The notes beneath the pieces were generated by a model that did no database searches, had not been told where the DNA came from, and worked only from the letters and a program-made list of their open reading frames with translations. From Rugalucina vietnamica (taxonomy: Eukaryota; Mollusca; Bivalvia; Lucinida; Lucinidae), in the NCBI GenBank assembly GCA_964017185.1, contig OZ024872.1, forward strand, positions 45,036,188 through 45,100,187: DNA of 64,000 bases, in the 5' to 3' direction. Positions 1 through 64,000 of the stretch are shown piece by piece (within the stretch, counting starts at the first letter, position 1; each line of letters opens with the position of its first letter). The position numbers and the translations under genes were made by a program.

Positions 1-1726
1 GATGTTTACTTGTTGTCCTTAGCAATTATTTACTTTTAGTGTCCCAGATATTGGACATAAACAGGTTGTTTACTTCAGAATTTTCTAGAAATTTCAAATT
101 GTTCTTTGACGGAAAAGTCCGGAAAAATCTGGAAGAACCAAAGATGTAGAATCTTCTAGAAAAAATTTTTTTTATGTCAAAAGAATATTGTGGAATTTTC
201 TGGAAGGATAATGGCCTCTCTAGAATATTCCAAAACATTAAATTTTGGTAAACAACTTGTTATTTTTAGTATATGATATCATAGAATTTGCTGGAAGAAT
301 CCTGAATGTTCCTCAGTGCTATATAAGGGCTACAAATTTTCATAAGGACAATCTTTGGGTACTGTTACTATTAAGAAGTCAAAATCTATCTTACTGGAAT
401 TTAAACTTATTCTTGGATTACTTTGTGATATTCGATTCTGGATTGGGACATAGTGCTATTTTGAAACAAACTTTAATTCTTGGGATCAGAAACTGATACA
501 GACTTGTGTTAAAAAATTCTGAGGGACATTCAGACATTCTTTAAGGGAATTAACATCTTGAAAGGTATTGTACATTCATTTTTGTTTGATTGTATATATG
601 CTTTTGATTGTTTCACATGTAATTACTGGTTAAATCACTTCTAAATAGATTTGTTAAATTTTAAACAAAGCTTGTTGCTGGCTAACCAACTTGTTGGTTT
701 CCTTAATCTTCTAGTTACGCCTGGCACGTAACAAGGTTTGAACCATTGTATCCCTACTGCACAGGAGCAGGTCTAATGACGTCGTTAATTGTGATTTTTT
801 TTCTTAATATTTTGCAATTTGGATAAATACACAACAATCAAAACATCTATTTGAAAATTAGATTTATGTAAAGCTAAATGATTCTGTAGTATATATTTGG
901 AAATCAAAGTAAAACATTTATAAGCAAAACGTCAAAATAATACTTGCGAATTAAGAATAATTAACTAAATGCTATCAACTGTTAACCACTTTCCATGTTT
1001 AAGTAATATTTCTGTTAGCTGAAATATCTTTTTAAAAATAGGTGTTGTGTAATAGTATTGAGGGAAGCTAAACAGTTGTTTGGTTTCCATCAAAGAACAC
1101 ATTTTAGACATTTAAATATAACAACCCTGTATTTTTGCTCCGCACATTTTCGCTGACGTCGTAATTTTGTCGATGATTTTTATAGGTATGCTTCTTTATC
1201 TGTCTCCCAAACTATCGAATCATTCCCAAATTTTTATAATATTATCACTAAAAGGTGCTGATAGAATGGTTGTTAGGCTGGTATATTTTCTAAATGATCA
1301 CATTATACCAATGTTGATTTAGCAGATTGCGAAAAATAGAAGTTCTGAAAACATTTTGCATAGTATGACCTGCTCCGGTCATGCCTGCTCATGGTTACTT
1401 AGGTAACTATAGCAGTTAGGCTATTGAAGTGAGTATAATGTTGTACAGTTAAATAAGTTCCAATATGGTCAATTATTCGGCATGAGTAACTTTGGTTAGT
1501 TCCTTCTATGCATTCAGAATAAAATGCATGTGTAACGGGACTTTTGGGACAAGCCACATACTTTCACATTTTATACATTTTTTTTGTTTACAACCGCTCT
1601 GCAATGTAAAATTTATGCTTCTACCCATTTTCTGGGACTGCACAGCTCCATTTGCATCTGATATGGTCAAATGGTCAGAAACCTAGTAGACATACAATGT
1701 ATAGTGGTTAGCTAAAAGAATCTAAC
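1..1726. other. Intronic or flanking DNA, no gene seen
   Basis: AT-rich DNA beyond the last dynein exon in the window, presumably intron leading to the C-terminal exons. No dynein motif, repeat family or convincing reading frame was recognised. Confidence 0.5.
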
Positions 1727-1938
1727 CTTCCATTTCTGTGGGACTTTCTGGTTCAATATGGCATTATATGCCTCTTCTAGCGGTTCTGACATGATAACTT
1801 CCCCTTTGATGGCCAAGATAAGTTCCTTCAGTGACATCTCAATGACCGATAGAAGGTTATTGTAGCGATCTATTTCTTGTCTCAGAACTGTGATGAGGGC
1901 CGAGTCGCTCATGACGCTGTCTACTGCAGCTTGTAGTA
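1727..1938 (-). CDS. DNAH14: DNAH14-like exon o (last in window)
   Basis: Encodes LRQEIDRYNNLLSVIEMSL and IKGEVIMSEPLEEAYNAIL, ending VPQKWK. This is the 'L.QE..R.N.LL' and 'G...MS..LE' C-terminal motif. The remaining roughly 150-200 residues of the usual C-terminal domain are expected left of position 1. Confidence 0.9.
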
Positions 1939-4900
1939 CTGGAAATAAAACTAAGTCTTGTAACTTTATAACTTTAAAGGAGATGGCAGAATTTCTGACC
2001 ACGTTGACCTTCAACTAGTCTGCTCAAAAATAGAAGAAGCATTTTTATAGATTGAAACTTTGTATACACAAGAAGAATGAATAAATGTCTTCACTGTCTA
2101 CTGATATAACGCTTCAAAATGGATACAAAAGAAGAAATGAATAAATGCTTCAAAAATGAATAAATGCTTCAAAAATGAATAATAAATGCTACAGAAATGA
2201 ATAAATGCTTCAAAATGGATACACAAGAAGAAATGAATAAATGCTTCAAAAATGAAAAAAATGCTTCAAAAATGAATAAATACTTCAGAAATGAATAAAT
2301 GCTTCAAAATGGATACACAAGAACAAATGAATAAATGTCTTCACTGTCTACTGATATAATGCTTCAAAATGGATGCCACCTAGTTGCAGAAATTTAAAGT
2401 TACTTTCCTGATGAAGGCATAGTGCCGAAAATTTGAAATGGAGTGAAAAATTGCCCTAGTACGTATAGTTTCTAACTTAATGTTTGCTTCATGAAATGTG
2501 CCATTCATATTCAAAGGCAAATACAAAAATGATGTTCCCATTTCATATTAGAAAAGAAGATCCAACACAGAATACAAAGTCAATTTGTTTATATCTAAGA
2601 TCTTAAGTCAAAATTCAAGGAACCAATAATTGGTGATAGGAAACAAAAAGTCGAAACGAACAGCACAATTTTCGATAGTTAACATTGCAAAACATTTCAA
2701 TACACTTTAATCTTACATCTATTCTTTTCCTTATCTCTCAGGTCAGGCAGCTCCTTGTTGAGGATATGTTTGAGCCTCAGTGACAGGACCCCCGAGGTGC
2801 TGGCCCTCACGTCCCCCTCGGCCAGTTCCTCGACAGTAGACGGGAGCTGGTGGAGAATTTCGTTGGCAATCTCTTCTACAATCTGATCACTACTCTTCTG
2901 CTCAGTACTGAAAATTGATATAAAATAATCTAACATTTCAACACTATCTTTGTTGTGGATTTTTTTTAAAACTCAAATTGTGTAGTTCTACCACACCATG
3001 CTGAGCAATGAAGATCCTAATCACACTATTCATCTAGGATCACACCACTAAGCAATATAAAATTATGTAAACTCGCTCATTTTTTTTGCATAGGAACATC
3101 TGATACCCTCTGCTACTAAACCATTGTGCACATGGATTTATTAACATCATCCATTTTACAGAACTGACTAAAAGCATTCACAGTGTACAAAACCACAATG
3201 ATTAGTCTTTCGGCTACATTTAATGCTGACATTTCTTCTCCCTATCAATCCCAACTTTATGCTTTAAACATTTATATCAGGTCAGAAAGCATTGACAGTA
3301 ACAACTTACCCCAGCAATCCCATAGACAACCTGGGCTGAACACTGACTATGGTATCAACAAGTTCATGTGCCTGTATTTCTCTACAAGCTTTCTCAGCAT
3401 TCTCTGTCATACCAAACAATTCTGGGGAATCATAGTCTGGCAGAGATTCTATGTACTTCACCACATCATTGAATGCAAACTTGTCTTTGATTGGTTGGTA
3501 CACCTGCAATGTAAACACATGTTTCATTGGTTGAAAAAGTAAAAACTTGCCACTGAATGGACATTTGCAAAGTAACCTCTCTTATATGTCCCATGTAATG
3601 AGCAAACAAAGACGCAGATCAGCTATGCAGTAACTACACCTTTGATTATGTCAAAGACGATCTACATGATCAGTGCGTCTATTTCCAGGTCAAGTATAAC
3701 ACATTCCCTCTTCTGCTCAAATCTTAAATTTCAAGCTTCTAGCCATTTTCCGAGACTACAAGCTGGTTTGTGTCTGACAGGATTGGAAATCCCAAAGACC
3801 TGTTTGCTCATTTTCACATTTTTCTTTAACATTTCACCCTACCTTGTCTGGTGAGAAGCTATAGTCCTGCTCCAGGGCATCGGGGCAGAAGAACCGTCCC
3901 AGCAGGGCATGTAGACACCTCCTGTCCCACTCATCTGTGACCCGACCACCGTAGGACACACCCCCTATCAGGTAGCTAAGAGCCTCCCAAGGGATACTGT
4001 CATGCTCTGACAGCAACATGTGCAGTTGTAGTATGGATACCTGAAAGCCAATTTTTTATAAATCAGACATAGTGACAAAACACCACAATTTTGCTTCATT
4101 GCACCTTATTTTCTTGGGAAATGGACTGCAATGTATAATTTCTATAAAACAAAGACTTCCAATAAAGTGCATAAGCACTATGTATACTTAAAAAGTTCTA
4201 TAACTCTTGCAAAAGACCCTTTGGTCCCTAAATTCATATCATACATGTAGGATGGTAAAATTTTGAACAAAATCAGACAAAAGCTACTAAAAAAAATGTC
4301 CAAATGTTGACGGAATGATAAATTGACAGACATGCTGAACACAGTATACCCGACTAAAACATGGTACACATATTGCTATCCTAAGGCAGTTCTAACAAGG
4401 TATGTTATGTGCAAGCATTTATACTTCCTCCTCCTAACACCCTTTAAATTTAGGTTTCTATATCATTATGGAGGTAATGCCGTTCTATTAATTAAATCAC
4501 AATAATCATGCTTGCATGATATGAGCCGCCCCATGGGAAAAACCAACAATCTGCGTAGGCGAAAACAAAGGCGCCTATCAGCTTTGCGGTAACCGCGAAA
4601 CTGATAAGCGCCTTTGTTTTAGCTACTTGGATAGTACGATTCCTCTTCTACTTAAATCCGAAATTTTAAGATTCTAGCTCTATTCTGTGCTTATACAGGT
4701 CGGTTTGTGTCGGACCTGTTCAGAAACCTCATTGTTGGTTTTCCCACGAGACGGCTCATATATCTCACCTCCAGATCTGAATCATTAAACTCGTAGGCAA
4801 TATTCCATCCGAGAGCACCATACTTTTTTCTCTCATGTATCACGCTGTTGAACAGACACAGACCAAACAACAACTTCTTCCAAGCTGGTCCGGGTTTCGC

Positions 4901-7900
4901 ATCCTCAAACATTTTTTCACCGATCATCCCAGTGCCACCACTGCCAAACGCTCGTAACATGTTGGATTTGAGGCCTTGTGGTGGTTCAACTGTCATCTAG
5001 AATAGGAAGCAATAAACAATGTTCTCATGTAAATATTTTTTTATATACATAAAAGTTCTGACATAAAAGTAGAGCACACAATTTTACTTTTGTTTCAAAT
5101 CTTTTTCAAATTATAGGGGATTATAAATACACAATTGTTTGTATGTGATACAAAACCTTCATGCCAGTCTGCAGTATGGAGATAGGAAGTTGGACCTGGC
5201 CTCGAGGTTATAAAACTTTTTTTCGTGCTCAACTCAGCTGAGACTAAAATTTAAACTGCTCATAGGTACTGACATAGCCCAAATAAATTGAAATTTCAGG
5301 TTTAGATCATCAAAGCCAGTAATTTATCCTGCTTATAAATGTTAAAATGCCAATCTTTTATGAGCAGGATAAATCTTAGTTTCAGCTGAGCTGAGCATGA
5401 AAAAAGTTTTATAACCTTGGGATCTGGTTTAATGGAGCTGGAACATTGAGTGATAGTCAGTAGTAGCTTGGGGCATTTTTCTTAGATTGGAACTTAACAA
5501 AAATCTTGAAGAAAAAAAATACATGTATGTAAGACTTTTACTGGTCTCAGTGCTAGTCTGCAGTATGGAGATAGGGAAGCTTAGATCTGGTTTAGAGTTA
5601 AGTCAAAGTTGGAACTGAGTGAACGTCAGTATTAGCTTGGGGATTTTTTCTCTTTTTTTTTTGCATTGGAATGTTAACAAAATTCATCTTAACAACAATT
5701 AAGACATTTACATCACCTTCATGCCAAGCTGCAATAGAGAGATAAGGAAACTTGGGTTTAGAAATCAACCTAAGTCAGAACTGGCATGTTGACTGATCGT
5801 CAGAAATGGGTAAGAGCATTTTACTAGCATTTGAAGGTTAAAAAACTTAACTCTTAAAGGTCTCACCTTCATGCCAGTCTGTAGTATAGAGATGGGAAAA
5901 CTTGGGTCTGGTTTAGAACTCAGCCACAGTCGGAATTGGGGATCTATCTCATCATGGGTAGGCTTGCTGAAACTGAAATGATGCAAATAAAATATATGAG
6001 CCTATGCATGAGAAAACAAACAGTCACAGAAGCAGGCTAGAAGCTTGAAATTTTGGATTTAAGAAGAAGAAGGATTGTACTATCCGTGCAGCAAAAACAA
6101 AGGTGCTGATCAGCTTCGCAGTTACTGCGAAGCTGATCTGCATGCACCTTTGTTTTTGCCTATGCAGATTCTTGGTTTTCCAATGCGGCAGCTCATATAC
6201 TTTAATCCAAAATAAAAGCATGCCTATGAAATACACAGTGATGTTTTTCAGCTGTAAAAAATGATAACTTTGAGTTGAAAAATATTGATACTTCTCTTAT
6301 TTTTTGCTCAAACATAGATGGTGGGAACATGTTACAATTGCCTCACCAAGGGGATTCTAAGGTGTTGTACCACAATCAATGTTTTAGAGTGAGAATAAAG
6401 TACTTAAATGCACTCTAAAACACATTTTGACTGTATAAAAGTGAGATGTAAGGATGTATTAAAAACACTTAAATTCTATAAAATATTGGGATTGTTTTGG
6501 TGAGCTAAAATGAAACTTCAGATACCAGTCCTATGTTCTGTCTGAGGTCAAAATAGGGTTACAATCAGCTAAGTGTTGACATGTAAGTTTGCAGGCCTGG
6601 TTCTCAAATCAAAAGTCTTTAGAATGACCATGCTAAATTAAAGGGGTATAATGATGACTGAATGTTTTGTTGTTTGCATAAAACAAAATTTCCTGCAAAA
6701 ATAGCTTATAACTAAAGCATAGTATATGCAGACTTTCAAGCACACACACTCAATTTCTTGTAACACACAAAAATTCCTGACACCATTTGTAAAGCAAAAA
6801 ATTGCAGTAAATGGCTAAATGCCAAACAAATCTTTAGAGCAGACTGGTTTAACCAGTGATAAAATAAAAAGTTTTCAATTCCTTTACTATACGGAAACTT
6901 CTCCATGATTACTTGGGAATTTCTTTTAATTACAGTGTATTAAATATCTATTTATGAACTAAATTTTAATTTTACAAATTTAACCTTGCCTATCTTAAAA
7001 TAATGGTTTATTATATTGATTTTTGTGAATTTTTCATCATCTCTTCCATTACGAAAACATGCCCATATTATATTCAGTTGTAAAACTTTAAAATTTTTCG
7101 TTGAAAACTTTTGATATTTTTCTTATTTTTACACAAAACATAGATTGTGGCGGTTCTAGCAAGTACCCACAATCATGTTTTGGATCAAAACTAAGAACAA
7201 GCTTATACCCAAGTAGTTTAACTTCATAAAAGTGGGATATAAAGGGGTATTTATTTCACAGATATATTTTCCTGATATACTACCTCTAACAAATAGGTAT
7301 GATACTCTTTTGTTAGATAAACGAAATTCTTTGCGTAGACTTAAATCAACAGTTCTGTGATTCAATTTGAAGTACGCATATTTCATTCATATTCTTAATG
7401 GTTAATCTGTGATGTGGGTTCATGCTGAGAAAATTTTAACCATACATGACATACAATGGTCATGTAACTTTTACATAATAATGCAGTTAAGGAAAACTTA
7501 TATGATGTATATTCATAAAAACATTTAAGTTTTTTATTTATCATATGACATTGCTGCTTTCCATTGCATAATACATGTATCATGTAATAAGTGTTATGAC
7601 CATACCTGTATTTAGACTTTTTAAGGAATATATTACACTGTCAATGATGACATAGGCAACAACAATGTAAATCATAAAAAATATGTGCACTTTGAAGGCT
7701 ATAAAATTCCATTATAAAGGTCATATGATACATAGAGGATATTTGCTTTTTTGAGGTGAATACCAAATATATTTCATCGAGTGAGTTGAAAACATCAGAA
7801 TTTTCACGAGTGCGCAGCACGAGTGAAAATTTTTATGTTTTCAACTCACGAGATGAAATATATTTGGTATTCACCGAAAAAAAGCAAATTTTCTTTTTAT

Positions 7901-10900
7901 TTTATACAATACACAGGCATTTTCCAATTCACAAGGCAGGCGATGAAAATGCAAAAACCAAAAATTTTTGAAAACACAAATAATTTTGGTACCACATTGT
8001 TCCTTACGTTCTAACTAAGAAAATGAATACCCACACTTTATGTTTTCGTTCACAAATAACGGAGTTATAGGCGTTTGAATTTCTGAAGTGAGACACATTA
8101 AATGACGTCAAGTAAATGGAAACGTCAGAAGTAATCCAAAATCTACAGTGACGATATAGGCTGATATCAGTCACTAGTGACTTTTGATATCAGTGAGATT
8201 TGATATCAGTGAAATTTCATATCAATGAAAATACCAATTTTATCAAGTTTTGATATACATTGGTTTCCACTGTAAAGTATAAAATAAAATGAATTTTACA
8301 CTCATGGTCATTTCATATGAAATTAATGAATCTTGCTGAAGACTCATTTAATAAAGGCCTAGGTGCACGAACCGTCGAAATCGGCCTTGTCTCAGAAATG
8401 CATATTTTCTTTATATGTGTTAAGGGGGTCATTTTGAGGGAGAAAAATGCTTGTTTTATTGAAATTGCACTTAAATTGTTAGAGCTACGGGGTTACAAAG
8501 AGACATACCCCTATCCATTTTTGCGACGTAAAATAACGTAATGTATAGTGTAAATGTTAACGTCATAGACGTTACGAAGGTTCATTTGTGATTCGGCACA
8601 ATAACCGATACTAAAGTGTCTGCGAGGAATCAAGACTTTGGCGAAATGCTTACAGTTGGCGTGAGATGATCGCCAGCACCCTGATCGATAAGCCCTACCC
8701 GCCTTTAAAAGTGCCCCGGGACACGGAAGTTCCCCAACAGAAGCATTTATTTTTCAGTCGATTTTGGCAATGTTTCCTGATTACCGTTGAACTTCCGACG
8801 CTCTCATACATGTTCACACCCACATCCGTACAATTTATTAATAAAATGGAGAATATGAGGATAGTTTAAACGTTCTTATAATTCTGTTGTCACGTTTCTA
8901 AATTATGACGGACTCGGTTGCGCGGACATGTACAGGGACACGGCAACCATTCCGTAATCAAAATAATTGCGGTTAGCAAAATAATCCCTATAATCTACGC
9001 AGTCTCATCTAAGTCATCGCTGTGTAGGGTTCAGATAGCGTCTCGCCGGAATGGCATAAAAAATTAATCATTTTGAAAGCAAGTATTGTAGGCCACCCAT
9101 CAGTCGTCGCACGCAGGTACAGTATACAATTGCATAAAATGGGGTACCCTATGTCATATGTTTTTGTTCGTTTTTAATTAATTAATTTATTTATGTATTT
9201 ATTTATTTATTTAGAAGATGATAACAAATCAAAGGTCACCTTCTTTCTCAATCTTTAGATGCGGCCCTCGAAAAGCGGCTATATGTTTTCATACAATATA
9301 CAGTATATATGAGTACGCACAATCTATGTTTCCGAGCAAAAGTAAGAAAAATATATAATACGCCTGTAAACCCCAGTTTTATTTTATATAAGTTTATACC
9401 TTTAGCGGACATCTTTTCCTGATGATCGAATAATTATTGTTTACTGCATAGGCCTACATGTAGGAGTATTCCCTGTTTTTGTAAAAACGTTTCTTGACTT
9501 TTGATTGTCTTGTTAAGTTTTTCCCCTTGTAGCAAAATTCGTGGTCACATTCATTTTCATGATGTCGATATATTGTCAAAGGGCTAAATTAATTTATTAA
9601 GGCCCCTAATTATCAATAAAAATTTAAAAAATATGTTTATAACTGGACAGACGAACCCTGAAGTAATGACTGTCTAAGTTGTGTTTAATTATTAACTTTT
9701 AATATTCACCATATTGACTTTAAAACTTGAAATATTAAAACCGTTATAATGGTGTTCTTAAAATTAGTCGTCGGGTCCATATTCTAATAAAATTGGGCTT
9801 CTCCAAAAAACCTCCTCCCGGTTGAGCCTTCGGGTGCTCCCGGAACAACAAACCCACAAAAAAAAAAAACAACCTCATATAGTACTGGTATCGCCCAGGA
9901 AAAAAAAATAAATAAAAAATAAAATCGTTGAAAAAGCGTTCGTTGTGCTTTGTTCTTTTTCCTAGGGAGTATCAGGTAAAGAAGAAGATACAACAAGTAT
10001 TTGCTCTGCCAAACAAGACTAACACCAGTTCTAACGTATCGTGCTTTTCTCATTATTCTCGTGCTCAGCGTTAATCACGATTTTGCCTGCACGATTGATT
10101 CCTGCAACCGGCGCTCCTTTCTCGCATCATGACAAGACAGCTTCAGTCATTGCAGCAAAGCGAATAGAAACATAAAAATCCTAAATGGAGATTTGCAAAG
10201 GAGAGAACCGCTATCATGGAGAATTATCCGTGCCACTATCGTGGGCATCTATGCTGACTGGTATAGATACGATCACTTCAGAGATTCCAATCGCACCTCT
10301 TTTTTCAGGAAGTACATGTGTCCACATGTGTACATGTATAAATGACGGCAATCATGCTTTAAGACGACCACATCGTAATCTCTTGGTCTGGCGTAAATTC
10401 TCAACGCTGACTGAAAAAAAACTTTAAAATGCCTACATTGTCTGGAAGATTTGTTACTTTAATCCGGTTTCGTCTCTGTATGACCTTAGATGTTGGTGGG
10501 ACATTCAACCCAAAATCGACCAAACAAACACTGTAGTTCTAAGCCCTTTTCGAAGCACTCAAGTTAATCCGATGTATTATAATATAAACGGTAAGGTTCC
10601 TGTGACTAGACATAGTCCTTACTGTTTACTTTGTCTATTCAAGATTCGCTGCTCAACTCCGGCTGCTGTCGGGTATTGGAGCATTTACATAGATATACTC
10701 GGTGGTGATTTAAAAACTGGCATATGCCTGTCATGTTCCGGCTAATGTCATTATAGGGATCAAACATGATTTTCCATTCATTAACATCTGCTAGGTCACG
10801 AGGGGAGTGTTGAAAACCGAGGGCGTAGCCCGAGGTTTTCATCACTCCCCGAGGGACCTAGTGAATGTTAATGAATGACAAAATCATTTTTGATCCCTAT

Positions 10901-13900
10901 TATTGCATAAATTCTGCAGAAACGAGTGCAGAAACGAAAAGAAATATGGTGCACTATATATTTTACAGCCTCATCACATTTTCATACGCGTAAACGCTTT
11001 CTTTTTTATGCCCGTTCCGGGCGGACTTCAGTTTCTCATTACTAGCACGTGCTTTGCGTGGCGCCCGGTAACGAGCACAAGTAAAAGCCATGTTTTAACA
11101 GCACGTGTGCGCGTGAATTGCAATATTAACGCATGACTCTCTCTTCATTAATAAACGGCTGTTGATATCATGTGACGCGTGTATTTATGCAATAATATGG
11201 TATCACTCTTTGTGCACATGCCAAACATGATTTTTGACTCGTGAGTAAAAATTAAATACATCAACGAAGCTGCGCAATACTCGTATAGTAACTAAAATCT
11301 TGACAAAGAGAACTTGAGTTGTCATCACAGCGATCACAAATCCAGAAACAACGTGTCTTCATCCAAATCATCTTGACATGGAGTTCAGTGGTATGTTTGA
11401 TCTATGTAATGTACTTCCAACTGACAGTTTGCAGCTACATGTAAATACAAACATGGTGAGATGCTATATAATGCTTACTTTTACCTATCCTGTGTTGACC
11501 GTAGTAGGAAGCTGTTTGTTGTGTCCGGCAGCACCCGAAAACTCAACCCAGATATAGCAACCTGAGTAACATTGTTTCCCTTTAGCCTTCAAAAAAATGG
11601 TTTTCCAATGAAAATGGTGAAGGTACACTTCAACCTCATTATAACGCGCCTCGTTATAATGCGGTTTTCAGTATAACACGGCCATGTCATGGCTCCCAAG
11701 TTGATTATTTTGCTATATGTCTATAGTAAAAAACCTCATTATAACACGGTTCACTTATAACACGGTCTGTTTCTATGGACCCCAAAGATAGCGTTATAAT
11801 GAGGTTGACCTGTAAATGGATTGTTCACATATGATCGTCCAAAGCTCTAGGTTCTTCTAAATTATTATCTTGCTCATTTTTTATTAACGATTTTATTTAT
11901 ATATACCAGTATGCACAGCATTTCATTTCAAAAGTTAATACTTACATCTGGAACATATACACTCCCGGTAAAAAAATAACAACATAATCCGCGTTTCTCC
12001 GCAACCATGGCAAACGCGAAATTTTTATTTCTCGGAGAAACACCGCGAAATAAGCCAGGTAGACGAAATCGTCTGCGCGAAATTTCGCGGTGTTTCTCGG
12101 TGAAATTTCTCGGTGTTTCTCCGAGAAAGGTAATTACCTGGATTTATCGATAAAACTCTTTTTCTCGGAGTTTCTCGGAGGAATTTAAAAGACAAATGCA
12201 TGTTTATAATTTTTGAATAAATATAAAACAATAAATTAAAAAAATAATAAGTATTTGCAAGTATGAAACGTGCAGATGTTACGTATTTGTTTAGATGGCT
12301 TATAATCCACATAAATATATTCTTGATTACATTAAATTTATGATGACCTTTGTCACTTGTGTTGCTTTTCACATCATCCATGATTATTCGATCTTTGAAC
12401 AGAAGAATGGAAGCGAAAAAATCATTTAAAAATCAAGGGCGTCATTAAAAATTCGCGCCTTGAGCATTGTCCTTTCCGACAAAGAATAAAATTACCACAC
12501 TTCTAGTGACTGTGGATAATCAGAATCATTTTCATTGAATGAATAAATAAGTTTAATGACATTTGATCAAAGGTATTTAATTATGTACAATAGCAATGAT
12601 TTAACAGGCGGTTTACTTTAATTATGTCAGGATAAACACAAGTCATCAAAATAACATGAATATACCGGCCGGAGATCGAAATCGCAACTTTTATTTTCGA
12701 AGCGAACGCACTATCTATACATGTAAAACCATCGCGGCCTGTCTTATTAAATGTTCGGACCTTACTTGTCCGCCAGCATTTCTTGGTAAGCTGTTAACGT
12801 AACCGTTATCAAATATTCAGATTATGGTTCCATATAAATCGCAAATAATTTGAGCATTCGTACATGTACATGTACATGTATATATACTCGTATGTTTTAG
12901 ATCGAGACTACATGTAGTAGGAAAGAATTTGCATCAAAAGTTATTCTCCATGAACAACCACAAAGCCGTTTAAATCATGAACTTATGGGATTACCTAAAT
13001 TGATGCCCTTTCACCCGTTATATTGCATGGTATTAACATACATAAATGGTCAACAAAATTTACAGAAATCACTGTTGACTGATTTGGCCAAGTGGTAGAA
13101 TTTGCAGCATAACCAGGAAGTGTGTTTCGGCATACACAGTCATGTTTTTGTGTCACATTCTCTAATGAACACGAAGCTGACACTGCTCCTTCAGATGATA
13201 AGGAAGCTGTCTGCCGTAAAGTGAAATTGAAAGTCAAGCAAATAAAAATGCCGACCGTGCAGCCAACACTGTCATATGACTTACTCCCAATTGACGGCTA
13301 AATACATCTCGTAGATATGAATGTACATGTCCATACATTGCTATTCACGCACATGCATTTGCATCATTAAAATCATTCTTGTTCAAACATTTTACATCAG
13401 GAAAACATTTCATGGAAAATGTGTATACCATCAAAAGCAAAACTGGGGTATGCAGGGGTATCTCTATTTTTTTTATCTTTTGCTCCAAAACATAAGATTG
13501 TGGGTACTAGTTTGAACCGCCTCGGTGAGGCGGTTATAACGTGTACCCACAATCTATGTTTTGAGCATGAATAAGAAAAAGCAAACATTTTCTACTGAAA
13601 ATTTTCATTTTTTTCCTCTTTAAACATCTCTGTATATTGCATGGGCATGTTTTCGTAATTTTAAAGTTACGGTATATGAAATTATTTCTTTAAAACATCA
13701 TCGACACAAAAGGCAGCAACGCTTTCGGAAGGAGAGATCGGAAAACCTCATAAATACATTTACATGTTTGTTATACCTTGTGCGGAATTGCGGTTTGAAT
13801 GGAACATTGTAAATGTACATGTATATACAGTCGAGAAATTTTAATGGTCTTAAATTTTTATTTCGCTCCCTCTTTAAATCTGATTGATATTATTAGATGA

Positions 13901-16900
13901 AAAATGCATTATGTGCAACAAATACTTTTGTATAGGATATGTCACACAGTGCATCAAAGTAAGTGGCTGAAATATACAAACTTTTCTTTACATGTACATG
14001 AATTTGGGACAATGTCGGTTATGATAGTATTTTTCTTTTATTTTTCTCTTACGTATGCACCATTATTTTGTCGTCATTTGTGTTACGACATCGAGATATA
14101 AATGTGGATGCATCAAACATACAAAACATACATACTCAAGTATCTGCAGTTCATGCCATAGCGTGTCGGATGTTTGTAAGTGAAGGGTTTACAAATACGA
14201 ATGTTGTGTAGCCCATTTCGAACGTCAGGACATCCCAAACTTGTACAGTACCATAAAGCGACGAAAACGTACCGACATAACCGTGACTGAGGACAAGGAC
14301 GTTAGTAACAGCAATACTGCGCAGTGATTTTTCTATTCATGCACATGCATATTAAAGTTTGTATACTTAGACGGTCCCGGTAATTTTTAAAACTGACACC
14401 AAAATATAAGGTCATGTATTTGTTTTCGTGTAAAATGAGTGTATCCGTTCCTGCCCTCTACGGAAACATTAATAAAGGTTAAGTTTTAATGCGATTTAAC
14501 GTGTAAATTTGATGTAAGATATCCATACGCCAGTTGAGCTGTGTGCTAGTCGAGCTGCACATGTTTCTCGGAAACGATCAGGATGTGCGATTTTTGGAAC
14601 AAGTGCACTTATTAGATCGAATACGGTGAAAAATTCATATCTATACATCTTGATCATGTAACGGGATAGCTTCCCTTGGAAATATGCAAATTTCAAACTC
14701 GAGACTTTGTGAATCGAGTAAGTGTTAGGTATATAGCGCAGTAAACCACCCTTGGTGGATGAGCATGCTTTTCCATCGACGGGGTTTGCTGTGGCTCGGC
14801 TCGGCCGCTCGTTACATTTGGTGGCAGCGGTGGGATGATGACAACCGCCAGACCGGGGTTGCCTTACCCATGTAGTCCCCAGGCCAAGACTCGGGGCGAG
14901 TCTTCTCGGAGGGGGAAGTAATGTAACGGGATAGCTTCCCTTGGAAATATGCAAATTTCAAACTCGAGACTTTGTGAATCGAGTAAGTGTTAGGTATATA
15001 GCGCAGTAAACCACCCTTGGTGGATGAGCATGCTTTTCCATCGACGGGGTTTGCTGTGGCTTGGCTCGGCTGTACGTTACATGTAGCGTACAGCCTCGTT
15101 ACATGTAACGTATATCCGAGCCAAGCCACAGCGTATAGAAATATCAGATTAAAGAAGTAGGGGGATTGTACTAGCCGAGTAGTGAAAACAAAGGCGATGA
15201 ACAGCTGTGCAGATACTGCACAGTTGATCTGCGACTTTATTATCGCATGAGTATAAGTCCAGCGTTCTCATGACGCGGCTCATATAAAAGTGGGGTATAC
15301 ATTACATGGACATGTTATCATGAAGTGTGTAAATATGTTGAGGAATACCTCATATAATGTATATGGGTTTAAAACACATGAACATGAAAATGCGTTTGTT
15401 AATTTACTCGATTAATTATTAATTAATTTATCAATTATCAGTAATTGATAAATTGTCTTTACTTGTCATTTTTCACCATGTATCATGCACTTTCCTATGC
15501 ACTTGACATTTCGGACCGCACCTTGTAAAAACAACATGCCGCCAACACAAAATGTTCATGGCGGAGTTGTCGTTATGCATGACAATAGGTTTTGCGTTTA
15601 TGCATTTAGCAAGAAAAACAGATGCTTAAAAGAAGAAAAGTGTATAAATTGTTTTCTCGTTATCCGCCTTATTCTTATGTGAAGATTTGGTCATAAATTT
15701 GGTATGAAAAGAGTGTTTATGCGAACAGTGCCCCTGATAAACGAGTGATTTAGAGGTATTGACAAAACTTTGTGCTAGTTAAATACTGTGTACCCTTATC
15801 ATTGAGAATGTTGTAATGCATATTCATATAGGAGTTAGGAGATCGCTGCAGGGTAATCGGGTCAATAAAATTTTACAAAAATAGCTTGCTCCATAAGCTG
15901 ACAATGGGATGAAATTATGCCATTTCATTCTACATGCACGTTTCCATAGCTTGACATACAACCAGAACCAGAAAACATTTATTTCATTACAATATGAATT
16001 CAAGAATGCGCAAAATGGTTACCTATTATACTCGTACATGTTTATGGCCTATTGCTTTTATGTTTCCTAGCTCAAACAAATGAAACTACTTGGATAAAGA
16101 CATAATTGAGATGAAACAAAGTACTTCTTAATTTGTATGTCAAATGCGAGTCGAGTCATGCCTGTCCAACCGTAACGGAAACCAGTGAAGAAGATTGTGG
16201 AATGTTTGCTCAGTAATTAATGTGCCTTATTAAAACGTGTCAAACTGTTAGAGGTGCCATATACAAAAACACTTATAAATACTGATCAGTTAAAGGTCTA
16301 AAACTACTTTAATTATTAAAAATATGGTAAAATCGATTTTCACAATCGTGCACAATATTTCTCCGAGAAACACCGCGAACAGGTAAATCTGGACTTACCT
16401 GTTTTCACCGGTTAATACCTGCGGTCGCGGTGAAATTTCTCGGTGTTTCTCCGAGAAATCGAACTGAACGAAACGCGAAATACCTTAATGAAAAGAGAAA
16501 TTAAGCGTTCTTTCTCCGAGAAAAATAGCTTAGGGTCCTCCGAGAAAAGAGGAATATGTTGTTGATTTTTTACCGGGACTGTACTGAAGGATTTATTTCC
16601 CTTTGACTTGTCTAACTCGCATTAAAAAATCAAGCGTCTACATAACTGATCACATGACTTAATCTACGGACGCTTAAAATACCTCAGTTCATTTTTTGGC
16701 GACAACGTGCTAACATCGCAATTTTGACTTTACGAATATAAGTTTAAAACTTAGTTGAATTTTTGTTTTCAATAATTCTGTTATGGCTCAGGCTTCGGTG
16801 CGAGCCTCGCTAGAGGAAGAAGCAGCGGCATTGCTTTCTTCTGAGGATGAAAATGACACAGAAATTTCGTCGGTAAAATCTTTGCCGGTTACACGTGTCA

Positions 16901-19900
16901 CTTCCGGTAAGAGTGGTAAACAAAAAGAAGACTCGCTTTTCAAGAAACCGAGTGGGAAAAGCACAAAATCTACCAGCAAACCAGCTTCTACGCCGTCTCC
17001 GAGAGCGACAGCGAAACTCACAGACCTGAAAAACTTGGAGGAGAAACTTTCGGGGAAGTTTCAGGAAAGGTTTACGTCGTTGGACAGTAAATTTGACAGG
17101 TTATTTGCACTGATAGATACGGCGAAAAATATCAGTTCTAGAGCGGAAAACAGCACTTCTGGTGCGTGTAGACCACATAGAGAACGTAGAGACAGTACCG
17201 GCTCGACAGGAGGGCGGTCAGTTCTAGTAGACAATGACAACAGTCTTGATGGTTTTAGTGACCAAGATCAGGACCATGACGATCGTTTATCACTGCAACC
17301 TGGTCAGCAGGAGCGTCGTGCAGTTGATTTCATATCTGATTCTGAAGATGAGAGATCTTTAGCGGAATCCGAACACCCCACAAATTCTGCTTCAAGATTT
17401 GAGAAGTACTCGAAATCTGTACAGAAAGAAGAAGGGAAAGAGAACGGTCCCTTGACACATGACATTTTGAGAGAAATGTTTGGTGAGGATGCACAAACAA
17501 CTTCTTCAAATTCCAAGAATGGGTTGTGTTTAGACGAGGCACAAATTAACACCATAAATTTATCTTGGCGTAGTAAAGCACCAGATAAAATTGCATCATA
17601 CAAAGAATCTAGTAAACTTTCTTTTCCTGTAAGTGAAAGCACAGATTCAGTCTTGAATGTTCCAAGCTTAGATGACCTGACAGAGAGACTTTTGATGCGA
17701 AGACATGGAAGAAAAGCGGCATTCGGCAATACTCAAAGTCTGTATTCTCAGCCTTTCAAGTCTATTGAGAAAATCGGCTATCAAGGACAAGTTGCAGCTC
17801 GGTTGGGCATGATCTCAATATGTTACACTCAACAAGCATTGGGCAATTTATTGACCAATTTGAAATCTTCTTCACCAAACCTGGATGAAGCTATTCAGAA
17901 TGTCAGAGACATTTTTGCCATGTCGACAAAGTCTTTGGATCAGATGGCCAGAACAGGTGCTTTCCACCATTTAAGTCGAAGAAAAGCTACTGTAGCTGAT
18001 ACGGGCTTGCATGAATTTAATGATTTGAAGAAAACAGCGACAGAGGCTCCACTTTCAAGTGAAGGCATCTTCGGGCCTGATTTTGAGAAAAAGTTGAAAG
18101 AATTACAAGAAAAAGACAAACAGTTGTCAGACTTAATGTCAGATAAAAAGTATAACGGAAAAAGGAAACAAAATTTCCAGTCAGATTCTTCAAATCAGAA
18201 GAAATCTCGGTATCATGAGGATACGTCATTCAAGCCACATTATAAGTCATCAAACTTCAGTGGGAATAACTACAGTGGTGGTTACAAGAAGCAGTCGAGA
18301 GGGAATTCTTTCTCATCCCAATATAACAAGGGGAATTCTAGGAATTCTTCGGTAGGTTCTTTTCGTTTTCAAGGAAACAAAAACAGTAAAGCATGACTCG
18401 GTCATGTGCATGTTTCCAGAGATACCTGTAGGAGGTCGCTTAAGATTTTTTGTTCAAGAATGGGAAAAAATAACGCAAGATCAGTGGATTCTGTCGGTCT
18501 TAAGAGAAGGTCTAAAATTAGATTTCATGACAAAACCTCCATTTTCGGGAGTACGACAAACAAATGTCAATGCTCAAAACGAATCCATTTTACAGTTGGA
18601 GGTAGAAAAATTGTTACAAAAGGGTGCAATAGAACCTGTGCCGCCAGCGGAAATGCAAACAGGTTTTTACTCCACATTTTTCGTAGTCCCAAAGAAAACG
18701 GGAGACTTAAGACCGATCATAAATTTAAAACCTCTGAACAGGTATCTAAGGAAGCAGCACTTCAAAATGGATTGTCTGAGCAAGGTCATAAACTTAGTAC
18801 AACAAGGAGATTGGGCAATTTCGATAGATTTGGCCGATGCCTATCTACACATTCCAATTCATGTGAGATTCAGAAAGTATCTACGCTTTTGCATAAAAGG
18901 GAAAGCGTACCAATTCACATGTCTTTGCTTCGGTCCAACACTAGCACCAAGGACATTTACCAAAATAGTGACAGCAATTGCAGCACATTTGAGACTGCAA
19001 AATGTCCGACTAGCAGTTTATTTAGACGATTGGTTCATAATAAATCAATTGAGGAAGTTGCTTCTGTTAGACAAAGAAAAAGTGCTCCATCTTCTTGTCA
19101 GACTAGGTCTTATGATCAAGCTAGAAAAATCAGCACTAGTCCCAAGTCAAAGAGTAGTGTACATAGGGGCAGTATTTCTGTTGGACAAGGGAATCGTATG
19201 TCCCACATTAGAGAGAATTCAGAAAATTCAGCAAGCAATCTTGCTGGTGACACAGGAATCAACAGCTCACAATTTTCTTCATCTTCTGGGCTTAATGGCT
19301 TCATGCATAGAGCTTATTCCAAATGCTCGGTTATTCATGAGACCGATACAACTCCATCTTTTGCATTTTTGGAGACCTGTAACAAGAGATATGCAGGCAA
19401 AAGTACCAATAACGCAGCATTTATTAGACCACATGAAGTGGTGGAAAAACAAAGAAAATCTGTTACAAGGGAAGCCATTTTGCCCAGAGGCAAGTTCGAA
19501 AATTCTGACAACAGATGCCTCCAAGCACGGTTATGGAGGTCACCTAGAAAATCTCATTTGTCAGGGCATTTGGTCCAAAGAAGACAAAAAGTTGCATATA
19601 AACCATCTCGAACTGAAAGCGGTTCACTTGTCTCTACAGAAATTTCTGCCTCACCTGAAAGGTCACTCTGTTCTAGTACGGTCAGACAACACAACGGTTG
19701 TTCAATACCTGAATCGTCAAGGAGGCACAAAATCTCCTCAGTTATGTCTGTTGACATGGAACCTATTACAACTAGCAATAAAGAACAATGTCACAATCAA
19801 GGCAGCTCACATAATTGGGAGACAAAATTGTCTTGCAGACGATCTAAGCAGAGTGAAAATACGTCCAACAGAATGGACTCTAAACGACTCTGTGACTCTG

Positions 19901-22900
19901 AGACTGTTTCAGGTATTGGGCACACCAATGATAGATCTTTTTGCGTCAGAAGCGAATCGCAAGATGGAACTGTTTTGCTCATGGATTCCCAGTCCAAAAG
20001 CTTGGGCGATAGATGCTCTGTCTGTTTCATGGCAGAACATGGATGCATATGCTTTCCCTCCAATTGCATTGATTCCGAAAGTATTACAACATATGAAGAA
20101 GTTCCGTTGCCAGTTGATTCTGATAGCTCCCCAGTGGCCGAGGAGACACTGGTACACGGATCTGCTTCAGATGTTGGTAGCAACTCCGATGAGGCTTCCA
20201 TTGATAGAGGATCTTTTGTATCAACCCAAAACAAACATTGTTCATCCAAATCCTCAAGTTTTCAATCTGACTGCATGGCCGCTATCAACAGATCTTTCCA
20301 AAGTAAGGGCTTTTCATCAAAAGCTAGAAAACTCATGGCAGCCTCATGGAGAGTTGGTACACAGAAAGATTATTCAGCAAAGTTCTCAAAATTTAGTAGC
20401 TGGTGTAGTGAGAGGGAAATTGATCCCTATTCAGCCACTATAGCTCAGTGTGCAGATTTTTTGTCATACTTATTTCAGTCTGGTCTGAAATATAGAACTA
20501 TTGCTGGATATAGATCAATGTTATCAGCTATTCTACCTCCGGTAGAGGGTACAGTAGTAGGTCAGCATCCAGACATTTTACGTCTGTTGAAAGGAGTCTT
20601 TAACACGAGACCTCCTGAGAAACGATTAGTTCCAGAATGGGATCTGGGAAAAGTGTTAGGATTACTGACAAGTTCACAATTTGAACCCATACATAAAGTT
20701 TCTTTGAAACATTTAACACTGAAATCTGTTTTTCTTGCAGCGATATCGACATTCAGACGCTGCGGGGACCTCCAAGCATTGAGGATCGACGAGGGTTTCA
20801 TGAACATTGTACAGGAGGGTATTATTTTCGTCAGAGAGGGTCTTTCTAAGCAAGATAGACCAGGACATTTTGGTAAACAGATTTTTATTCCATGTTTCAA
20901 GAAAAACATTAAGTTAGACCCAAAGAGGGCTATGCAGGCTTATATCAAGAGAACAAGTCAGTTCAGGAATGGAGAGAATAAACTCTTTCTTTCATTCAAT
21001 AAACCACACAAAGCAGTGTCCAGTCAAACTATATCTTCTTGGATTGTAAGTGTGATTAGACAAGCATATGGTAATCAAACAGACTTGAAGGTTAAGGCAC
21101 ATTCAACAAGGGCCATAGGCCCATCTTGGGCTCTCTTTAAAGGAGCATCGTTGAATTCTGTATTGGAAGCAGCAGACTGGAGTAGTGATATGACATTCAA
21201 GAAGTTTTATTACAGACAGATGGATTCTCAAGATTGGGAATTCTGTTAGAAGTGGAAACTTCATTTTTTGGCGAGTTGCTCCAGAGATGATATTTTTCTG
21301 TAAATAGAGATGTTATTGCATAGAATTGCAGTGTTAATGGGATAAGAGACCCATATGTTAATAGCTATTTGGTGGTTAAATGTGTGTAAATACATGTACA
21401 TACTGGGAAATGTGTGTAAATACATGTACATACTGGGAAATGAGTTCAAGGTGTTTCGTGTACAGTATATTTGAACTTCATCATAATCATCATCATCATG
21501 AACTATGGATCGAAGGTTGAAGGTTGATTGATGTCACCAAACCCACCAGCCAAAGACTCTTTAAGAGGTAAGCTTTGGAATCGATCCTTCAGTATATGTT
21601 CCAGATGTAAGTATTAACTTTTGAAATGAAATTATAAAATTTGGTAACAAGTTACAATTTTATGAGAAAGTTAATACTTACATCTGGACTACCCACACCA
21701 CCACCCCGCAGTTCTTGGTGACATGCACGTTGTCGCCATATAGAACTGAGGTATTTTAAGCGTCCGTAGATTAAGTCATGTGATCAGTTATGTAGACGCT
21801 TGATTTTTTAATGCGAGTTAGACAAGTCAAAGGGAAATAAATCCTTCAGTATATGTTCCAGATGTAAGTATTAACTTTCTCATAAAATTGTAACTTGTTA
21901 CCAAATTTTATAATTTTAACATATATTTTTCACTTTGTAACACATTCTTTTAGAGATAGTTATTGCCTCCCTTGAAAATTTGCCTCCCTTGAAAATTATT
22001 AAAAAGTAAAAGTCTTACGGCCCATCCGATAATGGTCATAGACACTGAACATGTCTATGACTTGTTAATCTAATTCAGAAAAAAAACAGCAATCTAGGTT
22101 TTCGATAAGGTCTGACACAAACCAGGCTGTACAACCAAAGAAAACAGCTAGAAGCGTTTAGAAGTTCAGATTTAACGAGAAGAGTATAGCGAAAACAAAG
22201 GCGCTAGTTATTTACAAAACATTCAATAAAACAAAAAGTTGTTCAACCAGCCGATCAAGTGACATGACGCGTAATTTTATGGATGGTTTCGATAATGTGA
22301 GACAAGAGCAAACCATCGCACGTACGCACACCAATCATATCTCAAACCGTTTCCTTAACACCAGGAAGGAGGGAACGAAACAGCTTTTGTTGTTTTGTTG
22401 TGTTCAATATTCAATTATTTGCAAATGATATTTTTTCTTTTGGTGAAATATCTATGTGATTTCAGTGGGACAATTTTGTTTCATTTTGTATATAATTTTC
22501 GCCAATACGGTGTCATGCATAGTACAAGTTAGTTAAGACTAGAAGCGTGGTGTCGTAGGGAGACCGCAAGGGTTCAGTCAGCATTCATAGGGACTCCGTA
22601 CCGGGACATCGCACGGGCTCCGTACGATCGCCACTTAAAGTGTGCGGCGACCATACGATTACCGTACGATCTCGTTGCGATTTTGTCAGAGAACTTCAAC
22701 GAAAACCACAACAAGAAATCGAAGGGCATACAATGCCTGTGTGTATTGTTGTCGTACGATTTTTGTCCCAAAATCAAAATACAAAAATCGTGCGGTGACT
22801 GCAAGATCATCGCAGGGTCTCCGTACGGCACCCGTGCTATGCCACCACGGGCTACCGTTGTACGATTTTTAAACTATTGTCAAAATGCAGACTATTACAA

Positions 22901-25900
22901 AATCGTAGAGGCTACGGAGATCGTAGGAAGCCATAGAATCGTAGGGTCACACTGCGGAGGAGACAGCACAAAAAAATGGCATCGTACGATCACTGCAAAT
23001 TAATCTTAGGCCAAATGTAACCGAGGCGTCAACTAAGCAGTAAAATCACGAAATTGGTGATCGTGTAGCAGCAATCTGTCTTTGTAGCAATGGGCGCACT
23101 GACAATGAACATATTGTTTCTATTATTGAGTTTGAGTAAAAGTTTCGTTAAAAAGCCTTTATGGTGATTTTGTAAAGCTACATTGAAGTGTGTTTCTCAA
23201 ATCATAGACAGGAGCATATTTTGCGATGGTTTTAGAAAACAATTAAAAATCGCGCACCTTGCGATAAGAAAGTAACTATCATGGATCGAAAGAAAAACAC
23301 CTCAGACAAAAGAAAGACAGAATTCTACCTGATGGTAGGTATATACGGCAAACATTATCGTTCTATCAATACTTTCTTATCGTAAGGTGCGCAAGGTGCG
23401 TCTGACGTCAATTATAATATCGCATGACGTCCATTATTAGCGCGTTATTTTTCCGCGCCGTTTGTAACGTTACGTGTGCTGAAATAGACGGAAAAATATG
23501 GGAAAAGTTTTTTTTTTAACTATGAGCGCATGAAGGTTACAATTTTATATTTTGGCTACCGGTTTCTATCGATAAATGGTAGGGTGACAATCCAGGCTAA
23601 AAAATGAGGTACCCGTTCATCCGGTATAACAAAACGTATCATATATCAAAATGTTCAGCAGAGACTGTAGTATATGGAACTGCCGGCATAAATTGGCAAA
23701 AGTGATGGCGAGCTGAGAAATCCAAGATGGCGTCCAACATGGCCGCCAAAGTGAGAAATCCAAATTTTAGGGTATGCATGCATTTCACAGATTTCAGGTA
23801 AACAATATACACAATATTTTGAGATTTTCTAAAACTTTAAGTGTTAGGCATCAAAATATGCAAATTTGATAACGCTTCAAGGCAAAGTGGTTTTTAAAAT
23901 TCAACTTATATGGCCTTGGGGGTCGTTTCTGAGGCCCACCAGAGACAAAAATAATTTTTAGCATGAAAATAAGTGATTTGTTTGGCTTTATTTCACTTTC
24001 ATCAAAGAATACGTTTGTCTTATACTAGAATCTGGTCATTTAAGCCACAATGGTACATTATTTGCAAAGTTATTCAATATTTATTTACTCCACCCCCTTA
24101 TTTTCGATTTTACATGTTTTCAGGTATTTCCTAAACTGCCGTTAGAAATCACTTGCACTGTGTTCCTTACAGCATGCAGTCAACAAACTACACTCTGTTT
24201 GATTTTATTGCACTGGATTCAATACAAATATGCTGTTAAATGAACAATTATAAGATATTCAAACAATATCCAAGATGGCCGCCAAAACTTACAATTCTTT
24301 ACATTCACCAATATGCTTTAGATGACTTTGATGTATCAAAAATGTTTGGTTATTGTTTCTGTGCTGCTTGAAACTTATTTGTACATATAAAACCAAGCTT
24401 AAAGTCATTTATGATTGCATATATTATAAAGCTCTTTTAGACAAAAGCTCATATACAAGTCCATACATAGGTTTCAAAATATCTGGAAGAACAAGAGCAC
24501 CTTGTTTGTTTCTTAATTTAAGATGATGTGGGTTCTTATTTATTTCTGAGAAATTTTCATAAAGTCTGATAAATAAAGTAGTCTGATTTTAGTTGTATAT
24601 ATAATCCTGTCAATTTTAGAGGCAAATATATGACATAAAAAATGGCTGCTGAGCATTAAAGTGACATTTGTATATGGCTTTCTTTTTCTATATGACAACG
24701 GTTATCACATTATCAGGTTTTCCATTCCTCACCATGCCTATTTTGTCCAGTCTCAAACCACTATTGCATGCTTTTGATTAAAGTACATTGATTGAATGTC
24801 CAATCAAAAACAATTGTAAATACAATTTATTGTAACACTTTAAAGTTTAAACTTTATTTATTTTACTTCAATTACACAGAAAGCTCATTAACTTATATAC
24901 GCGTTCTTGAAGGCGCGGATGTTGGCGTTATGTGGTCAAACGTGGTGGAGGAAACCGGAGAACCCGGGGAAAACCACCGAACCTGGACGGGCACTTGGAT
25001 GTTTACTCCAACCACCAATCCTTTTTTGTCATTTCCGTCCAAAACACAAAAAACTTCATTCATCCATTTGTTTCTAGACAACCCTTCCATACTGTAAGTA
25101 ATGTATGATGCACCAGCGTTCTTATGAGGGAAATGGGGTTAATTCTATTTACTATGTGTATACAGTTTTTCCCCAGTGCTTATGTCCATGCTTAGATTTT
25201 GTCTAAGGTTGGTTACAATTCATGTCAAGGTCTTAATACTCAACAAGCACCATTATCATATTCTGTTTTATATTGATGAATTGGGTTCTCAGCACCTATA
25301 TAATGCCTACAGCATCAGATGGATAGCTTCATAGGGGTGATATGCACTTCCGGTTCTAATTAAAACAGCGTTTTTCGTGAAATAATCTGTTTTTACCTGT
25401 AACTACCAGGTACTTTAGCAGCCCAGAACAGAGTTATTAAGTTCCTGATGGTGATCCTTCATGTTGAGGTCAATACTTCTATGTATTGTTAAGATATTCA
25501 ACCAAAGCTATTTGCATATTTTGTCGATTATTTGGTTGAAATCTTAAGTTCTAGTGGGGATAAAGAGTCTACATTTCATAAAAACAAAACATCGGAATTA
25601 CGAGTTCTTTTCTGTATGTTCACATTTTTATCACTAGTGTTTCTACTTAAGAGTGTGTAACCAACAGGTACATGCAGGAATCATGTAAAAATCACCAAAA
25701 TTGTTTAATGTCTTTGCAATTTGAAATGTTATATGGAAAAGATTTAGGAGGTACCCGTATAGCATTTGTACCTTTGAAACATTAAATTACCGTATTTGTT
25801 ATTAAGTTATTAAGACTGGAGTTTCCAGTCTGGAATTGATTCAAACTCCTAATTTTTTTCAAAACTGCACGATGCTTAAAACATGGATTATTTCAAAGCA

Positions 25901-28900
25901 ATTTTTGCATTATTTTACATGCAAATACAGTGTATGTAATTACTCTGGCCAAAATTTGTATGATAAATTCTTACAAGATGACCATGGCCAATCTTACATA
26001 ACAAGTATATAGACCTGTCCTGTTTTATCTAACACGGCTACCTATCTCTACAATTCAGTATAGCATATATGTATAATCATTGCTTGTCAGTTTGCTACTG
26101 TATGATTGAGGCTAAACGTTCATGTCAACATTTTCAGACATGGCCAGGATACACCACTTCCTTGTACTATGAGAAGCAAATTATGTAGTTTGCTAGATGA
26201 CACAATCCACTGCTAGTGGGGTTCAAATCCAGGAACTCTCGATTCTGAGACCGATGCCAGACATAATTATGCTGTGAAAAATTTTAACTGATTGATTGAA
26301 TTGATGCTTGAAGTTCCAGTCAACAGCTATGGCCATGTCGGGACTTTGCCTCCATTTTATGGGACTTTATCCAAAATTAGGACGTCATGACATCCACAAA
26401 AAGCTTCAAATATAACCACCCTACTAAACCAACAAGGCTTTATGTATGGTTGGTTTGACGAACCACTTTTCCTGGGCAGGCTCAGACCTGTGTGGTTAAG
26501 CAGTAATCAGGTGGTCAGGCAGCAGCGAAGAACCTTTGCTTGGAGGCAGCAGCAGCCCATTTATTTCTTGCAGATCCAATGGGTGGGGCCCAAAGTCCCA
26601 CCCAACCACCCTTGAAAATCGATCTTGTGGCTATTTGTTAGTGTTGAACTGAAAACCCTGTCCTCATGACTGAGGAATAAGTATTTATTAAACAAACATA
26701 GATTACAACTAGGTAGGTAACAGGGCGTGAATATATCAAGGGCCTATTTGCACAGTATGTTTCCAAAATATTGTAACAAATATAGCTGAAATCATTTTTG
26801 GCTGTACCCAAATTATGAAAATTGGGTATGCAGCATTTGATGAATAACATATTCCAAGTGAATGCATAATATAATAGTATTTTTATTGAATCTGAATGTA
26901 CTATTTGAATAAATCACTTTAAATTAAAAAAATGTAGTGACCTGTTTGGTTCAAAAACATGTTTGCGTGTCCTATTAGCTTTGCTGTTTGATACTTTCTA
27001 ATTCTATCATACATGCTCATTAAACAGATTCATTATTACAGTAATTACAGTAACTAGATACAAATCTCTTAAATTGACCTGTTACTTATAGGTAAAAACA
27101 GATTATTTCATGAAAGACTCTGAAGTTGAATCAGAATTGCATATCACCCCTATGAGGCTATCCATCTGATGATGGAGGCATGATATAGGTGTTGAGAACC
27201 CAATTTATCAATATAAAATAGAATATGATAATGATGCATGTTGAGCATAAAGACCTTGACATGAATCGTAACCAACCTTTAATAGACAAAATCTAAACAT
27301 GGACATAAGCACAGGAGAAAACCGTATACACAAGGTAAATAAAATTATCCCCATTTCCCTCATAAGAACTCTGGTGCATCATACATTACATAAAGTATGG
27401 CAGGGTTGTCTAAAAACAAATGGATGAATGAAGTTTTTGTGCTTTTGTACTGGAAATTACAAAAAAAAAAAGATTAGTGGTTAGAGTAAACATCCAAGTG
27501 CCGACACGATTCTCTCCCTGAAAGCAACCACAATGTTAAAATATATTGTATTTACAATTGTTTTATTGAATGGACCTTCAATGTACTTTTATCAAAAGCA
27601 TGCACTAGTGGTACAAAATAGGCATGGTTTGAAATGGAAAACCTGATAATGTGAAAACCGTTGTCATATGGAAAATGAAAGCCGTATATAAATGTCACTT
27701 TATTGCTCAGCAGCCATTTTTGATGTCATATATTTGCTTCTCATATTGAAACGGTAAAATATACAACTGCAGTCAGACAATTTTATTTATTGGAGTTAAT
27801 GTAAAGTTCTCAGAAATGGATAAGAACCCACATCATCGTAAATTAAAAAAAGGTGCTCTTGTTCTTCCAGATATTTTTGAAACCTATCTAGAGAGTTGTA
27901 TATGAGCCTTTGTCTAAAACATCTTATATGCCATCATAAATGACATTAAGCTTGGTTTTATATGTACAAATAAGTTTCAAGCAGCACAGAAACAATAACC
28001 AAACATTTTGATACATCAAAGTCATCTAAAGCATATTGGTGAATGTAATGTAAAGAATTTTAAGTTTTGGCGGCCATCTTGGATGTTGTACATTTTGAAT
28101 ATGTTACAATTCAATTGCTCATTAAACAGCATATTTGTATTGAATCCAGTGCAATAAAATCAAACAGAGTGTAGTTTGTTGACTGCATGCTGTAAGGAAC
28201 ACAGTACATGTGATTTCTAACAGCAGTTTAGGAAATACCTGAAAACATGTAAAATCGAAAATAAGGGGGTGGGGTAAATAAATATTGAATAACTTTGCAA
28301 ATAATGTACAATTGCGGCTTAAATGACCAGATTCTAGTATAAGATAAACTTATTCTTTGATGAAAGTGAAATAAAGCCAAACAAATCACTTATTTTCATG
28401 CTAAAAATTATTTTTTTCTCTGGTGGGCCTCAGAAACGACCACCAAGGCCATATAAGTTGAATTTTAAACAACATTTTGCCTAGAAATGTTATCAAATTT
28501 GCATATTTTGATGCCTCACACAATTAAAGTTTTAGAAAATCTCAAAATATTGTGTATATTGTTTACCTGAAATCTGTGAAATGCATGCATACCCTAAAAT
28601 TTGGATTTCTCACTTTGGCGGCCATGTTGGACGTCATCTTGGATTTCTCAGCTCGCCATCACTTTTGCCAATTTATGCCGGCAGTTCCATATACTACAGG
28701 CTCTGCTGAACATTTTGATATATGATAAGTTTTGTTATACCGGATGACCGGGTAGCCCCTAGAAATAAAGGCCTTTTTTGCCCATTGTCACCCTACCAAA
28801 ATAGACTTGACTGTGAAAAAATGGTGTTGTAACCTCGATGCGCTCTATGTTTGTTTAGGTCCCAAATGGCCCGAAATCGACGGAAAATCACAAAAATGCC

Positions 28901-31900
28901 CTAACCTAGGTAACTTTGAGGGCAAACTACATGCATGTCAATGGACGCAGCCTGAAAATTTAAACGGTTTCTGAAACTAGAATGTTTGGATGTGTGACTA
29001 ACATCAACATACCTAGTCATAATTAATTTTGATTTTTCCCGCGTTTACAGGGCCGATTTCGATGGTTCATGCACCTAGGCCTTTAATACGAAATGACCAT
29101 TGTGTAAGATCCTCTATTACGAGCAACACAACTTCATCTATGATAAAACAGTCCAAATATGGAGACTATTTGATGAAAAATGAGTAATATAATGTTAAAA
29201 CAAGCTTTTTTCATGAGAAAACCAGATATTTGCATATGGGAAAACAAAGATGAAGATAAGCAATATAGTTGCAGTTACTGCACAGCTGAAAAAGCGCCTT
29301 TGCACAGCTGATCAGCAACATGGATAGTACAAATCCTCTGCTTCCTAAATCCAAAATTTCATGCTTCTAGCCATTTTCTGTAGCTGCATAGGCCAGTTTG
29401 TGTCAGAACTGATCGGAAACCCCAAAGACTGGTTTTGTTGTGTCCCGGCTCATATGTACCAGATGCTTCAACAACTCTACTGACTGATCACCATCTTTAT
29501 TTGAGCCTCCTCATGGAAAAACCAACAATGTGGTTTCCGAACAGGTCCGACACAAATCAACCTGTACAAGCACAGAAAAAAGCTAGAAGCTTGAAATTTC
29601 GGATTAAAGTAGAAGAGGAATTGTACTATCCGAGTAGCGAAAACAAAGGCGCTGATCACCACGAAGCTGATCTGTGTCTTAGTTTTTGCCTATGCAGATT
29701 GTTGGTTTTCCCACGAGGCGGCTCATTTCTTGTTTCCTGGTTAAAGCAGTGTAATCTCTATGCCCTGTAATTCCACTCAATTACTATGTCTACCCACATC
29801 AGAAACCTTGAAGACAAATTTTCTCCAACAGGCTGCAGCAAGGCCAAATGATTTACGTTATCAATATTCTCTACATCTCCATATTTAGTCCATTGTACAC
29901 ATACATAGCCATATGCATAAGCCCTACGTACCAAACCAACAACACACACTCGTGTATAATATCATGTGACATAACTTTACCTGACATCATCACTCAGGAC
30001 CTGAATCCTATACCGGAAAACAGTTTGTCAATAAATTGATTAAGTCCCGTGTGAAACATAAATATTGCAACAGAAATGAACGCAGTTTAAATAATAACCA
30101 AAATTCTTTCAGCGTAGCTAGAAATAATTGAGCTGCCGCATGGGAAAACCAACAATCTGCATAGGCGAAAACAAAGGCGCAGATCAGCTTCGCAGTAACT
30201 GCGAAGCTGATCAGCGCCTTTGTTTTCGCTACACGGATAGTACAATTCCTCTACTTTCTAAATCCAAAATTTCCAGCCACTAACCATCTTCTGTGACTGT
30301 ATAGCCTGGTTTGTGTCGAACCTGCTGGGAACCCAAATTGTTGGTTTTATCATGCACAGGCTCAATTAGCCATGTTTTCCAGGTTGCTTCCCTGTGTTAG
30401 ACTAATACAGATATTTCATTCAAATATGCAACTGTTAATTTATGACCTGTGTCTATGCTGAAAGAGTTTTGCCTATACTGCAAAATGTACAAAGAACACA
30501 ACAAATAATGAAATAATTGTAAATTTCTTAAAAGAACCATAATTACTGTTTAAAAGAAATTTCAACATCAAATTTCAATGTTCATAATTTACCTCTTAGT
30601 CTTTGCAGCATTTCTATTTAAAAAGAAGTCGAAAGTGTCTATTTGTTTTATCAGATGGCTTGGTTGTTCAGATATGCATCAAAATTTTTTTACGCCCCTC
30701 CTATTAGGCAGACTACAAGAAAATCCGGCTTTTTTAGCAAATGCAAAAGAAAGCAAAGCCCCATATCAGCTTTTGGGCTTCAAACGATTATCCTTCAGCT
30801 GATCACACCCTTCATTTTTAAAAGTTTTATGCATACAAGTCATGTAGACTTGACCAATAAAAATGACCTAGCTGCAAAAAAAGGTTTCAGACTCACAAAG
30901 CATGATTTTCACAGAGACAAACAGGCAATATGAACAGATTGTAGTATAATATTCTCTTTTTACCTTGAAGTTTGTATCATTAACTCCGATACAAAGGAGG
31001 TGGGTCTACATATGAATACTCAGGAAGGAGGCAGAATGAAAAAGGAAGGAGGCAGAATGAAAACCATACTGTAACTCCCTGATATTGAAAGTTACAGTAT
31101 GGATCTGGCAAGTGCTGTCCTGTCATACTACAAGTCAGTTAAAGACCTCATAGAAAAAAATAGTGAAAACAGCTCCTCTTTGACTTGCTTTCTTTTACTT
31201 ATTTTTTTTTCTACTCGGTACTTTAACTTATCCCATAACATGAGTTTGTTTGTTTTTTCCTAATATCTTTCAGAGGTCTTCTTGGTCTGAAATATTAGGT
31301 GATTACAGCAAACATTTCGCACATTCCAAAATATTACAACAAATAAGTGAAGTTTTAAGAAATAAATTCAAAAAAAAAAAAAAAAAAAAAAAAATAAAAA
31401 TAAATTTAGTACTTACTTCTCCACAACAGTCTGCAGTCTTGGCATCCAGGATGCCGCTAGATGACAGTTCTGTAAGAACACCCAGCGACCCTTGAGTATC
31501 TGGGCCTTGGCAATCAGTTCCTCAGCCTTGGGTCCCTGGCCCCGCCCCAGGGAGATCATGTCCAGGTGTAGGGTACTGCCCTTCAACTCCTTGGCAAACC
31601 TCAGCAACTGGCTACCGGGGTCACAACCTGGAAATGGACAGGATATGTTTGAGGCTTCTTTCAAAACAAGGTTTGAAATCTGACAAAAATCAGGGGCCAG
31701 TTGTTCAAAATCAACAATGTCGTTAATTAACGATTTTTTAAAATTTCAAATGGCAATATTACAAATACAATATTATTTTTTTTGTTGAAAAAAAGTGAGA
31801 ATCCTTTGCACTGCAAAGGATTCTCACATTTTCTTCAACAAAAAATAACAGTGTATTTGCTTTTGAAGTCAATATATAGTTAATAAATTGAGGGCTTAAC

Positions 31901-34900
31901 CACAGCATTAAGCTTACAAAGTTTTGAACAACTGGGCCTAGGCTGTAAAACCAAAACCAGAGGACCAATGGTCCTGTAAACGCTCACCTGAGTCTGCTGC
32001 ATATACCAATAAACATGTTTGAATATTATGGTATTTAACCTCAGTGCAGGGGCAGATGAAGCCCTTGGGCCGTTTTCTTTTTTTCAGAATAATCAATATT
32101 CTGTCCATTTGCCAATTTCTTGCTGGCTTTTCCCTTCAAATGACATTTTAACAGTTTTTCCCATTCAAATGCATGGGCAACCCATGTTGACCTTGCCATA
32201 AACTTGGTCAAGGTCATCACAGGGTCATGATTTATATATACATTGTAGTACTATAGCCATGGATGCTTCACGCCAAGTTTCATTGAAGTCAATATATTGG
32301 TTTCAGAGAAGAAGATATTTGAAGGGTTTTTACCATATATGGGCATTGCGGCCATCTTGGTCATGTGACCTAGATTATTAATATATACATTGGGTCCCCC
32401 ATCCTATAGATGCTTCACATAAAATTTGGCTTCAATTGGCCAAGTGGTTTTAGAGGAGAAGATGTTTGAATATTATGGTAATATACATGTATATTGCCTC
32501 CGGGTGTGGGCATATGAGCCCTTAGGTCCATTTTTTTCAGAATCATTAATATTTAGTCCTACTACCCATTTCCTGCAAGATTTTCACCTCAAATGACTTT
32601 TTAAAAGTTTTCCCAATTCCAATGCATTGGCGACCTATGTTGACCTTGTCTTAAAATAGGTCAAGGTCACCACAGGGTCATAATTTATATACACATTGTA
32701 GTACTTCAGCCATTGGTGCTTCATGCCAAGTTTCTTTGAAATCGATCCACCAGATTCGGAGAAGATTTTTGAAGGGTTTTTACCTTATATGGGTATGGCA
32801 GCCATCTTGGTCCTGTGAACTAGATAATTTATATATACATTAATTCCCCATTCCATAGATGCTTCACATAAAATTTGGCTTTGATTCGCCAAGCGGTTTC
32901 AGAAGAGAAGATGTTTGAATATTATGGTAATATACATGTATATTGCCCCGGGGTGGGGGCAAATGAGCCCCTGGGGTCCATTTTTTTTCAGAATCATTAA
33001 TATTCAGTCTTACTGCCCATTTCCTGCAAGACTTTCACTTTAAATGACATTTTAAAAGTTTTCCCTATTCAAATGCATTGGCGACCTATGTTGACCTTGC
33101 CGTAAAAAAGGTCAAGGTCATTACAGGGTCATGATTTATATACACATTGTAGTACTTGAGCCATTCATGCTTCATGCCAAGTTTCTTTGAATTCGATCCA
33201 CCGGTTCTGTAGAAGAAGATTTTTGAAGGGTTTTTACCATATATGGGCATTGCGGCCATCTTGGTCATGTGACCTGGATTATTTATATATACATTGATAA
33301 CCCCTTCCTATTGATGCTTCACATAAAATTTGGCTTTGATTGGCCAAGCGGTTTCAGAGGAGATGATGTTTAAATATTATGGTAATATACATGTATATTG
33401 CCCCGGGGTGGGGGCATATGAGCCCCTGGGGTCCAATTTTTTTTCAGAATCATTAATATTCAGTCCTACTGCCCATTTCCTGCAAGACTTTCACTTTAAA
33501 TGACATTTTAAAAGTTTTCCCCATTCAAATGCATTGGCGACCTATGTTGACCTTGCCGTAAAATAGGTCAAGGTCATCACAGGGTCATGATTTATATATA
33601 CATTGTAGTGCTTGAGCCATCAATGCTTCATGCCAAGTTTCGTTGAAATCAGTCCACCGGTTCTGGAGAAGAAGATTTTTGAAGGGTTTTTACCATATAT
33701 GGGCATGGCGGCCATCTTGGTCATGTGACCTGGATTTCTTATATATAAATTGGTTCCCCCTTCCTATAAATGCTTCATATAAAATTTGGCTTTGGTTGGC
33801 CAAGCGGTTTCAGAGAAGAAGATCTTTGAAATTGTGGACGGACGGAAGGACGGACGGACGACGGACGGACGACGGACGGACGGACGCCAGATCATGGCCA
33901 TCCTATAAGCTCACCTTGTGAGCCTAACAGCTCAGGTGAGCTAACCAGATGCTCAGGCCATGGGCCATGGAGCTCCCCTGAGTTATCTGCTATAGCTTAG
34001 CGGAAATTTTATGGCCACCCTGCTATCAAATCAAGTGATTTGGATGAAAAATCATAAGAAGAGTAGAGGACTATTTGATAAACATTTGTGCATAAACAAA
34101 ATTCAATGAAAAAAGTGCAGTACAGGATGAATTAATAAAGACAAACCACCCAAAAAAATTTTCACCAGTCCATAAAACTTACTTGGTGAGAGGATAAAAA
34201 TAAGCGGTGTCTTGGCAGTTGACTCCTCATAGATTTCCTTGAGGTCAAATGACCCCGTAGACAGGTATTTCTCCCCCATTCTGTCCCTCACAAACTGGTT
34301 ACAGGAGGATGTCAGAACATCAGGACGTAGTATCTTGATGAGGATCAATCTCTGGAACTGCGTCAGTTTCTCCCAGGCCAGGGTAATTCCGTGATCAGTA
34401 GTATGGCTCTCTTCTTGTTTGGCTTTAAACAAAATATAGAATTCAATATGCAAGTTACATGTACATAAACAATAGTGTATAACAATATTTAAAGGTATAT
34501 GTATTTGTAATCTTTGCTCAAGTCAAGAATTTTCTGCACCGTCTGCTTCCCTCAATTTATGGCATACAAATCTTTTCTTTTAAAATTTATTTAGCAATTT
34601 GTTCCAAGCTACAAACATTTAATTGCAATAAATCAAAGTTTTGTCTTTGTTGTCTTTGGAAGAGTTTTAATAACTTGTAAAATACAGTGATGTAAAATAT
34701 AGTACATGTAGGTATAGAATACTGTGTACCTGGCGAAAAAATACAGTGTAGTATTAAAACATTGGGTAAAAGGATGGAAAAAAGAAATTATCATTTGTGT
34801 TAAGCAGGAACATAAAATCTCAACCCTTGGGTCCACAAAGCAGGAAATGTGGATGTGGGGTTGAGATTTGCAAGTTTTCACTAAAAACCACAAAAGAATT

Positions 34901-37900
34901 CTATTTATCTTGTACAGATAACTTACTCAGCTCCACTTTACTAGGATCAAACTCTCTTTGCATCTCATCATAGGGATTTTCTAACTTCTCAAACATCTTC
35001 CACTGTTTGTAGTTACTGACGATACTGCGACACAGGCTCCCAAACTCTGGCATTGTGGCGTCAAGATGTTGGCACTGCCGCCACATAGATTCTGTGATCC
35101 AACGGGGTGGGGATTTGTGCTTCGCTGAGGATTTGTCACCAGCCTGTGCCTGAGACTCAAGTCGTTCCATGGGAGATAAACCTGGTAACAAAATTTTGTA
35201 TCATTTCACTTATTGTTTTAAAAAGCTAATATGTAATATCTCTTTGATTATGCCATGTTATATCTTACTTCTTGCACAAAATTATTCAAGGTCCAGCTTC
35301 AACTTAGTGAAAAATTTACAACAATAACAAATAAACAAATTATTTATAACATCATATTTGCTGATGCACATAAAAATTCACATTTTTACTAATTATAGAA
35401 ACATTAGCTAGAATCTCTGAACATTTATTACTACATGTATGTATAAACAAAATTCTGTCTCAAACATTTACAAACAGTTTACATCATAGTTTTATGTCTT
35501 AGTTTGCAGAACACTTACCATCGTGTTCAGCCAATTGTTTCTCGTCCATCATATTAGCCAGTATATTACCCTGCAGGAACACCTGCCATTCGTACTGTGG
35601 TATAGCACCCACGTCAGCAATGTCCTCATACGTAGCATTGGCCTTCATGATACTCGACGTCAACATAAAGGAGAACGTCAGTTGGTGACGGGCAAACAGA
35701 GCTACTGATACCACACGGTAGATACTGAATGTCAACCTGAAGAAAAGAAATTTGGACACTTTTGACTTGCTAGTATGGAAAGAATATTAATAGAAACTTT
35801 TTCTACAACTAATAAACAAGGTGTAATTTACTTTAACATTAATGTTAAAGCTAGTGTGTTCCTGTTGGAGAAATGAATTTTATTTCAGTTTCCTCATAAA
35901 TGCAAATACATGTATGGCCATATGTTTCTAAGTGAATCATTCTTGCTAACAAAAGACAAACACAGAATCGAACCACTAAAGTGTCAGTTGTGCATGATTT
36001 TACACATTTTGAATAATAAATGCAAAACTAGTAGAAGTAATAGTAGAAAGTGGCAGTTTTTCGTCATACCGGGCGGAATGGACTTAATCCATGATTCCAC
36101 CACAAGGACGAAATAAATGCAAAAGCATTTTTCATGCCTTTTATATAACAGTCCATACTTATTCCATAAATGAGCAACGTCATGGGAAAACCAACAATCT
36201 GCATAGGCGAAAACAAAGGCGCAGATCAGCTTTGCATTAACTGCGAAGCTGATCATGCCTTTGTTTTCGCTACATGGATAGTATAATTCCTCTTCTTCCT
36301 TAACCCGAAATTTCAAGCTTCTAGCCTTTTTCTTTGACTGCACAGACCGGTTTTCTCACGAGAGGCCTCAAATGATTATCCTTAAAACATTCCTACATAC
36401 CTGTTAATCATGTCTAACATATGTCTCTTCAGCTGGACTGGGTCACTCGTGTCAGGCCTCAATGGTTCATCTAGAGAAATAGATGGTCTACTAGTCCTTC
36501 TACCCATCATCTTTTCATCCCCAGACTTACGTAACGACCCTTCCCTGTCATGAGCCGGGAGTAGCCTTCCTCCCTGTAGACTGGACCGTCTGATTGCCCC
36601 GCTAGAGGTTACTGATCGCTGTCTCTGTCGTTCCTTGAGTGTGGTTGCACCGCTGATGGTTGCAGTGAACATATCTTGGAACCAGTCCAAAGAGAACTGG
36701 TACATCACATCTATACCAGCTAGGTCAGCCAAGACAAAGTATAGAGTTGCTCCCCTTGTTGCAACCTGAAGGTAAGAGTTAAGCTATAGTGTCAGAAAAC
36801 CCTGTTTTAACTTTATGAACACAAAAAGCACCAGATCAGTCTGCACATCGGCATAGTCTGATGTGCTCATTGGTGAACTTCTGTACAATATTATTCATCA
36901 ATTTTTAACAAATCTTTCATCTTCATTTAGATGACAATAATATATTAATGTTTTAAGGGTTCAAAACCCAAGGCAGTAGCATGCAATAACAATCTGAAGA
37001 AATATTCTCAAAATGCTGTTTCTCAAAATCATCATGCTATTAGGAAGTTCTCAGAAGAGCTCTGTGCAGTTAAAGAGAAAGGAATAAAGATACAAACCGG
37101 TAGAAATCTTTTCCTGGCAAGGCTGAGTCTTTTCTCTGCATCCTCAGACTGAGCAATTCTCTCGTAGATCTCTTTAGCCATTCCTTTACTCTGTTGTAGT
37201 GTCTCAACAAGGTCTTGATCATCCAAGATACCTATTGAATAGAGAGAGGAGGTAAAACTCGCGTTAAGTCCTAATGCTTTACCAAATTTCATTTTTAAGG
37301 TTACCGTAAATGCTTTATTTACACCTCCCAAAAAATAGTGCAGACTGATCTGTGATCTGCCTGGTAGTCAAGACTCTAGCCTTTGCTTTTATATGGTTTT
37401 CCTTCCATTCTTTCCAAATTTGCACCCAAAATATACACCTTTATACTCCACACTATGCAACATCCATTTTACATTTTCCGTAAGTTCACATATTTAGCTT
37501 AACTTTGAGCTGTTTCACTACATACCCTCTGATTTCTGTAACAATCCCAATGATTTATCTTCTAGGTCTCTCAGGAACTGTAAATCTGTGGCAATGCTCT
37601 CCAGTAGCTCAGATCGCTGGTTCTCAAGCTGGGGCCTCTCCTACAAAGCAAGATGGTTAAAGTCATGATCAAAGTTGTTTGTTTGAATTTGTTTGAACTG
37701 ATGCTTAACACCCAAATCAACAGCAATGGATATTACATCATTTGTAACCATGGTTCTTAAAGCTGGTTTGACTTTTTAAGGATGTTCGCTGCCAATGAAA
37801 AAGTATTCAAACTTTTTTTCTAACCACTCTTTTTTGATTCCAAAATACAACACAAGACATTTGAAAACAAAATTAATATAGGGTAGTGTGCATTTTTTCA

Positions 37901-39523
37901 AGCTACAGGCCTCTGAATGAGACCTCTGAGCACCATGTTTTAAATATGGTAAAATTAACGTAATTTTTAATTCTTTGAAAAATACCTCTCTTGAACAAAA
38001 ATACACCTAGAATGATTTCAAAAGTCATATTATTTACGTAGGGCAGACAATTTTGGACCAGAAGCATAGAAAAATTTGCAACTTGGAGTGGATGACAAAA
38101 TTTTACGATTCCTTTTCCAACCCTACCCCCATACTTGAAAAGTCGGAAAAAAATCAATATTTTGAAATGTACCAAACCCATATTTGTTGATTCAAACTTT
38201 TTCTTGTATTTTCACACAACATAGAACTTGGTAATATTGTTCGAATAAAAGAAAGAAATATATAGGGTAGTGAGCATATAAGAGAGAACCGACAACTTGA
38301 AAATCGCCATTTTCAGCCTTTTTTCGGCTTTTTTGTTTCTAAAAGCCCATTTCATAAAACCACCTTAAATTTTAAAACCAGCACACCAAAGACACAAAGA
38401 ATGACTTAGAAGACCATGTACACATACACTGCTGCTAAAATAAACATCGAACTGGTGCAATTAATTTGAAGATGTGTAATATTCAAGTTTAATCTACCCT
38501 ACCCCCTAAATTTTACTGACAACTAAAATTTTCTTAAAAGTTGCAGAAAATGGGGTGAAAAAATGAAGTTTCTTAGATTGACAATTTTCATGGCTCATTC
38601 AATGCATATTATCAATATGTATTCAAATATAAAATATTAGGAAAATATCTGCAACCGTTTACGAGATATTCAAGAAAAGAAAAACCGGAAGTTCCGAAAT
38701 GTCAAATGTTAGCAGCGAACATCCTTAACATGTGGTGGAAATACCTGGACTTAGTGTGACAACAGCAAAGATAGCAGAGTATGGTAGTATGAGCATTACA
38801 GACTTCATGAGCAAAACGTCAATGAGTTTACAACTGGCTGCCCCACAGCACAGAACTTTAGCACAGATTAACTGGAAAAAGTCCTAACTATTTCTCTGGG
38901 ATTGGGGCTGTTGCTACAAAATTAATGACTAAAGCATAACAGAATGTAACCTCTATATGATGGTTTATGACTTCCCTTACCTGTTTTACAACAGCTGAGA
39001 GTAGTTGTTCTTGAAGTCCATCAAATGTCACTGTAAAGTTGATGATGTTGGCCTGTATGTACACGGCTGGGAGGTAGTGAGGGTTGGGCATTGAGGTCGT
39101 CAGGTACAGTCTGGAAGTACATGGTGTAAAAAGTTAAATATCAGGTAAAAAGATTAAGGCTTTGAAGCTTCAGGCATTCAAGTTCTGTTACATGTATGTC
39201 TTGCTAGTTCAAGTACAAGTATGAAAGATTTCTCTGCAAACCTAAGTATTTTATAGACTTGATAACCACTTTTCAAAAATCGAAAACTATAGAAGTATTA
39301 TCATTCTATAAGACATAATCAAGCCCTTTTTATTTGACACTTCCAAAGATATTTACAGAAACATTTAACCATTACTACAACATACAACAATCTTTACCAA
39401 CCTGAAGTTTTGATTATATTCAATCTCTGTATCTCCCAGCCTGATAACAAGCAGTCCACCTCGCCGGAAAGTCTCGTGCATCAGCACAGGTCTCAGAGCC
39501 GGATCAAGAGATTCTGTCACATC
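1727..39523 (-). CDS. DNAH14: Axonemal dynein heavy chain, DNAH14-like (partial, 15 exons)
   Basis: ATP-driven motor heavy chain of ciliary/flagellar axonemes. Fifteen minus-strand exons, in transcription order: 39402-39523, 38981-39110, 37526-37640, 37098-37231, 36401-36765, 35519-35736, 34927-35181, 34183-34422, 31417-31627, 5867-5972, 4769-4996, 3843-4040, 3310-3503, 2717-2907, 1727-1938. Every junction has GT/AG and phases match at all 14 joins, giving 2919 nt with no stop, so the gene looks functional. The product spans AAA5, AAA6 and the start of the C-terminal domain. Family hallmarks include WVFLQNCHLAASWMP, LGWNIAYEFNDSD, GGRVTDEWDRRC and LPDYDSPELFGM. The choice of DNAH14 over DNAH6/DNAH1/DNAH2 rests on remembered vertebrate sequence (the FG-gap-GTG stretch before WKKLLF, FRLWLSSKPDPSFPI, ESLPDYDSP) and is less certain than the family call. 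The start codon, motor core and C-terminus lie outside the window or were not found. Confidence 0.9.
2060..2372. repeat. Minisatellite, ~19-bp degenerate unit
   Basis: Repeated units around AATGAATAAATGCTTCAAA, interspersed with two longer blocks containing TCTTCACTGTCTACTGATAT. It lies in the 778-bp intron between the last two visible dynein exons. Confidence 0.85.
2717..2907 (-). CDS. DNAH14: DNAH14-like exon n
   Basis: Encodes TEQKSSDQIVEEIANEILH and LPSTVEEL, matching the dynein 'E..V...A..IL..LP' segment, then a less conserved stretch. Phase 2 in, phase 1 out. Confidence 0.88.
3310..3503 (-). CDS. DNAH14: DNAH14-like exon m
   Basis: Encodes YIESLPDYDSPELFGMTEN then VDTIVSVQPRLS, the conserved 'LP..D.PE.FG.H.NA' and 'LQP' motifs. 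Phase 0 in, phase 2 out. Confidence 0.92.
3843..4040 (-). CDS. DNAH14: DNAH14-like exon l
   Basis: Encodes IPWEALSYLIGGVSYGGRV and TDEWDRRCLHALLGRFF, the dynein 'W.AL.Y..G...YGGRVTD..D.R' motif, ending SFSPDK. Phase 0 at both ends. Confidence 0.93.
4178..4370. repeat. Fragment of Helitron-like family F (3' part)
   Basis: Matches the tail of the 45647-48021 element: CATAACTCTTGCA-type text, then GTCCAAATGTTGACGGAATG, then an 'ACAGTATACCC' end. The GACGG microsatellite and terminal hairpin are decayed. Confidence 0.6.
4523..4757. mobile_element. Palindromic MITE family A
   Basis: Begins GAGCCGCCCCATGGG and ends GACGGCTC, with a central palindrome around CTTTGCGGTAACCGCGAA. It is flanked by ATAT at 4519-4522 and 4758-4761. 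Its right end lies 7 bases inside the intron from the donor site of the dynein exon at 4769. Confidence 0.85.
4769..4996 (-). CDS. DNAH14: DNAH14-like exon k
   Basis: Encodes MTVEPPQGLKSNMLRAFGS, WKKLLFGLCLFNSVIHERK and LGWNIAYEFNDSDLE, hallmark C-terminal dynein motifs. The GTG G-rich spacer before EKMFED is one reason to prefer DNAH14. A MITE ends 7 bases past its donor site. Confidence 0.93.
5155..5461 (-). pseudogene. Decayed dynein exon copy 1 (split by a MITE)
   Basis: Plus-strand text ACCTTCATGCCAGTCTGCAG matches the 3' end and donor of the working exon at 5867-5972. The copy is interrupted at about 5203-5420 by a palindromic insertion and resumes at 'GGATCTGGTTTA'. A 2-nt deletion shifts its frame relative to the real exon. 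Confidence 0.75.
5203..5420. mobile_element. MITE with long TIRs inside exon relic
   Basis: Terminal inverted repeats of about 35 bp: GAGGTTATAAAACTTTTTTT at the left and AAAAAAGTTTTATAACCTT at the right, with CAGCTGA blocks further in. No coding capacity. Target duplication is unclear. Confidence 0.75.
5543..5632 (-). pseudogene. Decayed dynein exon copy 2
   Basis: Similar to exon 5867-5972 across most of its length. The Trp codon of the LW motif has become TGA and the donor GT has become GA. It cannot be spliced or translated as the exon. Confidence 0.75.
5713..5812 (-). pseudogene. Decayed dynein exon copy 3
   Basis: Closest relic to the working exon, about 55 bases from it. It keeps the ACCTTCATGCC donor end but has stops and small deletions in the reading frame. 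Confidence 0.75.
5867..5972 (-). CDS. DNAH14: DNAH14-like exon j
   Basis: Encodes DPQFRLWLSSKPDPSFPIS and ILQTGMK, the dynein 'FRLWL.S.P...FP..ILQ' motif. It joins exon i in phase 2 to read VVENFSKP. Three decayed copies of this exon lie just downstream in the next intron. Confidence 0.92.
5998..6194. mobile_element. Palindromic MITE family A
   Basis: GAGCC...CAGCTC with an ATAT duplication on both sides and central palindrome CTTCGCAGTTACTGCGAAG. It starts 24 bases upstream of the acceptor AG of the dynein exon at 5867-5972, so it occupies the usual branch-point zone. Confidence 0.82.
6199..7756. other. Intron DNA with family B fragments
   Basis: Start of the 25.4-kb intron. Decayed pieces of family B occur at about 6284-6372 and 7110-7275 (AACATAGATTGTGG, AAAGTGGGATATAA, TTTTCCTGAT). 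The remainder is unrecognised AT-rich DNA. Confidence 0.5.
7757..7877. repeat. Near-perfect 121-bp palindrome
   Basis: GGTGAATACCAAATATATTT at the left is mirrored by AAATATATTTGGTATTCACC at the right. The centre is ACGAGTGCGCAGCACGAGT. It would form a long hairpin; probably a MITE or foldback end. Confidence 0.85.
7878..10751. other. Intron DNA, no gene recognised
   Basis: Holds a family B fragment near 9290-9420 and a low-complexity TTTA stretch at 9175-9215. A motif GGCCTAGGTGCACGAACC at about 8356 recurs inverted near 29060-29080. Short reading frames here have no recognisable domain. Confidence 0.4.
10752..10902. repeat. 151-bp palindrome (MITE/foldback)
   Basis: TAGGGATCAAACATGATTTT at the left pairs with AAAATCATTTTTGATCCCTA at the right, with a GAGGGCGTAGCCCGAGG centre. 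A further inverted pair TATTATTGCATAAA / TTTATGCAATAATA at about 10898-10912 and 11183-11197 suggests the full element may reach 11197. Confidence 0.8.
11626..11812. mobile_element. 187-bp MITE, pogo/Tigger-like (Tc1/mariner)
   Basis: TIRs CACTTCAACCTCATTATAAC and GTTATAATGAGGTTGACCTG, flanked by TA at 11624-11625 and 11813-11814. The CCTC(A/G)TTATAACG terminus resembles pogo/Tigger-group ends. No coding capacity. Confidence 0.8.
11920..11959. repeat. DIRS left inverted terminal repeat, outer part
   Basis: Outer 40 bases of the left repeat, including AAAGTTAATACTTACATCTG, matching the right repeat in reverse complement. The repeat resumes at 16584 after the nested element. The outermost 12 bases match only the internal complementary region. 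Confidence 0.9.
12028..12182. repeat. Left subterminal repeat cluster
   Basis: Several direct and inverted copies of TCTCGGAGAAACACCGCGAA and its relatives. A 31-bp block at about 12098-12128 recurs in the same orientation at about 16431-16461 near the right end. Confidence 0.85.
12183..14656. other. Interior of the 4.6-kb element, no gene
   Basis: AT-rich DNA with TACATG repeats near 12862-12880 and a family B fragment at about 13438-13625 containing the palindrome GCCTCGGTGAGGC. Short reading frames, for example minus-strand 12995-13237, show no recognised domain. No DDE transposase motif was found. Confidence 0.5.
14657..14816 (+). repeat. TRIM left LTR
   Basis: 160 bp with TG...CA ends. 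Nearly identical to the right LTR; differences cluster in the last 25 bases. Confidence 0.85.
14819..14836 (+). promoter_or_regulatory. Primer-binding site, tRNA-Leu type
   Basis: TGGTGGCAGCGGTGGGAT lies two bases after the LTR. Its complement ATCCCACCGCTGCCACCA is the 3' end of metazoan tRNA-Leu (AAG/UAG type) plus CCA, as I remember it. All 18 bases pair. Confidence 0.85.
14922..15081 (+). repeat. TRIM right LTR
   Basis: 160-bp direct copy of 14657-14816, immediately preceded by the polypurine tract. Confidence 0.85.
15104..15132 (-). repeat. Inverted LTR-end fragment
   Basis: TGTAACGTATATCCGAGCCA is the reverse complement of the TRIM LTR 3' end with few changes. With the right LTR it makes a local palindrome. 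Confidence 0.7.
15133..15286. mobile_element. MITE family A, 5'-truncated
   Basis: Retains the AACAAAGGCG...CAGCTGTGCAGATACTGCACAG palindrome and the GACGCGGCTC end at about 15278-15287. Lacks the GAGCC start. Confidence 0.65.
15287..16358. other. Interior of the 4.6-kb element, no gene
   Basis: A family B fragment at about 15289-15332 (GTGGGGTATACATTACATGG), an AT-rich block at 15410-15455, and otherwise unrecognised DNA. Confidence 0.45.
16359..16550. repeat. Right subterminal repeat cluster
   Basis: Copies of TTTCTCCGAGAAACACCGCG and TTTCTCGGTGTTTCTCCGAG, matching the left cluster at 12028-12182. Confidence 0.85.
16584..16710. repeat. DIRS left inverted terminal repeat, inner part
   Basis: CTGAAGGATTTATTTCCCTT through GGCGACAACGTGC matches the right repeat (21725-21849) in reverse complement, almost perfectly for the first 110 bases. 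Confidence 0.92.
16783..18396 (+). CDS. DIRS ORF1, gag-like protein
   Basis: 537 aa, starting at an ATG about 70 nt after the inner end of the left repeat. N-terminus is acidic and Ser/Lys-rich; residues about 85-115 look able to form a coiled coil. A central conserved-looking block (about 295-410) contains RRHGRKAAFGN and YTQQALGNLL. The C-terminus is Gly/Asn/Ser-rich and basic (NFSGNNYSGGYKKQSRGN), likely RNA-binding. No CCHC zinc knuckle is present. Assigned as gag from position and composition; it ends 8 nt before the RT frame. Confidence 0.8.
   Translation: MAQASVRASLEEEAAALLSSEDENDTEISSVKSLPVTRVTSGKSGKQKEDSLFKKPSGKSTKSTSKPASTPSPRATAKLTDLKNLEEKLSGKFQERFTSLDSKFDRLFALIDTAKNISSRAENSTSGACRPHRERRDSTGSTGGRSVLVDNDNSLDGFSDQDQDHDDRLSLQPGQQERRAVDFISDSEDERSLAESEHPTNSASRFEKYSKSVQKEEGKENGPLTHDILREMFGEDAQTTSSNSKNGLCLDEAQINTINLSWRSKAPDKIASYKESSKLSFPVSESTDSVLNVPSLDDLTERLLMRRHGRKAAFGNTQSLYSQPFKSIEKIGYQGQVAARLGMISICYTQQALGNLLTNLKSSSPNLDEAIQNVRDIFAMSTKSLDQMARTGAFHHLSRRKATVADTGLHEFNDLKKTATEAPLSSEGIFGPDFEKKLKELQEKDKQLSDLMSDKKYNGKRKQNFQSDSSNQKKSRYHEDTSFKPHYKSSNFSGNNYSGGYKKQSRGNSFSSQYNKGNSRNSSVGSFRFQGNKNSKA
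18404..20443 (+). CDS. DIRS ORF2: reverse transcriptase, RNase H, methyltransferase-like
   Basis: 679 aa. RT: STFFVVPKKTGDLRPIINL, SIDLADAYLHIPI and the catalytic YLDDW near residue 206. RNase H: TTDAS near residue 370, then NHLELKAV, VRSDNTTVVQYLN and ADDLSR, giving the D-E-D-D set. C-terminal domain from about residue 510 (IDLFAS, then AFPPIALIP and APQWPRRHWY) corresponds to the Dam-like methyltransferase typical of DIRS elements, with a divergent PP motif. Frame is open throughout. It overlaps the recombinase frame. The ATG at 18404 is the first in frame after ORF1. Confidence 0.92.
   Translation: MCMFPEIPVGGRLRFFVQEWEKITQDQWILSVLREGLKLDFMTKPPFSGVRQTNVNAQNESILQLEVEKLLQKGAIEPVPPAEMQTGFYSTFFVVPKKTGDLRPIINLKPLNRYLRKQHFKMDCLSKVINLVQQGDWAISIDLADAYLHIPIHVRFRKYLRFCIKGKAYQFTCLCFGPTLAPRTFTKIVTAIAAHLRLQNVRLAVYLDDWFIINQLRKLLLLDKEKVLHLLVRLGLMIKLEKSALVPSQRVVYIGAVFLLDKGIVCPTLERIQKIQQAILLVTQESTAHNFLHLLGLMASCIELIPNARLFMRPIQLHLLHFWRPVTRDMQAKVPITQHLLDHMKWWKNKENLLQGKPFCPEASSKILTTDASKHGYGGHLENLICQGIWSKEDKKLHINHLELKAVHLSLQKFLPHLKGHSVLVRSDNTTVVQYLNRQGGTKSPQLCLLTWNLLQLAIKNNVTIKAAHIIGRQNCLADDLSRVKIRPTEWTLNDSVTLRLFQVLGTPMIDLFASEANRKMELFCSWIPSPKAWAIDALSVSWQNMDAYAFPPIALIPKVLQHMKKFRCQLILIAPQWPRRHWYTDLLQMLVATPMRLPLIEDLLYQPKTNIVHPNPQVFNLTAWPLSTDLSKVRAFHQKLENSWQPHGELVHRKIIQQSSQNLVAGVVRGKLIPIQPL
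20275..21249 (+). CDS. DIRS ORF3: tyrosine recombinase
   Basis: 324 aa from the ATG at 20275, which lies in a longer frame open back to 18406. The N-terminal SAM-like region reads YSAKFSKFSSWCSEREIDP and ADFLSYLFQSGLKYRTIAG. Catalytic residues appear as Arg in FRRCGDLQALR, His-x-x-Arg in AHSTRAIG, and Tyr in FYYRQ near the end. It would integrate the circular DNA form without a target duplication. It overlaps ORF2 by 169 nt from this ATG. The true start is uncertain; internal initiation or frameshifting are both possible. Confidence 0.9.
   Translation: MAAINRSFQSKGFSSKARKLMAASWRVGTQKDYSAKFSKFSSWCSEREIDPYSATIAQCADFLSYLFQSGLKYRTIAGYRSMLSAILPPVEGTVVGQHPDILRLLKGVFNTRPPEKRLVPEWDLGKVLGLLTSSQFEPIHKVSLKHLTLKSVFLAAISTFRRCGDLQALRIDEGFMNIVQEGIIFVREGLSKQDRPGHFGKQIFIPCFKKNIKLDPKRAMQAYIKRTSQFRNGENKLFLSFNKPHKAVSSQTISSWIVSVIRQAYGNQTDLKVKAHSTRAIGPSWALFKGASLNSVLEAADWSSDMTFKKFYYRQMDSQDWEFC
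21378..21437. repeat. Two tandem 30-bp units
   Basis: AAATGTGTGTAAATACATGT plus ACATACTGGG, repeated exactly twice in the 3' untranslated part of the DIRS element. Confidence 0.9.
21584..21688. repeat. DIRS internal complementary region
   Basis: The first half (to about 21632) is the reverse complement of the left terminus, including the 12 outer bases unique to it. The second half is the reverse complement of the right terminus (about 21857-21916). Together they match the joined ends of a circle, the template role proposed for DIRS replication. Confidence 0.9.
21725..21916. repeat. DIRS right inverted terminal repeat
   Basis: Reverse complement of the left repeat from about 21725 to 21880, then a right-specific extension ending ACCAAATTTTATAATTT that is matched only in the internal complementary region. 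Confidence 0.92.
22080..22206. mobile_element. MITE family A fragment
   Basis: Contains GGTCTGACACAAACCAGGCT, TAGAAG and GCGAAAACAAAGGCGC in family order. Both termini and the second palindrome arm are missing. Confidence 0.6.
22207..22540. other. Intron DNA, nothing recognised
   Basis: AT-rich; no reading frame, repeat or element end was identified. Confidence 0.4.
22541..23010. repeat. Cluster of CGTACGAT-type short inverted motifs
   Basis: Many copies of ATCGTACG/CGTACGAT and ATCGTAGG on both strands, far more GC-rich than the flanks. Similar in style to 50779-51785. Terminal repeats could not be paired clearly. The plus frames 22642-22872 and 22683-23003 are by-products of the motif. 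Confidence 0.6.
23253..23396. repeat. Inverted repeat pair, hairpin MITE-like
   Basis: GCGCACCTTGCGATAAGAAA is mirrored by TTTCTTATCGTAAGGTGCGC about 90 bp away. Confidence 0.75.
23520..25415. repeat. Left arm of a 5.3-kb inverted repeat
   Basis: About 1.9 kb matching 27068-28855 in reverse complement with high identity by eye. Anchors include TGGTAGGGTGACAAT, AACTGCCGGCATAAATTGGC, CCAAGATGGC and ATAGGGGTGATATGCA. The left arm has an extra segment of about 150 bp (24838-24985) containing GGAGGAAACCGGAGAACCCG, a text common in marine invertebrate repeats. No transposase was found. Confidence 0.88.
25416..27067. other. Spacer of the inverted repeat
   Basis: About 1.65 kb between the arms. Contains a degenerate minus-strand SINE-like piece (about 26098-26270) and unrecognised AT-rich DNA. 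No gene seen. Confidence 0.6.
26098..26270 (-). mobile_element. Degenerate tRNA-derived SINE
   Basis: Shares TGAGGCTAAACGTT..., CAACATTTTCAG and AACTCTCGATTCTGAGACCG with the SINE at 40001-40187, in the same orientation, but is diverged. Confidence 0.5.
27068..28855. repeat. Right arm of the 5.3-kb inverted repeat
   Basis: Reverse complement of 23520-25415, ending at CATTGTCACCCTACC and a weaker extension to AACCTCGATGCGCTCTATG. Slightly shorter than the left arm because it lacks the 150-bp segment. Confidence 0.88.
28856..29212. other. Intron DNA with repeat end motif
   Basis: Contains GGTTCATGCACCTAGGCC near 29063-29080, the inverted counterpart of a motif near 8356. The rest is unrecognised. 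Confidence 0.4.
29213..29451. mobile_element. MITE family A, diverged copy
   Basis: GAGAAAACCAGATATTTGCA start, GGATAGTACAAATCCTCTGC middle and CCCGGCTC end; the central palindrome is decayed. Confidence 0.65.
29503..29724. mobile_element. Palindromic MITE family A
   Basis: GAGCC...GGCTC with ATTT target duplication at 29499-29502 and 29725-29728. Inverted relative to most copies (GGTTTCCGAACAGGTCCGAC near the left). Confidence 0.82.
30130..30363. mobile_element. Palindromic MITE family A
   Basis: GAGCTGCCGCATGGG...AGGCTC with AATT at 30126-30129 and 30364-30367. Centre CTTCGCAGTAACTGCGAAG is perfect. Confidence 0.85.
30368..31410. other. Intron DNA, no gene recognised
   Basis: Contains a short tandem GGAAGGAGGCAGAATGAAAA (about 31022-31061), a 26-bp inverted pair around AGTTACAGTATGG-type text at 31060-31105, and a poly-A run at 31370-31396. 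Short frames at 30578-30933 have no domain. Confidence 0.45.
31417..31627 (-). CDS. DNAH14: DNAH14-like exon i (AAA6)
   Basis: Encodes CDPGSQLLRFAKE, then ISLGRGQGPKAEELI and WVFLQNCHLAASWMP, the most diagnostic AAA6 motifs of the family. Its donor GTAAGT at 31411-31416 opens the 25.4-kb intron. A poly-A tract of about 27 bases (31370-31396) lies 15 bases beyond the donor. Confidence 0.93.
31693..31939. mobile_element. MITE with TIR GGGGCCAGTTGTTCAAAA
   Basis: Left GGGGCCAGTTGTTCAAAA and right TTTTGAACAACTGGGCC, plus a central palindrome GAATCCTTTGCACTGCAAAG. About 250 bp, in the 2.6-kb dynein intron, directly before Helitron-like element D1. Confidence 0.82.
31957..33944 (-). mobile_element. 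Helitron/pearl-like element, family D copy 1
   Basis: Read on the minus strand it begins TTAGCTCACCTGAG and ends CTGG, a CTRR end. Near that end is the palindrome AGGACCAATGGTCCT. The core is four tandem units of about 450 bp with GACCTTGCCGTAAAATAGGT and GCCATCTTGGTCATGTGACC, followed by (GACG)n at about 33836-33890 and a GCTCACCT/AGGTGAGC hairpin at 33908-33942. No protein coded. Confidence 0.82.
33836..33892. repeat. (GACG)n microsatellite
   Basis: GGACGGACGG runs with small interruptions, at the fixed position between tandem core and terminal hairpin of element D1. Confidence 0.9.
34183..34422 (-). CDS. DNAH14: DNAH14-like exon h (AAA6 entry)
   Basis: Encodes LTQFQRLILIKILRPDVLT, later TAKTPLIFILSP. 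This is the conserved 'F.KL.LI..LRPD' and 'TPLIFILSPG.DP' region leading into AAA6. Confidence 0.9.
34927..35181 (-). CDS. DNAH14: DNAH14-like exon g
   Basis: Begins LSPMERLESQAQAGDKSS, a lineage-specific low-complexity stretch, and continues PPRWITESMWRQCQHLD and ENPYDEMQREFDPSKVEL. The WI....W..C..L pattern is the dynein segment between AAA5 and AAA6. Confidence 0.88.
35519..35736 (-). CDS. DNAH14: DNAH14-like exon f
   Basis: Encodes LTFSIYRVVSVALFARHQL then TFSFML, the common dynein 'T..VY...S..LFE.HKL.F...' motif, and ends AEHDG. Enters in phase 2, leaves in phase 1. Confidence 0.9.
36172..36369. mobile_element. Palindromic MITE family A
   Basis: GAGCAACGTCATGGG...GGCCTC with AAAT at 36168-36171 and 36370-36373. 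It ends 26 bases from the donor of the dynein exon 36401-36765. Confidence 0.8.
36401..36765 (-). CDS. DNAH14: DNAH14-like exon e with Ser/Arg-rich insertion
   Basis: Opens with VATRGATLYFVLADLAGID and YQFSLDWFQDMF, a standard dynein block. It then carries about 65 residues rich in Ser, Arg, Gly and Pro (from KERQRQR through RRTSRPS) before rejoining family sequence at LKRHMLDMIN. The insertion is in frame inside one exon. From its composition it is probably a disordered surface loop and a possible phosphorylation target (inference). Confidence 0.88.
37098..37231 (-). CDS. DNAH14: DNAH14-like exon d
   Basis: Encodes ILDDQDLVETLQQSK and then a helical Glu/Lys/Arg-rich segment ending KRFLP, matching the dynein 'ILDDE.LI..L..SK' block. 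It enters in phase 1 and leaves in phase 0; the donor GTTTGT is weaker than its neighbours. Confidence 0.87.
37526..37640 (-). CDS. DNAH14: DNAH14-like exon c
   Basis: Encodes ERPQLENQRSELLESIATD and then LRDLEDKSLGLLQKSEG, the charged helical segment that follows AAA5 in dyneins (V..ERP.LE.QR). Donor GTATGT, acceptor TTTGTAG. Confidence 0.88.
37780..38724. mobile_element. 945-bp element with TTAA duplication, piggyBac-like
   Basis: Ends GGATGTTCGCTGCCAA and AGCAGCGAACATCC, flanked by TTAA at 37776-37779 and 38725-38728. TTAA targeting is the piggyBac signature; the ends do not match the canonical CCC form well. No transposase frame, so nonautonomous. It fills most of the 1.34-kb dynein intron. 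Confidence 0.8.
38981..39110 (-). CDS. DNAH14: DNAH14-like exon b (AAA5 sensor region)
   Basis: Encodes LYLTTSMPNPHYLPAVYIQ and the following INFTVTFDGLQEQLL, a block conserved in nearly all dynein heavy chains. The donor is GTAAGG and the acceptor CTTCCAG. Confidence 0.9.
39402..39523 (-). CDS. DNAH14: DNAH14-like exon a (AAA5)
   Basis: First visible exon in transcription order. It encodes DVTESLDPALRPVLMHETF followed by RLGDTEIEYNQNF, the AAA5 strand and loop that precede the NFR..T..PNPHY sensor region. The acceptor is TTTTCAG and the donor GTTGGT; it enters in phase 0 and leaves in phase 2. No upstream exon was found between here and 64000. Confidence 0.88.
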
Positions 39524-39589
39524 CTGAAAATGAAATAGCAGACATGGTAACCTACATGTGATGAATGGACTTACACATCTTTATCAATT

Positions 39590-39824
39590 GAGCCGCGACG
39601 CAAGAAAACCGGTCTTCGGGGTTTCCGACCAGGTCCGACACAAACCGGCCTGTGCAGCAACAGAAGATGGCTTGAAGCTTGAAATTTCGGATTTAGGAAG
39701 AAGAGGAATTGTACTATCCGTGTAGCGAAAACAAAGGCGCTGATCAGCTTCGCAGTTACTGCGAAGCTGATCTGCGCCTTTGTTTTCGCATAGGCAAAAA
39801 TCCGGTTTTCTCATGACAAGGCTC
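39590..39824. mobile_element. Palindromic MITE family A
   Basis: GAGCCGCGACGCAAG...AAGGCTC, with AATT/AATC flanks. Centre CTTCGCAGTTACTGCGAAG is intact. It lies 64 bases upstream of the acceptor of the first visible dynein exon. Confidence 0.8.
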
Positions 39825-40000
39825 AATCGTGGAAGTCCACTTTAAGACTTGTATGCCTTTATTTATCCAAGTAAGACACACATGGTTATAATTTTGGGGG
39901 GCCATTATCAGCAAGTTTTCATTTTATTTCATTTTTTGGAAGACATTTACCCCAAGTGTGATGCATAGACTCACTGGACTTTCCCAGCCTCAATCACCGA

Positions 40001-40187
40001 GTTTGTTTGTTTGTATTGAGGCTTAACGTCTCAACAATTTTTCAGTCATGTCGGGACGGAGCCAACGCTTCCTGGGTTTAACCAGTTCTGTAGGGAGTTA
40101 ATGTGTCTTGCTCAAAGACACAACACGGTTACGCCTGTGGGGACCAGAACCTCTCGATTCAAAGTCCGACGCTCTACCACAGTGCGA
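40001..40187 (-). mobile_element. tRNA-derived SINE (minus)
   Basis: On the minus strand the head reads GTGGTAGAGCGTCGGACTTT, tRNA-like with an A-box match. The body contains GTGTCTTTGAGCAAGACAC, and the tail is ACAAACAAAC at 40001-40013. Confidence 0.75.
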
Positions 40188-40532
40188 GGAAGCGAGGTAG
40201 CCGAGTGGTTAGCACTGGCTTCTTGTGCTAGAGGTCCTGGGTTCGATCCCCGCCACCGGCGAGGAAAATTTGTTGGTCCAAACATGCTTCCCTTTGTGTC
40301 ATTTGCAGGAATGACATGATACAGTGCTCCTTCCTTCGGATCGGGACGTTAACTGGAGGCCCCCTGTGCAGGGACAGTCATCTCCTGTGCAGGTTAAAGA
40401 TCCCTACACAGGTTCTATCCTCATGCACGTAGGCTCAACCTGCAAACACACTGGAGTGTACAATGTACACCTCCCAAGAATAATCATAAATTGATTGATG
40501 GGAGTAGCAAGAAAACAAAAACAAACAAAACA
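40188..40532 (+). mobile_element. tRNA-derived SINE (plus), head-to-head with the previous
   Basis: A box TAGCCGAGTGG at 40198-40208 and B box GGTTCGATCCC at 40240-40250, spaced as in a tRNA. The body has GATCGGGACGTTAACTGGAG and GGTTAAAGATCCC; the tail is AACAAAAACAAACAAAAC. The head cannot fold as a full tRNA with matching acceptor stem, so it is a SINE head rather than a tRNA gene. Confidence 0.82.
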
Positions 40533-41956
40533 CTAGAATTTGTTTTCTATGTGAAAACTGATGTCTCCCCCCTTTCTAAGTGCATGTCCAAAATATGCAA
40601 GCAAGAGTTATAGTTCTTGTGCATCACCTATCCTGTCACTCTGTTTTATAAGTGTACCAAGTTTCATTGAAATATCTCTTACGGTTTTCAAGTTATAGAG
40701 GGGGCACGAAAGTGTTTGGAAAATAATCAAAGGGAAATAACTCTAAAGATATGAAAGCAAGAGTAATGATTCTTGTGCATCATGCTTTATAAGTGTACCA
40801 TGTTTCATTGAAAAATCTCTAATGGTTTTTGAGTTATAGAGCAGACAAAAAATTGAATGAAAAATAATCAAAGGGAAATAACTCCAAAGATATGCAAGCA
40901 AGAGTTATGGTTCTTTAGCATGACACATCATCTCATCGTGCTTTATAAGTGTACCAAGTTTCATTGAAATATTTCTTATGGTTTTCAAATTATAGAGTGG
41001 ACATGAAATTGTATGGAAAAATAATCAAAGGGAAATAACTCCAAAGATATGAAAGCAAGAGTTATAATTCTTGTGCATGACACATCGTCTCATCATGCTT
41101 TATAAGTGTACCAAGTTTCACTGAAATTTCTCTTACGGTTTTCAAGTTATAGGGTGGACACAAATTGTATGGAAAATAATCAAAGGGAAATTACTCCAAA
41201 GATATGCAAGCAAGACTTATGGTTCTTTAGCACGACACGTAATCTCATCGTGCTTTATAAGTGTACCAAGTTTCATTGAAATAACTCTTACGATTTTCGA
41301 GTTATAAAGCGGACACAAAATTGTATGGAAAATAATCAAAGGGAAATAACTCATAAAATACTCAAGCCAGAGTTATGGTTCTTGTGCACGACACATCGTC
41401 TGATCATGCTCAATATATGTACCAAGTTTTATTGAAAAATCTTAAACGGTTTTCAAGTTATACAGCGGACACGAAATTGTATCGAAAATAATCAAAGGGA
41501 AATAACTCCAAAAATACTCAAGCCAGAGTTATGGTTCTTGTGCATGACACATTGTCTCGTCATGGTCTACAAGTGTACCAAGTTTCATTGAAAAATCCTT
41601 AACGGTTTTCAAGTTATACAGCGGACACGAAATTGTATCGAAAATAATCAAAGGGAAATAACTCCAAAAATACTCAAGCTAGAGTTATGGTTCTTGTGCA
41701 TGACACATCGTCTCGTCGTGGTCTACAAGTGTACCAAGTTTCATTGAAAAATCTTTAATGGTTTTCAAGTTATACAGCGGACACGAAATTGTATCGAAAA
41801 TAATTAAAGGGAAATAACTCCAAAAATACTCAAGCTAGAGTTATGGTTCTTGTGCATGACACATCGTCTCATCGTGGTTTACAAGTGTACCAAGTTTCAT
41901 TGAAAAATCTTTAACGGTTTTCAAGTTATAGAGCGGACACGATTTGTGACGGACAG

Positions 41957-41987
<31 letters not shown>

Positions 41988-42037
41988 CACGGGGAAAAAC
42001 AATATGTCTCCCGACCCTGTCGGGGGGAGACATAAAA
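40533..42037 (-). mobile_element. Helitron/pearl-like element, family E
   Basis: CTAG at the left (3' end on the minus strand), inserted in the SINE tail. A left motif ATGTCTCCCCC is answered by GGGGGGAGACAT at the right. The core is about nine units of about 145 bp (AATAATCAAAGGGAAATAAC, GTGTACCAAGTTTCATTGAA). Then (GACA/GACG)n at 41950-41985 and a hairpin CTCCCGACCCTGTCGGGGGG. Confidence 0.82.
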
Positions 42038-42048
42038 ATATAAATGAA

Positions 42049-43360
42049 CTAGAAATTGGCTGCAAGCAAGGCTTTCAGTATACCCCCCGCAAAATTATCT
42101 GAAGCTGGCCAATAACTTCCTAAGTCAAACATGCAGAAAATTTGTCAAAGATATCTTTTCAGCATTATAATCCTTCATGTACATCCTCAGTATGCCAGTC
42201 ACATCTACAAGATATTAAAAGAATATATTGAAAGCTTGAAGTTGATTTCACTGTATGCACTATGATCATTGTTTATCATGAGAAATGGTAAAAAATTGGC
42301 TAAGTTAAATAAAAGCTGTAAATTTGTCAAAAATTAACTTTTCAGCATGAAAATTATTCATGCACATCTAAAATATATCTGGAACAAACCTACAAAGAAT
42401 TTAAAAGAAACACTGAAAGCCCTAGGAGGAGTTGATTTCACAAAGTAATGAAAGTATGCACTACCAACCATTATTGTATATAAGCAATGGTCAAGAAATG
42501 GCTATGTTGAAAAATGATGTTAATTTGTCCAAAATCACTTTTTTCAGTATTATAATTATTCATGCACATTTTCATTATGTGTGGAACATGTCTGCAAAGT
42601 ATTGAAAAGAAATACTGAAAGCCCTTGGAGGAGTTGATTTCACTGAAGTATGCACTACCAACCATTATTGTATACAGTCAATCGTCAAAAATGAGTATGT
42701 TAAAAAAAGCTGTACATTTGTCAAAAATTATTTTTTCATCATTATAATTCTTCATGCACATCTTCAATATGTGTGGAACATGTCTGCAAAGTATTGAAAA
42801 GAAATACTGAAAGCCCTAGGAGGAGTTGATTTCACAAAATATGCACTACCAACCACAAGCGATGGTCAAAAAATGGCTATGTTAAAAATTGCTGTAAATT
42901 TGTCAAAAATTATTTTTTCAGCATTATAATTCTTCATGCACATCTTCAATATGTGTGGAACATGTCTACAAAGTATTGAAAAGAAATACTGAAAGCCCTA
43001 GGAGGAGTTGATTTCACAAACTATGAACAACCAACCATTATTGTATATAAGCAACGGTCAAAAAATGGCTAAGTTAAAAAATGCTGTAAATTTGTCAAAA
43101 AATATTTTTTCAGCTTTATAATTCTTCATGCACATCTTCAATATGTGTGGAACATGTCTGCAAAGTATTGAAAAGAAATACTGAAAGCCCTGGGAGGAGT
43201 TGATTTCACAAACTATGCACTACCAACCATTATTGAATATGGCAATTATCGAAAATTGGCTAAGTTCAAAATGCTGTAAATTTGTCAAAATTCATTTTTT
43301 CAGCATACTACTTCTTCATGCACATCTTCAATATGTGTGGAACATGTCTGCAAAGTATCA
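42049..43360 (-). mobile_element. Helitron/pearl-like element, family F copy 1 (truncated)
   Basis: Starts CTAGAAATTGGCTGCAAGCA, with left motif GTATACCCCCCGC. Six or seven core units of about 180-205 bp (TCTTCATGCACATCTTCAAT, GGAGGAGTTGATTTCAC). The microsatellite and terminal hairpin are missing at the right. Confidence 0.78.
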
Positions 43361-43410
43361 AAAGAGCTTCACCCTCACCAGTCTTCACAAAAAGTGCCAG
43401 TCTGTCAGTC

Positions 43411-43582
43411 AAAACCAGCAAAATTCATTCTGTCTGACAAAATACTTCATTCTGTCAGACAAATGTCCAGCAAAAATTATCAAAATTACAATGATCAAAA
43501 CCAGCAAAATTCATTCTGTCTGACAAAATACTTCATTCTGTCAGACAAATGTCCAGCAAAAATTATCAAAATTACAATGATA
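43411..43582. repeat. Two tandem 86-bp units
   Basis: AAAACCAGCAAAATTCATTC...CAAAATTACAATGAT repeated almost exactly. Each unit itself contains the inverted pair CATTCTGTCTGACA / CATTCTGTCAGACA. Short peptide frames here are by-products. Confidence 0.85.
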
Positions 43583-44269
43583 ACATAACAGAACTGTCCT
43601 ACAAAATTGGGGGTTGTCCTGCGAATAAAATTGCAGTTTGCCAGCCAGCTGTCCTGCAGCTGAAAAACAGATTTCGCGAAGACTGTATCACCATATAAGT
43701 TGGACATGACATTGACCTATAGGATACATGAGTCAGGATCTCTATTTCCTATCAATGTCACTCTTACCTACTTTGTCCCTTGTATCTATCTTAGTTTTAT
43801 CTACATCCTACCGCTATATCATTACAGATACAATATACCGACTAGGCCAGATATAATTTTCCACCTAGGTGTTACCAAAGAGCAGAGACCTGCCATTTAA
43901 TTCATATGGCAATTACCTTTTAAATCATTATTTTTCATTGATTATTATATAGAAGTGAATCAAAAGATTATTTTCAGTTTTGTTTTTGTCATCAAAATTA
44001 AATATGATGATAAAAAGACAATATGGCCATTGACCCTGGTTTCACCATGCATAAGACTATTTCAAAGTTAAAACCACATTCATGTATCTTGATGTGAGTG
44101 GCTGTGCCACAAAACCATGGCAGTGGAGTCCACAGAAGACTCAAGGCCAACCTGGGAAATAGAGCAACCTTTTTGCATTAAGAAAGCTTCCATAATCCAG
44201 TCTTTATAAAAGTATTTTCAATATTGAACAAATCAAATTTTACGAAAGAATCATTTCAGGACTTTTTAA

Positions 44270-44655
44270 CAATCAAATTACATTACAAATTAAATCACAT
44301 TACATTACAGGACTTCTTTATGATTAAGAGAAAGAGCCATTCCATGAAAAATAATCATTAAATGAATTCTTTAAGTCAAATTGCATGAACAAATCATTAC
44401 AAGAATTTCTATATCAAATTGCATGAATTCTTTCCTATCAAATTATGTAACAAGACTTCTTTACAATCCAATTACATAACTGGACTTCCTTACAAACCAA
44501 TTCCATGAAAGAATCATTACAAGACTTCTTTACAATCAAATTACATATAATTATAAGACACAAGACTTCTTTACAATCAAATTACATATAATTATAAGAC
44601 ATCATTACAATCCAACAACATAATTATATTACTTTTTTTACAATCCAATTACATA
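44270..44655. repeat. Degenerate minisatellite, GACTTCTTTACAATC type
   Basis: Irregular units of GACTTCTTTACAATCAAATT and ACATATAATTA. The array resumes at 49146-49220 and 50433-50620, so the elements between are insertions into it. Confidence 0.8.
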
Positions 44656-44864
44656 GGTTGTTCGGAAAGTTTGTGTAATTTTGTTATATCTTTCATAATT
44701 TTCATCCGTTGTACTGGAAAGTTGGTGTGTGTGAACGTCCATTTATTATAAATTGTTGATAGAAAAAAGAAAGAAAAGTGACCATAGAAACCGAAAATAC
44801 AGGTTGTCATGGCAACGTCATCATCCGTACCTGGAGCAGTCTGAAAAATATCACTTTTTTAAAC

Positions 44865-47800
44865 CCAGCGGACCAATGGTCCTGTAAACGCTCACCTGAA
44901 ACCCGAGATATATACCAATAAACTTGTTTGACTAGAATGGTGATGTACATGTATATAACCCCAGGGCCAGGTCAGAGCAACCCCTGGAGTCAATTTCTCT
45001 TTGAAAACATAAAACTTCAGTCCATTTGCCAATTTACTGCAAGTTTTGCCCTTCAAATGACATTTCAACAATTTTCCCCATTCAAACGCATGGGCGACCT
45101 AAGTTGACCTTGCCGTAAAATAGGTCAAGGTCATCCAAGGGTCACGATTTATATATACTTTGTAGAGCTCCATTGCCTGATGCTTCATGCCAAGTTTCAA
45201 AATCATAGGCCTTCTGGTTCTGGAGAAGAAGATTTTTAAAGGTTTTTGCTATTTATAGCCATGGCAGCCATCTTGGTCATGTGACCTTGACCATTTATAT
45301 ACACTTTCATTCCCACTTCCTAACAATTCTCCTCATAAAGTTTGGCTTTGATTGGCCAAGCAGTTTCAGAAAAGAAGATCTTTGAATATCACTGTAATAT
45401 ACATGTATACAAGCGGTTTCAGGGGAGAAGATGTTTCATTATTATGGAAATGTACATGTATATAGCCCCAACCCCCCAGGGGCTAAAATTTTCCATTAAC
45501 ATTAATCTTCTGTCCATTTGCCTATTCCCAGTAAGTTTTACCCATTAAATAGCATTTTACCATTTTTTCCCATTCAAATGCATTGGCGACCATTGACCTT
45601 GCCGTAAAATAGGTCAAGGTCATCCTAGGGTCATGATTTATATAAACTAGAAATTGGCTGCAAGCAAGGCTTTCAGTATACCCCCCGCAAAATTATCTAA
45701 GGCCAATAACTTCCTTTAAGTCAAACATGCAAAACATTTGTCAAAAATATCTTTTCAGCATTATAATCCTTCATGAAAATCCTCCGTATGTCTGACTCAT
45801 GTCTGTAAGGTATTAAATAATATACTGAAAGCTCAGGGAGTAAAATTGTTGTTGATTTCACTGTACACTGTTGATCATTATTTATCATGAGAAATGGTCA
45901 AAAATTGGCTATGCTAAAAAAAAGCTGTAAATTTGTCAAAAATAAATTATTCAGCATAAGAATTATTCATGCACATCTGAAATATATCTGGAACAAGTGT
46001 GCAAAGAATTCGAATGAAACAATGAAAGCACTAGGAGGACTTGATTTCATAAAGTATGCACTACCAGCCGTATTGTATATTAGCGATGGTTGAAAAATGT
46101 CTAAGTTGAAAAATGCTGTAAATTTGTCAAAAATTATTTTTTCACCAATAAAATTCTTTATGCACATCTTCAATATGTCTGTAACATGTCTGCAAAGTAT
46201 TGAAAAGAATTACTGAAAGCCCCAGGAGGAGTTGGATTTCACAAAGTATGTACTATCAACCATAATTGAATATAAGCAGAAATGGTCAAAATTGGCTAAG
46301 TTTAAAAAGCTGTAAATTTGTCAAAACTAAAATTTTCAGCATAAAAATTCTTCATGCACATCTTCAATATATCTGGAACAAATCTGCAAAGAATTAAAAA
46401 GAAACAATGAAAGCCCTAGGAGGAGTTGATTTCACAAAGTATGCACTTCCAACCATTATTGTATGTAAGCAATAGTCAAAAAATGGCTAAGTTAAAAAAT
46501 GCTGTAAATTTGTCAAAAATGATTTTTTCAGCATTATAATTCTTCATGCACATCTTCAATATGTCTGTAACATGTCTGCAAAGTACTGAAAAGAAATACT
46601 GAAAGCCCTAGGAGGAGTTGATTTCACAAAGTATGTATGTAAGCAATAGTCGAAAAATGCCAAAATTAAAAAATGCTGTAAATTTGTCAAAAATTATTTT
46701 TTCAGCATTATAATTCTTCATGCACATCTTCAATATGTCTATAACATGTCTGCAAAGTACTGAAAAGAAATACTGAAAGCCCTAGGAGGAGTTGATTTCA
46801 CAAAGTATGTATGTAAGCAATAGTCGAAAAATGGCAAAGTTAAAAAATGCTGTAAATTTGTCAAAAATTATTTTTTCAGCATTATAATTCTTCATGCACA
46901 TCTTCAATATGTCTGTAACATGTCTGCAAAGTACTGAAAAGAAACAATGAAAGCCCTAGGAGGAGTTGATTTCACAAAGTATGCACTTCCAACCATTATT
47001 GTATGTAAGCAATAGTCGAAAAATGGCTAAGTTAAAAAATGCTGTAAATTTGTCAAAAACTATTTTTTCAGCATTATAATTCTTCATGCACATCTTCAAT
47101 ATGTCTGTAACATGTCTGCAAAGTACTGAAAAGAAATACTGAAAGCCCTAGGAGGAGTTGATTTCACAAAGTATGTATGTAAGCAATAGTCGAAAAATGC
47201 CAAAGTTAAAAAATGCTGTAAATTTGTCAAAAATTATTTTTTCAGCATTATAATTCTTCATGCACATCTTCAATATGTCTATAACATGTCTGCAAAGTAC
47301 TGAAAAGAAATACTGAAAGCCCTAGGAGGAGTTGATTTCACAAAGTATGTATGTAAGCAATAGTCGAAAAATGGCAAAGTTAAAAAATGCTGTAAATTTG
47401 TCAAAAATTATTTTTTCAGCATTATAATTCTTCATGCACATCTTCAATATGTCTGTAACATGTCTGCAAAGTACTGAAAAGAAACACTGAAAGCCCTAGG
47501 AGGAGTTGATTTCACAAAGTATGCACTACCAACCATTATTGAATATAAGCAATTATAGAAAATTTGCTAAGTTAAAAATGCTGTAAATTTGTCAAAAATG
47601 ATTTTTTCAGCATGACAATTGTTCATGCACATCTGCAATATATCTGAAACATATCAGCAAAATATTAAAAGGAAACATTGAAAGCTGTAAGAGGAGTTGA
47701 TTTCACAAAGTATGTACTTTCAGTACTATGGCAAACATGTTATAGGAAGACTTAAAAAGTCCCATAACTCTTGCAATACTGACCCTTTGGCCCCTAAATT

Positions 47801-48349
47801 CATACCACACATGTATTGTCTGATGGTGCAAGTGTGGTGAAAATTTGAAACAAATCAGGCAAAAGCTACTAAAGTTATTCAGCAAAGATGTCCAAATGTT
47901 GACGGAATGACGGAATCACGGAGTCACGGAATCACAGAATGACGGAATGACGGAATGACGGAATGACGGACAGGCTGAAAACAGTATACCCCCCTAAAAC
48001 TTCGTTTTGCGGGGGGTATAATTATGATGGGCCCAAGTCCCCGATGCTACATACCAAGTTTCGTGGAAATCGGCCCACTGGTTCTGGACAAGAAGATTTT
48101 TAAAGGTTTTTGCTATTTATAGCCATGGCTGCCATCTTGGTCATGTGACCTGGACCATTTATATAAACTTTCGTTCCCCCTTCCTAAGGATGCTCCACAT
48201 GAAGTTTGGCTTTGATTGGCCAAGCGGTTTCAGAGGAGAAGATCTTTGAAATTGTGAACGACGGACGACGGACGGACGACGGACGGACGGACGCCGGAGC
48301 ATGGGTATACTATAAGCTCACCTGTGAGCCTTCGGCTCAGGTGAGCTAA
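44865..48349 (-). mobile_element. Helitron/pearl-like element, family D copy 2
   Basis: Starts CCAGCGGACCAATGGTCCT (CTGG on the minus strand) and ends GGCTCAGGTGAGCTAA. Core text as in D1, diverged; (GACG)n at about 48257-48293. It is interrupted by family F copy 2 at 45647-48021, after which its own text continues at ATGATGGGCCC. Confidence 0.82.
45647..48021 (-). mobile_element. Helitron/pearl-like element, family F copy 2 (complete)
   Basis: CTAGAAATTGGCTGCAAGCA at the left, about eleven core units of about 160-210 bp, a 10-bp array of ACGGAATGAC at 47903-47970, and the hairpin CCCCCCTAAAACTTCGTTTT / GCGGGGGG before TATAA. Family D copy 3 at about 61340 shows the uninterrupted version of the target site. 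Confidence 0.85.
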
Positions 48350-49220
48350 AAAGTCTTTAAGTAATAAACATAATTTCTGACTGTTTGCTCATCACCAGAA
48401 AAGCATGGAATCGTCTTGTAATATTTCAATAACATGACATTGCTTCCTGAAAATTTTAAATCAATTGGATGTTCCACAAAGAAGTTATGGTCCTTTATTA
48501 CGAGGGTTGTATTGGGAAACCATGAGACTGTGTCGTTGCGTTGCAAAAGATTATGAACTTCTATATTTTCAACATAAAACACATACACAGAAACACTTAA
48601 GATGGTAAAATAAACTAGAAAAGTATGAATAATATAGTTCAGCATTTATGTGCAAATGATTTGTATGTTTTAAGAGTGGAATAAAAGCATCTGATGGCAA
48701 TTTTAGAAGTAACCAACCGGCAGTGGAATTGTGTTCCATTAAGAATTGCGAAAAATTGGATGATTCAACAGAGAATATTTGCATAATAAACTCAGGGAGA
48801 TGTATCACCACATACTGATACTCCATGGTTACGAAAACTTATAACAAAAGAATGGACAAACACATTAAATGCATAGATATTGTTGGTGTTTATGCTAAGA
48901 AAGTGTGATCATTGCCAATGGGATTAAAATAAAGTTTGACCTTTTCGCAAAGTCATTTTGACTTTGGCGTGCTCCGGGTACCCATACATCACCTTTTTGT
49001 AGAGAACATATTTTTATTATGTCTTTGTGCAATATCTTGGTTTTCACAGCATTTATAGAGGACATGGATAAGTTTCTTTTTGTTTTACTATGAATATAAG
49101 TTGAATGGTCAAACAATTATTTGAACTTTCCGAATGCCCCTCTTACATATAATTATAGGACTTCTTTACAATCCAATTACATATAATAACAGGACTTATT
49201 TACAATCCAATTACATATAA

Positions 49221-50432
49221 CTAGAAATGCATGTTTGTAAAACACTATGCCCCCAACTGTATGCTTGTCCCTAAACTGGCAGCTTGTATAATTCATTTAT
49301 TTCATTTGAATGAAGTGAAATTTAATTTCCTAAAGAAGCTGTTCGGTTGCCTCTGTTTTTGACCTCGATCCAGAAACAGAGTGTAAGCTTTTTGCATACA
49401 AGTTAGAAATGGAGTAAAAATTTCAAAATGGGAGTTATTTTGTCAAAATATGACGGAAAGTTCTCAAAAGTTAATCAGGGGATCTTCTTTTCAGCCCCAG
49501 CCAGTATACCAAATATGAAGGCTCTAGCTTAAATACTTTTTCAGATATCTTGCACACAAGATTTTCAAAGTTTGTTTTGAAAGAGGCATAACTCCAAAAA
49601 GGCGCATTACTTGAACATGAAAAAAAAAATACGGGTCAACTATTTTTTTCATGAGGAATTTGTATATAAAATTTCAAAACCCTAACATTCACCGTTCAAA
49701 AGTTTCAAATTTCACCGAAAAGTGGAAAAATTAATCAAAATTTCAAAATTCCATTTTTTTGTCAAAATTTGACAGAAAGTTCTCAAAAGTTAATCAGGTC
49801 ATCTACTCATCAGCCCCAACCAGTAAACCAAATATGAAGGCTCTAGCTTAAATACTTTTCGAGATATCTTGCACACAATATTTTCAAATTTTGTTTTCAA
49901 AGGGACATAACTCAGAAGAGGGGCATAACTTGGACATGAAAAAAAATACGGGTCAACTATTTTTTCATGAGGAATCTGTATATGAAATTTCAAAACCCTA
50001 GCATTCACTGTTCAAAAGTTTCAAATTTCACTGAAAAGAGGAAAAATTCGTCAAAATTTCAAAATTCCGTATTTTTGTCAAAATTTGACGAAAAGTTCTC
50101 AAAAGTTGATCAGGTCATCTACTCATCAGCCCCAACCAGTATACCAAATATGAAGGCTCTAGCTTAAATACTTTTTGAGATATCTTGCACACAAGATTTT
50201 CAAATTATGTTTTCAAAGGGAAATAACTCAGAAAAGGGGCATAACTCGGACAAGAAAAAAAATACGGGTCAACTATTTTTTCATGAGGAATACACATATG
50301 AAATTTCAAATCCCTAGCATTCACCATTCAAAAGTTAACAGACGTACACACGCACACACAGACAGACAGACAGACAGACAAGCCGAAAGCAATTTTATGC
50401 CCTTCCAACTTTTTCAAAGTTGGGGGGCATAA
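49221..50432 (-). mobile_element. Helitron/pearl-like element, family G
   Basis: CTAGAAATGCATGTTTGTAA at the left with ATGCCCCC, three core units of about 290-300 bp (CAGCCCCAACCAGTATACCA, ACGGGTCAACTATTTTTTCA), (GACA)n at about 50360-50380, then hairpin CCAACTTTTTCAAAGTTGG and GGGGCATAA. Inserted in the minisatellite between ACATATAA and TTACAGG, with no target duplication if the ends are CTAG and TTAT. Confidence 0.82.
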
Positions 50433-50640
50433 TTACAGGACTTATTTAAAACCCAATTACATATAATTACAGGACTTCATTACAATCCAATTACATAAAA
50501 TTACAGGACTTCTTTCCTCTACAATTACATAAAATTATATGACTTCTTTACAATCCTATTACATATAATTATAAGACGTCTTGACAATCGAATTACATCA
50601 AATAATTTTACAGGACTTCTTTATACAGTATTAATATCTC
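50433..50640. repeat. Continuation of the GACTTC minisatellite
   Basis: AATTACATATAATTACAGGA and GACTTCTTTACAATC units, the same array as 44270-44655. Confidence 0.75.
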
Positions 50641-50778
50641 ACAAATTATAAAACAGAATCATTATTAACATAGGACCTCTTCATTCACAATAGAAATATG
50701 GGCTTGATTAAGATCTCTGTTAATTCTAGGAAATAAGGAAATGGTCTGCCTGTAATATATGTCACTTGATTTGGTAAT

Positions 50779-51785
50779 ACTGCGTTTACACTATGTTCCC
50801 GGCGGTCACGGCGGCCACGTTTCAGACAACCGTGAGCAAAACGGGATAACCGTGAGGCAACGCAGGGGAACGGGATAGGCAAACGTAGCACGCCGGGATA
50901 ACCGTGGACACCGTGACAGATTTTTTGACAGTTTAAAAATCTGCCACAGCAGTCACAGCGGAAATGAGAAACGTAATGGGCCGTGATAAAACGGGTTGAA
51001 CGTAACACACCGTGACAGAACGTAACAGGATGTAGCGAAACGTGGAGGCGGTCTGTAGTGCAACGGGAAGCTAGTGAATAGTCCGGCATGCTACGGTTCT
51101 TCCACGTTCTGTTGCGTTCGATCACGTCTCGTCCCGTTTCCTACGGAATAGTCAACACGATTTGTTGCGTTAAGTTATTGTGGGTTATGGTCTTTGACGG
51201 TGTTCACCCCGTTCTACTACGTATGCCACGTTCTGTTACAGTTATTACGGCGCGTGAAGTTTATAGATATAAAAAGGCATATCATGGGGACAAGTTCTTT
51301 CATATTGGAGCAGTCTCTATAGTGAGCAATACAGACCATACGCTGCACAATGCAACTGAAGAATAATTACAATCCCGAACTTTCTTAATCAACTCTCCAG
51401 TCGGTTGTTGATGAGCGTGGTTGTTATTATTTTAAATGACTTATTCTTATACAAAAGGAAAAAAATGTTCTTTATATTGTATGGTGTCTACGTTTCGACC
51501 ATAGCTGACCTTGACAGACCAAAAAAACGTGTAACGCCTTGGTCAAAACGCAACTGACCGCAACAGAACGTAACAGGCCGTAATAGAACGTGCTAATAAC
51601 CGTGATAGATCGTGGATAAACACTACCACGGCTTGTTACGGATATCTTAATACAACGTAAGAAAATGTAACAAAACGTGATGGATCTTGAAAATCAGAGA
51701 AATATATTACCAAAACTCCACGGCACGCTACGTTTCTAGCAAACGGGGCTGCCGGGGCCGCCAGGAACAGTATAATACAGCAGGT
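50779..51785. mobile_element. 1-kb foldback-like element with dense CGTAAC motifs
   Basis: TIRs of about 45 bp: ACACTATGTTCCCGGCGGTC and GGCCGCCAGGAACAGTATAA. The interior is made of degenerate units near CGTGACAGAACGTAACAGG, in one orientation at both sides and the opposite in the middle (51091-51250). Much more GC-rich than the flanks. Frames at 50685-51125 and 51088-51366 are products of the repeat. Confidence 0.75.
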
Positions 51786-51890
51786 AATGAAGTGCTCTTG
51801 AGCAGGATATAAATTATGATAAACATTATTGACAAGTCATGAGAAAACCAGCACAATGTTGCTTGTTTCTTGTTGCTACACACCCAAAAT

Positions 51891-52127
51891 GAGCCACATC
51901 ATGAGAAAACCAGATTTTTGCCTATGCAAAAACAAAGGCACAGATCAGCTGTACAATAACTGCACAGCTGATCAGCACTTTTGTTTTTGCTACTTGGATA
52001 GAAAAACCCCTCCTCTTCCTAAATCCGAAATTTCAAGCTTCTAGCCGTCTTGTGTGGCTGCACATGCGAGTTTTTGTCAGACCTAGTGGTCGGAAACCCT
52101 GAAGACCGGTTTTCTCTCGCCACAACT
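51891..52127. mobile_element. MITE family A
   Basis: GAGCCACATCATGAGAAAAC start and CAGCTGTACAATAACTGCACAGCTG centre; right end decayed. Confidence 0.72.
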
Positions 52128-52368
52128 AAAATGTTTCTAAACAATAATATGTTATATTTTGGAGCTACTGTAGCAGAAAAGCTCTCATTTAGTCTTGAGT
52201 AAGCATAAATGTTAATTTAATTTTTTAGTTATATATACAAAAGTCTTCTGCAGAATGAAACGCATGTATTAAACCAGTAGCTCTCTGTAATATGCATACA
52301 GTTAAATATGTATCTATTGTTTGTTTATGATTTGAACGATTATTGACACTTTACTTATGAATGATAGT

Positions 52369-52599
52369 GAGCCTGTGCATGAGAAAACCAACAATTTGGG
52401 TTCCGACCATGTCCGACACAAACCGGCCAATACAGTGACAGAAGCAGCCTAGAAGCTTGAAATTTCGGATTTAAGAAGAAGAGAGATTGTACTATCTGTG
52501 TAGTGAAAAAGGTGCTAATCAGCTTTGCGGTTACCACGAAGCTGGTCTGCGCCTTTGTTTTCGCATATGCAAATTGGTGGTTTTCTCATGCAGTGGCTC
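52369..52599. mobile_element. MITE family A, inverted copy
   Basis: GAGCCTGTGCATGAGAAAAC start, TCCGACACAAACCGGCC near the left, GTGGCTC end. Confidence 0.75.
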
Positions 52600-53540
52600 A
52601 GTAGCTTAAGGTTTAAGATGAAATTTTCATAACAAAAGCGTGATGATTAGAGTACAAGGTGTGCTTGATTACTGTTTATCATAATTTGAGCAAGATCATG
52701 ATAATATTATCTTGTGTGTGCACATATGTAATGGATTTATATATTGGTACTAATGCATGATATAAAAGTGATGCAAAAGTGATACAAACTTTCATTAAAA
52801 TAAAAATAACTTTTGACAGCCCTTCATAGGTAAGTTTCTTTACTTAAATAAAATATAAAGGTTTGATCCTTTGGAAGCATTAAAAATATTCAAAGAAAGA
52901 TAGTATGGACTATATTGCGTAATTTCGGGTAATGAACCCTCGTCAGTAGCCCTTTTTAACTGGCAAAGAACGCCAGACTATTGTGCTGCAATTTCCAGGT
53001 TTATACCAAGTCTAAATCAAAGACACATTCCTAAACAGGGTCAAACGATTAAAACTTTGCTTGAAGTATGTTTCTAAATGTAAGTGTTTTGAACACTCTG
53101 AATATCTTTATTGATCTCAAAGGACCAAAAGAAAAAATATAATCTGCACTATGGATGATGTACGGGGAGACTTTTTAGGGCCGCCACACGGCACAACGCC
53201 AGCTGCAGTAATAGCAAATAAAATATAAAGGTTGATGCTCTCAATTTAAATGAAATACATTCTATTTCACAAAACATTTTAAGTTTATTATCTCCTTTTA
53301 TAAAGTTTATACAGGAGTTAATATGTCATAGAAGTGGTGTGAAAATACAGTATGAGTGATGCTGGCTAAATTTATATGTTCACACAACAGCTGTCCTTGC
53401 CAGTTCTAAGAGCACACTCATTCACCATAAACTAACACTTGCTCTTTCCTGAAAAGATGAAAAGCAACTGCCCCTAGAGTTTTCGTGACAAAAAGTCTTA
53501 ACAAAAAATGTGCCAGACGTAGCATTAGCAACTCGAACTT

Positions 53541-54688
53541 ACATCAGGAAAACTGTTTATGTCCTTGTAATGTATACCCCTTCAACCCCACTTTTGTATA
53601 GAAAAACTGGGGTATGGAGGGGTTTACCTATTTTTTCTTATTTTTGTTCCAAAACATAGATTGTGCCGAGGCGGTTCTAACGTGTACCCACAATCAATGT
53701 TTTGAGCAAAAATAACAAAAAAATATCAAAAATTTTCAGCTGAAAATGTTCAATTTTTGAAGCTGAAAAAATCTTGGTATATTGCATTGGCAAGTTTTCA
53801 TAATGACATAGCCCTAAGTTTGTGTAATCTGATACATGAGCCCGGGTACATGAGCCATGACAGACTCTTCCAAATCATTACGAAAACACGCCCATGTAAT
53901 ACACTGATTTTTCCAAAGTTGTAAAAATTGAAAATTTTCAGTGGAAATTTTTTATATTTTACTTATTTTTGCTCAAAACAAAGATAGTGGGTACAAGTTT
54001 GAACCGCCTCACTTACCCCTGCATACCCCAGTTTTACTATACTGGTCAAAATAAGTTAGGGATAAAACGTTTAAGGATGCATTTTTGGGCCAATCGATAG
54101 TTAATCACTTATTCATTTATATGGTGGATTAGCACTTTTACTGCACTTTCATATGCCACCAATTTTGAAATTGTACATCATCTGACTTAAGCACAGCTGT
54201 TCTTTAAACCACACTACCCTAAAAACAAAGTGATAAAAAGTCCATAATAACCGATGCCACAACAAAAATCAATTTTGCCAATTCATAAAAATTTAGCGAA
54301 TTTGCATGATAGTCATTAAGATTCATCATTTCTAAGGTCAGTCAGCTAAAAACGATTGGAAATTTCTAGCCATTTTAAAAGTTTTTCACAAACAAACTTA
54401 CACCCCATCAATTCTCTATGGGAATTTCATACCACTTTCATTTTATGGGTAGTCTGACTTAAAGCCTGGTCTTGTTGAATGCAATGACTATTGTTTCGAT
54501 CCTAACATGTACAAAGCTTACAAAATGAATTACCTTGATGATAGAAATGTTTCATATTACCAGCAGTTCGAAATCTTGTAGAAATTGTGCGTTAAAAGTT
54601 TGATCCTTAACTTTATTTGTCCAGTATATATAACAATGGGGCATAAGGGGTATACATTACACAGACACATTTTACTGATGATTGTGTA
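53541..54688. mobile_element. Palindromic MITE family B with a nested Tc1-like element
   Basis: Mirrored text: TGTAATGTATACCCC at the left and GGGGTATACATTACA at the right, and inside them AAAACTGGGGTATGGAGGGG / CCCTGCATACCCCAGTTTT. Net length about 560 bp after removing 54042-54624. Fragments occur at 6284, 7110, 9290, 13438, 15289 and 59473. Confidence 0.78.
54042..54624. mobile_element. 583-bp Tc1-like nonautonomous element
   Basis: CTGGTCAAAATAAGTTAGGG at the left and ATCCTTAACTTTATTTGTCC at the right, with TA at 54040-54041 and 54625-54626. The uninterrupted family B text at about 59485-59515 shows the empty site. No transposase. Confidence 0.85.
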
Positions 54689-55107
54689 TTCAATACACCA
54701 GTCTGTGGGCTATAAAGTTGGATGCCTATAGCTACTTGCATTCCTCTATGCCAAATGTTGTAAGATTATGATAATTATGAACATATTTTTCAAATGTTTA
54801 TTCTAAGATGTTAGACGGCACAATGGTATCATATTGCAAACATGCAAGTTCATGAAATGCGAAATATTCAGAGGGAAGTCTCAGGACATATACTCATAGA
54901 GCACAAGTGGCCTGTTATCAAAAAACACACCTCATATCAAAGATAAAAGGTTTAAAGTTGTTGACATATTTCCTAATATGTTTTGTTTAAGAGTGTATCG
55001 AAATGAATTATTTCTATTTATTCAGAGATCATCTTCAGTTGAAACCTAGTGATACCCAAGCCCTCAAAACTGACCTCTGCTTTGAAAAAGCTCAGATTGC
55101 TTGAAAT

Positions 55108-55323
55108 GAGCCACCTCATGGGAAAACCAACAATCTGCATAGGCGAAAAAAAGACGCAGATCAGCTTCGCGGTAACCGCGAAGCTGATCAGCGCCTTTGT
55201 TTTCGCTACTCGGATAGTACAATTCCTCTTCTACTTAAATCCGAAATTTCAAGCTTCTAGCTCTTTTCTGTGCTTGTACAGGCTGGTTTGTGTTGGACAT
55301 GTTCTGAAACCACGAGGTGGCTC
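55108..55323. mobile_element. Palindromic MITE family A
   Basis: GAGCCACCTCATGGG...GTGGCTC with AAAT at 55104-55107 and 55324-55327. Centre CTTCGCGGTAACCGCGAAG is perfect. Confidence 0.85.
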
Positions 55324-55584
55324 AAATAAAATAAAATCTTACTATACTACCTGTATAGAGAAAACATTATGTGGTAGTACATGACAAACTGTCAACTCCA
55401 AGGGACCCCAAGTTAACAGACTAAAACTAAGGCCTGTCTCCAAATGTAATCAATTTCAGATTGTTAACCCATCTTTCCTTCCTCCAGAATTTGTGTTTCA
55501 TCATATGGTCAAAATTTTTATAAAGAAATTCAAAATATTGATAATTTGGTATATCAATTTAGACTAGTCAATCAATCAATTAAT

Positions 55585-55778
55585 GAGCCGCCTCATGACA
55601 AAACCAACAATCTGCATATGTAACCGCGAAGCTGATGAGCGTCTTTGTTTTTGCAACACGGATAGTACAGTTCCTCTTCTTCTTAAATCCGAAATTTCAA
55701 GCTTCTAGCCTGCTTCTGTGACCGTACAGCCTGATTTGTGTCAGACCTGTTCGGAAACCACATTGTTGGTTTTCCCAT
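55585..55778. mobile_element. MITE family A, internally deleted
   Basis: GAGCCGCCTCATGAC start; the first palindrome arm is deleted; the right end stops at TTGGTTTTCCCAT. Confidence 0.7.
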
Positions 55779-56084
55779 ACTAAAATTGATACATAAACAT
55801 GAGGGCTGATTCAAAATTGTTTTCACACTCATTGCTAGAGCTGCATTAAAAATCTAAGCCAATGTTTTAAAAAAAAACACTAGATTAACAAAAAATCAAC
55901 AGGCTTATCAATATCAACTGAGCCAAGTTAGAATGGCCTTATATCAAAAGAGGAATTTATTCTGTGCAGACAAAAAATGCCTAGACCTGCAGATGATTAA
56001 ATCTAGATAAAAAGCTTTTAATATTGAGATTTTTACAGTGAACTGTATCAATAAATTTTTTAACAGCCCAGCTGTAACACATAT

Positions 56085-56251
56085 GAGCCACCCCATTGGA
56101 AAACTAACAATCTGCGTAGGCGAAAACAAAGGCGCAGATCAGCTTCCTAAATCCAAAATTTCAAGTTCTAGCTTGCTTCTGTGACAGTACAACCCGATTT
56201 GTGTCAGACCTGTTCGGAAACCACATTGTTGGTTTTCCCACGAGGGGGCTC
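56085..56251. mobile_element. MITE family A, internally deleted
   Basis: GAGCCACCCC start and GGGGGCTC end; the second palindrome arm and following text are missing. Flanks ATAT and AATT differ. Confidence 0.7.
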
Positions 56252-56564
56252 AATTATATAGCAGGTTCTTGGATTCTATAATTATACTGCCAATCTATGG
56301 TGAAGCATTTGCATAATCATAATCAATGACTTTAATGCAATAACCTATACGATTTTTATAATCCTATTTAATTCATATAAAATTTTGAATAAGATTTTCT
56401 GACTATTGACATTGCTCCGCAGGTTGTATATGAATTGTGTCACTTCTTTCTTACAGCTTGAATAGCCTTATATTTGGAAGACTTCACCAAAATAACTCTT
56501 CCTTTTGAAAAGAACCATCTTGGCATAACCATGAGATATCTTGCATGATTATACATAACATTGG

Positions 56565-58383
56565 ATGCTGCAAAATCTAAGGAATATGATGCCTTCAACA
56601 AAATCAGGTTCTATGACGGATATATCAACACTGAGTTCTGTGATAAAAAATGTTACCCATATCACAACATCAACGGAAGAGGATAGCCAGTATTTATTCA
56701 AAACTTTGAATGGCTACCAAGTAACGGCAGGAACTTTCATTTTCAATTTATCTGTGATCACACTCGGAATATGGATAATCGTGTTAAACTGTCTTCTAAT
56801 ACAAACGCTGGTGAAATACCGTGCCTACTTAGAAGTTACCGACATTTTTATACATAATTTAGCAGCAACGGACGCTACTACAGGACTGCTATTGATCTAT
56901 AACTCTACCTATAACATTCTGAATTTCCAAAATCGTTATGAATGTCTTATCAGATTTGGCCTCATACAGTCCATGTCTCTGTGTTCAAATGGCTTCATAG
57001 CAATGTTGACTATCAACCGCTACATTATGGTCAGCCGACCTTTCAGTTACAGAAAAATATTTAAGAAAAAATTCATGGTAACTTCATCTGTATTCACATG
57101 GTGCTTGTCATTAGCTGTTGGATTTATGCCTTTAGTTGGTTGGAATCAAGAACTAGCCCCACAGCAAGAGGACAATGGTAGCCTTACGGTTTGCCGATTT
57201 TTTGGTGTGATGGACCCTGGTTACGTATGGCTGAATGTGGGGCTTTACTGGCTTCCAGTGTTTCTAATGCTTGTGCTATATACACACATGTCCAAAATAG
57301 CTTGCAACCACGCCAAAGCGATCAAAGCTAATGAAAGGGCCATCACAAACAAGGAAGAGAAAGCATTTGACAGACATTCCTGGAAGCTCACTAAAACTGT
57401 TTCCATCGTCATTGGGGTGTATTTATTCTGCTGGATGCCTACAGGTGGGTTGGGTATTCATATTTCAATGATTAATTTAATTTCTAATTTCGACATGGTG
57501 AAAGAAATTGCACCATATTATAAACTACAATCATCTATCCACAAACAGGATTCTAATGAAGACACATCCTAATTAAGATTTAAAGATAACCATTCCTACA
57601 AACTTTCAGCAACTTCATTCTAATTCTGGAAAATATCCTTTAGCTATATATATGATACAAATTTAGAAATCAAACATGGCTTAACTTTGTAGACTGGAAG
57701 TTGATTGAGCCATATCATGACAAAACCAATCTTTTGCACATGCAAACACAAAGACGCAGATCAGTTTGAGGTAACCACAAAGCTGCTCAGTGCCTTTGTT
57801 TCCCAATAGGTATAGTAAAATCCTTCTACTTTTTAAATCCAAAATTTCCAGCCTCTAGCTGTCTTCTGTGGCTGTACAGCCCGGTTCGTGTTAGACCTGG
57901 TCAGAAACCACACACAATGCTGGTTTTCTGATATCACAATCATTATTCATTTAACATTTACAATTCATTTCCAACTGATTCATTGTAATTCTTGGCTAGA
58001 TACAATGCTGTTTACATTAAAGTGACTTTGCTGTCTATTTTTCAGGGCTCTATTTGATGCTTCAGCTCAGCGGCTCCATCTACGAATACTCTCTAACTCA
58101 AAAGGGGGAAATACTCATGTACGTCTCCAGTGTTGGGTTTCTGAACTCACTAATGAACCCCTTAATTTACGCTACAAAAATTTCCGTGGTTAAAAGGAGA
58201 TTTAAGAGGATATTCTGTTGTTCCAAAGAAAGACGCCAATCATTACACAGACTTAGTCTTAGCACTCTTACTATATCTTCTATATTCAAAAGTCGAAGCT
58301 CTTTGAGCCTGCACAGACCTTCACAAGGCAGTATACATAGCCAGACACCTTCCCCTGAGGTGGAAACAAAGCCAATCTCTTAA
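56565..58383 (+). CDS. Rhodopsin-family G protein-coupled receptor (two exons)
   Basis: CDS joins 56565-57444 and 58046-58383 (405 aa). Intron is GT (GTGGGT) to AG (TTTTTCAG), phase 1. An extracellular N-terminus with a possible glycosylation site NVT precedes seven predicted membrane helices. Class A marks: Asn in TM1 (VLNCLLIQ), Asp in TM2 (LAATD), the DRY variant NRY near residue 151, Trp in TM4, CWMP near 289-292 in TM6, NPLIY near 331-335 in TM7, then a CC pair for palmitoylation. Cys before TM3 (YECLIRFG) and in loop 2 (TVCRFFG) can pair. PLVGWN after TM4 recalls adenosine/S1P-type receptors, but the ligand is unknown. ATGs at 56586 and 56613 are alternative starts. It is a paralogue of the receptor at 63313. 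Confidence 0.9.
57717..57945. mobile_element. MITE family A inside the GPCR intron
   Basis: GAGCCATATCATGACAAAAC start and CGTGTTAGACCTGGTCAGAA near the right. Diverged centre. Occupies about 40% of the 601-bp intron. Confidence 0.7.
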
Positions 58384-58445
58384 ACGACTGCGATAAAAAT
58401 ATTTGTTTACTTCATTATTTCTTTCTTTTTTTTGTAATAACATAT

Positions 58446-58654
58446 GAGCCGCGACGCGAGAAAACCGGTCTTCGGGGTTTCCGACCAGGTCTGACACAAA
58501 CCAAGCTGTACAAGCATTTGGATTTAGAAAGAAGAGGAATTGTACTATCCGTGTAGCGAAAACAATGGCGCTGAACAGCTTCGCAGTTACTGCAAAGCTG
58601 ATCTGCACTATTGTTTTCGCCTCGGCAAAATCCGGTTTTCTCACGACGCGGCTC
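58446..58654. mobile_element. Palindromic MITE family A
   Basis: GAGCCGCGACGCGAG...GACGCGGCTC with ATAT at 58442-58445 and 58655-58658. It starts 63 bases after the GPCR stop codon, so it is probably within the 3' UTR. Confidence 0.85.
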
Positions 58655-58658
58655 ATAT

Positions 58659-59113
58659 CATTGCATTAAAGAAGCGTCAAATGCAATAAATTCCACAAAC
58701 AGTACAGTACAGGGGGATTTTCACCAGCCCGCCCACCCCCGTGGAGAGGGTGCTGCAAGAAAAAGGATTACAATTTTAATATCCACCGCGGAAACGCCCT
58801 AGTCAGCGGGATTGCGGAGTTTCCGCGGCGGGGTAAAGAAGTAGAACTTTCCACCGCGGACCCGTGGTGGAATGAGGATGAATAAGGAAAGTGGGCGGGG
58901 CTTGTTTCCAATTTATTGTAATGCATACTTGTACTTAGACCCGAGTTTAAATCTAATTCGATTATTATTTTTGTTTCATGTATCTTAATTAAAAATACAT
59001 GTTTTACGATCATAAAGTGTAAATGCATTTCTGTCACGAAAATCCCAGATTCTGCATGGTTGTAGAATCACTTCAGTGAAAGATATAAGATATGGTACGA
59101 CGCACACACACAC

Positions 59114-59180
<67 letters not shown>

Positions 59181-59686
59181 ATTATCTAGAATTCAGCTCT
59201 CTTTTTTGTCATTTATCCTAAGTCCTTTTCATCTTTGATAGACAAAAGAAGTTTCGGCAAATTGTAATTGGGCAGTTGGTCCTTTACTCTACTGATTGGC
59301 TTGTATAATGTTTCACCCTTAGGAGCAATTAAAATTTATAATTAAGCCGGTCCATCTGTTTACCTGTCAATCATTATGACATCATTACTTTTCATTGGAA
59401 ATCCTCCGCAAACCCGCGGTGGAATTATACAGGTAACGGGAGGATCCTCCGTTAAAAAATAAGAAAAATTGATATACCCCTGCGTACCCCAGTTTTGCTA
59501 TATAAAAGTGGGATATAAGGGGGTATACGTTACACGGACATGTTTTCCTGATGTCTTGTTCAAGGCTTTGAGCTCTAGACCTAAACTAAAAAAAGTTGGA
59601 ATGCAGTTTATCTGCTAAGATTTCCAACTGTTGGGCCCAAACTAGTGCTTTCCCAAAACAGATTTCCAACAGTATCATGTTATTAA
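58659..59686. other. Intergenic DNA between GPCR and element D3
   Basis: Contains CCGCGG-rich text (58780-58870, GGAATTATAC...CCGCGGTGG recurring at 59405-59455), an (AG)n run at 59123-59175 and a family B fragment at 59473-59545. No gene seen. Confidence 0.5.
59123..59176. repeat. (AG)n microsatellite
   Basis: Uninterrupted GAGAGA run of about 54 bases. Confidence 0.95.
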
Positions 59687-61647
59687 CCAGAGGACCAATG
59701 GTCCTATAAACACTCACCTGAGACATCAGATATATACCAATAAACTTGTTTGACTAGAATGGTAATATACATGTATATAACCCCAGGGCAGGGTCAGGGT
59801 AACCGCTGGAGTCAATTTCTTTAATAAATCATAAAGATTCAGTCATTTGCAAATTTACTGCAAGTTTTGCCCTTCAATTATTATGACATTATAACAATTT
59901 TCCCCATTCAAATGCTTAGGCAACCTAAGTTGACCTTGCCATAAAAAAGGTCAAGGTCATCCCAGGTTCATGATTAATATAAACTTTGAAGAGCTCCATT
60001 GCTTGATGCTTCATGCCAAGTTTCAAAATCATAGGCCTTCAGTACTGGAGAAGAAGATCTTTAAAGGTTTTTGCTATTTAAAGCCATGGAGGCCATCTTG
60101 GTCATGTGACCATGACCATTTATACAAACTTTCATTCACTCTTCATAAGAATGTTCCACATAAAGCTTGGCCTTGATTAGCCAAGCGGTTTCAGAGAAGA
60201 TGTTTCAATATTATGGTCATACACGTGTATATAGCCCCGGGGCAGGGGCAGACAACCCTCTGGGCCCAAAATATTTTCATTAACATAAATATTCTGTCCA
60301 TTTGCTCATTCCTAGCAAGTTTTTTGCCATTAAATGATATTTTTCTATTTTTTCCCATTCAAATGCATGGGCGGCCTAAGTTGACCTTGCCGTAAAAAAG
60401 GTCAAGGTCATCCCAGGGTCATGATTTATACAAACTTTGTAGAGCTCCATTGCCTGATGCTTCATGCCAAGTTTCAAAATCATAGGCCTTCTGGTTCTGA
60501 AGAAGAAGATTTTTAAGGGTTTTTGCTATTTATAGCCATGGCAGCCATCTTGGTCATGTGACTTTGACCATTTATACAAACTTTCATTCACTCTTCCTAA
60601 GAATGCTCCACATCAAGTTTGGGTTTGATTGGCCGAGCGGTTTCAGAGAAGAAGATCTTTGAATATCACTGTAATATACATGTATATTGCCCCGGGATGG
60701 GTCAGACAGACCCCTGGGGTCCAAATTTTTTCAGAATCATCAATCTTAAGTCCATTTGCCAATTTCCTGTAAGTTTTTCCCTACAAATGACATTTTAACA
60801 CTTTTCCCCATTCCCCATGCATGAGCGACCTATATTGACCTTGCCGTAAAATAGGTCAAGGTCATCCCAGGGTCATGATTTATATAAACTTTGTAGAGCT
60901 CCAGTCACTGATGCTTCACACCAAGTTTCAAAATCATAGGCCTTCTGGTTCTGGAGAAGAAGATTTAAAAAGGTTTGTTCTATTTATAGCCATGGCAGCC
61001 ATCTTGGTCAAGTGACCTTGACCATTTATATACGGTTTCTTTCCCCCTTCCCAAGGATGCTCCATATGAAGTTTTGCTTGATTGGCCAAGCGGTTTCAGG
61101 GGAGATGTTTCATTATTATGGAAATATACATGTATATAGTCCCGGGGCAGGGGCAGACAACCCCCTAGGGGCTAAAATTTTCCATTAACATTAATCTTCT
61201 GTCCATTTGCCTATTCCCAGTAAGTTTTACCCATTAAATAGCATTTTACCATTTTTTCCCATTCAAATGCATTGGCGACCTAAGTTGACCTTGCCGTAAA
61301 ATAGGTCAAGGTCATTCTAGGGTCATGATTTATATAAACTATGATGGGCCCGCGTCCCCGATGCTACATACCAAGTTTCAAAATCCTAGGCCTTCTGGTT
61401 CTGGAGAAGAAGATTTTTAAAGGTTTTTGCTATTTATAGCCATCTTGGTCAAGTGACCTGGACCATTTATATAAACTTTCATTCCCCCTTCCTAAGGATG
61501 CTCCATGTGAAGTTTGGCTTTAATCGGCTAAACGGTTACAGAGGAGAAGATCTTTGAAATTGTGGATCGACGACGACGGACGGACGGACAACGGAGCATG
61601 GCCATCCTATAAGCTCACCTTGTGAACCTTCGGCTCAGGTGAGCTAA
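59687..61647 (-). mobile_element. Helitron/pearl-like element, family D copy 3
   Basis: CCAGAGGACCAATGGTCCT at the left (CTGG on the minus strand), four core units of about 440-460 bp, (GACG)n at about 61568-61592, hairpin arms GCTCACCT and AGGTGAGC, ending CTAA. Confidence 0.85.
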
Positions 61648-62091
61648 TAATGCTCTTTCCTCCATGAAAAAAAAAAAGTCAAACAAAAACACATATGTCA
61701 TACATGCTCGCTAAAAATTTAAGATTCCACACTGACAAAATGAACATCGACAAAATACAATGTTTAATTTTGTCTTCCCCCATATGCGTTGAAAGGATGC
61801 TCCATGTGAAGTTTGGCTTTAATCGGCTAAACGGTTACAGAGGAGAAGATCTTTGAAATTGTGGATCGACGACGACGGACGGACGGACAACGGAGCATGG
61901 CCATCCTATAAGCTCACCTTGTGAACCTTCGGCTCAGGTGAGCTAATAATGCTCTTTCCTCCATGAAAAAAAAAAAGTCAAACAAAAACACATATGTCAT
62001 ACATGCTCGCTAAAAATTTAAGATTCCACACTGACAAAATGAACATCGACAAAATACAATGTTTAATTTTGTCTTCCCCCATATGCGTTGA
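61494..62091. repeat. Identical 299-bp direct duplication
   Basis: 61494-61792 and 61793-62091 appear identical by eye. The unit spans the last part of element D3, its hairpin, and about 145 bp of flanking DNA, so it is a later duplication and not a transposition product. Confidence 0.88.
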
Positions 62092-63312
62092 AAGAATAAT
62101 TGGTTTGAAAAATTTTCACATCCTTATCTTTGTCACACACAATAAGCCAGTCTTCTGATATTCATAATATTGGGCCTACCATACATTTTCCTTAAAACAA
62201 ATAGGGTCTGTTAGAAAGAACTCATAACAATTAGTAAGTGTTGCATTTCTTTTACATTTGAGTATACAATACAGCCTGAAACTCTATTGAAACATAACTC
62301 TTTAAAAGGAAAAGTTCTCAAAAAATATCATGCCAATTAACAGAATTTATATCTCATGATTCTTAGATAAATATCAAAGTATATGAACCGCAACATGAAA
62401 AAACCAACATATTGCATATGCGAAAACAAAGGCGCAGATCAGCTTCGCAGTAACTGCAAAGCTGATCAGCGCTTTTGTTTTCACTACACGTATAGTACAA
62501 GTCCTCTACTTTCTAAATCCAAAATTTCCAGCCTCTAGCCATCTTCTGCGCTTGTACAGCTTGGTTTGTGTTGGACCTGCACAAAAACCACATTGTTGTT
62601 TTTTTTAGGACGCTGCCTATATGTATTATTTTCGAGTTTGTTCCATATAAAGTCCTTGATTTGAGATTCGGTCAGGAAACTCTGAGGACATGACATTTTT
62701 CAAGGTATAATTATTTTTTTCTGTGTATGATCAGTTTCGAAGGAAACAATATGATACCAAATTTCCAAGAATGGAAGATTTATTTGTCAGAAAATAGTAG
62801 TATATATTAATTTAGTCAAAAGAAACCTTTATTAAGGACTCATAAACGAGTAACTGAATGGACTGACCAGTTTGCTCCAATTGAGACTGCCATTTCAAAA
62901 GTTACTACTTTAGACATCTAATTCATAAAACAAACTGCTTTTCACATATAACAAACAAAACAAAATTTTCTTTTATCTCCATTAATAAAATCCCTTTTTT
63001 CATTCATCTGCATTTAAGTCTGTTTTTTCTTTTTCATGCTAATTATTTTAAGATAGGTGAGAATCATAGCAGACAGATTTGCACGTGATGAGACTCAGAT
63101 TTATCCTATAAAGCCTGCAAGATGAGGCAATCTCAGAGCAAGCATTCTCATGAAGGAAATGTTTTCTCACCGGTGCCACAATTTTTAAGATAACATTTAC
63201 TGTATTAAGAATGAATGATTTTTTTTTCTTCGTTAAAGAGCGCAAGTCAACATATTGACTTTCAATCAACCATCGTGAAAGCAGACATTCATTACATCAT
63301 ACACTGAGGATA
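62092..63312. other. Intergenic DNA upstream of the second GPCR
   Basis: Apart from the MITE at 62395-62617, no repeat or reading frame was identified. Promoter elements were not recognisable. Confidence 0.45.
62395..62617. mobile_element. MITE family A, diverged ends
   Basis: GAACCGCAACATGAAAAAAC start, CTTCGCAGTAACTGCAAAG centre, TTTTTTAGGACGC end. Confidence 0.7.
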
Positions 63313-64000
63313 ATGACTGATGATGGTGTATTATTTTATACTTTTAACGAGTTTAAAGTAACTGGTGGTTATTTTGTTATTTGCTTTATAGCAGTTTTAC
63401 TTGCCCTATTCTGCATCATTTTGAACGGGATTGTAATACACACTATGCTATGCCACAGACAAGTGAATACTATATCCGACTATTTTCTTTCTTGTATGGC
63501 TATATCTGACGTTGCTTGCGGAGTTATTATGGTATATGTCACAAGCTATAGTTTACTTCAATATCAAATATTACACGAGTGTCTGTTTCGGTATGGTCAA
63601 ATCCATGGGATTTTTATCAGTGCAACATTACATCGCCAGGCTTTTACTGTTGACAGATTTATAAAACTGATTTTTCCTCTTCACTACTTCAGAATTTTAA
63701 ATAAAACTGCAGTTGTAGTTATATCTGCTATTATCTGGATTACTTCCCTTGCCATAGGGTTCCTGCCCCTGTTAGGATGGAGGAATGAAGTGTCAATAAT
63801 TGACGGAATCCTGACATGCAGATATTTTGGTGTTTTAACAGCAGGATTCCTTGTGCTGGTGGAAACTTTACTCACAGTCTTAGCATTGTCCATGGTAATT
63901 TTGTATATTATAATTTTTTGCATCGCTCGGAAACAAGCGAAGTCTATTGCGGCTCAGCTCGGAGGATTGACATCGAAGAGTTACTTGGATAAACATTCTT
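63313..64000 (+). CDS. Second rhodopsin-family GPCR, cut by window end
   Basis: Open frame of 229 codons from the ATG at 63313 to the edge, with an upstream in-frame TGA at 63256. TM1 has the Asn (IILNGIVIH), TM2 AISDVACG, TM3 ends DRF near residue 114, TM4 IIWITSLAIGFLPLLGW. Cys residues in HECLFRYG and LTCRYFG can form the usual disulfide. It aligns end to end with the receptor at 56565 (GFLPLLGW/GFMPLVGW, CRYFGV/CRFFGV, LDKHS/FDRHSW), so the two are tandem paralogues in one orientation. The rest of TM5-TM7 lies right of the window; by analogy an intron is expected after TM6. Confidence 0.88.
   Translation, partial: MTDDGVLFYTFNEFKVTGGYFVICFIAVLLALFCIILNGIVIHTMLCHRQVNTISDYFLSCMAISDVACGVIMVYVTSYSLLQYQILHECLFRYGQIHGIFISATLHRQAFTVDRFIKLIFPLHYFRILNKTAVVVISAIIWITSLAIGFLPLLGWRNEVSIIDGILTCRYFGVLTAGFLVLVETLLTVLALSMVILYIIIFCIARKQAKSIAAQLGGLTSKSYLDKHS

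Follow-up and report, generated by a model that had tools for sequence, protein, structure and literature searches.

Four families of small satellite-carrying elements in a lucinid bivalve, very probably non-autonomous rolling-circle transposons with a common end architecture

Four kinds of tandem array in a 64,000-nucleotide stretch of the genome of the lucinid bivalve Rugalucina vietnamica (contig OZ024872.1, positions 45,036,188 to 45,100,187; hereafter the window) are the cargo of small rolling-circle elements, which have a common end architecture and fall into families D, E, F and G. Within the window the matched pair of arms is particular to each family, as is the tandem core, and all four families are further members of a kind of element already described from oysters. 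We consider them very probably to be non-autonomous members of the Helitron2/Helentron class of rolling-circle transposons (HINEs), the minus strand presumably being the one transferred. Their anatomy, the family-specific complementarity of their arms, two empty sites and one case of nesting are demonstrated here. A preliminary description of this DNA had suggested a Helentron- or Pearl-type identity, which the module anatomy supports, and the module grammar that it outlined stands, while repeat periods, element ends and the completeness of copies had to be corrected.

All copies lie on the minus strand. Family D comprises D1 (31957..33944, 1988 bp, some 3.9 core units of 456 bp, with the 5' end at 33944 and the 3' CTGG at 31957-31960), D2 (44865..48349, 3485 bp including the nested F2, with the 5' end at 48349 and the 3' CTGG at 44865-44868) and D3 (59687..61647, 1961 bp), the 5' end of which is present twice, as part of a 299-bp stretch tandemly duplicated without any difference (61494-62094). 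The E element (40533..42035, 1503 bp, 3' CTAG) contains roughly 7.5 core units of 156 bp and is separated by a gap of 13 bp from F1 (42049..43372, right limit approximate), which consists of the 3' end (CTAG) and part of the core and is devoid of the 5' half. F2 (45647..48021, 2375 bp) sits within D2, and G (49221..50432, 1212 bp, about 2.8 core units of 316 bp) within a 34-bp minisatellite. A previously unlisted F-type relic at 4186..4360 is preserved with 74% identity over 161 columns and then 86% over 37 columns reaching the hairpin arm. Where seven copies had been credited with both ends, six are complete (D1, D2, D3, E, F2 and G), F1 retaining only its left end together with some of the core.

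On the minus strand the order of modules is the same in all six complete copies, namely TTA, a 5' arm within a hairpin, a microsatellite, the tandem core, a 3' arm, a palindrome and a terminal CTGG (in D) or CTAG (in E, F and G). As first described, CTGG or CTAG (CCAG or CTAG on the plus strand) forms the left boundary of all seven copies, corresponding to the 3' CTRR of Helitron1, and AA follows the hairpin on the plus strand in all six copies with a right end; the positional frequencies of CTRR and TTA are 0.012 and 0.024 respectively. The 5' start is TTA in each complete copy and not the TC of Helitron1. Since E, F and G have in common a 5' TTAT, a 3' TTCTAG and C-rich arms, in which D differs, these three families may, on the strength of their terminal sequences, be distantly related.

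The 5' hairpins, all on the minus strand, are built to one plan: the outer stem measures 8-10 bp and the inner one 3-8 bp, the two being separated by an interruption, and the loop has 3-4 nt. The predicted structures are those of D1 (33908..33942; stems of 8 and 6 bp, a 3-nt bulge, 4-nt loop), D2 (48315..48347; 10 and 4 bp, a 2-nt bulge, GAA loop), D3 (61612..61645; 8 and 6 bp, a 3-nt bulge, GAA loop), E (42003..42034; 10 and 3 bp, a 2-nt bulge, 4-nt loop), F2 (47985..48020; 10 and 5 bp, a 2x1 internal loop, GAA loop) and G (50395..50432; 8 and 8 bp, a 1x2 internal loop, GAA loop), so that the interruptions measure 0x3, 0x2, 0x3, 0x2, 2x1 and 1x2 nt in that order. For each of the six hairpins, which correspond to the hairpin of published HINEs, none of 300 mononucleotide shuffles folds equally well.

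The arms occupy unequal positions at the two ends. In all six complete copies the 5' arm begins 1-4 nt from the 5' end (1-2 nt in E, F2 and G and 3-4 nt in D1-D3), while the 3' arm lies 25-30 nt from the 3' end. The latter is the GC-rich left motif noted earlier, the complement of which does form the outer arm of the right-hand hairpin in all six, but at 25-30 bp inside the CTRG end rather than at about 35 bp. Subterminal inverted repeats at both ends are thus present in every complete copy, as in HINEs; the perfect ungapped match extends over 10-11 bp in D, 12 bp in E, 16 bp in F2 and 9 bp in G, and is longer if one gap is allowed, compared with 11-15 bp in published HINEs. For Helitron2, the corresponding repeats are placed 0-2 (5') and about 20-30 (3') from the ends (PMC3627910), and the elements share with it both the 5' hairpin formed with the 5' arm and the position of the 3' arm (6 of 6). 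The distance of 38-60 bp given for mite HINEs (PMC4067079) is not found in any complete copy; that figure is specific to mites, and in 3' arm distance the present elements are closer to Helitron2.

On the boundary side of the left motif a 3' palindrome, a further HINE trait, is present in all seven copies, at 4-15 nt from the terminus in the six complete ones. The module is exemplified by that of D1 (31961..31992, minus strand), in which the palindrome occupies 31961-31975 and the 3' arm 31982-31992, a layout common to the other copies. These palindromes are weak, since 3-85 of 300 mononucleotide shuffles fold equally well, and those of D, at 4-5 nt, are closer to the end than the 8-35 bp of mite HINEs (PMC4067079). 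Neither the palindrome nor the nesting of F2 in D2, with its empty site in D3, had been listed before.

The 3' terminus raises the question of whether the elements might instead be canonical Helitron1 derivatives (TC...CTRR, inserted between A and T) that carry satellites and in which the subterminal repeats are incidental. The CTRG end of all seven copies would fit, as would the A|T junction of three of the six complete copies (D3, F2 and G), and C. gigas likewise has Helitron-like sequences with a 3' CTAG, with subterminal repeats in 257 of 751 intact ones (PMC7992393). This origin is nevertheless improbable, for the 5' end is TTA and not TC in all six complete copies, each of which also forms a 5' hairpin on its subterminal repeat, and Helitron1 is described as being without such a hairpin (PMC3627910).

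Two empty sites bear on the mode of insertion. The site of F2 within D2 has its unoccupied counterpart in the paralogous stretch of D3 at 61299-61378, to which the joined flanks of F2 match at 76 of 80 positions with the break at CTAG/TTA, at 77 of 80 with the break one base over, while breaks at -2, -1 and +2 each give 76 of 80 again, a five-position stretch in all, so that the break is placed only to within about two bases in each direction; when the right side alone is shifted by up to 4 bases, the match is at most 51. The joined flanks of G match neighbouring minisatellite units at 46 of 50 and 44 of 50 positions, these units partly overlapping the flanks used, and two more distant units at 40 of 50. 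Both sites demonstrate insertion without a common target duplication, the exact break being ambiguous. The earlier reading of the left boundary as the minus-strand 3' CTRR end is supported, and both sites allow this boundary to be placed at CTAG, but alternative breaks over the five-position stretch suit F2 just as well or better by one base pair. Being nested inside D2, F2 is the younger of the two. As regards target preference, the base following CTRG is T in six of seven copies and TT follows in five of seven, and all six complete copies themselves start with TT.

The room left for a target duplication is at most 2 bp in F2 and at most 4 bp in G, where a 4-base repeat, ATAA, is present. In D1 the sequence AACCAG spans both boundaries, and since it is missing from D2 and D3 there is no duplication length common to the copies. 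In the copies here we found neither boundaries other than those first proposed nor a target duplication common to them. These observations argue against the older classification of Pearl, under which the elements would be MITEs or fold-back elements mobilised by a cut-and-paste transposase. Such an origin would accord with the short length of the elements, with the want of long open reading frames, with inverted repeats close to both ends and with the short direct repeat that the flanks of G and D1 permit; it is made highly improbable by the asymmetry of those repeats (1-4 nt as against 25-30 nt from the ends) together with the inconstancy of any duplication.

Within a family the arms match over 9-16 bp, as against 7 bp or less between families, and the predicted energy of arm pairing is -13.5 to -21.3 kcal/mol within families compared with -4.5 to -12.4 kcal/mol between them, the best predicted partner of each 5' arm being the 3' arm of its own family. 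When the left end is subjected to mononucleotide shuffling, only 0-4 of 1000 replicates attain the within-family arm score. Scanning the window for 9-bp arms that have a hairpin partner close by and a complement further away recovers all six complete copies among 32 plus-strand matches, the remainder being mainly one dispersed palindromic repeat; the 15 matches on the minus strand include none of these elements, and ten shuffled windows gave 0-1 plus-strand matches each. That independent satellite arrays have merely been flanked by chance hairpins, other hairpins and tandem arrays being indeed present in the window, is in view of these shuffles, of the recovery of all six copies by the scan and of the two empty sites of F2 and G, extremely improbable.

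Because the arms differ family by family, the elements constitute four families with one grammar. The preliminary description had envisaged constant ends, with different cores swapped within them; the arms are family-specific, so the ends are not constant, and each family carries its own arms, so that the window does not demonstrate a swap. The idea would in any case not be new, because group 2 of the oyster Cg_HINEs already combines related flanks with unrelated repeats (PMC7492417).

The cores have periods, as determined by TRF, of 456 and 454 bp in D1 and D3, 156 bp in E, 174-192 bp in F and 316 bp in G, which upholds the earlier estimate of about 450 bp for D and replaces those of 145 bp for E, 295 bp for G and 180-210 bp for F. 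In D2 TRF gave no D array, and the core pattern matches two units. The supposition that the cores are unlike each other is mostly borne out by comparison of five stretches in ten pairs, but E and G have a 17-bp exact stretch and F and G an A/T-rich match, both above all 200 dinucleotide shuffles, while D-E and D-F approach this level (3 and 6 of 200 shuffles, respectively). The GACG/GACA-type microsatellite (GTCC/GTCT-type on the minus strand) is present, as stated previously, in all six complete copies; in the window as a whole GACRGACR occurs 23 times on the plus strand and never on the minus strand, and GACGGA 31 times and once, not all of these being inside the elements. A microsatellite with central tandem repeats, common though not obligatory in HINEs, thus accompanies all six complete copies, the core of D2 consisting of the two pattern matches only. 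As passengers, the cores would change in length by slippage or unequal exchange.

No Rep/Helicase was found in the elements, where open reading frames lying inside or across them (cut-off at least 90 aa) are all of 112 aa or less. Among ten translated pieces of the window, a Pfam search returned dynein heavy chain for two (minus strand), a rhodopsin-type GPCR for one and reverse transcriptase for one (plus strand), one match under the curated cut-off and nothing for five. Searches of viral contigs for the exact terminal patterns of D, F and G, and of prokaryote genome contigs for those of D, gave no matches and are uninformative on abundance. An opposite-strand candidate at 53570-54660, with GTATACCCC arms, was set aside, no GACR microsatellite having been seen and no TRF array; a different repeat, near 59471, is similar to it. 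We make no claim of a mariner-like host for D2, which would have an 11-bp inverted match as its basis.

The closest known elements are the Cg_HINEs of C. gigas, in which 13 satellite clusters are distributed over 11 element types (PMC7492417). They are alike in the 5' subTIR, the complementary inverted repeat, the mostly 4-nt microsatellite (GTCY and similar), the satellite-like array, the 3' subTIR and the palindrome, and also in insertion at T-rich sites without target duplication, sometimes into other elements, and in the coexistence of several unrelated families per genome. They differ, by description, in units of 138-181 bp as against about 455 bp in D, and in that the 3' CTRG is explicit here whereas the main text of PMC7492417 does not contain 'CTAG'. 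Pearl, CvA and DTC84, likewise compared by description, are modular bivalve elements with a tandem core, the central repeats of Pearl being of about 160 bp (PMC7492417, PMC5139131); oyster satellites are further treated in related satellitome papers and a review (PMC11136912, PMC8268682, PMC12628747, PMC5139131).

Helitron2 resembles the present elements in the 5' hairpin formed from the 5' arm, in the placing of the 3' arm upstream of a hairpin and some 20-30 nt from the end, and in the 5' terminal T, but includes autonomous elements, and the accounts drawn on here mention no satellite core (PMC3627910, PMC5148889). The Fusarium elements FoHeli1 and FoHeli2 have 5' hairpins printed with a GAA loop, yet end in ATTTT and not in CTRG (PMC5148889). 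In proto-Helentron-Pi of Phytophthora infestans a 5' TT, a 3' CTAG and A/T insertion without target duplication recur, in an autonomous element of about 14 kb, the structure of which is called Helitron-like (PMC4067079, which also describes HINE anatomy). Helitron-like sequences of C. gigas with CTAG and subterminal repeats have been read as possible intermediates, a microsatellite being present in a single one of those examined (PMC7992393). The extension over known elements, the joining of HINE modules to a TT...CTRG frame, is a small step, to which the interrupted 5' hairpin, the GAA triloop and the stronger arm duplex add detail that we do not claim to be absent from print.

The transposase, the transferred strand and the switch considered below are what we infer beyond this anatomy. 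In the mechanism that we consider likely, a Rep/Helicase supplied in trans would recognise the interrupted 5' hairpin beside the terminal TT and nick there; strand displacement would proceed through the core, and transfer would stop at the 3' module of 3' arm, palindrome and CTRG, where the 3' arm, once single-stranded, could anneal to the 5' arm and so unfold the 5' hairpin, after which the single strand would join a T-rich site without target duplication. For Helitron2 it has been proposed that the end point of replication is set by arm pairing, through which the 5' hairpin is lost (PMC3627910). The predicted arm duplex, which is more stable than the predicted hairpin in all six complete copies (by 0.5 kcal/mol in G, 3.3 in D2, 3.8 in D3, 5.8 in D1, 6.0 in E and 9.2 in F2, a comparison which disregards the energy needed to close a 1.2-3.5 kb loop and in which the margin of G is slight), fits this end-point idea.

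A more general reading, which we regard as doubtful, treats the 5' hairpin as a built-in, sequence-free switch common to the Helitron2/Helentron class. The switch would consist of two stems, the outer one of 8-10 bp, separated by an interruption and closed on the transferred strand by a GAA triloop, much as in the 5' hairpins published for Fusarium Helitron2. The arms would be free to drift while the 3' arm outcompetes the hairpin arm as partner, and the interruption would admit invasion by the 3' arm after the full element had been displaced and would therefore let completeness be checked by strand exchange; unrelated satellites could be carried because the core would never be read. The GAA triloop occurs on the presumed transferred strand in four of the six hairpins and three of the four families (D2, D3, F2 and G, being absent in D1 and E), although the D hairpins are not independent of one another and those of E, F and G possibly not either. 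Among 62 strong control hairpins elsewhere in the window (elements removed, scanned every 5 bases on both strands at -9.5 kcal/mol or below), 27 have a triloop and none of these is GAA, a control which is effectively smaller because TAA or TTA accounts for 15 of the 27 and several of these stem from a single dispersed repeat, seen on both strands. In the E. coli REP transposase a hairpin bulge is required for activity on REP (PMC8266576), by way of analogy only.

The same reading would take the uniform local orientation as a footprint of fork-directed insertion of a single strand. That all seven elements point the same way had been remarked before and is so, and with the F-type relic at 4186-4360 the count becomes eight of eight; the probability of this outcome either way with a fair coin is 0.008 (calculated by hand), for a locus picked after the pattern had been seen. 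Cg_HINEs are by contrast found in both orientations (PMC7492417), and an orientation bias linked to replication forks is reported for Tn7 and IS200/IS605, and in those reports not for Helitrons.

Were the switch to prove true, it would provide a testable model for end recognition by a rolling-circle transposon, and a search rule free of sequence similarity, which combines an interrupted GAA hairpin, a 3' arm that is the better partner and a CTRG end. The genomes of oysters and other bivalves contain many short dispersed satellite arrays; four arrays of this sort are seen here as transposon cargo, accompanied by two empty sites and by a nested insertion that indicates relative age.

The tandem cores of E and G, two of the HINE elements (non-autonomous Helitron2/Helentron elements), are dissimilar apart from an exact match common to both, TCAAAGGGAAATAACTC, which lies at 41336-41358 in the former and at 50213-50235 in the latter. 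G itself sits within a 34-bp minisatellite present as two halves, at 44220-44655 and 49140-50620, and the HINE element D2, with F2 nested inside it, is located between these halves, as is a possible mariner-like element whose ends carry an 11-bp inverted match. The broken end of F1, a HINE element lacking its 5' half, adjoins a tandem pair of identical 86-bp units (43409-43581). Likewise in tandem, two copies of a 299-bp segment, which includes the 5' end of the HINE element D3, occupy 61494-62094 with 100% identity; either the segment was duplicated very recently or the second copy is an artefact of assembly.

Other repeats in the window include a dispersed, MITE-like palindromic repeat of the GATCAGCTTCGC type, found in both orientations (3615, 4592, 6132, 29308-30215, 36213-39775, 51968, 55157-55183, 58605 and 62458), and GTATACCCC-type repeats with inverted arms (53572-54660 and about 59471-59535), which do not resemble HINE elements. 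On the + strand, the long ORFs at 16759-21249 contain a Pfam match to reverse transcriptase (PF00078, E 4.4e-18), and an overlapping downstream frame, searched in translation, gave no Pfam match; these ORFs may belong to a DIRS-like retroelement.
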